DNA of 60,000 bases, taken from contig NC_134033.1 in assembly GCF_964204645.1 (NCBI RefSeq), positions 5,492,231 through 5,552,230 of the forward strand, given 5' to 3'. The translations under genes were made by a program, and so were the position numbers. The stretch is from Tubulanus polymorphus. Lineage: Eukaryota; Nemertea; Palaeonemertea; Tubulaniformes; Tubulanidae. Of this stretch, positions 1 through 60,000 are shown piece by piece (the stretch's first letter is position 1; every line of letters starts with the position of its first letter). Under the pieces are notes generated by a model, which saw only the letters and a list, made by a program, of their open reading frames with translations, made no database searches and was not told where the DNA came from.

Positions 1-437
1 ATCACCTCCAGCTTCATCTGTATCACCATCATCGCCGTCGTCTTCACCATAAACACCATCACTCCACCAGCAATACCACCATAACATCACCTCCAGCTTC
101 ATCTCTATCACCATTATCGCCGTCGTCTTCACCACAAACACCATCACTCCACCAGCATTACCACCATAACATCACCTCCAGCTTCATCTCTATCACCATC
201 ATCGCCGTCGTCTTCACCATAAACACCATCACTCCACCAGCATTACCACCATAACATCACCTCCACCTTCATCTCTATCACCATCATCGCCGTCGTCTTC
301 GCCATAAACACCATCACTCCACCAGCATTACTACCATAACATCATCTTCACCTTCATCTCTATCAACATCATCGCCGTCGTCTTCAACATAAACACCATC
401 ACTCCACCAGCATTACCACCATAACATCACTCCCACC
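1..437. repeat. 85-bp satellite array (left block)
   Basis: Five tandem units begin at 1, 86, 171, 256 and 341, with a partial sixth from 426, so the period is exactly 85 bp. Each unit contains the stretch ATCGCCGTCGTCTTCACC. The period is not a multiple of three, so no reading frame is maintained and it is not coding. The same unit reappears at 2667-2800, on the other side of the BEL/Pao element. Confidence 0.9.
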
Positions 438-575
438 TTCTGTCAATACCTTAATCACAAGTGGACCTAAATAATCAATACCAGTATGGTGAAAGACTGG
501 AACCTCTGAAACTCTGATACCAGGTAGTGAAGGAGGTAACGGTAAGAAAAAGGGTCTACCTTTTTCACGTTTGCA

Positions 576-1256
576 CTAACAGCATGATTTCAGTAGGTCC
601 TTTCCTCTTTGACGGATACTCGGTATCCAATATTTACATCGAATATCGGCAACAGTAGCATTAACGCCTTGATGCATTATTCTGAAATGTGATCGACGAA
701 TCACCAAATTGACATACTGGTGATATTTTGGAAGCAGTATTGGTCGTTTAGCAAAATCGTCCAAAACTGCATTCTCTAACCGACCATTCGAATGAATCAA
801 GCCATCATCGAACGATGTATTACAGGACACAATAGAACCACTATACGGGTTCTCGATATTAACAACTGCAGTCTTCAACAGAACATTTCCGAAAGAATTA
901 CACAAACTAATATTCTGAGATGCCGTTTGTGTCTCAATGTGATCATCACTTTGTATTAAAGACTCTGTTTCAAAAATCGGAACCGATGAAGACTGCGTTG
1001 TCACAGAATTTGTCATATTGCTTTTGATTCTATTTTGCTCATTGCCTATACCACGGTTTTGACCTTCCTCAACGGAAAAATTGACACCTCTAGAATTCGG
1101 AACAGAATAAGGTCGTGTTTTCCGCGTTTGAAAACAAATACTGGTATGATGTCGCTTTTTACACATACGACACGAATATTTAGACTTGCAGTTTCCGGCA
1201 TGATGCTTATCTCCTAAACAATTAAAACACAAAGATTTGTTTCTCAGAATTTCCAT
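576..1256 (-). pseudogene. Gag zinc knuckles fused by deletion to integrase zinc-binding region
   Basis: The first 45 residues hold a CX2CX4HX4C zinc knuckle (CFNCLGDKHHAGNC) and a second Cys/His cluster, typical of retroelement nucleocapsids. After about 100 low-complexity residues the frame passes directly into the H2C2 zinc-binding part of a BEL/Pao integrase (RRSHFRIMHQG, then CKYWIP, ending in two Cys). The region that should encode protease and reverse transcriptase is missing. A stop codon interrupts the frame right after the Cys pair at 576. Integrase-core-like coding resumes in the same frame to about 441. A further Cys/His cluster at about 1258-1315 lies in a different frame, so a frameshift separates it from this part. 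This is a dead fragment. Confidence 0.75.
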
Positions 1257-1326
1257 CTCTTTTTAACATCATTAACTACAGTGCACTCGTTGGATGCATG
1301 CAAACCTTCGCAAAAAACACTTCTTT

Positions 1327-2319
1327 TTAGAATTCTGAGCTCCGGTCGATAAGAATAAATTGACTTACGGTGCTTGTAGGTTCAGTAATAGTACAATTAC
1401 TCACATCTTTGACATCAAGAGATACAGTGGACTCAATAATTTCTAATTCGAATCTAAAACAATCAAGAAGAGATGTTATTGACCATTCACAATTTTTGTT
1501 TGTGCGACACATATTTCGATAGATTTCATACGGAAGCTTTCTTATAATTATTGGTACCAACATTGCGCCGTAATTATCATGAGACGTTCCAAGTGCATTC
1601 AACTGACGCATGTGACAATTACATTCGTCGTAAAATTTACGCAGGGATGATCGTTCGTTGTTCGGTGGACTTAAATCAACAAGCGCGGAAAGGTAAGCCT
1701 GTGATATCTTGTGATTCTGTCCAAATCGCATTTTCAACAAACTAACAGCCGCTGAATAATTGTCATTCGTCAATGGCAAACCGTCAATGCACGATCTTGC
1801 ATCGCTGATTAAGAAACACTTCAAATAGCTAAATTTTTCGATTTCCGAAAACTGTGAGTTGAGATGAACTGACGTTTCGAATAAACCCCAGAACGTTGGC
1901 CACTCTTTCAAATTTCCGTTATATTTCGGAAGTTGTAACTTTTGTAGTAAAGCTGTTTTAATTTCAGTTGATCTCACTGGTGACTGTTTCTCTAGCGAAG
2001 ACATTTTCCCGATTTCACGGTTAAATTTGAAAATACTGCCATTCAAATTGTTCAAATAATCTTCAGCTTCCAAAATAAATTGTTCTATTTCAATATCAGA
2101 CTGGATCTCGTCTAATAAATGGCCATCAATCATCTCTAACTGGCTGAATTTGCGTTTGAGATTGTTCAAATTGATACTAGCCTTTAGTAAGTCGTGTTCT
2201 CTGATAGCTGTATCACATGCAGAGGTAACAGCGTTCGCGACTCTTCTGTTTGCTGAACGTCCTGCTCTCGAAAGTTTTACACCAACTCCTGATTTTTCGG
2301 TAGCTGAATTCTCCGCCAT
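1327..2319 (-). CDS. Gag-like protein of BEL/Pao element (DUF1759 region)
   Basis: A 330-residue open frame starts at the first ATG after the LTR and primer-binding region. The N-terminal third is charged and helix-rich. Residues about 125-200 carry the pattern of BEL/Pao Gag proteins: LPKYNGNLKEWPTFW, then VHLNSQFSEIEKFSYL and a SARSCIDGLPLTNDNY segment followed by LLKMRFG. Such proteins form the nucleocapsid core of the retroelement. The frame ends at 1327, before the zinc-knuckle part, which lies in another frame, so the gag-pol coding unit is broken. The assignment to BEL/Pao is firm. Activity is very unlikely. Confidence 0.8.
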   Translation of the reverse strand: MAENSATEKSGVGVKLSRAGRSANRRVANAVTSACDTAIREHDLLKASINLNNLKRKFSQLEMIDGHLLDEIQSDIEIEQFILEAEDYLNNLNGSIFKFNREIGKMSSLEKQSPVRSTEIKTALLQKLQLPKYNGNLKEWPTFWGLFETSVHLNSQFSEIEKFSYLKCFLISDARSCIDGLPLTNDNYSAAVSLLKMRFGQNHKISQAYLSALVDLSPPNNERSSLRKFYDECNCHMRQLNALGTSHDNYGAMLVPIIIRKLPYEIYRNMCRTNKNCEWSITSLLDCFRFELEIIESTVSLDVKDVSNCTITEPTSTVSQFILIDRSSEF

Positions 2320-2387
2320 TGTTCTCTGATTCTCTGGCTTCTTCTAAGAAGTTTGGTTCATCTCTTTCTCGGCTCGAGGGACCATTA

Positions 2388-2664
2388 TGTCAATACCTTT
2401 TCTCCAGAAAGAAGTGACTAGCAGTACGACTCGGTGTTGACATTAAAGTAGTTTATTCTCAAAAGTGACTCCCTCTACCCTTTACATATCAATATATATA
2501 GTGAAATATCACATGATGTGTACTGAGCATGACGTACAGATGTAATGCAGTTTAATACAGTTTAATACAGTTGAACACAGTTGAATACACGTTACTGCAG
2601 AACAAGTTACTGCTCTAGTGAGCAGTATTCTATGGTTGATATAAAAGTATGTATAACCATTCCA
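2388..2664 (-). repeat. 5' LTR of the BEL/Pao element
   Basis: On the minus strand this segment begins TGGAATGG and ends TATTGACA, so it has TG..CA termini, and it lies just upstream of the primer-binding-like sequence. It contains a TATA-like run (2491-2500) and an AATAAA polyadenylation signal (complement at 2452-2457). No full second LTR is present in the window. Confidence 0.7.
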
Positions 2665-2666
2665 AT

Positions 2667-2800
2667 ACCTTCATCTCTATCACCATCATCGCCGTCGTCT
2701 TCACCATAAACACCATCACTCCACCAGCATTACCACCATAACATCACCTCCAGCTTCATCTCTATCACCACCATCGCCGTCGTCTTCACCGTAAACACAA
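2667..2800. repeat. 85-bp satellite array (right block)
   Basis: This continues the same 85-bp unit seen at 1-437, with a full copy followed by a diverged one. The array was therefore split by insertion of the retroelement between the two blocks. Confidence 0.85.
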
Positions 2801-3115
2801 TCACATTCTCCATCATCACTAACTTCACCATCATCTCCAACTCCAGCATCACCTTCTCCAATATCGATAACCTTTTTCATCATCACCACGATCATTTCCA
2901 ACATCAAACCATCGCTATCACCATTACTTTCGCCATCACTATCATCTCCATAGCCACCATTACCTTCACCAGCATCACCACCATCACCATCATCACGTTT
3001 ACCACCACCATGACTACCGTCCTCACCATCACCAGGATCTCCTTACTCATGATTATCAATTCCATCATAGTCACCACAATTTCCTCTATCACGCCCGATC
3101 CACCATCACCACTTG
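2801..3115. repeat. ATC/ACC-rich low-complexity tract
   Basis: Irregular CATCACCATC-type trinucleotide-rich DNA, probably decayed from the neighbouring 85-bp satellite. Minus-strand frames through it read as Met/Val/Asp-rich low-complexity peptides and are not credible genes. Confidence 0.7.
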
Positions 3116-3139
3116 ATTTATTGAACGTGTCGTCAAGTT

Positions 3140-3450
3140 AACATACAGACACCCAAGCATCCAGTCGGCCAGTCGTACAGTCCTTAAGTCATTCAGACAT
3201 CCAGTCGTACAGTCATTAAGTCATCTAGACATCCAGTCGGCCAGTTGTACAGTCATTCAGTCGTCCATTCGTCCGGTCACCCAGTCGATCAGTCGGCCAG
3301 TCACACAGTCGGTCAGTCGGACAGTCATCTAGTCATCCAGTCGATCAATCGTCGTGATCCATCCAGTCTTCTAGACATCCAGTCGGCCAGTCGTACAGTC
3401 GGTCAGTCGTACAGTCATCCAGTCGATCAGTCGGCCAGTTATACTCTGTA
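3140..3450. repeat. CAGTC-based short tandem repeat
   Basis: Dense, degenerate repeats of CAGTCGGCCAGTCGTACAGTC and CAGTCATCCAGTCG, built from an 8-bp core. Plus-strand translation gives a SQSASHTVGQSDSH-like peptide, a by-product of the repeat. Confidence 0.85.
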
Positions 3451-3765
3451 GGATGGATAGATATGAATATGTGATTCGTCCTGGAACTGCTCAACTGGAT
3501 TCTATACTTGGTCCGGTCATCCATGGTCATTTTCCTTCGTATTCACATATATACGAGATGTGAAACTATCCCGAAGGCTTGATTTAAGGGAAGAAAGATG
3601 TGAAAGTTATATGAAGATACAGAGAAATAATTCTCAAAATAAATCAATTCTCAAGTTTATAAGCTGCAATTTTCTATCGTGCGATCTTGATTACTGAAGG
3701 AATCGCGAAATTACAGAATAGCCCGCGGGGGAGATGATAAATCGAGATCGATTTTCACTTTCGAG
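3451..3765. other. Spacer upstream of the GPCR gene
   Basis: Unique AT-rich DNA between the short tandem repeat and the receptor ATG. No TATA box, intron signal or repeat that I can defend. It may hold the promoter and 5' UTR of the receptor gene. Confidence 0.4.
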
Positions 3766-4884
3766 TTGAATTGGACAATCCAGTGTTATCTACAGGAAGA
3801 AACTCGACAATTATTAAGTGTTCGAATGAATTCGACAGCAGTATACAGCGAGGACTGGTGCTCGGAATGGTTGAAGCAGAACCCGACAGCTAAATGGGAC
3901 TATAAATTCAGTGTGCTGGTATATCTAGCGTTCTACGGACCGGTCACCGTGTTCGCTATTTTGTCGAATATTTTCACTCTCGTTGTTCTGGGGAGAATGA
4001 AATCGGCCGCTTGTCACCTCATCAAAATACTGGCTATAAATGACGTGTTTTACGCGTCGACGGTTTTCGTTATGTACCCGCTGCGCACGGCCCACGTGTT
4101 CATAACTGTCGGTAGGTTACTATTCCACGTGGACGACTGGCACTTCGGCGTCGAGTTCATTCTAGTCAACGAAGGCTTGTTCAACTTGAGCATTATATTG
4201 AGGAACTGGTCGGTGGTTTTGTTGAGTTTCGAACGAATGATCGTCGTCGTTTTTCCGTTGAAATCGCGGAGATTTTGGACTCGAAAAACTGTCAATATTT
4301 TCGTCGCCGTTATCTACGCAATAGCGATACTCATAAGTTTCCCATACATCGTTCCTGGTTACAGTATATACAGAACGAGCTGCCGTCGAAACCGGGGCCC
4401 CTATTTTTACATGCGTTTACTAGGTAAATACAAATGGTACTCGGACTATTTCGAAAACTGGTCAGCATTCAGTTCCAAATACTTAGTAGTGAGCTTTGTT
4501 ATATTTACGCCTATTTTGACTTTGATATCTATTAATTCGGTAATCGCGGCCACTCTTATTTTCGCTAAGGAAAAACAAAGAAATATTATCAGTCACGACC
4601 AACACGAAAACAAAAATGAGCAGACATCTTTTTTCAAAATGGCCGCCGCTATTGTCATTTGTTACATCGTGTTCGAAGCTCCGCTTGCGTTGGTTAAACT
4701 TCTTTTTCAAAGACTCCCGGAAGAGATCAGCATGATATTACTGAAAATATCGTACGGTTTGACCGTCACTGATTCCTGTTTCAATTTCTTCATATACTGC
4801 GTAACGAATAAACGATTCAAGGTGGTCGCCACGGAGATTCTAAATCGCCACCAGCGAACGAGCGGATCAAAGATCGGCTCTTGA
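3766..4884 (+). CDS. Orphan class A (rhodopsin-like) GPCR, intronless
   Basis: The product is a 372-residue seven-helix receptor expected at the plasma membrane, probably for a peptide ligand. Hydrophobic helices lie at about 50-76 (TM1, with SN in place of GN), 83-107 (TM2, LAIND keeps the Asp), 130-160 (TM3, ending FERM in place of the usual DRY), 175-197, 239-266, 290-314 and 321-345 (TM7, NFFIY in place of NPxxY). The N-terminus has two N-glycosylation sequons, NWT (2-4) and NST (22-24). The tail is short and basic. I see no Cys at the top of TM3, although a Cys is present in the second extracellular loop (206), so the usual disulfide may be missing. TM4 lacks the conserved Trp. The first ATG is used; Met21 is an alternative. 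The family resembles invertebrate FMRFamide/peptide receptors, but the subfamily is not assignable from this. Confidence 0.88.
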   Translation: MNWTIQCYLQEETRQLLSVRMNSTAVYSEDWCSEWLKQNPTAKWDYKFSVLVYLAFYGPVTVFAILSNIFTLVVLGRMKSAACHLIKILAINDVFYASTVFVMYPLRTAHVFITVGRLLFHVDDWHFGVEFILVNEGLFNLSIILRNWSVVLLSFERMIVVVFPLKSRRFWTRKTVNIFVAVIYAIAILISFPYIVPGYSIYRTSCRRNRGPYFYMRLLGKYKWYSDYFENWSAFSSKYLVVSFVIFTPILTLISINSVIAATLIFAKEKQRNIISHDQHENKNEQTSFFKMAAAIVICYIVFEAPLALVKLLFQRLPEEISMILLKISYGLTVTDSCFNFFIYCVTNKRFKVVATEILNRHQRTSGSKIGS

Positions 4885-5592
4885 TGGTAAGATGGCGATG
4901 GTCTCGGGGATGAATTCTGATGACAAACAACGTCACATTGATTCAATCGAATCAGTTTTGTCTAAGCTGACGGGATAGCTCATTGACAGGGAGACATGAA
5001 GACCAGAAACATATCTCAACCACGTATGCGCATCATGGTGAACGGAAAAATAGCGATGGAAAATTCATAAAAATTAACTAAAATCCAACTATTTTCCCAC
5101 AAATTATCATTATTATTATCATTCATTTGCGTCACAGTAATAGTATTAAGCGTTACTGAAGTAGTTCTGTGTACTACGTCATCACTATTGGCATTTCAAA
5201 ATAACAGACACTTCTGATTTTTGTCGTTTATTGGGTAATTAGATATGTTTCATAACTTTTATTTCATTTAGTAATCATTTTTGAGAGTATGCGCACTACG
5301 GAATCGGGGCTAGACTGGTTGCCGGTCAATTCAATTATCGACTTAAACAAATCGAAAATAACTTCATTGATCCTTAATGTTATACAATTTATAGGATATT
5401 ACTTATTTTCGACAATACTAAGCAATATATGTGCTACTTGTCAAGGGGGCAATTAACTTTCAAGTTAGTCGTCCTGTTTACTTGCACTTCATGATGAACC
5501 ACTGTTTTTGATCTTAGAATAGGGATAGACCCCGTTATTCATTTGGTTGGTAACTTTCGTTTGACTTTTTTTTTCGATTGAGTGTCCCTTTA
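4885..5592. other. Intergenic, downstream of GPCR
   Basis: AT-rich unique sequence. It is presumed to include the receptor 3' UTR, but there is no canonical AATAAA close to the stop codon. No other feature seen. Confidence 0.4.
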
Positions 5593-6333
5593 CTATGGTG
5601 GCTGATTCGGGACATGAAAAATTATTTTTTCGTCCTCCACGAAAACGCGCAAAAACAAATGTGACCACGCAATAACAAATATTACCGCGCAAAAACAAAC
5701 TTTCAACGCGCAAAAACAAAATAATCCGTTTTGCGCTCTAAAAGTTTGTTTTTGCTCGGGAAAAAACGATTATTACCGCGCAAAAACAAACTTTTAACTA
5801 GCAAAATCAATAGATTCCGTTTTTGCGCACTAAAAGTTTATTTTTGCGCGGTTATATTTGTTTTTGCACGCAAAAGATTTCCCATGACTAACCGTATTGA
5901 TTATTTTGTAATGTTTCAACAGTTGGGTATAATAGTTGGGTTCAATTGCTATTTTCAGCTATTTTCCGAATTTTCTACCAGTTCCATTTTAGGTTCAAAT
6001 GTTATGTTAATGAGGACTGGGACTAGGTAGATCTAACAAGTTATCACATGGTGAGAGCGTAACACCATACCAGCAGGCGTAATATTTTTTAATTTCACGA
6101 CCGCACAAAAACAAATATTCGTCTTTGCGCGCGCGCACAATAACAAACTTTTAACGCGCACGCAAAGACGGATTATTTCGTTTTTACTCGGTAATATTTG
6201 TTTTTGCGCCCGCGCAAAAACGGATTATTTTGTTTTTTTCGCGCGCGTTAAAAGTTTGTTTTTGCGCGGTCAGATTTGTTTTTGTGCGTTTTCGTAATAA
6301 AATAATTTTACATGTCCCGAATCAGCCACTATA
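5593..6333. mobile_element. Foldback/MITE-like element with long inverted repeats
   Basis: The outer ends are GTGGCTGATTCGGGACATG (from 5598) and its exact complement CATGTCCCGAATCAGCCAC (6311-6329), flanked by TAT-like bases that may be a TA target duplication. Inside both arms, the motif CGCGCAAAAACAAA and its complement recur many times, alternating in orientation, around an AT-rich centre of about 150 bp. No transposase frame is present, so the element is non-autonomous. Confidence 0.75.
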
Positions 6334-6830
6334 CTTCACAGACCCACCACACCAGTCGGGAGCGATACAGGGGGTTTGTTTTTAAAATCAGAAATCGAAG
6401 TACAGATATATAGCGCTTGGTAAGCGCTGTCTATGAGTTGTAGTGCATGCAAACGACTGTGAGACATTTGCAGATCATACTGAAAAACTTGTCGGTTGTT
6501 TTGTTAAGTTAGGCATAGGTTTCGATTGAAGAAAACCCATAAATACGAAGAAAGAACAAGAGAGTATTAAACGTTCGAACTAATTCTATCGTTTGAAATT
6601 TCAATCTAGAGTTTTGGAAATGGCTCCTATTGAATTGTGTTTATACTGTGTTTCTTGTGTACAAAATGTCTGGCTTCATAAAATCCTTTGCTTTGGTTAC
6701 ATTGAGCCTATCCCTCCCATTATTTCTCACGCGCTAGACATCTTTTCAAAAGTTGCCATCATTCCTCCTGTAATAATAACTTGCTCATCCTTTATTTGAC
6801 ATAAACACGGTAACTTGTATACCGAAACCA
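6334..6830. other. Intergenic spacer
   Basis: Unique AT-rich DNA. The longest frame (68 codons at 6593) has no recognisable features. Nothing supported. Confidence 0.35.
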
Positions 6831-7470
6831 AGTTTTGATTGGTCTCTATTTGCCGATTCCGGGATTATCCTCTGGCCAGAATACGCTCTACCAATTACGG
6901 AATAATGTGATCCCGGTAGAAGCGGCCGGTAGAGAGTTTGTAATCTGTAAACCTGATAGAAGCGGCCGGTAGAGAGTTTGTAATCTGTAAACCTGATAGA
7001 AGCGGCCGGTAGAGAGTTGGTAATCTGTAAACCTGATAGAAGCGGCCGGAAGATAGTTGGTAATCTGTAAACCTGATAGAAGCGGCCGGTAGAGAGTTCG
7101 TAATCTGTAAACCTGATAGAAGCGGCCGGTAGATAGTTCATAATCTGTAAACCTGATAGGAAGCGGCCGGTAGAGAGTTCGTAATCTGTAAACACGGTAG
7201 GAGCGGCCGGTAGAGAGTTCGTAATCCGTAAACCTGATAGAAGCGGTCGGTAGAGAGTTCGTAATCCGTAAACCTGACAGAAGCGGCCGGTAGAGAGTTC
7301 GTAATCTGTAAACCTGAGAGAAGCGGCCGGTAGAGTTTGTAATCTGTAAACCTGATAGAAGCGGCCGGTAGAGAGTTTTGTAAGTTTCGATTGGTCTCTG
7401 CTCATTCCGGAATTATCTTTTATTGGCGCGTTAGTTTCGACCAGAATGCGCTCTACCTATTCCAGAACAG
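6831..7470 (+). mobile_element. Dispersed element carrying a 40-bp minisatellite (copy 1)
   Basis: The tandem core is flanked by related arms: GATTGGTCTCT followed by a CCGGGATTAT or CCGGAATTAT block and AGAATACGCTCTACC or AGAATGCGCTCTACC. These occur at 6838-6895 on the left and 7389-7460 on the right. The same arm-core-arm sequence recurs inverted at 16695-17150. Recurrence of unique-looking flanks with the array shows that the whole unit moved, not just the repeat. Confidence 0.6.
6912..7381 (+). repeat. 40-bp minisatellite, about 12 copies
   Basis: The unit is GTAATCTGTAAACCTGATAG followed by AAGCGGCCGGTAGAGAGTTT, with starts exactly 40 bp apart over most of the array. A 206-codon minus-strand frame runs through it because the repeat lacks stops in that orientation. 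I treat this as non-coding. Confidence 0.92.
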
Positions 7471-8244
7471 CATAAATACGTAAATTTCAAAATCAACTAT
7501 CCGCTGGTTAACATTTACCAACTTTTGGAGTAACCGAGGCCAGGTTTTTTTTCAAACAAATTCCAACTTACGCAACAGTGGCCTATATATAGCCTGTTTT
7601 GAACTTATTTTGACGGAGCGTTTTTTAATCTATAGGCATTAATACTAATTATACCATACATGGCGACACAAGTTGAATTGAGGGCTGTATACATGTTTAC
7701 AGAACCAGGATTTCTGCATTCCCATTCCGACGGCACGATTCGTACCTAATTATCCAATTATTTCGCATATACACGTACGTACCACTACTAAGCCACTTTT
7801 TAAAGCACGAATATTCCAATTAGAGTTATATTTGCACAAAACCTAAAGAAAAACATGTAAAACCCGTTTTGTAGTTTTTTTTTCCCAATGCTATAGGCCT
7901 ATACTGCGCCTGCATTTGCCTGAACAAGCGTGTTGAAAAAACACACGGCGTATGACGTCACGCTCAAATTTGGGGACTGGTTTTTATTTCCGTGTGTTTT
8001 CGTTTTAGTGTTAATCGGGATTTGGTTTCGCGCGGATTGTAAGGTATGTGCAGCGTACGCGGTATATACTGCCACTTGTTACTGGCTTCGCCATTTCGTT
8101 GTTTTCTTTAGGCCGCCTGTAAAAAAGTACCTTGATGGACCTTTAGTCTAGTATGTGAAGGTTCGTTAAGTTTTTCAGAGGCAAAATTATTTAATTCTTT
8201 TTCCGGTTATTCTAAATCTCCGAACAATCTATCTAATCTCCGAG
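7471..8244. other. Intergenic; contains one CRE-like octamer
   Basis: No supported gene. A perfect TGACGTCA octamer (the consensus CREB/ATF site) lies at 7953-7960. A 73-codon hydrophobic frame over 7930-8151 has no recognisable domain and no sign of splicing. Confidence 0.35.
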
Positions 8245-8397
8245 CCTGGGTTCGATTTAACGAAAAAGTTCACTTCAAATGTTTGGTTTTTACTGCTATT
8301 AATAACCTCATGATTTCATTGAGGACAACAATTTAAACTCTCTTTTTCCAAATTAAACCGTTTTAAGCTTAAACTTTTTCACGAAATTTAACCCTGG
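8245..8397. repeat. Small inverted-repeat (MITE-like) sequence
   Basis: CCTGGGTTCGATTTAACGAA at 8245 is matched imperfectly, in inverted orientation, by TTCACGAAATTTAACCCTGG ending near 8397. The arms are about 27 bp with a 100-bp AT-rich centre. No coding capacity. Confidence 0.5.
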
Positions 8398-9779
8398 TCC
8401 CCGGTTGCACAGCGCGTAAAACTTAGATTTGACTGTAGTCAGAAATAGATAACCTTTTATATTCACAACTTAAAATAGCTGATTGAACTCGTCAGGATCT
8501 GAATATCGGGCCTATTGCTTCCGAAGTCGCGAATTAGATTACTAGATTTAATCGTAGAGATGAAATTAGTTTCATTTTCGATTTTGCTTTTCGATAACAA
8601 TTCAACAACTTTAAACAACTTTAAATCTACTTCGTATATCGCGGAACAAGGGGGCTGTTTCATGTGAAGACAATTTATCAATGATTCATCAACATTGTGT
8701 CAAAAACAAACCTATTTACAGTTTCCAGGCACCACGTTTTTGGGTACCCACATGATTGTTGAATAATTTCCCCCTATTCGAGTTTTTACAAGTGTTTTTG
8801 TCTTTTTCGTTTCGTTTAAACTCTGGATTGGGCGGCAATGAAAATAATATGGAAATATCGATCAAATAAGCTTTTCATGACGCTACTCATTTAAACTTTC
8901 ACTTTTAAGTTTTAAGTTAATCTTTGCGACACTTTTAAGATAACACTCATCTATTATGTTGTTCTTATACTTTATACAATTTTCAATTAGTCGTTATCAG
9001 TTTTTATGAAATAATGAGTCCAACTTTAACAAAATATCTTCCCAGCCTCGTGCGGGCATCTATATACAATGCAACTTGAAGACCTTGGGCGAATCCAGGG
9101 TCTAATTTTGGGAGCGGCGCACCCCCGAACTGGGCCATATGATTAGAATGAAAAGAGTAGACCGCCCCCTAATGACCACGCATCGGAAAACAGACGAACC
9201 AGCCAAGAATTTTTAACATTCTTTATTCTTAAATATTCTTCATTATACCGGGAACATTGAATTCTTAGGCGGGGGCGGGGCGCATCCCACACCATCCCGT
9301 TAATTCGTCCTATGAAATGGCCCCCATATTTCAGAGTATCATTTCCGAAGCCTGACGTTTACTATTTGAATGGTAAATGTGTGTTTGTATCCTCGCACGC
9401 TGAAACAATAGTCTAATTAATGTTTGGTCGGCGCGCGCGTATATCGGGGTATCGCATTTATTCAAAGAGTGCTCAACTGTTAACGAATGACATTTGAAGA
9501 GCTCTCGCTTTTCTAGAAAATTGACATCCGCGCCGAGTATAGCTTAAATAATTGATTGCGAATACATAAACGGGACCGTGCGCTATATGCGCGTAAAGCA
9601 TAATGGTTTGTTTGTAGTTTAAAAACAGTTTTTTTATCGCGTGGAATGATTAACACATTTTATGGCCGATCCGCATTATCGAATAGTCGACTGAAAATAT
9701 CAGTCAGAAATATAGAGAATCATCAACGAGATAGCTGTTATTATATTTTTCGAAGATTTAGCTCGAGTGAATTTGATTT
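8398..9779. other. Intergenic
   Basis: AT-rich DNA without a supported gene. 9085-9320 has GC-rich patches (GGGAGCGGCGCACCCCCG and GGCGGGGGCGGGGCGCATCC) of the kind seen in decayed DNA transposons, but no ends can be defined. Confidence 0.35.
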
Positions 9780-10623
9780 CAGGGGCGGATCCAGGGGGAT
9801 GGGTAGACAGTATTGGAAGGAAATTTAAGGGCACCTTTCTGATCTAGGGCACACCCAGTATCCAGGTCAATGCGAGCGCCGAAGGCGCGAAGTCCATCGA
9901 GGGGGGTCTAGGAGCCCACCCCCAGAAAATTTTGAAAATATGGTACCATTTGAAGGCTTTTAGAGGGCTTCTAGAGGCTAGCAGAGCAATCCAGAATAAA
10001 CGAATTCGAGACAAGATTTCAACAGATGCGGATAAAAAATGAAGCTGGCGAACCCATGAAAGAATGGTTGTCGCCAACTTCGCCTAGTGCCCCTATAATT
10101 TTTAAAAGTGCCCCTTAACAATTATACAGAATACGGCTATTGTGCCCCTTCATTGTTAACAATCGGCAAAAATTGCCTCGTCTTCACATTTATCCTTATG
10201 TCGTGTGCCATCTTCCAAACCAAAAGTGCCCCTAAAATTTTAAAAATTAGGCAAAAAAGTGCCCTTTTCTTCAACATCTTCCGCGTATAGTGCCCTCTTC
10301 TAAAGTACGAGTGCCCCTTTAGCCCTCCCTGAAAAGGCAAGGACAAAGTGCCCTCATCTAAAGCATGAGTGCCCCTTGCAAAAGGAAAGTGCCCTTTTTA
10401 ATTTATCATGATTAAAGGCTTTACAAATATGATTATCTCTCCTCACTTTCTCGGCAGCAGTATATACCGATTAATTTTATAATTATGCCCGGATTACGGA
10501 CACGGAATTAGCGGTTGCTGAAATAAATGCCGTCAAAAATATTGACGGTGAAATTTCGAAGGGCACTTAAAAATTCTAGACCGTATTGGGCAATACGGCT
10601 AATACGGTCTGGATCCGCCCCTG
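9780..10623. mobile_element. Non-autonomous DNA transposon with hAT-like ends
   Basis: A 15-bp terminal inverted repeat, CAGGGGCGGATCCAG at 9780-9794 and its exact complement at 10609-10623, bounds 844 bp. The CAGGGGCGGATC style of terminus is typical of hAT-type elements. GATTT lies directly next to both ends, a 5-bp match where hAT elements normally make 8 bp, so the superfamily is uncertain. The interior contains AGTGCCCCTT-like repeats and an AGCCCACCCCCAGAAAATTT segment. No transposase frame. Confidence 0.7.
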
Positions 10624-10685
10624 GATTTTGAATGATTGAATAAATAGGTCTTGCGCCATCACAGTGGCTACGGACGTTCATTCCG

Positions 10686-11085
10686 TGGACCCAGTTCCAC
10701 ACTTGTGTGGGTTTAATTTGATTCTGAATTAGGTTCGACAGTTTTGTCGATTTAATTTTATTGTGGATCCAGTTCTACAGTTGTGTGGCTTATTCGACCC
10801 AGTTCCACAGTTGTGCGGGTTTAATTTGACTCTGGACCCAGTTCCGCAGTTGTATGGGTTTTATTTGACTCCGAAACAGGTTCCGCTGTGTGGGTCGAAT
10901 TCGACTCTGCATCCAGTTTCACAGTTGGGTAGGTTTGATATGACTCTGAATCCACAGTTGCGGGGGTTTAATTTCAACCAGAATTCAGTTCCGCAGTTGC
11001 GTGGGTTTAATTTCACTCAGAATCCAGTTCCACACTTGTTTGTGTGGGTTAATTTGACTCTGGATCCAGTTTCACAGCGATCTTA
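10686..11085 (+). repeat. 39-bp minisatellite, array 1 of 3
   Basis: The unit is GACTCTGGACCCAGTTCCAC then AGTTGTGTGGGTTTAATTT, 39 bp and about ten diverged copies. The period is a multiple of three, so one frame stays open and reads as a 13-residue repeat (LDPVPQLCGFNLT). The same family occurs at 17970-18290 and 27050-27450, always in this orientation. Confidence 0.88.
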
Positions 11086-12730
11086 ATCCATCCTTCCACA
11101 CTCCCAACATTTAGAAAAATTCATGTTACGCAATTCAAGAAATTCTAGATGAACCGCGTATATGATTTTACATGAAAACATATACAGAATATAGCATATC
11201 TCTGAAGCTTGATTCCAGCTCATATTTTCTCAATGAATATAATGTATCCCGTTTGTGTAATCGACGTACTACTAAGGCCCTTTTGAAACTAGCACTATAT
11301 ATCATTTAGTAATTATTTCCGCAATACACAGTATTATTCCCTGCTTTTTAAGTAGTGCGCTGTATGTATATGTGTGCAAATTAGATATGATTGATAAAAA
11401 TTGATTGATAACGAACAGGTTATTCAAATGACGCCGTACACGGCCAGGTCAGTGGTTGATTCGAAAGAGGTTGGTGTGTGTTCAGTTCAAAATCACGAGT
11501 AAGCGTGATATCAGAATTACAGACGATATAGTCCACTGTATGGTGAAAGCTTGTTCATCTTTCCCGGAATAGTCGAATTTGAAATCAGAACTTGCCGATG
11601 ACGTCCTCGAATTTGGTAACGATTTGTGTTGATAGTCGATGTTTTGGACGTTCTCATAAAAAGTATACGAATTCCACGACTTTCTAAAGTATTCGGAAAT
11701 AGTATGAATTGATTTCAAGTCAAGCATCCCTAGAACACTAAATGAATATGAATGACATATATGCTAATTTTGACTTATCAAACGTTGAAATGATAGATCA
11801 CATTTGTATCGCTTCAAGTCTAACAGCTCTGCCCCCAACCACTCCCCCCCTCGGGGAATAATAGTAGTTGAGTGGGTTTTTAAGTCATCTGTCAGCCAAA
11901 GCGATGATATCATGCAACACGACCAATGGAGTGACCACGTTTATTCGCAAATTCATAAATGGGGTCCACCCTCGTGAATATTTCAGTGACCTTATAGATG
12001 TGAGAATACATTATATGCCCTTAGACTTTACCTCAGTATACAGAGGTTAACTCAAGCTATGAATTACTATCAAATTCAGAAAAGTAACCCCCCGTTCTAA
12101 CAGTAGACCGCGTACTTCGATCACTACATTCTCACCGGTGTCCCGGCATAGATCCGCGTATGAATCAAAGCATTGTGAATTTTCGAACAAAAAGACAAAC
12201 CGTGAAATGATAACCGGTTTTATTTTCGAACATTCTTCGCGACGTTGTTTAGGATATTAATACTTTGACAATAGCTTGAACGCCATGGTTGTAGGTCTCG
12301 GCGCGCCAGCGGTCCAAACACACGCTTACATACGCCCTGTAGTGGTGTTCCGATTAGCGTCAAAATCACGGAAAAACATGTCCGCTTTTTTGTCGAGTCT
12401 GCGAAATGACGGTAGAAATATTCGAAAGCAAATAAAGCGCCGATATTCAGAATTAGATCACGTATTTATTTTCCACCGTTGATTGGCATACATTTATATA
12501 GATATCTGGTATGAATAGCGAGGAAATAACCGATAAATTGGCGGTTCGGAGAGGAATGCCACAGGCAATTGAAGATAATTTCATGTTTTTTTCAAGATTA
12601 TTTTCAATTCATCTTAATTCATACGGCACCGATTGAAGAAGTTAGTTGAACAACTTCAGCATTGTCTTGTTAAGCGGGAACTGTACTGTTTGCAAACTGT
12701 CCCTGGAAGACTTAGGCAGTCACAAATTAT
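11086..12730. other. Intergenic
   Basis: AT-rich unique DNA. Frames of 60-81 codons on both strands carry no recognisable domains, and no convincing splice-bounded exon was found. Confidence 0.35.
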
Positions 12731-12786
12731 GTGGAGCGGCGTGGGCGAGTTGTTAGAGCGTTCGACCCTGAGAAACCAGGTCGTGA
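12731..12786 (+). mobile_element. tRNA-derived SINE fragment
   Basis: GGAGCGGCGTGGGCGAGTTG followed by GAGCGTTCGACC and CCAGGTCGTG matches the tRNA-like head of the SINEs at 29052-29232 and 30835-31040, including the A-box-like TGGGCGAGTTG. Only the head is present. Confidence 0.55.
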
Positions 12787-14150
12787 ATTTATTTTGAATT
12801 TCAAAATTAAATTATAGAATAGAAAAATTAACAGGATTTCGTGTGAATTTTTTTTTTACAATATAGAGCAATAATGAAAATACAGGAAATACAGAACACC
12901 CAGAGAAGAAAAAAGTGACTTATACGAATCCGAGCCCCCTTAGCCTATATCGATATCGAATCAATGACATGATCTTGTCACGAATCAAACAAATCTGGCC
13001 ATGGATAAAACTTGGCCAAGGATTCCAGATCAAGCTGCGATGTTTCACCGCGATAAAGACGACCTGGCAATGTTATCCGGTGTTTGTGCAATGAAACTCG
13101 ATAACGAACGTGTCGAAATCGCGTTGATATTTTTATCCCTATTGACAGTCAGCATTTCGCTTGTAATACCTCGGTCACATTCCGATGATGTTTTTGTTTC
13201 CCGCAATCGTTTTGTAATATTCGCGTCCTAAATAAACACGAACGCGGCCGCCGCCGTTCTGGGAGGCGGACGAATAAACGTGGTTCGACATCCGAGTATT
13301 GATTTCGCGGAATCGCTTCGGCCGCCGTTAGGGGCGACCTGCCGCAAACCTGCTCACGTATCAACTTCGTAACTGGAATTTTGATAGTTCCATATAAGAC
13401 GAGGGCCAAAAATCCAAAAGTCTTGCGTTGGCAGAAATCGGATGGTCTTTTAGACCGGACTAAATCCTTTTAGTGAATTGAAGAACAAAGCTCATTTTGA
13501 CCCTAAATGAACCCACATTTTCGAGATATTCAACTATTTTTGAGATCGTTTTAGTGCAACTCAGTTGTAGACCATTGAAGTCAGTATTTCATGCGTTCTT
13601 AAAAGTTTAACTATGCTTTTCGATGTTTTCAAGGCGTATTCGATGACTATATGGACACATGACATGAGACTCATATCACACTTTGTATATCTGTCTCGGA
13701 AACGATTGCCATTAGGCGACGGGCTTGTGAGAGAGTACGTACATACTGAGGCCAGCCGATTAGGAGGTGGGGGTGGGGACAGAACAAGTTTATGAGAGGG
13801 AATGGGGATGTGGCTCTAGCTTTGGAAACAGGATGAACAGAGTGTTGGACAAATGGAAAGTAGGAGTTAATTAATCAAACATGGCCTTGACTTGTTAGAT
13901 ATTGGCAGTTATAGAAATCGGTTGGTCTTTTAGGCTGGTCTAAATTCTAGAGTAAATCGAAGAACATTCGAAGCTAATTTCGATCCTTGATGAGCCTGAA
14001 TTCTCCGAGAAATTCAAATCATTGTGGATCTCAACATGTTCTGAGATCGTTCTGGCGCCGGGAGGGGGGATAGCGAGGAATGTTTTCATACTCGTACGCG
14101 TAAGTACGCATATTAATATGTGATAGCAAGAGCGGATGCCCCACTTCGAT
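12787..14150. other. Intergenic with a CpG-rich island and a diverged duplication
   Basis: 13230-13350 is CpG-rich, with GCGGCCGC at about 13243. 13001-13231 is a 76-codon frame with one hydrophobic segment (residues about 40-58) that I cannot assign. A diverged direct duplication links about 13425-13530 with about 13905-14010 (GGTCTTTTAG and GAGAAATTCAA-type landmarks). Confidence 0.35.
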
Positions 14151-14159
14151 ATAAATCGA

Positions 14160-15065
14160 TATTGACACTTGTTGTAGCGCGCGCATCGTTCGGGAAATGC
14201 GAGAGGAAATCGAGACGGGAAATGCTAAACTCTCACTAAAAACGATATTTGTAAAAACATATACGTACGTACGTGTGGTTTGTGCAATGCGCGTCGCGGG
14301 TGATAATCAATTTGACTCGCTCGACCGCGCGCGCGCGTATAGCCGATAGAAAACCCCACCGGCTTAGCTCGATACGGTTACTATTTCATACTGTCGCCTC
14401 TATATACACAACCAGCAAGCGCATTTACCAATATAGAATTGTGTCGCGAAAGACTATTGTTGGAAGCGTGAACTGGCGAGTATTTCGGATATCTATACAT
14501 AGTTTAGAAGAATTTATTTCGGTTTGTTCAACATTTGAGAAAATATTCCGCGTAAGCTACCGCACCTTATCGTTGCGTTCGAAGCATACATACTTTGGGC
14601 TGGAAAGATCATTTTGTTGAAACTTTTTTCGAGGGAATATTTCGTATCGGATATCGAGGATTTTACATGAAAGTGAGTTTGATCGGGAACGAACGCGCGC
14701 GCAGCCGAATGGGAAATACGTATTTAAAATAATATATACAAATCGGATTGCGCGAGGACTTTCTGAAAGTGAAATATACTGACGTCTAGTCGAGCGGATC
14801 GAAATCTTTGTTGCGTTAGGTTCGAGGCACTTTTTGTGTCATTTGTCACCCGCGACCTGACCGTGACCTGCCTGAACAAAAGTGAAATTCCGAAAAAACT
14901 TGTCGTGGCGAACGAATTACGCGCGTTAACAGTAGGACTACATATATGGAAGGTTAACTAGTGTGTACTAGCATACTATATTAGCTGTAGAATTCTGACT
15001 GATTCTGTGTTAAGTTATCATCATCAGTTCGTATAGTTCATACCTGTTAGTCGATTAGAGCAGCT
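14160..15065 (+). promoter_or_regulatory. Possible promoter/5' UTR region
   Basis: CpG-rich DNA with several GCGCGC runs (14180, 14325, 14695) stands out from the AT-rich surroundings. It precedes a short ATG-initiated segment with a strong splice donor at 15099. It could be an upstream promoter of the plakin gene or of an unrelated transcript. No core promoter element can be pinned down. Confidence 0.25.
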
Positions 15066-15098
15066 ATGCCCGTACAAGGTAGAAGATATCAACCGAGG
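15066..15098 (+). CDS. Candidate alternative first coding exon (11 codons)
   Basis: ATG opens an 11-codon segment, MPVQGRRYQPR, that stops exactly at AGG|GTAAGA, a near-perfect donor, in phase 0. Phase 0 is what the exon at 26445 requires, so an 11-kb first intron would be possible. The evidence is only the ATG, the donor and the phase. It could equally belong to another transcript or be chance. Confidence 0.2.
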
Positions 15099-16694
15099 GT
15101 AAGACGAGAATTTCTAGAGATTGATGAAAACATTTCGGAAAGTCTTAATTCATCCTAGACCTTGTAAATGTATCCAAAAACTGGGTCACTTTAGGAACCG
15201 AGTGGTTTCAGTCAATATAGTCGGTTAACCAGGACTGTATCTAGCATTTGAATTTGTTTCTTTTTTCTGTGGGTGGAGGAGGGTGGAGGAGGGTGGAGGG
15301 CTTAGAGAATCCCGAAAAAGAGCAGTTCTATTGGATTTGACAATGATAATTGCATAAAGTGTACTTTTCCAAAATGTCTAACCTGTTAACAGCGCTTACA
15401 TCTTTTCTACATGTCAATTAGAAATACGTCATTCTTTCAATGGAAAGGTACCGAACACGAAAAGTTATTCATATTTCGAATAATCTTAAATATAATCTAT
15501 TGTGCTTTCGCCTATAAACCACCAGATCATCACCATCACCATCATGTGCTGCCACCTTTGCTCACTTCCTGTCCGCTGTAATGGTTTTTTACCGCTTTAA
15601 AAAAAAAATTTTCAATGGAAGTGTTTGCCATTTGCATTTGACGCTTCGAATGCTATCGAGGTCACCGAGGTTAGCTGCGTTAATTTATGGTAACCCGGTA
15701 CTAAATGAACGTTTCTTGAAAGCTTCCATCAGCAACTCGTTTTTGGTAAGTGGCTGCATACAATAGCTTCCGGTCTGACTAGCGCCAGCTAGCGAGAACA
15801 AATTCACAATGGCATGTCAGACTTCTGCAACATCTATACACAGAATTATGACTTTTCTCAAAGGTTTAAGATTTTGATCAATTTTTCTTGCCAAATCAAC
15901 GAGGTTTTTCAATTGCACACGTGTATAACATACGCTCGGTTCGCGATGGGCTTTAGGCTTCTTATTTCACAGAAATTTAAATCTGTTGTTTACATCGATT
16001 CACAAATGGTTCTAGACTTAGATTTCGGTTGGATCGAAATGGTGGGTCACGGGGCTTGTCTTTGAGGAATATCTCGCCGTATGGCTGCAGCTGGTAAAAA
16101 CTTTGAGACGGACCCACAATAATGCTTTTGCTACCTGGGGCCGTTCGTCGTGGTTGCGCTGTAAAGGACTTATCTCATATAGGCCGACAAAAAACATATA
16201 CTTCGGTGAAAGCTCCGAAAAGAGCATCTAAACAACATTTTTTTCATATATGTATTTGCTTGCGCGGGTGGCAAATATCACCACCCAAAATACTAATAAA
16301 TCTCAAATGTAAACGTGACGTGGACAATAGCGTATTATTCGACAAATAGGTGGGTATTGTCACTATCTTTTTTCACGATGAATTTCTCGATCTTGGGACC
16401 GAAATCCACTCTCGGCGGGGATGACTTTTGATCGGAACCACGTTCCAGGGCGTTGCCGGTGAGAGAGTATTGGATATCTTTGAACCAAAATAGTCGCATC
16501 TTAAAAAAAAACGAATTCGTATTCTTTAATCGGTCTATTCAGACTGATTGAGAAACGATCAAACTACTCTTTCCAAATGAGATTGTTTGTATTGCTTCGA
16601 ATTTGAAATAGAATGGGGAATAGATTTTGCGGTTTTGCTCCTGATGATGATAGAAAAGTAGAAAACGAACTACATGCGTATATATGAGACAACT
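15099..16694. other. Intergenic or intronic sequence
   Basis: No supported exon. Contains a short GGAGGGT tandem (15273-15297) and a CATCACCATCAC stretch near 15530. Confidence 0.35.
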
Positions 16695-17150
16695 TTCGTT
16701 TTAACGTATTCCGATTTCGGAATAACAATTCCGGATTACAAACTCTCTACCGGCCGCTTCTATCGGGTTTATAGATTACAAACTCTCTACCGGTCACTTC
16801 TATCAGGTTTAAAGATTTTATAAACTCTCTACCGGCCGCTTCTATCAGGTTTACAGATTACAAACTCTCTACCGGCCGCTTCTATCAGGTTTAAAGATTT
16901 TATAAACTCTCTACCGGCCGCTTCTATCAGGTTTAAAGATTTTATAAACTCTCTACCGGCCGCTTCTATCAGGTTTATAGATTACAAACTCTCTACCGGT
17001 CACTTCTATCAGGTTTACAGATTACAAACTCTGTACCGGCCGCTTCTATCAGGTTTACAGATTACGCTATTCCAGAATAAGTAGAGCGTCTTTTTTTCGG
17101 TCGAAACGAATGCGCCAGAATTCCGGAATCACAGACCAATCGAAACCGGC
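16695..17150 (-). mobile_element. Dispersed element carrying the 40-bp minisatellite (copy 2, inverted)
   Basis: Contains the complement of the 6831-7470 element: about eight 40-bp units (ACAAACTCTCTACCGGCCGC then TTCTATCAGGTTTACAGATT) at 16738-17066. The right arm that follows has GCTATTCCAGAATAAGTAGA, GAATGCGCCAGAATTCCGG and AGACCAATCGAAAC, matching the arms of copy 1 in inverse order. Confidence 0.65.
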
Positions 17151-17969
17151 CTTAATGTATACAATTTTTTTCACGTTATCTAGTCAGTCGGGCCTTGTCA
17201 AATTGTGCAAATTGGAAACCAGTTTTTTGAAATGTTTAAGCGAGGTGGCGAAAAAAATTGAAATGCTTTTTAGAATGTCGTCTGCATTTTGAAAAGCTAA
17301 TTGGAAAATGAGAAAGCAAATGTTTGCCAGATCTGCTTAGATTGGTCGCAGTTGGGTAGAATTACCAATAATTCAACACTTCGGACATGTATTAAGCTCG
17401 GCGGATTTTCACGGCCAGAATCAGGCATTTTATTTTGGTAATTTGATCTATTTTCGATACCTAGCCTAGGCTAGCAAATGGAGAGTTAAAATCCCGTTTA
17501 ATCTTAATATCGAAAACGATCGATTCTCGTCCGAAGAACGGGAGATTTTCTTTTTCGCAAAGAAAAACACGGCTTCGATTTCGCTTTGAAACTTTGTCTG
17601 GTCATATAAAACGTCCACTTAAAAGCATACTTTGCTTTGAACAAGAAATAACAGTCTCCTTTTCGCATTTGGAAAATTGTGAAAATAAAAGAGATCAAAC
17701 GATGATTTATGTGACAAAAATGTGAAAAGTTATGATGAACATATATATAAAGCTTACGTTCTGGCTAATTGGTTATTGCACTAGGCGAACTTTAGATCAG
17801 TTCAGAGGGGTCCCAGTGTTCCGTATAGCTGTCAGTGAAGTTAGAATCTCGAGTTGAAATTAACAAATGATGATGATTTTATCCCTAAATCAAATTTCAC
17901 CCGATGACCTTTAACAGTTCCAACTATTGTGAACTCTTAAGGGTAAATGAGTTGATTTTTAAGGTGGAG
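17151..17969. other. Intergenic or intronic sequence
   Basis: AT-rich, no supported gene or repeat. Short frames at 17110 and 17504 carry no recognisable features. Confidence 0.35.
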
Positions 17970-18290
17970 TCAAACAGAAAATTCAACAGGTTTAATTTGA
18001 CTCCGAATGAACCCAGTTCCACAGTTGTCCGGGTTTAATTGGACTGTGGATCCCGTTCCACAGTTATGTGGGTTGAATTTGAACCAAGTTCAATAGTCGC
18101 ATTGGGTTAGTTTGGTTCTGGACTCGGTTTCACAGCTGTGTGGGTTTAATTTGACTATGGATCCAGTTCTACAGTTGTGTGGGTTTAATTACACTTTGGA
18201 TCCAGTTCCGCAGTTGTGCGGGTTTGATATAACTCTGTATCCAGTTCCACAGTTGCGTGGGTTGAATTTGACTCTGTTCCACAATTATCT
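17970..18290 (+). repeat. 39-bp minisatellite, array 2 of 3
   Basis: About eight diverged units of the CCCAGTTCCACAGTTGTGTG family, same orientation as array 1. Translation again gives DPVPQLCGFNLT-like peptides. Confidence 0.85.
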
Positions 18291-19304
18291 ATTAAAACCA
18301 AAGTTCCCAGGGTTTGTATTTGAAGTCCTGTGGCTAAACTGTGGGTAGTGTCTGTCTTTTGATTTAGATGACAGAAAATGAACAATAAATCTCTTATAAA
18401 CGACCTCCATTCAATTTCTTCCGATTCCACTTACACCATAACATTATATAATACGAAATGTCTAACTAAGCATTACTATAGGTCTTTCGAACGAGAAAAC
18501 GGCCATACTATTTCTGGGGGATTAAGGTCGCTCCGCGCGTTTGAAAAGAATTCCGTTTCAGCCATCGCCGCTTTAAAAACGCCCCGACACTAATCATTGC
18601 GTTTATGACGTCATTTTCGACTATACCCAAACAAAGCGCAGACGAAAATAATCGGTTCCAAATCACGGAAACTCTCGCAAATTTAGGTCGCTCTTTTGAA
18701 TTCGACTGAATTTATTTCGTTAATCGTCTTTTGTGGGTGTATTATCTCCAGGATTGTAACTGGAATTAGATCTATGCGTGTAAACATAGACGTAATATAT
18801 CATACGTGCCTATGCATATAATTCATTCATGCTGTATTTTTACCGAATAATCTAATATATTATCCATGATATATGTAGTATTACTTGTTACGGTTTGACT
18901 GGTTGATTGTCCTTACCTGTCGGGATATGTTCAATTTGTATTTGACACCCCCTGCGTTCCATAAGGCGGCGGTTGTCAAAATGTGTAGTGTTGTTTTAAT
19001 TCACGAGCGTTTGTTGACAAATTGGTATACGTTGATTTATTCTGGGACCTACTGTCGTGGGAAATTGCGTTATACAACAAAGCGCGGCTATCCCATCAGA
19101 TGGCGCGACTAGCATACAGTCTAGGGTTGTCGACCTAAGTTCATTTTCATTTAACCTCGAACTCTTATCATAAGCAACTACAAAATATATATATGGCTTT
19201 CTAATCGAAGTTTTGTTTAGTTTTTTCAATTGATGGTTCGATTTTAATTGAAATGTCGACGAAATCGAAGCGCTGCAAAGTGTTACCATCATTAAAACCT
19301 GTAC
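18291..19304. other. Intergenic or intronic; one CRE-like octamer
   Basis: A GC-richer patch at 18500-18690 contains a perfect TGACGTCA at 18606-18613 and may be regulatory. The rest is AT-rich without a supported exon. Confidence 0.35.
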
Positions 19305-19650
19305 ATGTTAATGTTTCTACTGCACACTAGTGACACCTGGTGGATCCTTGCTTGCCACGAGTGGTATCCTATTGTAACAGGTGTAAATGTCCTACTGCAA
19401 ACTAGTCATACCCGGTGGATCCTCACTTGCCACAAATGGAATCCTCTATTGCTACAGCAGTCGATGGATCCTGACTACAAGTGGAATCTTCTATTGCCGC
19501 AGATGTCCAACTGCATACATGTGACACCTGGTGGATTCGCGCTACAAGTGGAATTCTCTATTGCGGCAGTAGTTGAAGTCCTACTGCACACATCAGTGGA
19601 ACCTGGTGGACCCTCACTACAAGCGGGATCTTCTATTGCCATTCTTTAAC
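19305..19650 (+). repeat. Minisatellite, units of about 80-90 bp
   Basis: Four to five diverged copies with landmarks CTACTGCA, GACACCTGGTGGATCC, ACAAGTGGAATC and CTATTGC. A single related copy lies in a plakin-gene intron at about 32672-32730. Confidence 0.75.
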
Positions 19651-21634
19651 GGCGGTAGATTCGTTATTGCAACACCGCGTTGTTTCCTAGACCCAGCGGC
19701 GGCTTTTTTAACGGACTCTGACCGTATGACGTTTTAATGCAGTCTTAGAATGTAATTATCAAATTGATTGATAGTCCATTAATTGTAATCCGTGACCAAA
19801 TTAGCCTGTCAAGTAATTCAACCGGCATATTAGTGGAAAGCTGTTTGCAATTAGGGTAACACGTTGCATGTTACATCATTAATTCTCACTCTATTTAAAT
19901 CAGTGTCAACGTTCAAATATATCTTATAACGCCACCCGATGTGTGGGCGAAATATATCATACGAATACGATATGCACGTGTATATTTCATAAGCCAACGA
20001 TTTCCCCGATTTTCATAACGGTAAAATCTTCACAGCGGTCCTAACGCTACCCGGTTATTAAGGGCCGGTTCCAGAGTCGAGAATTAAGTCCCCACATAGT
20101 CTTAAATCCTCTGAGTTGTTAGATTGGCTTTGAACTAAGATGCTCTTAGACCGGTCTTAGGTTTAAGCCATAACCAGCCTGATTGTCAACTCGGTGAAAT
20201 ATTCACAGTATAATACCGATCAAGACCGCGAATTAATGGATTCGAACCCAAATTCTGGTCGTCCCGTCTTTCAATCGACATCTTACGAAAGTAAGATTTG
20301 ACGCAGGTGATGCTCGAAAAGGCGTCGTATATCGGGCGACGCGACTACATCTCTGTTAGCTTTAGAACGGCTGTAAATCGTTTCTGTAGTACGAGCTAGT
20401 GTAGCAGTGAAACAAAAGGTGTCGCGTTGGTGCAGCGCTAGAAAGCTGAAACTCATTTTGAAATTAGTATAACGACGTATATTCAATTTCCCTTGGAGGA
20501 ATATTGTTAGATCTTGTCACCGATACGTATCCAGGTTTACAGTTCACGTACTAGGGGGATCCTGGCTCGATGGGGGTGAAGAGTGATGGCTTTTTGAATA
20601 CGCCCCAAACAACATCCGGATATCATTTTATGTTCTCTTTATTTCACAGATTTAGAACGATTCAAATCTGTAAACAGATAAACTCATAGAACTTTTAGAT
20701 TGCTCAACACAATGAATACAAAATCGCAGAATCGCCCGTTATAAAGATATTTGTAATTAATGTCATTATCATTGAATTGATTCTAATAGACATTTAAAAA
20801 TGAAATTCTTCAAAAGTTTCAACATTTTAAAGCAGTGTCAAATATGATTAGGCATAAGAGCTGATTGATCCTAACCCGTCCTAAATCAGGGTTCCTTGGG
20901 ACGTTCTGCAAACAATCGAATTGAGTGTCCCGGGAAAGATCTCCACTCCTGTGGAATTCTAAACAAGTTTATAGTGATTGCGATAATAACGTTTTAAATG
21001 TTGTTTTTGCAAGACATTACGCATTAACCGGTGCGTTAGCCGTGAAGACCAAGCGCCTCATAAACAACTAGGACCCTGAACGCGAGCCAACTTTCGGCCC
21101 GAGTCGTGAACGAGGGTAGCGTCAGGGTTGTTCGGCGGATTATAGTTTTAGAAACCCGGGCCGCGTAAACCATGCGTGTTCGGATTATAAATCCGGTTCA
21201 GTCTGGTTCTACGTTACGCGTTCGCGAGCGCGATATTATTATTCTCAGAAATACTTAAGGGTTGGCGTAACCCCGACGACCTTCGCTAGACCTACGAGCT
21301 AATTGCTCGTAGGATATACAAAACGAGACAAGAATTTATACGTAGAAAGTAGTAATTATTGTCGTTTTTTTCTGTTAGTTAATATAATCAAACACTGATG
21401 ATATCGTTATTACGGCCCCGTCGAGTAAAACAAGTTCTATATTAGCCCCTGTTGCAATTACTTAAAAACGGAACAAGCACTTCCTTGATGGAAAACAAGT
21501 ACTACCTTTTTTCGGCTGATTATCATGATAATTAGTATAATGCAGGCCAATAGACGTTTACGTCATTTTGAGATGGGGTATAAGATAAGGTCATCAAGAA
21601 CGCGAATTCAATAAGAAAGCAATACCATCACGAC
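19651..21634. other. Intergenic or intronic sequence
   Basis: No supported gene. About 20225-20285 contains GGATTCGAACCCA, the complement of a tRNA B box, and may be a SINE remnant. About 20055-20170 has AGACCGGTCTTAG-type sequence related to the 47-bp array at 25735. 21291-21313 is a perfect palindrome with 9-bp arms (CCTACGAGC, 5-nt loop, complement). Confidence 0.4.
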
Positions 21635-22340
21635 CGTTGGGCTTGGCGTCCGTTCTAGTCACTCACTCCCACCACAGTTGTGAGGGGAGTTCACCTACAA
21701 CCCAGGTGTCCGTTCTAGTCATTAACTAACACCACTACTACCATGTGTCTGTTCTAGTCACCGACTCTTACCACAGTTGTGAGGGGGTTCACCAAGAACC
21801 CATGTACCTGTTCTAGTCACTTACTCCAACCACACCTGTGAGGGGTTCACCAAGAACCCATGTGCCTGTTCTGGTCACTTACTCAACCACAGCTGTGAGG
21901 GGAGGTCAACAAGAACCCATGTGCCTGTTCTAGTCACTTACTCCAACCACAGCTGTGAGGGTTCACCAAGAACCCATGCGCCTGTTCTAGTTACTTACTC
22001 AACCACAGCTGTGAGGGGAGGTCAACAAGAACCCATGTGTCTGTTCTAGTCACTGTCTCTTACCACAGTTGTGAGGGGGGTTCACCAAGAACCCATGTGC
22101 CTGTTCTAGTCACTTACTCCAACCACAGCTGTGAGGGGGTTCACCAAGAACCCATGTGCCTGTTCTAGTCACTTACTCAACCACAGCTGTGGGGGGGGGG
22201 GTTCACCAAGAAACCAAGTGCCTGTGCTAGTCACTTACTCCCACCACAACTGTGAGGTGAGTTCACCAAGAACCCAAGTGTCTGTTCTAGTCACTTACTC
22301 CAACCACATATGTGAGGGGAGTTCACCAAGAACCCCCCAG
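21635..22340 (+). repeat. 57-58-bp minisatellite, about 12 copies
   Basis: The unit has landmarks CACTTACTCCAACCACAGCT, GTGAGGGG, TTCACCAAGAACCCATGTG and CCTGTTCTAGT. Copies are close to each other, with small length changes in the G run. It ends directly against the palindromic element at 22342. Confidence 0.9.
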
Positions 22341-22341
22341 G

Positions 22342-22425
22342 GCCCGGTTTTGTAGACCGGTATAACCTTCTATAGTTCTATATTAGCCCCGGGTTAAAGG
22401 TAATACCGGTCAGTAAACCGGGCCA
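22342..22425. mobile_element. Palindromic MITE-like element (copy 1)
   Basis: GGCCCGGTTTTGTAGACCGG is followed by TATAACC. After a short centre the near-complement GGTTAAAGGTAATACCGG TC..AAACCGGGCC closes the hairpin. A related element with the same CCCGGGTTAAAG core lies at 33329-33427. Confidence 0.6.
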
Positions 22426-23600
22426 GGTGTCAGTTTGTGCGAGTGTACATGCAGTCCGATGTCACTAGAATATGGTTCAAGTCCCGATGAACAGAAAAAA
22501 ACAGAAGTTAATTAATTAATTAAGTTCCCGTACTTTGATGAAATAACTGCAAACATGTTCCTACCAGAACTGTCTGCTGCAAATGATATTCTGATAATCT
22601 AAGATAAAATATGCCTGAAGACGTTTTAATCGGAACCTAGGTTACTAAACATTGTGTAATCGTCTTCCTCGCTCGAAATCGCCAGCGCGAGTCCTGTAAA
22701 TACATGAAAATGCTTATTATTTTGAATTAAGTATACATAGCATAAATGTACTGCTTACTGCGCTTAAGCCAATTTAGGGCCTAAATCATTCGGCGAAGCG
22801 CTCGGTGCATTCAGACCCGCTTATCCGGAACGAAGTCGCCGTTTAAGAATTTCGGTTTTCGTCGTCGTAAACAACACAACGCCGGACACCTGGGCACTGT
22901 CGGTCGGGAGAGGAGTGGTCGAAAGGATATCTTTACATAATCAACATCATTTTCATCAATCGTCGTATTTTTTGCAAGGTAGGGGAAAATGTTTCTAACG
23001 AAGAAGTAAAGAGTATATCATGAATCAGGAGATTGATATAAACGACCTTTTTCAGGTTCTCAATTAGAATTTGAGTCTCGGCTTTCATATAACTCAACAA
23101 TGAGAAAGAGTAATTTTTTTCAAAGAGCTTTGCAGATAATACTCAACGCGCACGTTTTAGGTGCTGTTTGGTTTTGCTGTTTTTAACTTATTCAAGAAAC
23201 TTGCGTCATATTTATGCATTTTTTTCTTTTTCGTATCGTATTTCTTTGGGTTCTCTTAGAAAAACGTTTATGTAATCCTTATACGATAAAATGATTTACA
23301 TAATACAAAATTGGTGTTAAGTCAAAGCACTGTTATAAAAAAAAAACGATAGTGCCGAAACTCACGCTCTATATTTGAAATTGGCATAAAAACACGTTGA
23401 AATGTAACGATCATTTATTTTTACGATATCAAAGCAAATATGGTATAAGTGTACGTAGCCCCGATTTCAACGGGGCTTCGTGAAATATCATGGTGGCCAC
23501 TTTTAGCAGGACTTCGCTGTTACAATTTTTACGAGTGGGCACTTTAGGAGTTTAAGGGCTTTAGGAAACTTTTCGTCGTAAAATCAACAATGAGGTTGTT
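22426..23600. other. Intergenic or intronic; CpG-richer patch
   Basis: 22780-22930 is GC-richer than the flanks and could be regulatory. The rest is AT-rich. No supported exon. Confidence 0.3.
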
Positions 23601-23619
23601 TTTTTTCGGTAGTAACAAA

Positions 23620-24062
23620 ATAAGTAGAAAATGTATTGGGTGAAGTACTGAACACGTGTGTAGTGTCGGCGATCAATTTTTTGAAATTTTGCTGATAAAA
23701 TGTCTAATGTCTGGTCTTTGTAGTTCATTTTCAATTAAAAATGTCTCAGGTGAAGTTCTAAACACATGTGAAGTGTGGACGATCAGTTTTTGAAAGTGTG
23801 CTGATAAAACGTCTAATGTCTGCTGTTTGTAGTTCATTTTTGATCAAAAATGCCTCCGCTGAAGTTCTGAACACATTTGAAGTGTGGATGACTAGTTTTC
23901 CAGTTTTGGAGGTTCGCTGATAAAACGTCTAATGTCTGGTGTTTGTAGTTCATTTTCAATTAAAATGTCTCACTAGGTAAATGTCTGATCGTGCATGTTA
24001 AGTCCGGACGAACGCCTTTTTGAAAACGCGCTGATAAAATATCTTCTCTATGTTTGGTTTTC
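23620..24062 (+). repeat. 109-bp tandem repeat
   Basis: Units start 109 bp apart (CTGAACACG at 23649, CTAAACACA at 23758, CTGAACACA at 23867), with a degenerate fourth copy. Landmarks are GCTGATAAAA, TCTAATGTCTGG and GTAGTTCATTTTCAATTAAA. Related copies continue at about 24345-24440 beyond an inserted inverted repeat and recur at about 37308-37440. Confidence 0.8.
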
Positions 24063-24065
24063 TAG

Positions 24066-24330
24066 TAGTTGTAGAGAGAATCCCGCAATTATAACGAAAA
24101 AGTCCGAAAATTTTACTTTGAGATAGTAGTTTATTCAACGTTTCGACTGTATCCTAATTGTCATCTTCAGGAATAAATGAATTATTATTACTATTACTAT
24201 TGTTAATAGGATAAATGAATTATTCCTGAAGATGACTATTAGGATATAGTCGAAACGTTGAATAAACTACTATTTCAAAGTTACATTTTCGTACTTTTTC
24301 GTTATAATTGTGGGATTCTCTCTACATCGC
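24066..24330. mobile_element. Inverted-repeat element nested in the 109-bp array
   Basis: The left arm starts GTAGAGAGAATCCCGCAATT and the right arm ends AATTGTGGGATTCTCTCTAC. The arms are about 115-120 bp and enclose GTTTATTCAACGTTTCGAC and its complement, with a short AT-rich centre. It interrupts the 109-bp repeat, so it inserted after that array formed. No coding capacity. Confidence 0.75.
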
Positions 24331-24742
24331 GTCAACATGGATATAGTGTTCTATCAATGGTTTTCTAATAGTGAATTTTCAATAAGCAATGTATCGGGCA
24401 AAGTACTGAACACATCCAAAGCCTCAGTGCTATGTCCGTTTGAAGATGTGTCAATAGACGTTACATTAGGTAGAGCTTTTCAGTTGTTTGTTTTTCAATT
24501 CAAACAATGTCCCGAAATCAACGAGATCAGTCGAACATGAATTGGAATGATTATGAATAACATTGTGCATGTATCTAAAGTAATTGGCTTGGCGACGCGT
24601 TCGTTCGTTAGCCTTATTTAACCGGGTGCGCGTGAAATCAAATATTCATGTACACAATTCTGTGTGTACATTTAAAAAAAAGCTTGAGTGACATGCTTGA
24701 TAGGTAATCGTTGAAGGTGTAGGGTTTACACCACTAACATAA

Positions 24743-25260
<518 letters not shown>

Positions 25261-25320
25261 ATGGATAGGTTTCGCGATATCGAAGGGGTACTGACGGCCG
25301 TCGTGTTTGGAGGCGCATGC
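25261..25320 (+). CDS. Plakin gene, candidate first coding exon
   Basis: ATG in a good initiation context (GAAATGG) opens 20 codons (MDRFRDIEGVLTAVVFGGAC) that end exactly at a GTGAGT donor, in phase 0. The downstream exon at 26445 also starts in phase 0. Homology cannot be judged on so short a peptide. Confidence 0.4.
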
Positions 25321-28300
25321 GTGAGTTTAGAAAATGAATACATTTTTTATGCTCAATCTTTCAGTTTAAGTTTCAGTTTCAATCAAGTTAGCGTGAATTT
25401 GTAAATTGCCTTTCTGTCGAAAATTCGAAGCAAGTTAGACTTAGCTCTGAACTCGTTTTAGAAGATAAACTATATTTGAAACAGCTTAAAGTGAATAGCT
25501 CTAGCTATTTGATTTCAATACATTGATTCTTTGAATTGGTCGGTAGTTTGCGGATTTCATTTTACGGCAAAGTAACGCTAAAGAGTAAACGTTAAAGATG
25601 GTTAAAAATTGCGATAGGATTTCGTGAACAGTTCAAAAATAAGTAGGTACATTTGCAAGAAGCAAAATGATCTGCCCGAATTGCATAGCCGCGATCTTTT
25701 AGCTGTGAGCCGAACACCCTATCCGCCAAGTTGGGAAGATAGCTTAGACTGGTCTAAAATTGTTACATTGGCTATAAAACCAAATTGAGCTTAGACTAGT
25801 CTTAAGTTGTTAGATTGGCTATAGAACCAAATTGAGCATAGACTGGTCTTAAGTTGTTAGATTGGCTTTAGAACCGAATTGAGCTTAGGCCGGCCTTAAG
25901 TTGTTAGATTGGCTATAGAACCAAATTGAGCTTAGACCGGCCTTAAGTTGTTAGATTGGCTATAGAACCAAATTGAACTTAGACTGGTCTTAAGTTGTTA
26001 GATTGGCTATAGAACCAAATTGAGCTTAGACTAGTATTAATCTGTAAGATTGACTATAGAACCAAATTGAGCTTAGACTGGTCTTAAGTTGTAAGATGGG
26101 CTATACAACCAAATTGAGCTTAGACCGGTCTTAAGTTAGTTGTTAGATTGGCTATACAACCAAAGTGAGCTTAGACTGGTCTTGAGTTGTTAGATTGGCT
26201 ATAGAACCAAATTTAGCTTAGACTAGTATTAAAAGCTGTAAGATTGACTATAGAACCAAAATGAGCGTACACTTGTCTTTTGTTACATTGACTATTAGAA
26301 CTTTGATATTAAATCTAAACCTCGACTGTGCAGCTTGCCCGGTATGAGAACGAGACACGTTTTAAATAAGGTCGATAATAGGCTAAACATTTTCGAACTA
26401 GAAATTGTTGTTTCACGAATTTGTTTTTCTGTTCTACAAATCAGGTTTGCGATCGTAGTGTAACTGATAGACCAGTCTGCAATCGACCGAAAAACAGAAA
26501 CATGGAAAGAGTAAGTATCTTTCACTTCCCGGCTTAAACATCCAACAACCAGTAACGCATCATCTGTGACAGAATTGCGAGAATTGAATTGAATCTGCCG
26601 TTGAGTTGTTTCGTTATTTCAAATATTCTATATTTGGAGAAGCCTTTACTACTGCGCCTCAACAGCTAGCAACGGTTAACAGAACTTAGGTTCTGCTTCC
26701 GAACGCGATTGTGAGTTGACTTCGCGTAGAGAGTGAAGTGACAGTGACAAATTACGCGCACTTACCGCGAATCGAACCCAAAGCTTGATGTCGTGTTTAT
26801 ACGTGACACCCAAACCCAGTCTAAAACATAGATTTTGGCTTTAAGAACGCGATACTTACGCCTCCGATTCGGAATGAATGATATTAATTGTTATCTTTTT
26901 TGTTTGTGCAGCACTTGGCGGATTGTTTTCATCACAGTTTCCGGATTCATGACGATCAAGGAGAATGTATTTACAGATATCAGAGTGAATATCTCACCAA
27001 AATCGATAATATTGTAAGTAATAAGATTTCATTTCCACATCTGCATGGCTTTAATATGAACAACCCAGTTCCACAGTTGAGTGGATTCAACAGTTTTGTG
27101 GGTTTAATATGACTGTAGACACAGTTCTACGAAGTTGTTTGGGTATTTCATTTGACTCTGGATCCAGTTCCACAGTTTTGTGGGCCCAATCTGAGTATAG
27201 ATCCAGTTCCACAGTTGCGTGGGTTCAATTTGACTCTGGACCCAGTTCCACAGTTATTCGGGTTTAATTTTACTCTGGACGCAGTTCCACAGTTGCGTGA
27301 GTCTAATTTGACGCTGGACAAAGTTCCACAGTTGAGTTGGTTTTATTTGGCTCCGAACCCAGTTCCACAGTTATGTGAGTTCGATTTGATTCTAGACCCA
27401 GTTCCACAGTTGTGTGGGTTTAATTCGAATCCAGCTCAACAGTGTCTGAGTTTCACTTGTAGATGTCTACAGGCGATAAGGCTTTTTTGCACTTTCGACT
27501 ATAAAATATATTGTCTTTCATCACACCCTTGTGAAGACACTCTAACCTCTCTGCGATATTGTTTGATATTCTCCGTTAAGTAAATATCTATTGCATAATA
27601 GCAATTGAAAGCCATATCAATAAGTAAATAGCAATATCATTTTCTCACGATATTTGCTTTTCAATCGCATATGACGCGATCTAAGCACAGTTTTTCCGGG
27701 ACCCTACTCGCATATTCTAAGCGTGCTGGATATGTTTATACAAATCATACATATTGATTAATCAAAAGAGTCTTTTTTTCGATACAAAATATCGTCCTTT
27801 TGTATCTTATTTCCATTTGCCAATGATCGTGGTTCAGTTTTTGCCTGTTCAGCTGGGCCTAGTTTTAAAATGAAATGGTTCCGAGGGCTCATCATATTTA
27901 GTCCATATGATAATAAAAACCAAAATGTACAAATTCAAAATTTCGAAATCTAAATTTCGAAATAAATCAAAAACAGAGGAATGTACGAATGATTTTAATG
28001 TCGAATTTTTTAATTCTTTGAATAATGATTTTGGTTTTAGATTTTGTACATTACGGGTTTCATCATATAATGCATTCTCCCCGTTCGAGTGAGGGTATTC
28101 TACCGTTCACAGAACATTCTGCTCGATAAAGAGTTTATTAGTTTATTTGCCTTCGACACAAACTACTATCGCTTAACGCTGTTGAGGCTTCGGAGACAGG
28201 GCGCCCGAGGTCGAGGTCAGATTTTTCGTTTTTTAGATCTCTACCCGCTGAACACCTCGCCGGACATTTTACAAGCGCGTAAGATGCTTCTATTTTTTCC

Positions 28301-31300
28301 GATCGAGGCATGGGCTTCCCCAAGGAGAGAGAGAGAGTCGAAATTCTCCGATAGAAATGCCAAATCCAAGAGGGTAGAATATATTTCTATATTACGAATG
28401 CCAGATATAGAAATGCCGGAACAGAATACAGGCAGAGAACAAAATTGTCCATACATCATGAAGTAGCCCACGTAGAACGGAAATTGTTTTGCATTTACCT
28501 CTACCTATGTTATATAGGCATCATATCTGGCATTATTATCTATGTGATTTTAATCTATGGATAGCATTGTTACCGATGACTACCTACTGCATCGTTACCT
28601 ATGGCCACCTATAGCATTGCTACCTATGGCAACCTATGGCATTGTTACCTATGGCTACCGATGGCATTGTTAGCTATGACTAACTATGGCATTTCTACCT
28701 GGCTTCGTATCGCCAATACTTTATACCTCGACGCAGATTTATCACGTGTATGTCGTATGTATAGTATATTGATTAATTCATTCATCAAGTCATGAATTCA
28801 TTTTGTTTGTAAATGGTACACGGATTATAACACGTGGCGGCGGCGGTTCGCGACGAGTCGCGAGAATTAAACGTTGACGATGCACATGTTACTTGTAATA
28901 GTATAATTTATTATAGAGTTATTAATTGCTTATGCAAAAATTCTTCAAATCGTGTTGTCTATGTGGTGAATATACATGTATATCGGGTGTTCAAAAATGA
29001 ACGACGAATTTGAATTGGCATCATTACATCGTGCCTTAGTTAATCCATATTTATCAGTCATCTCTCCCTGGGGAGAAGCAATAGCCGAGCAGTCGCCAGG
29101 CAGCTCATGAGCTATCAATAATACCACGTGCCCATTTACTCCTGGGTGGAGGGAGATGTCTTGCCTGGTGACACTACGGTAATGTACGGGGTTCGAACCC
29201 ACGAACGCTATACCCGCTCACCCACACAGCTTTCTGTTCAGTTTTCAGTTTAGTTTATTTGCTCAACAATAAATGCGATTGCACAGAGCACAAAATGTAT
29301 AAATTCAATACATATTATACAAAATACTCATAATTGATATGATAATAATAATTTCGAGCAAAGGCTGGTAAGCATTTATTCAAAAATATAGATACCGTAA
29401 CTTGATTAAAGTTTTTCTGTTTGAATTTAGTATCAGCTGTAGGGTAACGTCTGTTGGTGTCGCCAATAGTAACTTGGGAGATATTGACTTCTTTGAACTT
29501 GAAAAAAGGAAATGGAAGCTACTAGATGGCTCGTCACAATTCACGAAAAGTATCAGCAGAAAAAATCTTGGGCGTCGTCGTCAACAATTTGCAAATTATG
29601 CGAACATTATCGTATTCGAAACGCCATGTCACAAATGCGATAACAGATTGTATTATTACGAGGGTCGCGTTGAGCCGTTTTGATATCATCGCATTTTTGT
29701 TTTGAATTTTGAAATACCCGCAAGTCTTGTGACGGATTCCTTTGTAGTAATGATAAGTTCATTTACTCACATAGTGCAAGTCTATGAAAACTTCGCGAAA
29801 AATGTTCTACTTTCACCGAGGAAATCATTTTAAATGTTTAGATTTCGAATCTTCCTCTTATTTATGACACACGTATTTTCTTATTTCATTCTTACAAATA
29901 ACCTGGATTTGCGTTTTCTTTTCAATTAGGGTTTTCCAGGAAAATTAGTATAATTGTGTTTGCCCTACGAGTATATTTCTAGACCATTGCAATTAATAAT
30001 CCGTCTCAAGAATGTATAGTCTTCTTTTTCTATTTTCAAGTCGGCGCCCGAGGGCAGCAACAAACAGCAGATATGTTCAGTCGGTAAATTGGAGGAAGGC
30101 AGCAAGGTGAGTCCCACGGTCTTCAAATATAGGGAATCGTCACTCGTATTTATTTGATTGGATCGTCACACCTGCCCGGAGCCAGGCGCAGATCCAGGGG
30201 GTTATGTGGGCCTCGTACAAGACACTCACATGACTATTTTGATATGCCTTTGTCTGAATGAACTCATTACTTTTTACTGCCTCATCGTGTAGAATATTCT
30301 GAAACTTCGTTGGCATAATCTCTAAAGGGTAAGGGAATGTTTACTTCTTGGATTGGAGATGCTGTAAAATGCATCCGTCTACGATTGCGACGCCTAAATT
30401 GCTAATTCGCCTGCAAATATGCCTTCTCCATGATCAAGGATGCCCATAGAAAAAATGTAACAAGACCTTAAAAAAGTAGCTGTTGATCAAGGATAAATTT
30501 GATTAGTGCATCAAGGGCTTTTGAGCTTCCAGGGAAATCTGGAAAAATGGATAATGTTTTTAGCATCCCGAGTGATTCTAGAGCAAAATGACTGGCAAAT
30601 TGATTTGCCACGTGTAATTAATTCTCTTCAGCCATGTTGTGAAAAAACGGGGTTCGGGCAGCTTAGGCACCATTGGATCTGCGCCTCAGTAGGCCTTAGC
30701 TCCGGAAAGGGATTCGATTTTGAAATCTTCCAGACTTTCGCATGATCACAAATAATAACATGTGTCTTAAATCCAGTGAGAGCGCTTTACATTTTTCGGT
30801 ATTATTACACCAGCCATTTCAATACTCTAAGATGTATCAGTCATCTCTCCCTGAGGAGAAGTATCACCGAGCGGCCAACAAACGCTCATGAGTCATCTAT
30901 CAGGCCGGGTACCCATTCTCTCCTGGGTGGAGAGAGGCAATGAGGTTAAGAGTCTTGCCCGAGGACACTATGATAATGTTCGAACCCACGACCTGGCTTC
31001 CCAGAGCCGAATGGTATAACCACCCGGCCACACCGCTCCACATTCCGTTTAGAAACTACTAGAAAATTGGTGTAGAAGTATAGGAATACTGGTCTTCCAC
31101 TCTTTATTCGAAAGAAAATCGACTTATCCCGCGAAGTTTTTTCTTGAAATTACACTGTGCTCCTCTATCGTGTTTTAAAGGATCTAGCCCATCGTTATGA
31201 CTCGCGCTCGGTCACGCTGTCACAAATACACAAAGACAACGCCGGTAAAGCGGAAAACGAGGAGACCGTCAACGGACTGCCGGACGAGACGACGATCGAA

Positions 31301-34300
31301 AAACTCGTAGCCACGGTTAGTTTATTTCTGGTTCGACATTGAAACTTCACCGATTAGGAATTTAGTAAAGTCATTTTTCTGCAATTTTTCTGCAATTTAA
31401 ATCTAGTCGAAGTTGATCATGTCAGAAATTTTTTTAAACAGTTTTCGTCTACTTAATGATAACAATAAATATATCTATTGTTTGTGTTCTCTACCTCATT
31501 AAGCATAGAATATTGTATGTACATATGTATGTATACAAATATACGTAAATGCATGTATGTATGTGCATATGTATGTATATATGTACATGTATGCTCATAT
31601 GTATGTGAATCTTGACCGAATCGTTTTCGAATTTCGAAAGGATGAACTGCTATCTGCGAGAGGAGCGTGGTCATGGGTTATACGCTTACACGACGCGACG
31701 GGCGTTCACTTACGCAACGCGGCCAACTACCACCAGTTCTACATGAACGCCGACCAATACGGCAAATGTTTGAACGCGAAATTGCCGGCGCTGATCCGAA
31801 GTCTCGAGGAAGACAAATTCAACCCGAACGTCGACGACGGAAAACGACTTTTGCAAAAGGGAAAGGTATAGTACTTACTCTTACATAACCCGAGATACTA
31901 TATATTAATTATAAATATTATTATAAATTTATGCCATGCAATCTTCTGGTCACCTTGTATTATGTAATACGTAATGTGTATTGTATAACAGAATAATCCG
32001 TGCGCAATTTTTTTTTGTTGCAAATTAAGGAGCTAGCAATCTTTGAAATTTAGAAAAAAAAGAAAATAGTTATAATATATGATATCTCTGGGCAATTAAT
32101 GGGGAACCTATATTTTTTCCTGGAACCCATATCGAATCCAACAGATGATCGTTGCCAACAGAATGAACGAGTTTCTAAAATCTATGTAACGAGAAGTAAG
32201 CGTTTATTGATAATATATTGCAGGATTTGTTATTCGCACTGAGACTGTATCAGACGAAAATCGTCGAATTGCTGGAATTATCGCATTCTATCGTGCCGGT
32301 TCACAAGCGAACGAACCTCAACAAGGAACCGTTGCCGGTCAGAGCGATGGTCGCTTTCAAAGGCACTAACGTAAGTCTTAGAGCTGTGAGCGTTTTCCGG
32401 CCTCAAATGATTAGATCCTACCGGAAATTTCAACAGCAGCTATCCCGGAAGATGGCGTTAAAAGCACTCGGTTTTACCTTGTCAAAATTAGTTCATAATG
32501 ATCAACTTTGAACTGAATTATCAGGCTCCAAATTCCATACATCATCACCTGACCCATTAAGTATACATTCAACTCATTTTCTACTCAGAAATTCGTATAG
32601 TTTCCATTCATAATTGATTTACTTAAGAGAAAAGTTCATTCGAAATTGAAAGCCGAGGATTGAGAAACTACTAGTTACACCTAGCGGATCCTCGCTTGCC
32701 ATAAGCGAAATCCTCGATCGCCGCAACTTCGCGTGTCAGTTCCCCATTCACGACGCAGTCGTTATCGTCCGATATTTTCTGTTCTAGGTCGAATTCAGAG
32801 AGGGCGAAGATCTGCTTCTACTTGACAACTCGAACCCTGAAATGTGGAAGGTAAGGGACTTCCAGCAACGTCGTTAATACGATTCTGTTTGAAGACGAAA
32901 CCCATTTTTTACGATGATCTTCAGCAAGTACCTGCTAAAATATTCATACCAATTCAGATTTGGACACGAAACCCGTTCGAATCGATAATTGGTCACAAGA
33001 TTCTTATTAACGAGGTTCCACTGTATGAAATAGCCTATTACACGCACTTGAAATTCTAGAACTACTTTAAACTTGAGATGTATTGTGCCGTCCCCCACTT
33101 AGTACACTTGTTTTGTAATAATATCGACACTTTTTGTGAACTTGTCAGTAAAACATGTCTACCCTTCCGTCGTATGTACATACGGTTAATTAACTTTTTG
33201 ACCACGTTCTATGAAATCCATGTCCTATCAAATACTATGTTCTATCAAATGCTTGGTATCTAGTTTTTTATCTTCATTTTTCATTAGGCCTATTCTCAGT
33301 CTATGTTTGTGTAAGAAAGAAAAACCTTGGGTCCGCTTTAATAGACTGGCATTAGCTTCAACCCGGGGCTAACTCAATTCTTAATGAGTAAGTCCCCGGG
33401 TTAAAGAAAATACCAGTCTCTAAAACTGACCCCTGGAAGCTGTGTTGTGTTACGATCTTTATCCTGATGAAGGAGCAGTTTTTCTATATTTTCTTCTGTA
33501 TTTTCCTTTGGATCACAAACATCTTCAGAACTTCGTTGATCCAGCTAGTATCCGTTGTCACGGTCGCTTCGACTAGGAATACTAAAAATCTTTATCATTC
33601 AGGTGAAAACGTCAGATGGAAATAGTGGTCTCGTTCCGGCTCCAGTGGTTTTGATTCCTCCACCGGACACTGAAGCAATCCAAGCAGTATTCAGGTTAGT
33701 TGCAACTTACTCTGTATTCCAGTCGCTTGACACACCACCGACTCAAGGCATTACAAAGAAAAAATATGCGTTTTCTCTGTTTTCTAAATAAAGATATCAC
33801 CAGCAATCCTTAAGAATTACTTTGCAATCCTTATTAGCAGTAATGGCGAGTTTGATATTTGCCTCGAATTTTTGCCCATTAGTTTAACATTTATCTTAGA
33901 TGCAGCTATCATGTACGTGCCGTTTAGTAATAGATAATGTTCATCCTCATTTCAGATCATTAGTCCAGCTTCTAGGTCACTGGTCGCTGGCCGTGAAAAT
34001 CCTTTGTGCCAAATGCATCTTCCCGTACGTCGCAGGCAGTATCAAAGATTGGAAAATCAATCAGGTACGATGTGTGTCGATGGGATGGGTCCTTTCTTTT
34101 CCAACAAAATTAAAGACCCTTAGAGACAGGAATGCTGCAAAAGATTGTTGCCTTCATGAAAACGCACTTTGACATAATCACTGATTATGACTACTTTTCA
34201 CCAACAATTAGTTTGAATATGTCATTATTCAAGTAATGGAATTATGTGCACTACCTTGGCTAGAAGTCTTGGAGTAAAACGATCAATCTTAGTTTCTTTT

Positions 34301-37300
34301 GATCTTGTGTATTCAAGCTCATAAAAATAGCCCTTTGGTAACAAAACTTTGGATTTTATTGGTTCCTTTGATTACATAGTCAACATCCTCAACTTAATTT
34401 CGGACTGGGTACTGGGGTCCAAACCACGGCTCATTTACCTGATTAAGCTGCTACGGACTAATCTTAAAAGCTCGTATCGTTAACAGAAATCTAATTAACG
34501 TGTTTTCGCATTTATTGATTTGATACCAGGACAACATCACTCCTCCCGACCAACATATCTATGAGTTAAAAATTGAACGAGGGTTAAATCATTTGAAGCT
34601 AAACTCTTTTGAGTCGGAGCTTACTCGCAACTCCGGAATGTGTCTTCTAGGGTCAAATCTAATAGGATTACATGTAACCTTTTCAGGAGCGTATTTTGAA
34701 AGCTTTGCCGAATAACTCAAAGACTGAGATTTCTACAGTATTGACCGATAGTTCGGATACTGTCAGTGTATTCCGATGCTCACACCCGCTGTTTGATGAG
34801 TTCGACGAAAATGTGAAATCCGTTAGCAATACGTTGACGGAACGTTCAACAACGAGAGGTAATTAAACCATGGGGCAGTTAGGGAGGATTTAGATGTCAA
34901 GGTCAGAATTGTTCGATTGCCATTCCGAAAATCGTTAAGAGCTAGTTGACCATTCATTGATATGTTGTTTTATACCACCTTCTTTGCCATTGTTCAGAAT
35001 ATAGAACATTTGGTGATGTAACATGGTGACTTACGTGTTACTATTATGCTGTCACAACTAGACCTACGATGTTAGTCTACCTGTGACCTAGGTTGGGAAT
35101 TCACCCTAAGCCGTAAGCTTGATAGTCAGTCTATGAAATCAGGCCCAGGAAAAAACTACTTACCATGAGACGATTGCAGCTGGTGATCTCGGAACGGCTG
35201 ATCAAAACTAAACGTCACTTGACCCAGAGCCCAGGAAGATGTACGCACCTTTCTCACAGGGAATAAGAAGGCAATGTTCTGAAAAGGTAACCTAACTTTC
35301 CATTTACTTTTATTTCGACAGTCGCAGCAAACGACGCAGAAGTTAGCACCCTCAACGAACATGGGATGATTATTAGAGATTTACTGCTGCTATGGCGGGT
35401 AAGTTAAAGAAGATCTAGAGCTTTTTGATGTCTACCATTATCTTCTCATGTTATGACTTGATCGAGCGCACGCTTTGCTTGATTTTCTCGTTTCCTAATC
35501 ATTGAGAATATGTGTGGAATCCACTACTGGTGTGAGACCAGTGACTGGCGGCTTAAACCACTCGACCACTGCGCCTCAATCCAGGGTTTATGGGTTCAAA
35601 CCCTGGTGGCGACAGAGTTTCTTGGTCGAAGGTTCTTCTCTGGTCTCTCCCCAATTGGGAAAAAGAAACATCGAACCTGCTTATAATGCCCTGTGTGGCG
35701 CTTAGCGGGTTGAGGGTGTTAAAAAAAAACTACTGGTGTGAGTAAAATATTGATTCTAAGTACCATTAACCTGAAACATACGACCCTATCACAACACTAG
35801 GATAAGAAACTTGACATGGAAATTTGCGTTTTATATTGACGGGTAAATCATAAACCTAAATCAAAGAACAATTGCTCACTTTGCCTTTCATGTTTATTGG
35901 TCTTATTTGGAACATCCGATTGCATTTCCTAAAAAAATCTAATACTCCCAAAAACAGATTTCTGGTTTCGTGTTTGCGTTCGGGGTTGTTGGTTTTAGGT
36001 TCGTCTTTAGTTCTTTTCATATAGCAATATGTCAATTGGAATTTTCGTTTTGAAAATTATCACCTTATTTTCGAACAAACTAACTAAAGTAGTAGTAGAC
36101 ATTTTATCGGGCTATGTATCCTTTGGCCGCTCCATTTCACCGAAAATGTTTATAAGTTAGTTACCAGGACTGGTTATTAGGTGTCTCTTGATAGTGATGC
36201 ATGCTTTAAGAACAATGGTTTTCTAAATATCAATCCATACTTTGTAGGACGTTGTTGGAGGGTTCGAACGTTACAATCTACTGACACAGCTATCGCGTTG
36301 GCCGGAGTTCATGTTGATGCCGGAAGGTTGGGAAAATTACAGCTGGTCCAGCATGGAAACTATCATAACGTAAGGGAACATTTTCTGTTTACAACAACTA
36401 CATGAAATTGTATGGATGAAATAGTATTATGAAACTTCCTAGAACATGGAAAATAGGACCACTAATATGTTACCAGTTCCATAGTTGTGACCCCTGAATT
36501 AATCAATGGACCAATGAGCTAATTGAATGAAGACGTAGAGTATGAAGACATAGCGTTAACGATGAATTAGCGTTAACGAATCAAAGTAGATTGAAATTTA
36601 CTTTTCTAACCTGACGCAAAGTCATCCCTGTTCCACTGTCGAGGGTTAAATGGAGCTATCTATGCAGATAAGCCTTAACCTTGTCGAAATGTAATCGTCA
36701 GGTTTAAGTAGAAAAAGTCTTAAATAGCCACCCAGGGTCAACCAGTTAAGTAAATGTACGAGACGCCGAACTGCGGGCACCGAAGACAAGTAATATGGTC
36801 TGTGGGTCTTCTCTGAGAAATTTCCAATATTTTGTTTCATTTACAAGCATTTTAGGCACTGCTTTTGATCATCTGATATAAAACCTACGTCGAACTATTA
36901 CTAGAGGCATTTAACTAAGAGGAAGGGGATGAGGCACTAGCACCACAAGCAACCCCTTGATCAGTACCCGATTAAGTATAATGACACAGTATATACAAGT
37001 ATACTGAAAGATTCTACATCATCTGACATTTTCAGTAAATGGCGGGAAGAATTCTTCCGTAATATGAATATGATCGACCAGACGGACAGCAATGACGGAG
37101 CAGACGGCAGTAGTCAGGATATCGTAGAAGAGACGATCACTGAAGTGACAGCTACCGAAAACTACCAGGAACCGGAAACAACGTCGAAAGAGATCGAGGT
37201 ATGTTGAAGTTGTCGAGATGCTCGGTCGTTCGATGCACATATCGGTCTGCAGCCTGCGAACATCCCAGACATTTATCATATTATTGTGAAGCCGATGAAG

Positions 37301-40300
37301 CTCTGATCAAAAGTCTAATGTCCGGTCTATGTAGTTCATTATCAATTAAAAATGCCAAGGGTGAAAAAGAATAAACAATCAGTCTTTAAAAGAGTGCAAA
37401 TAGAATGTCTAATGTTTTATGTCGGTTGTGTTCAGCGAATGGAGTTCACGAGCAACCGGTTAATTCTAGTCACTTTACCACCAACCCGGTATGGAAAAAC
37501 GCATTTGGGATTGGTCTCCCAGATTACTTTTTATCATTAATTGTATAATATGGTTATCTCAGGCGACGGAAACAAAAGAAGAAGCGGACGCTGAAGCCGT
37601 CATGAAAGCCTCCCACGAACAGAAACAGGTAACAAAAACAACTCTGTTTATTACGTGGATGTATCGTAGCCACTTGAAGTATATACTGTCCCTCAGCAAT
37701 GCCTTCAAATACTCCATGAATCAGCTGCAAGCACAGGGACTGTTCACATTGACCTTTGAAACAATGGGGTACACAACACAAGTTTTTTCACCTGATTACA
37801 TGACTAACATTGAGCTAAGTTGCCTTGATTAGCGAATTTCCGATCAAATCTCTTTATTGATAAAGCCCATGTTATAATTGATTGACAAAGAATGGTTGCT
37901 TCGATTGCAATCAAAACGTATAATGAATTGAATTGTAATAGACCAAGTACAGTACTGGTGCACCCAGAGACTTCAAACTAGCTATAAGTAAACTTCCACA
38001 CTCGTGTTTAAGGTTCCCCATTGTTTCCATAAGTCGTTCGTGTGGTTGAAGATGTACATACTTTTGCATGCTCTATATTGAATTATTATTAGTAGTCTGT
38101 AGTTTGTAGTTTGTTAAGGTTATTCTGCGTTGTATGTACAAATTGTTGTGGGTATTTTATTGAAGTCCTGTTCATCTTTGATTTATCAAAACATCTTTAC
38201 GTTATTAGCCTTAGCTTTCCCTAGCACGCCACCGCTTTTATATGTATGGGCTTTCCTACTATATTAACAAATGCCAGGTGCTTCAGGTCCATATATAGAT
38301 AGCACGGACCTTGCTTTACGTATGCTTTGCTTATTTTCTTTTTCATCTAGCGCATATTCTTCCCTCAATTCATTTCACTTGAAGACCCGACTTACATGGA
38401 CCTTCGCATCAAACCGGACCGGAGTAGGAGTCCTTCGATGCAGAAACAAAAAGGTGCTCCATCCAGTCGATCGTCTCCGACTGGCAAAAAGAAAAGCCCT
38501 CTGCCTCAACGTAAAAAGAAAAGTACCTCATCGCCAAACCGATCGAAATTTTCAGGTGATCAAAAACCAGCCCCGAATGGAACTAGCGGGTCAAACGAAA
38601 TTATGAAAACAGACGTTCCGGATGAAGTAGAGGAACATGTTGAGATTATGCCAACAGATATAGTTCAAATGCAGACCACTCCGAATTTCGAGGATATTGC
38701 AACTAGTGTACAATCGGTTGATACAACAGATTCCCGACAAATAGCAGCCCCGAGACCTAAAAAATGTGATACGATAGGACTTCTCAGGAAAGTGCCATCG
38801 AATAAAGTGTTGAAGAAGATTAAAAGGACAAGAAGCGAAAGGAACAAACAGGCTGGGAAAACTGAGCAATCTGATTCGAAAACTGCTGCGCAAGATCAAA
38901 ATGCTGACCAAATCCAAACAATAAGCTCCGATTTGCCTTTTCAAGAAACGGATACGTCCGACGAAAATGATCAAACGCTGAGGGTTTGGAATAAATACGA
39001 GTCAATATATCTGACCACCGAACTAAGCGATCCTTCAGTAGTTACTAGAGAAAAAGCTTACGTGTATAAGTACGACGATACGCTGCAGTACGACCACGCG
39101 AGTGGTCGAGTTTGGAATAAGGTTAACATGGTGAACATCATCGGTGATGGTAGTCCTCCGTCGTCGGACGGCGAGGATATTACGCCCGAAGAAGAAAAGC
39201 TTTTGCGGCTTCTAAATGGTGGTGATATCGTCGAAAACGGCCAATGCTACGTGCTCCATAAATATAAATATTTCACCGATACAGCCACCGGGCTCAGCCG
39301 AATCGAAGCGAGAAAAAATAACGAGGGTGATAAAGACAATTTGGACGAGAATACTCGACAAAATAACGACCAGACAGACCCCCGCACGACAGGAAACAAC
39401 CCAACCCCGCCGAACAAGAATAACGATAACATAAAAATGACAAACATTGTTTCAAAGGATATAGTGGAGTGTCTTGAAGTTCAAGAGAAAGCGTATCTTC
39501 GAGAGATTACTCCAAAAAACTTAATGACTGGTGATGATGGTAAGAAAAGTCTGCCTGAACCAGAAGAAAAGCCATTAGATGAATTAGAGAATGAAATACT
39601 TAAGAAAATGATTGAGGTGGTGCCCGAAGAAGTTGTTGAAGAAGAAATGACCAGAGTCGAATCGAAAGTAGTAGATAGTAGACCTGTAGAGAATGACGTA
39701 GAACCCGATGTACCAGAATCAAAGTCTTTTATTCAGAAAATTAAAGACAAACTTGCATCTAATCCAAAAGATGAGAAGCCAGAGGTAGAAAATATAGAAA
39801 ACGAAAATTCAGTTGAAGAAGAGGAGATACCGAAAGTAGAATTTGGAAAAACCGAAAGCAAACCTTCTACTGGTGAAGACAAAGTCGAAGAGAATCCGGA
39901 CAAACGTGATAAAGGAGGTTTTCGATTTGGTTTGAAATTTCCTCAGTTTAATACTCCAAGTTTCAGCGGGGAAGTAAAACCATCAGATCCAGAGGAAACC
40001 CTAGCAAAACTTGGTGGTGATTTAGATCCTTATTCGCGAGAAACGATACCCCCAATTGAAGGTTCAGACATCGATTTGAAAGTGGCTGATGAAAAGTTAA
40101 TTGAAACTAAAATATCAAAAGTGGAGTTAGAACACACAAAAACCACGCCAGATCCAATTGATGAGAATGATGGGGAAACAACAAATATACCAGATGGATA
40201 TGGTCATGGTCTCAAGCTACCAAAATTCAATACTCAAAAGTTAGGCGGAGTCGTTAAGTCTTCCAACTCTGACCAAAGCCCGGCAAAACCTCACAATGAA

Positions 40301-43300
40301 GGAACACCTGACCTATTGGGAACAAAGCCCGTGGTCGAAATCGATAACGATTCTGACATCAATGTTGATAAAAAAGTTGAAATTGAACCTTTGGAAATTT
40401 CTGCTGTAGGCGAAACAAATGATATGAAACCCGATAAAATATCATCAAAGTCGATTGTACAAAAAATAAAAGACAAGTTAACTACTAATCAAAAAGACAC
40501 GAAACCAACAGTAGAAAATGAGGACAGCGACAAAAGTCTAACTAGTGAAAACGTGATTGAAATACCAAAAGTGGAAGTGGTGAAAACCGAAAGCAAACCA
40601 ATCGCCAGTGAACCAAAAGACGATTCAGACAAAGCCGATAACGGAGGATTTGGCCTCGAGCTGAAATTACCAAAATCTAATGCTCCAAGGTTTGGTCGTG
40701 CTGATAAAACCACCGATCCAGATCAATTAGCTATACAACCTGAGGTCGATGAACAATCTGATTCATCTGCAACGGTTGAGAAAAACGATTTTAAACCCGA
40801 TAAACCAGCACCAAGGTCAATTGTACAACAAATAAAAGAAAAGTTAACACCTAATCAAGCAGAGACAAAACCAACAATTGAAAATGAGGAAAGTGTCAAG
40901 CCTGAAAACGTGATTGAAGTAATACCGAAAGTGGAATTGGTGAAAAATGAAAGTGAATCAATTGCTAGTCATGGTGATGACTCAGATCAGACAGCAACAA
41001 ATCCTGAGGTCGTTGGCAAGGCTGATCCGTCTGCTACAGTAAAGACAACAGATTCTAAGCCCGATAAACCAGCATCAAAGTCATTTGTTCAACAAATAAA
41101 AGAAAGGTTAACACCTAGTCAAAAAGACACAAAACCAACATTGGAAAATGAGGATAGTGAAAAGACTGAAACCATTGAACACGTGATTAAAGTCGAAATA
41201 CCAGCAGTGGAATCGGTGAAAAAAGAAAGTGAACCAATTGCTAGTCGCGGTGATGATGCCACTGGCCAAGATCAAACAGCAGCAGAACCCGAAGTCGTGG
41301 GCAAGTCTGATCCATCTTCTACAATTGAGATAATTGATTCTAAACCCGGTAAACCAGCATCAAAATCATTTGTTCAACAAATGAAAGAAAAATTAACACC
41401 TTATCAAAAAGATACAAAATCAACAGTGGAAAATGATGATAGTGAAAAGATAGAAACTGCTGACAATGTAACTGAAGTCGAAATCGTTAGTCGTGGTGAT
41501 AATGCGACTGACCCAGATCAAACAGCAGCAGAACCTGAGATCGTTGGCAAGGCTGATCCGTCTGCTACAATAAAGACAAAAGATTCTAAACCCGATAAAC
41601 CAGCACCAAAGTCATTTGTTCAACAAATAAAAGAAAAGTTAACACCAAATCAAAAAGAAACAAAACCAACAGTGGAAAATGGTGATCGTGAAAAGATAGA
41701 AACTGTTGACAACGTAATTGAAGTCGAAATACCGAAAATGGAATCGGTGAAAAATGATGATGAACCAATTGTTAGTGAATCAGGAATTGAAGACAACTCG
41801 GACAAATCCAAGAAAGGTGGTTTTGGCTTTGATTTGAAATTACCAAAATTCAATGCTCCAAAATTTGGTCGCGATGATAAACCCTCCGATTTAAAACAAG
41901 CACCAACAAAACCAGAAGACGAGGAACAATCTGATCAGCCTATAGGGGACTTACCGTCTCATTCAACAAAACCAGAAGATGAGGAAAAACCTGACCCACC
42001 TATAAGAGCACCTGTGGTTAAAGATGTAGGTACTAATCTGAACAAAACCGTTGATGAAAATATAGAAATCGAACCTTTGGAAATATCTGCTGCAGTTGAA
42101 ACGAATGATATGAAAGCCGGTGAACTACCATCAAAGTCGATTGTTCAAAGAATAAAAGACAAGCTAACTCCTAATGAAAAAGACACGAAACCAACAGTGA
42201 AAAATGATGACAGCGAGATAGGCCAAACTAGCGAAAACGTGATTGAAGTTGAAATTCCAAAAGTGGAACTGGTCAACACCGAAAGCAAACCAATTGCGTG
42301 TGAACCAAAAGTTGAAGACCATTCAGACAAACCCAATACAGGTGGATATGGCCTTGATCTGAAATTACCGAAATTTAATGGCCGTAGTGATAATGCCATT
42401 GACCCAGCTCAACCACCAACAGAACCTGAGCTCGATGACCAGTCTGATTCATCTGCAACGGTTGAGAAAAATGATCTTAATCCCGATAAACCAGCACCAA
42501 GGTCAACTGTACAACAAATAAAAGAAAAGTTGACATCTAATCAAGCAGAGACAAAACCAACAATTGACAATGAGGATAGTGACAAGCCTGAAAACGTGAT
42601 TGAAGTAATACCGAAAGTGGAATTGGTGAAAAATGAAAGTGAATCAATTGCTAGTCATGGTGATGACTCAGATCAGACAGCAACAAATCCTGAGGTCGTT
42701 GGCAAGGCTGATCCGTCTGCTACAGTAAAGACAACAGATTCTAAACCCGATAAACCAGCATCAAAGTCATTTGTTCAACAAATAAAAGAAAGGTTAATAC
42801 CTAATCAAAAAGACACAAAACCAACATTGGAAAATGAGGATAGTGAAAAGACTGAAACCATTGAACACGTGATTGAAGTCGAAATTGCAGAAGTGGAATC
42901 GGTGAAAAAAGAAAGTAAACCAATTGCTAGTCGCGGTGATAATGCCACTGGCCAAGATCAAACAGCAGCAGAACCCGAAGTCGTGGGCAAGTCTGACCCA
43001 TCTTCTACAGTTGGGATAATTGATTCTAAACCCGGTAAACCAGCATCAAAGTCATTTGTTCAACAAATGAAAGAAAAATTAACACCTAATCAAAAAGATA
43101 CAAAACCAACAGTGGAAAATGATGATAGTGAAAAGATTGAAACTGCTGACAACGTAACTGAAGTCGAAATACCGAAAGTGGAATCGGTGATAAATGAAAG
43201 TGTACCAATCGTTAGTCGTGGTGATAATGCGACTGACCCAGATCAAACAGCAGCAGAACCCGAAGTCGTGGGCAAGTCTGATCCATCTTCTACAGTTGAG

Positions 43301-46300
43301 ATAATTGATTATAAACCCTGTAAACCAGCAACAAAATCATTTGTACAACAAATGAAAGACAAATTAACACCTAATCAAAAATATACAAAACCAACAGTGG
43401 AAAATGATGATCGTGAAAAGAGTGAAACTGTTGACAACGTAATTGAAGTCGAAATACCGAAAGGGGAATCAGTGAAAAATGAAAGTTTACCAATTATTAG
43501 TGAATCAGGAATTGAAGACAACTCGGACAAATCCAATAAAGGTGTTTTTGGCTTTGATTTGAAATTACCAAACTTCAATGCTCCAAAATTTGGTCGCGGT
43601 GATAAACCCTCCAATTTAAAACAAGCACCAACAAAACCAGAAGACGAGGAACAATCGGATCAACCTATAGGGGACCAACCGTCTGATTCAACAAAACCAG
43701 AAGACGAGGAACAATCGGATCGGCCTATAGCAATTCCTGGGGTTGAGGATGTAGATACTAAACCGAAGAAAACTGTTGATGAGGATATTGAAATTGAAAC
43801 TTTGGCAGTATCTTCCGCAGTTGAAACAAATGATATGAATGCTGGTAAACCAGCATCAAAGTCAATTGTACGGCAAATTAAAGACAAGCTAATCTCAAAC
43901 GCAAAAGACCCGAGAAATAATGAGAGTAGCGAAATTGATGTCACTGCAGAAAACATTACCGAAGTCGAAATACCGAAAGTGGATATTCTTCATACCGAAA
44001 GCAAACCAACTGCTATTGAACCAAAAATTGAGGATGACTCGGACAAACCCGATAAAGATGATTTTGGCCTTCATCTGGTATTACCAAAATTCAGTACTTC
44101 AAGGTTGGGTCGTGACGAAAAGCTCACTGACTTACAAGAAACACCAACAAAACCCAATGATGATGGCAAGACCAATCCACCAGAACCTACGATTGGAGAA
44201 GATTTAGGATCCGACATGGGCATTACTGCCGGTAAATCAACTGAAATTGAACCGGTGGAAATGGCCGATGCAATTGATAAAGATGATATGAAGCCAAATA
44301 AACCAGCATCAAAGTCTATCATCGAAAGGATAAAAGACAAATTAACACCTGATTCAAAAGACACGAAACCAGCAGTCGCAAAAGAGGACGCAACCATACT
44401 TAGCTCTGATGAAAACTTACCTGAATTAGCGAGTAATGATGATTCAAATGTATTCGCTCCTGAAGTCAAAGATAGATCTAAATCGAAAGCATTGCCGTAC
44501 TGGCTCGATGATGAGAAGAAATTCATCGACTCAATCCTTAACCATTCCGTTCCTGATATGATGTCCAAGGAGCCAGTTGAGATTGTAGTAGAAATTGGTA
44601 AATCGATTTCTGGGCAAAACCACTCCGCACCCGCAATCATACCTAGCTCCAATGAAACCTTACCTGAATTGGCGAGTAAAGTTGATTTAAAAGTATTCGC
44701 TCCTGAACACAAAGATCGAACTAAATTGGAACCATTGCCATATTGGCTCGATGATGAAAAGAAATTCATCGACTCTATCCTTGACCAGTCCACTCTTGAG
44801 GTGATGTCCAAGAAGCCGGTTGAGATTGTACAAGAAATTGATAAATCGATTTCCGGGCAAAATCATTCCGCACCCGCAACCATACCTAGCTCCAATAAAA
44901 CCATAATACCTGAATTTGCGAGTAAAGTGGATTCAAAAGTATTCACTCCTGAAGTTAAAAATAGAAAAACGGATCCATTGCCGTATTGGCTCAATGACGA
45001 AAAGAAATTTATCGACTGTATCGTTGACAAGTCCGCTCCTGAGATGGTGCCCAAGGAACCAGTAAAGGTCGCAGAAGAAATTGGTAAATCAGTATCCTAC
45101 CAAAATCACTCGACGCCATCACATATAGTTAGCTTGAATGACACCTCACTCGACTCGTCGAGTAAAGAGGATTTAAAAGTCGTGGCTCCTGAGGTCAAGG
45201 ATAATTGTAAATCGGATCCATTGCCGTCTTTGCTCGATGACGAAAAGGCATTCATTGAGTCCGTCGTTGACCAGTCTGCTCCTGAGATGGTGTCCAACGT
45301 ACCGGTTGAGATTTTCGAGGAAGTTGGCAAATCTGTTTCCGAGCAATGTCAAGCAACGCCTGTTATCGTTGCACCAAGGGATGAGAGTACAAATACTTCG
45401 CCACAAACAGAAACGATTAAAACAACACCAATGAAGGATCGCTTGATGAACGATGACTCTAAAGAACGAAAGGTTGTTGAAGGCAAACCAACTGAAGCGG
45501 AATCGGAAAAAGATCGTGAAACTCTAAAGCCTGATTATCTGCCGTCGGTGATACCAATCAAAACTATAAAGCCGAAGGAAAATGTAAACCAGGTGAATAT
45601 GGGGTTTAGCAAACGACGTTATATAAGAAGAGTTGTCGTTGATGGCGAAGCACCAGCATCAAAATCAGGTGAACAAATTCAAAAATCTCTCGAATCAGTG
45701 CCTTCTCCACAGGTAGATGCAACTGTAAAGCAAGGAGATAAAGCTCTGCCAATAGAGGTTCTCCCCGTAGAGAATGATGTAGAAACAGCCAAACCATCGG
45801 ACACCTCTATTTCTGTACCATTTTGGCTCGATGAAGAGAAGACCTTCATAGATAACATTTCCGAAAAATGCGCACTGCTAAACAAAGAAGATACAAGGAT
45901 TCTTAGTCAACCCGTTGAGATTGTAGAAGAGATCGGTAAATCGGTATCCGCGCAAAGCCAAGCAACGCCCGTTGTCTTTTCAAGCTCGAATATAATTCCT
46001 GAATTTTCAGGAGACGTAGATATCAAAACTCCTGCCGACACAGGAAATGGGTCCAAATGTAGTTCGTCATTGGAACCATCACCTTATTGGCTCGATGATG
46101 AAAAGAAATTCATCGACGGAATTTTGGACGATGGATCTTTAACGGTAGAAAATTCGAAATCTTCACCGCGAAAGAAAATGAAACTGATTGAGAGCAATGG
46201 AGAATCGGAAGTCAAACCGTCCGATATAGTATCCGACGAGGTTCAGGCTACCAACTCGAAACCGGTTTATTCGCAAGCAGTGGAAACAGTCGAGACAGTG

Positions 46301-49300
46301 CAACCAACAGAAGGAAATAGACAAGTGAAGAGGATCGTTATCAAAAGACGTGTAAGTCAAAGGCTTATTGAAAGCAAACCATCAGAATCGTATCCTGAAC
46401 AAGTTCGAACTACGAGTGTGGTAGATATGTCAGCAGGAGGCGAGAAAAGGCTGAAAGATACTATTCCAACACCAACTCACGCAGTCGATGAAGAAAAGCC
46501 ATTGGTGAAATCAATCTCTCTACCGTATTTGCTTGATGAAGAGAAGATGTTCATTGACAGCATTGCAGAAAAATATGCACAACAAGTGAAAGAAGATACA
46601 ACTGCACAGAATGACCCAGTTGAGATTGTTGAAGAAATGAGTAAATCAGAATCCAGGCAAAGCCAATCGACACCCGTGCTTACATGTAGCATTGCTAATG
46701 TAATTCCTGAAATGCCAGCATCTGTAGGGACAGTAAATACTTTTAAGAATAGTTCTTCATCAGAAAAATTACCATATTGGCTCGAAGACGAAAAAAGTGT
46801 TGAGTTACCAAAGTTCTCTGGTTCTTATGCTACTGAAATGTTGGTGGAAAAGGACGAGATAGAAACCGCACCAGAGACAAGTGACGACACAAATGAAGGC
46901 GATTCTAAAAAAGGTGGTTTTGGATTTGGTATCAAGTTTCCGAAGTTCAAAGGTCCACGCTTTGGTAAAGGTGACAAATCTGCTGACCTGGATACTGATG
47001 TCGACAAAACTGAAGATATTGATGGACAGATCCCCAAGATTGAATTGGAACAGACCGAAACAAGTGTCGAGTTACCAAAGTTCTCTGGTTCCCATACTAC
47101 CGAAAAGTTGATGGAAATGGGTGAAACCAAAACCGCGCCTGATACAAGTGACGACACACGTGAGGGCAATTCGGACAAAGGTGGCTTTGGATTTGGTTTC
47201 AAGTTTCCAAATTTCAAAGGTCCACGTTTTGGTAAAGGTGACAAATCTGCTGACCTGGACTTTGATGTCGATAAAACTGACGATATTGATGGACAGATCC
47301 CCAAGATTGAATTGGAACAGACCGAAACAAGTGTCGAGTTACCAAAGTTCTCTAGTTCCCATACTACCGAAAAGTTGATGGAAATGGGTGAAACCGAAAC
47401 CGTGCCAGATACAAGTGACGACACAAGTGAGGGCAATTCGGATAAAGGTGGTTTTGGATTTGGTATCAAGTTTCCAAAGTTCCAAGGCCCACGTTTTGGT
47501 AAAGGTGACAAATCTGCTGACCTGGATATTGATGTCGATAAAACTGACGATATTGATGGTAAGATCCCCAAGATTGAATTGGAACAGACCGAAACAAGTG
47601 TCGAGTTACCAATGTTCTCTAGTTCTCATACTACCGAAAAGTTGATGGAAATGGGTGAAACCGAAACTGCGCCTGATACAAGTGACGACACAAGTGAGGG
47701 CAATTCGGACAAAGGTGGTTTTGGATTTGGTATCAAGTTTCCAAAGTTCAAAGGTCCACGTTTTGGTAAAGGCGACAAATCTGCTGACCTGGATATTGAT
47801 GTCGATAAAACTGACGTTATTGATGGACAGATCCCCAAGATTGAATTGGAACAGACCGAAACAAGTGTCGAGTTACCAATGTTCTCTAGTTCTCATACTA
47901 CCGAAAAGTTGATGGAAATGGGTGAAACCGAAACCGCGCCAGATACAAGTGACGACACAAGTGAGGGCAATTCGGACAAAGGTGGTTTTGGATTTGGTAT
48001 CAAGTTTCCAAAGTTCAAAGGCCCACGTTTTGGTGAAGGTGACAAATCTGCTGACCTGGATATTGATGTCGACAAAATAGACGATATTGATGGACAGATC
48101 CCCAAGATTGAATTGGAACAGACCGAAACAAGTGTCGAGTTACCAAAGTTCTCTAGTCCTCATACTACCGAAAAGTTGATGGAAATGGGTGAGACCGAAA
48201 CCGCGCCAGATACAAGTGACGACACAAGTGAGGGCAATTCGGACAAAGGTGGTTTTGGATTTGGTATCAAGTTTCCAAAGTTCAAAGGCCCACGTTTTGG
48301 TATAGGTGACAAATCTGCTGACCTAGATACTGATTTTGACAAAACTGAAGATATTGACTTAGAAGATCAGATCCCCAAGATTGAAATGGAGCAGAACGAA
48401 ACAAGTGTTGATTTACCGAAGTTCTCTAGTTCTCGTACTACTGAAAAGTTGGTGGAGAAGGACGAGACCGAAACCGCGCCAGATACAAGTGACGATATAA
48501 ATGAAGCCAATTCTAAAAAAGGTGGTTTTGGATTTGGAATCAAGTTCCCAAAGTTCAAAGGGCCACGTTTTGGTAAAGGTGACAAATCTGATGACCTGGA
48601 TACTGATGTCGACAAAACTGACGATATTGGTGGACAGATCCCCAAGATTGAATTGAAACAGACCGAAACAAGTGTCGAGTTACCAAAGTTCTCTAGTTCC
48701 CATACTACGGAAAAGTTGATGGAAATGGGTGAAACCGAAACCGCGCCAGATACAAGTGACGACACAAGTGAGGGCAATTCGGACAAAGGTGGATTTGGAT
48801 TTGGTATCAAGTTTCCAAAGTTCAAAGGTCCACGTTTTGATAAAGGTGACAAATCTGCTGACCTGGATATTGATGTCGACAAAACTGACGATATTGATGG
48901 ACAGATCCCCAAGATTGAATTGGAACAGACCGAAACAAGTGTCGAGTTACCAAAGTTCTCTAGTTCTCATACTACCGAAAAGTTGATGGAAATGGGTGAA
49001 ACCGAAACCGCGCCAGACACAAGTGACGACACAAGTGAGGGCAATTCGGACAAAGGTGGTTTTGGATTTGGTATTAAGTTTCCAAAGTTCAAAGGTCCAC
49101 GTTTTGGTATAGGTGACAAATCTGCTGACATGGGTATTGATGTTGACAAAACTGACAATATTGATGGACAGATCCCCAAGATTGAATTGGAACAGACCGA
49201 AACAAGTGTCGAGTTACCAAAGTTCTCTAGTTCCCATACTACCGAAAAGTTGATGGAAATGGGTGAGACCGAAACCGCGCCAGATACAAGTGACGACACA

Positions 49301-52300
49301 AGTGAGGGCAAATCGGACAAAGGTGGTTTTGGATTTGGTATCAAGTTTCCAAAGTTCAAAGGCCCACGTTTTGGTAAAGGTGACAAATCTGCTGACCTGG
49401 ATATTGATGTCGACAAAATAGACGATATTGATGGACAGATCCCCAAGATTGAATTGGAACAGACCGAAACAAGTGTCGAGTTACCAAAGTTCTCTCGTTC
49501 TCATACTACCGAAAAGTTGATGGAAATGGGTGAGACCGAAACCGCGCCAGATACAAGTGACGACACAAGTGTGGGCAATTCGGACAAAGGTGGTTTTGGA
49601 TTTGGTATCAAGTTTCCAAAGTTCAAAGGCCCACGTTTTGGTAAAGGTGACAAATCTGCTGACCTGGATATTGATGTCGACAAAATAGACGATATTGATG
49701 GACAGATCCCCAAGATTGAATTGGAACAGACCGAAACAAGTGTCGAGTTACCAAAGTTCTCTAGTCCTCATACTACCGAAATGTTGATGGAAATGGGTGA
49801 GACCGAAACCGTGCCAGATACAAGTGACGACACAAGTGAGGGCAATTCGGACAAAGGTGGTTTTGGATTTGGTATCAAGTTTCCAAATTTCAAAGGCCCA
49901 CGTTTTGGTAAAGGTGACAAATCTGCTGACCTAGATACTGATTTTGACAAAACTGAAGATATTGACTTAGAAGATCAGATCCCCAAGATTGAAATGGAGC
50001 AGAACGAAACAAGTGTTGATTTACAGAAGTTCTCTAGTTCTTGTACTACTGAAAAGTTGGTGGAGAAGGACGAGACCGAAACCGCGCCAGATACAAGTGA
50101 CGACATAAATGAAGCCAATTCTAAAAAAGGTGGTTTTGGATTTGGAATCAAGTTCCCAAAGTTCAAAGGGCCACGTTTTGGTAAAGGTGACAAATCTGAT
50201 GACCTGGATACTGATGTCGACAAAACTGACGATATTGGTGGACAGATCCCCAAGATTGAATTGGAACAGACCGAAACAAGTGTCGAGTTACCAAAGTTCT
50301 CTAGTCCTCATACTACCGAAAAGTTGATGGAAATAGGTGAAACCGAAGCCGCGCCAGATACAAGTGACGACACAAATGAGGGCAATTCGGACAAAGGTGG
50401 TTTTGGATTTGGTATCAAGTTTCCAAAGTTCAAAGGCCCACGTTTTGGTATAGGTGACAAATCTGCTGACCTAGATATTGATGTTGACAAATCTGACAAT
50501 ATTGATGGACAGATCCCCAAGATTGAATTGGAACAGACCGAAACAAGTGTCGAGTTACCAAAGTTCTCTAGTTCTCATACTACCGAAAAGTTGATGGAAA
50601 TGGGTGAAACCGAAACCGCGCCAGACACAAGTGACGACACAAGTGAGGGCAATTCGGACAAAGGTGGTTTTGGATTTGGTATCAAGTTTCCAAAGTTCAA
50701 AGGCCCACGTTTTGGTAAAGGTGACAAATCTACTGACCTGGATATTGATGTCGACAAAACTGACGATATTGATGGACAGATCCCCAAGATTGAATTGGAA
50801 CAGACCGAAACAAGTGTCGAGTTACCAAAGTTCTCTAGTTCCCATACTACCGAAAAGTTGATGGAAATGGGTGAGACCGAAACCGCGCCAGATACAAGTG
50901 ACGACACAAGTGAGGGCAATTCGGACAAAGGTGGTTTTGGATTTGGTATCAAGTTTCCAAAGTTCAAAGGCCCACGTTTTGGTAAAGGTGACAAATCTGC
51001 TGACCTGGATATTGATGTCGACAAAACTGACGATATTGATGGACAGATCCCCAAGATTGAATTGGAACAGACCGAAACAAGTGTCGAGTTACCAAAGTTC
51101 TCTAGTTCCCATACTACCGAAAAGTTGATGGAAATGGGTGAGACCGAAACCGCGCCAGATACAAGTGACGACACAAGTGAGGGCAAATCGGACAAAAGTG
51201 GTTTTGGATTTGGTATCAAGTTTCCAAAGTTCAAAGGCCCACGTTTTGGTAAAGGTGACAAATCTGCTGACCTGGATATTGATGTTGACAGAACTGACGA
51301 TATTGATGGACAGATCCCTAAGATTGAATTGGAACAGACCGAAACAAGTGTCGAGTTACCAAAGTTCTCTAGTTCCCATACTACCGAAAAGTTGATGGAA
51401 ATGGGTGAGACCGAAACCGCGCCTGATACAAGTGACGACACAAGTGAAGGCAAATCGGACAAAAGTGGTTTTGGATTTGGTATCAAGTTTCCAAAGTTCA
51501 AAGGCCCACGTTTTGGTAAAGGTGACAAATCTGCTGACCTAGATACTGATTTTGACAAAACTGAAGATATTGACACAGAAGAACAGATCCCCAAGATTGA
51601 ACTGGAGCAGAACGAAACAAGTGTTGATTTACCGAAGTTCTCTAGTTCTCGTACTACTGAAAAGTTGATGGAGAAGGACGAGACCGAAACCGCGCCAGAT
51701 ACAAGTGACGACATAAATGAAGCCAATTCTAAAATAGGTGGTTTTGGATTTGGAATCAAGTTCCCAAAGTTCAAAGGTCCACGTATTGGTAAAGGTGACA
51801 AATCTGATGACCTGGATACTGATGTCGACAAAACTGACGATATTGATGGACAGATCCCCAAGATTGAATTGGAACAGACCGAAACAAGTGTCGAGTTACC
51901 AAAGTTCTCTAGTTCTCATACTACCGAAAAGTTGATGGAAATGGGTGAGACCGAAACCGCGCCAGATACAAGTGACGACACAAGTGAAGGCAAATCGGAC
52001 AAAAGTGGTTTTGGATTTGGTATCAAGTTTCCAAAGTTCAAAGGCCCTCGTTTTGGTAAAGGTGACAAATCTGCTGACCTAGATACTGATTTTGACAAAA
52101 CTGAAGATATTGACTTAGAAGATCAGATCCCCAAGATTGAACTGGAGCAGAACGAAACAAGTGTTGATTTACCGAAGTTCTCTAGTTCTCGTACTACTGA
52201 AAAGTTGGTGGAGAAGGACGAGACCGAAACCGCGCCAGAAACAAGTGACGATATAAATGAAGCCAATTCTAAAAAAGGTGGATTTGGATTTGGTATCAAG

Positions 52301-55300
52301 TTTCCAAAGTTCAAAGGTCCACGTTTTGGAAAAGGTGACAAATCTGCTGTCCTGGATATTGATGTCGATAAAACTGACGATATTGATGGACAGATCCCCA
52401 AGATTGAATTGGAACAGACCGAAACAAGTGTCGAGTTACCAAAGTTCTCTAGTCCTCATACTACCGAAAAGTTGATGGAAATAGGTGAAACCGAAGCCGC
52501 GCCAGATACAAGTGACGACACAAGTGAGGGCAATTCGGACAAAGGTGGTTTTGGATTTGGTATCAAGTTTCCAAAGTTCAAAGTCCCACGTTTTGGTATA
52601 GGTGACAAATCTGCTGACCTAGATATTGATGTTGACAAATCTGACAATATTGATGGACAGATCCCCAAGATTGAATTGGAACAGACCGAAACAAGTGTCG
52701 AGTTACCAAAGTTCTCTAGTTCCCATACTACCGAAAAGTTGATGGAAATGGGTGAAACCGAAACCGCGCAAGATACAAGTGACGACACAAGTGAGGGCAA
52801 TTCGGACAAAGGTGGTTTTGGATTTGGTATCAAGTTTCCAAAGTTCAAAGGCCCACGTTTTGGTAAAGGTGACAAATCTGCTGACCTAGATACTGATTTC
52901 GACAAAACTGAAGATATTGACTTAGAAGATCAGATCCCCAAGATTGAAATGGAGCAGAACGAAAGAAGTGTTGATTTACCGAAGTTCTCTAGTTCTCGTA
53001 CTACTGAAAAGTTGGTGGAGAAGGACGAGACCGAAACCGCACCAGATACAAGTGACGACATAAATGAAGCCAATTCTAAAAAAGGTGGTTTTGGATTTGG
53101 AATCAAGTTCCCAAAGTTCAAAGGTCCACGTTTTGGTAAAGGTGACAAATCTGATGACCTGGATACTGATGTCGACAAAACTGACGATATTGGTGGACAG
53201 ATCCCCAAGATTGAATTGGAACAGACCGAAACAAGTGTCGAGTTACCAAAGTTCTCTAGTTCCCATACTACCGAAAAGTTGATGGAAATGGGTGAAATCG
53301 AAACCGCGCCAGATACAAGTGACGACACAAGTGAGGGCAATTCGGACACAGGTGGTTTTGGATTCGGTATCAAGTTTCCAAAGTTCAAAGGCCCACGTTT
53401 TGGTGAAGGTGACAAATCTGCTGACCTGGATATTGATGTCGACAAAACTGACGATATTGATGGACAGATCCCCAAGATTGAAATGGAACAGACCGAAACA
53501 AGTGTCGAGTTACCAAAGTTCTCTAGTTCCCATACTACCGAAAAGTTGATGGAAATAGGTGAAACCGAAACCGCGCCAGATACAAGTGATGACACAAGTG
53601 AGGGCAATTCGGACAAAGGTGGTTTTGGATTTGGTATCAAGTTTCCAAAGTTCAAAGGCCCACGTTTTGGTAAAGGTGACAAATCTACTGACCTGGATAT
53701 TGATGTCGACAAAACTGACGATATTGATGGACAGATCCCCAAGATTGAATTGGAACAGACCGAAACAAGTGTCGAGTTACCAAAGTTCTCTAGTTCCCAT
53801 ACTACCGAAAAGTTGATGGAAATGGGTGAGACCGAAACCGCGCCAGATACAAGTGACGACACAAGTGAGGGCAATTCGGACAAAGGTGGTTTTGGATTTG
53901 GTATCAAGTTTCCAAAGTTCAAAGGCCCACGTTTTGGTAAAGGTGACAAATCTGCTGACCTGGATATTGATGTCGACAAAACTGACGATATTGATGGACA
54001 GATCCCCAAGATTGAATTGGAACAGACCGAAACAAGTGTCGAGTTACCAAAGTTCTCTAGTTCCCATACTACCGAAAAGTTGATGGAAATGGGTGAGACC
54101 GAAACCGCGCCAGATACAAGTGACGACACAAGTGAGGGCAAATCGGACAAAAGTGGTTTTGGATTTGGTATCAAGTTTCCAAAGTTCAAAGGCCCACGTT
54201 TTGGTAAAGGTGACAAATCTGCTGACCTGGATATTGATGTCGACAAAACTGACGATATTGATGGACAGATCCCTAAGATTGAATTGGAACAGACCGAAAC
54301 AAGTGTCGAGTTACCAAAGTTCTCTAGTTCCCATACTACCGAAAAGTTGATGGAAATGGGTGAGACCGAAACCGCGCCAGATACAAGTGACGACACAAGT
54401 GAAGGCAAATCGGACAAAAGTGGTTTTGGATTTGGTATCAAGTTTCCAAAGTTCAAAGGCCCACGTTTTGGTAAAGGTGACAAATCTGCTGACCTAGATA
54501 CTGATTTTGACAAAACTGAAGATATTGACACAGAAGAACAGATCCCCAAGATTGAACTGGAGCAGAACGAAACAAGTGTTGATTTACCGAAGTTCTCTAG
54601 TTCTCGTACTACTGAAAAGTTGATGGAGAAGGACGAGACCGAAACCGCGCCAGATACAAGTGACGACATAAATGAAGCCAATTCTAAAATAGGTGGTTTT
54701 GGATTTGGAATCAAGTTCCCAAAGTTCAAAGGTCCACGTTTTGGTAAAGGTGACAAATCTGATGACCTGGATACTGATGTCGACAAAACTGACGATATTG
54801 ATGGACAGATCCCCAAGATTGAATTGGAACAGACCGAAACAAGTGTCGAGTTACCAAAGTTCTCTAGTTCTCATACTACCGAAAAGTTGATGGAAATGGG
54901 TGAAACCGAAACCGCGCCAGATACAAGTGACGACACAAGTGAGAGCAATTCGGACAAAGGTGGTTTTGGATTTGGTATCAAGTTTCCAAAGTTCAAAGGC
55001 CCACGTTTTGGTAAAGGTGACAAATCTGCTGACCTGGATATTGATGTCGACAAAACTGACGATATTGATGGACAGATCCCCAAGATTGAATTGGAACAGA
55101 CCGAAACAAGTGTCGAGTTACCAAAGTTCTCTAGTTCCCATACTACCGAAAAGTTGATGGAAATGGGTGAGACCGAAACCGCGCCAGATACAAGTGACGA
55201 CACAAGTGAGGGCAAATCGGACAAAAGTGGTTTTGGATTTGGTATCAAGTTTCCAAAGTTCAAAGGCCCACGTTTTGGTAAAGGTGACAAATCTGCTGAC

Positions 55301-58300
55301 CTGGATATTGATGTTGACAAAACTGACGATATTGATGGACAGATCCCTAAGATTGAATTGGAACAGACCGAAACAAGTGTCGAGTTACCAAAGTTCTCTA
55401 GTCCTCATACTACCGAAAAGTTGATGGAAATAGGTGAAACCGAAACCGCGCCAGATACAAGTGACGACACAAGTGTGGGCAATTCGGACAAAGGTGGTTT
55501 TGAATTTGGATTCAAGTTTCCAAAGTTCAAAGGCCCACGTTTTGGTAAAGGTGACAAATCTGCTGACCTGGATATTGTTGTCGACAAAACTGACGATATT
55601 GATGGACAGATCCCCAAGATTGAATTGGAACAGACCGAAACAAGTGTCGAGTTACCAAAGTTCTCTAGTTCCCATACTACCGAAAAGTTGAAGGAAATGG
55701 ATGAGACCGAAACCGCGCCAGATACAAGTGACGACACAAGTGAGGGCAAATCGGACAAAAGTGGTTTTGGATTTGGTATCAAGTTTCCAAAGTTCAAAGG
55801 CCCACGTTTTGGTAAAGGTGACAAATCTGCTGACCTGGATATTGATGTCGACAAAACTGACGATATTGATGGACAGATCCCTAAGATTGAATTGGAACAG
55901 ACCGAAACAAGTGTCGAGTTACCAAAGTTCTCTAGTTCCCATACTACCGAAAAGTTGATGGAAATGGGTGAGACCGAAACCGCGCCAGATACAAGTGACG
56001 ACACAAGTGAAGGCAAATCGGACAAAAGTGGTTTTGGATTTGGTATCAAGTTTCCAAAGTTCAAAGGCCCACGTTTTGGTAAAGGTGACAAATCTGCTGA
56101 CCTAGATACTGATTTTGACAAAACTGAAGATATTGACACAGAAGAACAGATCCCCAAGATTGAACTGGAGCAGAACGAAACAAGTGTTGATTTACCGAAG
56201 TTCTCTAGTTCTCGTACTACTGAAAAGTTGATGGAGAAGGACGAGACCGAAACCGCGCCAGATACAAGTGACGACATAAATGAAGCCAATTCTAAAATAG
56301 GTGGTTTTGGATTTGGAATCAAGTTCCCAAAGTTCAAAGGTCCACGTTTTGGTAAAGGTGACAAATCTGATGACCTGGATACTGATGTCGACAAAACTGA
56401 CGATATTGATGGACAGATCCCCAAGATTGAATTGGAACAGACCGAAACAAGTGTCGAGTTACCAAAGTTCTCTAGTTCTCATACTACCGAAAAGTTGATG
56501 GAAATGGGTGAAACCGAAACCGCGCCAGATACAAGTGACGACACAAGTGAGAGCAATTCGGACAAAGGTGGTTTTGGATTTGGTATCAAGTTTCCAAAGT
56601 TCAAAGGCCCACGTTTTGGTAAAGGTGACAAATCTGCTGACCTGGATATTGATGTCGACAAAACTGACGATATTGATGGACAGATCCCCAAGATTGAATT
56701 GGAACAGACCGAAACAAGTGTCGAGTTACCAAAGTTCTCTAGTTCCCATACTACCGAAAAGTTGATGGAAATGGGTGAGACCGAAACCGCGCCAGATACA
56801 AGTGACGACACAAGTGAGGGCAAATCGGACAAAAGTGGTTTTGGATTTGGTATCAAGTTTCCAAAGTTCAAAGGCCCACGTTTTGGTAAAGGTGACAAAT
56901 CTGCTGACCTGGATATTGATGTTGACAAAACTGACGATATTGATGGACAGATCCCTAAGATTGAATTGGAACAGACCGAAACAAGTGTCGAGTTACCAAA
57001 GTTCTCTAGTCCTCATACTACCGAAAAGTTGATGGAAATAGGTGAAACCGAAACCGCGCCAGATACAAGTGACGACACAAGTGTGGGCAATTCGGACAAA
57101 GGTGGTTTTGAATTTGGATTCAAGTTTCCAAAGTTCAAAGGCCCACGTTTTGGTAAAGGTGACAAATCTGCTGACCTGGATATTGTTGTCGACAAAACTG
57201 ACGATATTGATGGACAGATCCCCAAGATTGAATTGGAACAGACCGAAACAAGTGTCGAGTTACCAAAGTTCTCTAGTTCCCATACTACCGAAAAGTTGAA
57301 GGAAATGGATGAGACCGAAACCGCGCCTGATACAAGTGACGACACAAGTGAGGGCAATTTGGACAAAGGTGGTTTTGGATTTGGTATCAAGTTTCCAAAG
57401 TTCAAAGGCCCACGTTTTGGTAAAGGTGACAAATCTACTGACCTGGATATTGATGTCGACAAAACTGACGATATTGATGGACAGATCCCCAAGATTGGAT
57501 TGGAACAGACCGAAACAAGTGTCGAGTTACCAAAGTTCTCTAGTCCTCATACTACCGAAAAGTTGATGGAAATAGGTGAAACCGAAACCGCGCCAGATAC
57601 AAGTGACGACACAAGTGTGGGCAATTCGGACAAAGGTGGTTTTGAATTTGGATTCAAGTTTCCAAAGTTCAAAGGCCCACGTTTTGGTAAAGGTGACAAA
57701 TCTGCTGACCTGGATATTGTTGTCGACAAAACTGACGATATTGATGGACAGATCCCCAAGATTGAATTGGAACAGACCGAAACAAGTGTCGAGTTACCAA
57801 AGTTCTCTAGTTCTCATACTACCGAAAAGTTGATGGAAATGGGTGAAACCGAAACCGCGCCAGATACAAGTGACGACACAAGTGAAGGCAATTCGGACAA
57901 AGGTGGTTTTGGATTTGGTTTCAAGTTTCCAAAGTTCAAAGGTCCACGTTTTGGTAAAGGTGACAAATCTGCTGACCTAGATACTGATATTGACAAAACT
58001 GAAGATATTGACATAGAAGATCAGATCCCCAAGATTGAAATGGAGCAGAATGAAACAAGTGTTGACTTACCGATGTTCTCTAGTTCTCGTACTACTGAAA
58101 AGTTGGTGGAGAAGGACGAGACCGAAACCCCGCCAGATACAATTGACGTCATAGATAAAGCCAATTCTAAAAAAGGTGGTTTTGGATTTGGTATCAAGTT
58201 TCCAAAGTTCAAAGGTCCACGTTTTGGTAAAGGTGACAAATCTGCTGACCTGGATACTGATGTCGACAAACCTGACGATATTGATGTACAGATCCCCAAG

Positions 58301-60000
58301 ATTGAATTGGAACAGACCGAAACAAGTGTCGTGTTACCAAAGTTCTCTAGTTCCCATAGTACCGAAAAGTTGATGGAAATGGGTGAAACCGAAACCGCGC
58401 CAGATACAAGTGACGACACAAGTGAGGTCAATTCGGACAAAGGTGGTTTTAAATTTGGTATCAAGTTTCCAAAGTTCAAAGGTCCACGTTTTGGTAAAGT
58501 TGACAAATCTGCTGACCTAGATACTGATATTGACAAAACTGAAGATATTGACATAGAAGATCAGATCCCCAAGATTGAAATGGAGCAGAACGAAACAAAA
58601 GTTGAGTTACCGAAGTTCTCTAGTTCTCGTACTACTGAAAAGTTGATGGAGAAGGACGAGACCGAAACCGCGCCAGATACAAGTGACGACATGAATAAAG
58701 CCAATTCTAAAAAAGTCGGTTTTGGATTTGGAATCAAGTTCCCAAAGTTCAAAGGCCCACGTTTTGGTAAAGGTGACAAATCTGATGACCTAGATCCTGA
58801 TGAAGTTAAAACTGAAGGTATTGATAAAGATGGAAAGATCTCTGAGATTGAATTTCAGCAGCCGGAAACAAGTGTTGAATTACCCAAGTTCGCTAGTTCT
58901 CATACTACTGACAAGTTGATGGAAATGGATGTGACTGAAACCGCACCAGATACAAATGACGACACAACGGAAGAAGGCAAATATGACAAATCTGAAAAAG
59001 GTGGTTTTGGATTTGGCTTTAAGTTCCCAAAATTCAAAGGTCCACGTTTTGGCCGCGTTAGCAAATCTGGTGACCTAGATACTGATTTGGTTATGACCGA
59101 AAGTACAGAAATCGAAGAAGAAATTCCTAAGATTGAATTGAAACACAGCGAAACAAGTGTTGAATTACCAAAGTTCTCTAGTTCGCGTACTACTGACAGG
59201 CTGATGGACATGGAGAAGACCGAATCCACTTCAGATGTAGGTGATTTAGGTTTTGGTATAAAATTGCCGCGTTTCGGTCTTGGTGATAAAAAGGTTGAAA
59301 TAGCCGATATCGACGGTGAATCGAATAAATCTAATTCGTTCCTGGGGAAAGCTAAAAATGCTTTAACGCATGAACCGAAAAGCATCGTTTATACTCCTGA
59401 GGGGACAAGCGAACCGGAAAGTGAACTATCTGTTCAGAATCCGTTTTACGATGAAATCGCCGTCGATCGCGTGGAAGAGGCAGCGGTACAATCAAAATCG
59501 ATCATCCAAATGGTCAAGCAAAGATTTTCACCCGATTCCAGCGGTAAGTTCGACCAGACTACGACCGTTAAATCTGCGCAATTCGAGGACGCTAGCCCCG
59601 TCAATAAAACTGCCAAAGCTGAAAACTTCCTACAAAAAGTCAAAAATGTTTTCGCCTCCGATTCAGATGAGGTTAATTCCGATGAAGTGGTCGTCGAAAG
59701 GATAACGGCAACTGAGAGCATGGCGCCTCGGAGATTCGACGACAACGTCATAGAATTCATGGCTGCATTCGATTCCTGTGAAGTAGCGCGGGACGAAAGC
59801 GATCGAGGAATTTCGAAAACTATACATTCTTCTGGTAATTGGTCAAACAGAAACGAGCCCGACCCGCTGATATTGGACGATTATCAGTTGAGAATGTCCC
59901 GAGCGGACGACCCGATTATAGTCACTGGTACAGTAACTAATAAGGTTGAAACGTTACCCGATTTCGGAAACGATTTTGATTACAGCGGCGATTTCAACAC
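25261..60000 (+). CDS. Plakin-family giant cytolinker with AHNAK-like repeats (gene model, 3' incomplete)
   Basis: Sixteen exons: 25261-25320, 26445-26510, 26912-27013, 30041-30106, 31181-31315, 31641-31865, 32224-32370, 32788-32850, 33603-33694, 33956-34064, 34687-34858, 35322-35398, 36248-36369, 37036-37198, 37563-37628 and 38351 onwards. All junctions are AG/GT and all phases join; the first 15 total 555 codons. Residues about 99-255 match the spectrin-repeat part of plakins (WSWVIRL...NAANYHQF) and about 255-308 the atypical plakin SH3 (WKVKTSDGNSGLVP, then LIPPPDTEAI). Plakins link cytoskeletal filaments to junctions and cortex. The remaining 7,200-plus residues are one exon of repeats unlike the coiled-coil rod and plakin repeats of vertebrate members. 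No actin-binding CH domains are seen. The plakin domain is firm for exons from 31181 on. The three first exons rest on splice signals and phase only. The stop codon lies beyond the window. Confidence 0.85.
25735..26290 (+). repeat. 47-bp minisatellite, about 12 copies (intronic)
   Basis: The unit is ATTGAGCTTAGACTGGTCTT then AAGTTGTTAGATTGGCTATA and GAACCAA. AGACTGGTCT and AGACCGGTCT variants are self-complementary. It fills most of the intron between the first two modelled exons. Confidence 0.9.
26445..26510 (+). CDS. Plakin gene, exon 2 (putative)
   Basis: A 66-nt phase-0 exon after a pyrimidine-rich acceptor (TTTGTTTTTCTGTTC..ATCAG) and before GTAAGT. It reads VCDRSVTDRPVCNRP then KNRNMER, basic and without recognisable homology. 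Support is from strong splice signals and phase. Confidence 0.5.
26912..27013 (+). CDS. Plakin gene, exon 3 (putative helix)
   Basis: A 102-nt phase-0 exon between CTTTTTTGTTTGTGCAG and GTAAGT. It reads HLADCFHHSFRIHDDQ.. to ..YQSEYLTKIDNI, amphipathic and compatible with a spectrin-repeat helix near the N-terminus of a plakin domain. The other two frames make less sense as protein. Confidence 0.55.
27050..27450 (+). repeat. 39-bp minisatellite, array 3 of 3 (intronic)
   Basis: About ten units of the CCCAGTTCCACAGTTGTGTG family, starting some 35 bp after the donor of exon 3. A plus-strand frame of 143 codons passes through it (DPVPQLRGFNLT-like), but this follows from the 39-bp period. Confidence 0.88.
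27451..28540. other. Intron sequence
   Basis: No exon I can defend. A GC-richer patch at 28180-28330 has open frames on both strands, and a segment ending at a possible GTAAGA (28279) would finish in phase 2, which does not fit the phase-0 exon at 30041. I leave it unassigned. Confidence 0.3.
28540..28705 (+). repeat. Short tandem repeat with CCTATGGCATTGTTA core
   Basis: About seven degenerate copies of CTATGGCATTGTTACC, roughly 20-25 bp apart, within the intron. Confidence 0.7.
29052..29232 (-). mobile_element. tRNA-derived SINE (copy 1, intronic)
   Basis: On the minus strand a tRNA-like head carries A-box-like TGGGTGAGCGGG and B-box GGTTCGAACCC. A body follows with CCACCCAGGAG and AATGGG, ending in CTCCCCAGGGAGAGATGACT. 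Its structure and sequence match the element at 30835-31040. Confidence 0.7.
29240..30040. other. Intron sequence
   Basis: AT-rich. A 93-codon frame at 29402-29683 is open but has no matched splice sites in a usable phase and no recognisable domain. Confidence 0.35.
30041..30106 (+). CDS. Plakin gene, exon 4
   Basis: A 66-nt phase-0 exon (SAPEGSNKQQICSVG then KLEEGSK) between CTATTTTCAAG and GTGAGT. It is charged and could be a linker before the spectrin helices of the next exon. Confidence 0.65.
30835..31040 (-). mobile_element. tRNA-derived SINE (copy 2, intronic)
   Basis: The minus strand begins GGAGCGGTGTGGCCGGGTGG (A-box region) and has GTGGGTTCGAAC (B box). The body has GGGCAAGACTCTTAACC, CCACCCAGGAG and AATGGGTACC, and ends with CTCAGGGAGAGATGACTGAT. 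It shares both ends with copy 1, differing by small indels. Confidence 0.75.
31181..31315 (+). CDS. Plakin gene, exon 5 (spectrin-repeat helix)
   Basis: A 135-nt phase-0 exon (DLAHRYDSRSVTLSQIHKDN.. to ..TTIEKLVAT). Both other frames contain stops. The IEKLVAT end leads into the conserved W..W helix of the next exon, as in plakins. Splice signals are TTTTAAAG and GTTAGT. Confidence 0.78.
31506..31610 (+). repeat. (ATGT)n microsatellite in intron
   Basis: TATGTATGTACAT-type repeats of about 100 bp, ending just 30 bp before the exon 6 acceptor. Confidence 0.85.
31641..31865 (+). CDS. Plakin gene, exon 6 (spectrin repeat)
   Basis: A 225-nt phase-0 exon. Its GAWSWVIRLHDATGVHLRNA followed by ANYHQFYMNADQYGKCLN follows the pattern of the plakin spectrin repeat just before the SH3 domain (W..yL.L....E.H......Y..F..D...). 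This is the clearest spectrin-type match in the gene. The donor is AAG|GTATAG. Confidence 0.9.
32224..32370 (+). CDS. Plakin gene, exon 7 (helix leading into SH3)
   Basis: A 147-nt phase-0 exon after a TTGCAG acceptor. A long helix (LYQTKIVELLELSHSIVPV) is followed by KEPLPVRAMVAFKGTN, the first strand of the plakin SH3, which in plakins is inserted within a spectrin repeat. The donor is GTAAGT. Confidence 0.9.
32788..32850 (+). CDS. Plakin gene, exon 8 (SH3 core)
   Basis: A 63-nt phase-0 exon (VEFREGEDLLLLDNSN then PEMWK) between TTCTGTTCTAG and GTAAGG. It corresponds to the RT-loop end and n-Src region, with the LLDNSN..WK pattern typical of plakin SH3 domains. Confidence 0.9.
33329..33427. 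mobile_element. Palindromic MITE-like element (copy 2, intronic)
   Basis: GGTCCGCTTTAATAGACTGG with CATTAGCTTCAACCCGGGG is mirrored by TCCCCGGGTTAAAGAAAATA and CCAGTCTCTAAAACTGACCC. It is almost a complete hairpin of about 100 bp, and related to the element at 22342-22425. Confidence 0.65.
33603..33694 (+). CDS. Plakin gene, exon 9 (SH3 end)
   Basis: A 92-nt exon starting in phase 0 and ending after two codon bases (TTATCATTCAG / GTTAGT). It reads VKTSDGNSGLVPAPVVLIPP then PDTEAIQAVF. The GLVPxxxVLIPPP pattern is a hallmark of plakin SH3 domains. Confidence 0.92.
33956..34064 (+). CDS. Plakin gene, exon 10 (post-SH3 helix)
   Basis: A 109-nt exon that completes the split Arg codon and reads SLVQLLGHWSLAVKILCAKC.. 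to ..DWKINQ. The W and L pattern matches the resumed spectrin repeat after the SH3, where plakins have a LW.. helix. The donor is CAG|GTACGA. Confidence 0.85.
34687..34858 (+). CDS. Plakin gene, exon 11
   Basis: A 172-nt exon between CCTTTTCAG and GTAATT, phase 0 to phase 1. It reads ERILKALPNNSKTEISTVL.. to ..VKSVSNTLTERSTTR. It is helix-compatible with a Ser/Thr-rich linker. No specific homology recognised. Confidence 0.8.
35322..35398 (+). CDS. Plakin gene, exon 12
   Basis: A 77-nt exon, phase 1 to phase 0, between TTTCGACAG and GTAAGT. It reads AANDAEVSTLNEHGMIIRDL then LLLWR, a helix compatible with a spectrin repeat. Confidence 0.8.
35520..35720. mobile_element. Possible SINE-like repeat (intronic)
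   Basis: On the minus strand GCGCAGTGGTCGAGTGGTTT resembles a tRNA-Leu/Ser A-box region. Next to it, 35581-35606 forms a perfect 9-bp hairpin (CCAGGGTTT..AAACCCTGG) around GGGTTCA. Ends are not defined. Confidence 0.35.
36248..36369 (+). CDS. Plakin gene, exon 13
   Basis: A 122-nt exon, phase 0 to phase 2, between ACTTTGTAG and GTAAGG. It reads DVVGGFERYNLLTQLSRWPE then FMLMPEGWENYSWSSMETII. Rich in Trp and Tyr. The split Thr codon is completed by the next exon. Confidence 0.8.
37036..37198 (+). CDS. Plakin gene, exon 14 (end of plakin domain, acidic linker)
   Basis: A 163-nt exon after GACATTTTCAG, ending GAG|GTATGT in phase 0. KWREEFFRNMN ends the structured part. It is followed by an acidic, disordered stretch (DQTDSNDGADGSSQDIVEET). 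Confidence 0.82.
37308..37440 (+). repeat. 109-bp repeat remnant (intronic)
   Basis: AAAAGTCTAATGTCCGGTCT and GTAGTTCATTATCAATTAAA match the array at 23620-24062, with a second degenerate half copy (GAATGTCTAATG) following. Confidence 0.65.
37563..37628 (+). CDS. Plakin gene, exon 15
   Basis: A 66-nt phase-0 exon (ATETKEEADAEAVMKA then SHEQKQ) between GGTTATCTCAG and GTAACA. Both other frames have stops. Acidic, helical linker. Confidence 0.8.
38351..60000 (+). CDS. Plakin gene, giant repeat exon 16 (continues past the window)
   Basis: The frame is open from the TTTTCTTTTTCATCTAG acceptor to the last base, 21,650 nt or over 7,200 codons, in the phase left by exon 15. Order: basic Ser/Pro linker (about 38400-38600, KKKSPLPQRKKK), acidic unique region, a Tyr-rich island (38970-39310), helix-motif modules (39720-44400), WLDDEKKFID modules (44490-46800), the 89-residue array (46800-59220), and a unique C-terminus. 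Composition is rich in Lys, Asp, Glu, Ser, Thr and Pro, with Phe-spaced strands. Most is probably disordered or short beta segments. Cys is rare. A single giant coding exon with strand-like KxPKFK repeats recalls AHNAK and periaxin, but I cannot claim homology. Near-identity at the DNA level shows recent array growth. No stop is reached. Confidence 0.93.
39720..44400 (+). repeat. Helix-motif modules in the giant exon (about 13 copies)
   Basis: A basic helix-like motif of the form KS(I/F)VQ(Q/K)IK(D/E)KLTPNQKD recurs about 13 times (for example near 39729, 40450, 40810, 41080, 41610, 42130, 43050 and 43860). It is followed by an acidic VENEDSEK segment, an IPKVELVKTES strand and, in some modules, KGGFGFDLKLPKFNAPKFGR. 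The last part is the probable ancestor of the 89-residue units. Module lengths vary from about 80 to 180 residues. Confidence 0.85.
44492..46795 (+). repeat. PYWLDDEKKFID modules in the giant exon (8 copies)
   Basis: Copies of LPYWLDDEKKFIDSI or close variants start at about 44492, 44735, 44978, 45221, 45818, 46082, 46520 and 46769. The first four are spaced exactly 243 bp (81 codons) apart. Each is followed in most cases by PVEIVEEIGKS and a Ser/Pro linker. This is the only Trp-containing repeated motif in the exon. Confidence 0.88.
46800..59225 (+). repeat. 89-residue (267-bp) coding tandem array, about 46 units
   Basis: Each unit reads, in order, GGFGFGIKFPKFKGPRFGKG, DKSADLDIDVDKTDD, IDGQIPKIELEQTETS, VELPKFSSSHTTEKLM and EMGETETAPDTSDDTSEGNS. 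Most units are exactly 267 bp. A second type, six bases longer, has DLEDQIPKIEMEQNETSVD and SRTTEKLVEKDE with DDINEANSKK. Units in the middle are nearly identical at DNA level, and those at both ends are more diverged. The open minus-strand frames of up to 628 codons here are shadows of this array. Confidence 0.95.
59226..60000 (+). other. Unique C-terminal region of the giant exon
   Basis: After a degenerate last unit (LGFGIKLPRFGLGDKK) the frame becomes non-repetitive. The helix motif of the upstream modules appears again as KSIIQMVKQRFSPDS (about 59497) and NFLQKVKNVFASDSDE (about 59621). The end of the window (DPLILDDYQLRMSRADDP onwards) is acidic and still open. Confidence 0.8.

What the first reader, a model, noticed from the sequence alone, without database searches (positions are those of the whole stretch)
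31181..60000. Plakin domain joined to a giant-exon, AHNAK/periaxin-like repeat protein
Seen: exons at 31641-33694 encode a plakin spectrin repeat and the atypical plakin SH3 (WKVKTSDGNSGLVP..LIPPP), and phase-compatible exons lead into a single exon open for over 21.6 kb made of Lys/Phe/Pro strand repeats. Known: plakins (plectin, desmoplakin, periplakin, spectraplakins) normally continue with coiled-coil rods, plakin repeats or spectrin rods; AHNAK and periaxin carry giant-exon strand repeats but with PDZ domains, not plakin domains. Inference: this is an undescribed cytolinker architecture, with a repeat arm replacing the rod.
Basis: partly seen in the sequence, partly recalled or inferred. 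Interest (0 to 1): 0.9.

Follow-up and report, generated by a model that had tools for sequence, protein, structure and literature searches.

The report
Giant plakin with a repeat arm
This animal gene appears to encode a roughly 930-kilodalton cell-skeleton linker of the plakin family whose usual rod has been replaced by a huge, probably floppy, repeat-filled arm, a build for which no description turned up in the papers searched.

Summary
Eleven GT-AG exons (31181-37628) encode a plakin piece with the atypical SH3 (SH3_10 1.7e-15; plectin 3pe0 4.5e-14) and join in frame to one exon starting at 38351. Fetching the contig past the window shows this exon running to 61516 (7,722 codons), followed by in-frame exons encoding plakin repeats (PF00681 6.8e-19) and a stop at 67201. 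The gene is plakin head, giant repeat exon, plakin-repeat tail: 8,443 residues, 5' end missing, about 930 kDa.

The giant exon lies where most mammalian plakins carry a coiled-coil rod, but has no proline-free stretch longer than 64 residues. Its array of 46 units of about 89 residues is under purifying selection (pN/pS 0.32); no match elsewhere in the genome was reported. The ordinary spectraplakin is a separate gene on another contig. A third, compact plakin (SH3, then plakin repeats, no giant exon) lies on the same contig, supporting head and tail as one gene.

Kinship to AHNAK/periaxin is neither shown nor excluded: the likeness is at short-motif level, but so is that between AHNAK and periaxin in my test, and the 5' exons, where a PDZ would sit, were not found. 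Transcripts and other species could not be examined.

The parts
31181..31315 (+). Exon 1 of the model (earlier exons not found); spectrin-repeat part
   Evidence: GT-AG, phase 0/0; inside the desmoplakin 3r6n alignment, which starts at query residue 3
31641..31865 (+). Exon 2, spectrin-repeat part (WSWVIRLHDATGVHLRNAANYHQFYM)
   Evidence: Aligned to plectin 3pe0 and desmoplakin 3r6n
32224..32370 (+). Exon 3, end of the spectrin repeat and start of SH3
32788..32850 (+). Exon 4, SH3 core
   Evidence: SH3_10 over residues 145-209 of the spliced protein
33603..33694 (+). Exon 5, end of SH3 (VKTSDGNSGLVPAPVVLIPPP)
33956..34064 (+). Exon 6, after the SH3
   Evidence: Splice borders and phases only
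34687..34858 (+). Exon 7
   Evidence: Splice borders and phases only
35322..35398 (+). Exon 8
   Evidence: Splice borders and phases only
36248..36369 (+). Exon 9
   Evidence: Splice borders and phases only
37036..37198 (+). Exon 10, acidic linker
   Evidence: Splice borders and phases only
37563..37628 (+). Exon 11, acidic linker, phase 0 into the giant exon
   Evidence: Splice borders and phases only
38351..60000 (+). Giant exon 12, continuing past the window to 61516 (window numbering): 7722 codons. Tail exons follow at 61722-61775, 62661-62874, 63356-63488, 66080-66239 and 66968-67201
   Evidence: tail is PF00681, 6.8e-19
38930..39370 (+). Non-repeat N-terminal stretch of the giant exon, with two look-alike aromatic stretches (AYVYKYDDTLQYDHASGRVW / CYVLHKYKYFTDTATGLSR)
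   Evidence: Seen in the translation; single-sequence fold too weak to use, mean pLDDT 45.1
39725..44347 (+). Older, diverged repeats carrying a motif like SKS[FI][VI]QQ[IM]K[ED]KLTPNQ (13 of the 14 copies matched in the exon)
44389..45346 (+). Second repeat type, 243-bp unit (LPYWLDDEKKFIDSIL), 3.9 copies
   Evidence: TRF
46789..59224 (+). Main array: 46 unit anchors, spaced mostly 89 (35) or 91 (9) residues (GGFGFGIKFPKFKGPRFGKGDK...IPKIELEQTETSVELPKF)

Best explanation
It is a plakin gene, separate from the spectraplakin gene, with a plakin head (spectrin repeats around an SH3_10), a 7,722-residue repeat arm in one exon, and a C-terminal plakin-repeat tail; a possible alternative last exon would give a form without the tail. 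Shown from sequence: the exons, the domains, their order and strand, and selection on the array. Inferred mechanism: the head docks at a cell-junction or membrane plaque and the plakin-repeat tail binds filaments, as in desmoplakin. The arm between them is a very long, mostly disordered, charge-rich tether instead of a dimerising coiled coil. It would give an extensible, monomeric link, with dozens of near-identical sites, that spreads load or binds many partners at once. The tail-less form would be attached by its head only.
For: Plakin head. Giant exon. Plakin-repeat tail, PF00681 6.8e-19 with 4 stretches. 17 exons, 16 of 16 introns GT-AG with compatible frames, 8,443 residues, ~930 kDa; alternative last exon 61890-61955. 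Compact paralogue with SH3_10 (6e-12) and Plectin (3.3e-8) in the same order, stop right after the repeats. Spectraplakin is another gene (CH, Spectrin_4, SH3_10 6.9e-25, giant plakin-repeat frames) on contig C2. No long coiled coil: longest proline-free stretch 64 of 7,722 residues. Array under purifying selection. All 48 reported genome matches to the unit lie in this exon. Roles of head, coiled coil and plakin repeats in known plakins: passages of PMC5979291 and PMC4782060.
Against: No transcript evidence; exon borders were chosen by eye, so their fit is not an independent test, and exons 6-11 rest on splice borders and phases alone. The 5' exons, and so the true N-terminus, are unknown. 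Disorder is inferred from composition; the single-sequence model of three units is merely low-confidence (mean pLDDT 45.5). No coiled-coil predictor was run; a crude heptad count still gives a few 42-residue windows near the end of the exon with 67% hydrophobic a/d positions. The tail has few plakin repeats, weakly matched to solved ones (best 0.0036), and the literature warns that protostome plakin repeats may bind other partners (PMC9145010), so filament binding is uncertain. Whether the animal has suitable intermediate filaments could not be searched.
Confidence: 0.62

Rival explanations
1. Two or three neighbouring genes: a small plakin (head plus plakin-repeat tail) whose intron hosts an independent giant-exon gene, or a head gene followed by a separate giant gene.
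For: No cDNA seen. The compact paralogue shows that head and tail can work without a giant exon. Exon 11 could splice straight to the tail exons at 61722 or 62661, since these joins are phase 0.
Against: The giant exon has an acceptor exactly at its opening (ctag|CGC), a donor after 61516, and in-frame exons on both sides, all on one strand. An exon ending in a donor rather than a stop fits an internal exon.
Confidence: 0.15
2. It is simply an isoform region of the animal's spectraplakin, like the giant plakin-repeat exons of shot, VAB-10 or MACF1b.
For: The position after the plakin domain matches where spectraplakins carry extra plakin repeats (MACF1b in PMC5979291; giant exons of shot and VAB-10 recalled).
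Against: The canonical spectraplakin is on contig C2 with CH, spectrin-type repeats and giant plakin-repeat frames. Here no CH or spectrin match at 5-31.2 kb upstream (0 families in 6 of 6 frame stretches) and no GAS2, EF-hand or spectrin match at 62-79 kb; the same method found CH and Spectrin_4 in C2. Caveat: Pfam also misses this gene's own spectrin repeats, so diverged ones upstream could be missed.
Confidence: 0.05
3. The arm is a true AHNAK/periaxin-family repeat captured by a plakin, a fusion of two kinds of junction protein (compatible with the best explanation for the rest of the gene).
For: The doubled unit scores 96 against a recalled AHNAK repeat; 0 of 300 residue shuffles reach that, z 7.6, and the reversed unit scores 35. 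The same test on AHNAK against periaxin, also recalled, gives z 6.2 and 8.0, so our unit is about as close to AHNAK as periaxin is. Older repeats against AHNAK: 4 of 200 shuffles reach the score.
Against: With blocks of 2, 4 and 8 residues shuffled, 1, 25 and 41 of 300 shuffles reach the score, so the likeness is of short motifs; but AHNAK against periaxin behaves the same (0, 19 and 152 of 300), so this does not reject kinship. Against periaxin, 6 of 300 (unit) and 153 of 200 (older repeats) shuffles reach the score. No PDZ found. The AHNAK and periaxin letters were recalled, not fetched.
Confidence: 0.2
4. An assembly or mutational artefact: a repeat expansion in a decaying gene.
For: Some units are identical at DNA level, so the array is still turning over by duplication, and its copy number in the assembly is uncertain.
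Against: No stop in 7,733 codons, pN/pS 0.32 in the open frame, and recognisable domains on both sides.
Confidence: 0.04

Closest known systems
Desmoplakin / envoplakin (plakins without actin-binding domain)
   Same: Plakin domain with SH3, then a long middle, then plakin repeats; no CH or GAS2 found in the stretches searched
   Different: Middle is a 7.7k-residue repeat arm in one exon with no long coiled coil; tail has few, diverged plakin repeats; 5' end of the head unknown
Spectraplakins (MACF1, dystonin, Shot, VAB-10)
   Same: Plakin domain and plakin repeats; spectraplakins also have long plakin-repeat exons after the plakin domain (recalled; seen here in C2)
   Different: No ABD, spectrin rod or GAS2 found here; the true spectraplakin is a different gene (contig C2)
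AHNAK / AHNAK2 / periaxin
   Same: Long tandem repeats with K/P/hydrophobic motifs, charge-rich, probably disordered (single large exon recalled; disorder and junction partners of periaxin from passages of PMC7072810)
   Different: No PDZ found; plakin head and tail instead; common descent of the repeats undecided

Membership tests
Plakin family | Plakin domain: spectrin repeats with inserted SH3_10 | tested here: met
   SH3_10 1.7e-15; plectin 4.5e-14 and desmoplakin 1.5e-11 over spectrin repeat plus SH3. Number of spectrin repeats unresolved (5' exons missing; Pfam recognises none of them)
Plakin family | Plakin (plectin) repeats | tested here: met
   PF00681 6.8e-19, 4 stretches, in the exons at 61722-67201 beyond the window
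Coiled-coil plakins (desmoplakin, plectin, envoplakin, periplakin, BPAG1e) | Coiled-coil rod between plakin domain and plakin repeats | tested here: not met
   Longest proline-free stretch 64 of 7,722 residues; no coiled-coil family passes in the exon up to the window end. No dedicated coiled-coil predictor was run
Spectraplakin | Actin-binding CH domains | tested here: inconclusive
   None at 5-31.2 kb upstream by Pfam (positive control). A further 50 kb upstream tested only by tblastn with spectraplakin peptides, no convincing match in the rows seen. But the 5' exons were not found
Spectraplakin | Spectrin rod, EF hands and GAS2 after the plakin part | tested here: not met
   None at 62-79 kb on the + strand; the model stops at 67201
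AHNAK/periaxin family | N-terminal PDZ domain | tested here: inconclusive
   No PDZ, but the 5' exons were not found
AHNAK/periaxin family | Homologous strand repeats | tested here: inconclusive
   Residue shuffle z 7.6, blocks of 4 and 8 z 1.6 and 1.0; the AHNAK-periaxin control gives z 8.0, 1.6 and 0.1; comparison letters recalled

The most novel reading that the evidence does not exclude
Some non-vertebrate animals have plakins beyond the single spectraplakin, and in one of them the dimerising rod was exchanged for an approximately 7,700-residue, single-exon, disordered polyampholyte with dozens of near-identical sites: a monomeric, extensible cytolinker of nearly 1 MDa that combines in one chain what vertebrates split between desmoplakin-type plakins and AHNAK/periaxin-type scaffolds.
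Probability: 0.5. Interest if true: 0.75.

Novelty: new variant of a known kind. Interest (0 to 1): 0.6.

Why it matters
One review counts only two invertebrate plakins, shot and VAB-10, and places the coiled-coil rod as the usual bridge between plakin domain and plakin repeats (PMC5979291, passages). A second and a third plakin gene beside the spectraplakin in one animal, one compact and one with an exchanged middle, would show that plakins other than spectraplakins are not confined to vertebrates (the animal's non-vertebrate nature is my inference) and that the bridge can be rebuilt as a disordered arm. It would allow a direct test of what the rod is for: dimerisation and stiffness, or merely reach.

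Tried and rejected
Spectraplakin isoform: rejected, since the spectraplakin is at C2:23.11-23.17 Mb. DbpA and TEP1_CUB2 Pfam hits on the array: whole-protein scores with 0 matched stretches passing, repeat effects. Ab initio exon scoring to find 5' exons: codon bias too weak, several known exons score near zero. Search for further spectrin repeats or CH upstream with spectraplakin peptides: nothing convincing in order and strand. The best rows were 7.8e-4 on the reverse strand in a Leu-rich stretch and 0.015 inside the GPCR region. The list was cut at 6000 characters, so four of the peptides (SRg to SR4) were seen only for the forward strand of the window. Protein database searches: none at E 0.01 for the head (7831 candidates, only proteins of about 251-800 residues could be candidates, so full-length plakins were out) or for the first 500 residues of the giant exon (3055 candidates). 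Absence there says little. Two single-sequence structure predictions: mean pLDDT 45, not interpretable, so no fold search was made. Genome searches for families PF00681, PF17902, PF00307, PF02187 and PF00038 did not complete, so the full number of plakin genes and the presence of intermediate filaments are open.

Full report
What was checked. The window is G000:C9:5492231-5552230 of a 267.8-Mb assembly in 77 contigs. The frame from 38351 is open to the window end. After fetching the next 49 kb (1,000-base overlap identical), the frame ends at a stop at 61550, with a donor (GAGACG|gtaaga) after 61516. Upstream, eleven exons between 31181 and 37628 have GT-AG borders and compatible phases and enter 38351 at phase 0. 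I chose the borders by eye, so their fit is supportive but not an independent test.

Is it plakin? The 457-residue product matches plectin 3pe0 at 4.5e-14 (residues 51-223) and desmoplakin 3r6n at 1.5e-11 (residues 3-217). The next hit, an ordinary SH3, is at 0.0054. Pfam gives SH3_10 at 1.7e-15 and recognises no spectrin repeat. Exons 6-11 have no domain match and rest on splice borders and phases.

What follows the giant exon. Beyond the window, exons at 61722-61775, 62661-62874, 63356-63488, 66080-66239 and 66968-67201 (window numbering; ends in TAG) continue the same frame. Their product holds plakin repeats: PF00681, 6.8e-19, 4 stretches. Matches to solved plakin-repeat structures are weak (desmoplakin 0.0036 and 0.0046, plectin 0.048). 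A possible alternative last exon, 61890-61955, adds KKSVKQTSGKVFQRLSKGCEK and stops. The model with the repeats has 17 exons, 16 of 16 introns GT-AG, 8,443 residues and about 930 kDa; the other form has 8,218 residues. Exon 1 has no in-frame ATG, so the 5' end is missing.

Relatives in the same genome. A search with 176 residues of the head found three plakin loci. The spectraplakin is a separate gene on contig C2 (about 23.11-23.17 Mb): CH and Spectrin_4, SH3_10 at 6.9e-25 and Spectrin_3, followed by open frames of 12,960 bp and at least 12,912 bp rich in plakin repeats. A third plakin lies at C9:15.378 Mb: SH3_10 at 6e-12 and Plectin at 3.3e-8 on pieces joined by eye. There the plakin-repeat exon starts 1,490 bp after the SH3 exon ends, with one small exon-like piece between, and stops right after the repeats. 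Its repeat exon is 48% identical to ours over 54 columns, and its SH3 38% over 82. This compact gene shows that head and tail belong together without a giant exon, and makes 'a giant exon put into a compact plakin' the simplest history (inference).

The arm. It has 7,722 residues, D 11.5%, K 10.9%, E 10.6%, S 9.2%, T 8.7%, P 6.7%. Its longest proline-free stretch is 64 residues, so it holds no long coiled coil; a crude heptad count finds a few 42-residue windows near the exon's end with 67% hydrophobic a/d positions. It has a non-repeat start, older repeats with a motif like SKS[FI][VI]QQ[IM]K[ED]KLTPNQ (14 copies matched by pattern, 13 of them in residues 459-1989), a 243-bp repeat, and the main 267-bp array. 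Of 48 pattern anchors, 46 lie in the main array. Of 47 intervals, 35 are exactly 89 residues, 9 are 91, and 3 are others (95, 175, 1524). Only the 35 were used for substitution counts. Pooled pN/pS is 0.32 in the open frame, against 1.06 and 1.67 in the other forward frames and 1.44, 0.57 and 0.95 in the reverse frames. Median DNA identity between units is 0.959 and some pairs are identical. All 48 reported matches to the unit lie in this exon (62 candidates scored, and the tool calls its counts lower bounds).

AHNAK or periaxin? Against a recalled, unfetched AHNAK repeat, 0 of 300 residue shuffles reach the doubled unit's score (z 7.6). When blocks of 2, 4 and 8 residues are shuffled, 1, 25 and 41 of 300 shuffles reach it. 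That looked like convergence of short motifs. But the pair AHNAK and periaxin, both recalled, gives 0, 19 and 152 of 300 in the same test, although periaxin is reported to share a homologous region with AHNAK2 (PMC7072810, passages). So the test cannot tell kin from motif likeness, and the question is open. Against recalled periaxin, 6 of 300 (unit) and 153 of 200 (older repeats) shuffles reach the score; older repeats against AHNAK, 4 of 200. No PDZ was found in the stretches scanned. 'AHNAK-like' is a description here; descent is undecided.

What was not found. Upstream 5-31.2 kb gave 0 Pfam families in 6 of 6 frame stretches. The same method on the spectraplakin found CH and Spectrin_4, but it would miss spectrin repeats as diverged as this gene's own. 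A further 50 kb upstream was searched only with spectraplakin peptides, without a convincing match in the rows seen. At 62-79 kb only weak Plectin hits of this gene's own exons appear, no GAS2, EF hand or spectrin. Giant-exon sequence between the window end and 61516 was not scanned with Pfam.

Mechanism. From passages of a review (PMC5979291): the plakin domain interacts with hemidesmosome and desmosome proteins, the coiled-coil rod lies generally between plakin domain and plakin repeats and mediates dimerisation, and plakin repeats are a hallmark of the family. From passages of PMC4782060: a plakin-repeat module binds intermediate filaments through a basic groove. By analogy, I propose a junction-to-filament tether whose bridge is a long disordered polyampholyte. 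The sequence shows head, arm and tail; docking, filament binding, disorder and monomeric state are inferred. PMC9145010 (outline and the first part of section 2.3 read) reports plakin repeats in protostome spectraplakins and suggests they may have other partners, so filament binding by this tail is uncertain. It also mentions a truncated spectraplakin in a sea anemone, but in the part read no plakin with such an arm.

Novelty. Nine searches of the held library showed no title or abstract start describing a plakin with such an arm or a second invertebrate plakin. Papers listed of papers found, in that order: 6 of 7, 20 of 28, 15 of 28, 0 of 0, 0 of 0, 15 of 653, 10 of 37, 1 of 1, 1 of 1; for the listed papers I saw title and abstract start, and for PMC9145010, PMC5979291, PMC4782060 and PMC7072810 the parts named above. 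One review counts two invertebrate plakins, shot and VAB-10. The library is open-access only, and automated annotations in sequence databases were out of reach. Verdict: most likely a real gene, a plakin by both hallmark domains, and a new variant of a known kind.

Noticed in passing
window 3691-4881 (+): Single-exon rhodopsin-type GPCR gene (7tm_1, 1.3e-12); two more receptor-like single frames, similar to each other, lie downstream at 81816-83024 and 87606-88745 in window numbering (not tested against Pfam).
   Followed up: partly
window 576-2343 (-): Retroelement-like frames, including a zinc-knuckle-like stretch, in pieces; judged by eye, not pursued.
   Followed up: no
window 35556-35729 (-) and downstream 86481-86735 (+): A dispersed element inside an intron of the plakin gene: two places with near-identical translated stretches (NTLNPLSATQGII), probably a SINE-like repeat.
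   Followed up: no
window 6785-7456, 10733-11083, 25740-26200, 27055-27580: Minisatellite-like tracts, some open in more than one frame, which mimic genes in ORF lists.
   Followed up: no
G000 contig C2 23142742-23155701 and 23156087-23168998 (L022-L024): The spectraplakin is followed by two giant plakin-repeat-rich frames of about 12.9 kb each, the second still open at the end of the fetched stretch; whether both belong to one transcript is untested.
   Followed up: partly
window 38930-39370: The non-repeat start of the giant exon has two look-alike aromatic stretches; no Pfam relative and no meaningful PDB relative (best 0.91), so possibly a new small domain.
   Followed up: partly
G000 C9 5442231-5492230 (L025-L029): Upstream neighbourhood holds at least three reverse-strand frames sharing a stretch like SEGVGQGGVGGINLGSSTQQ, with long glycine-rich repeats after it: a local family of repeat proteins.
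   Followed up: no
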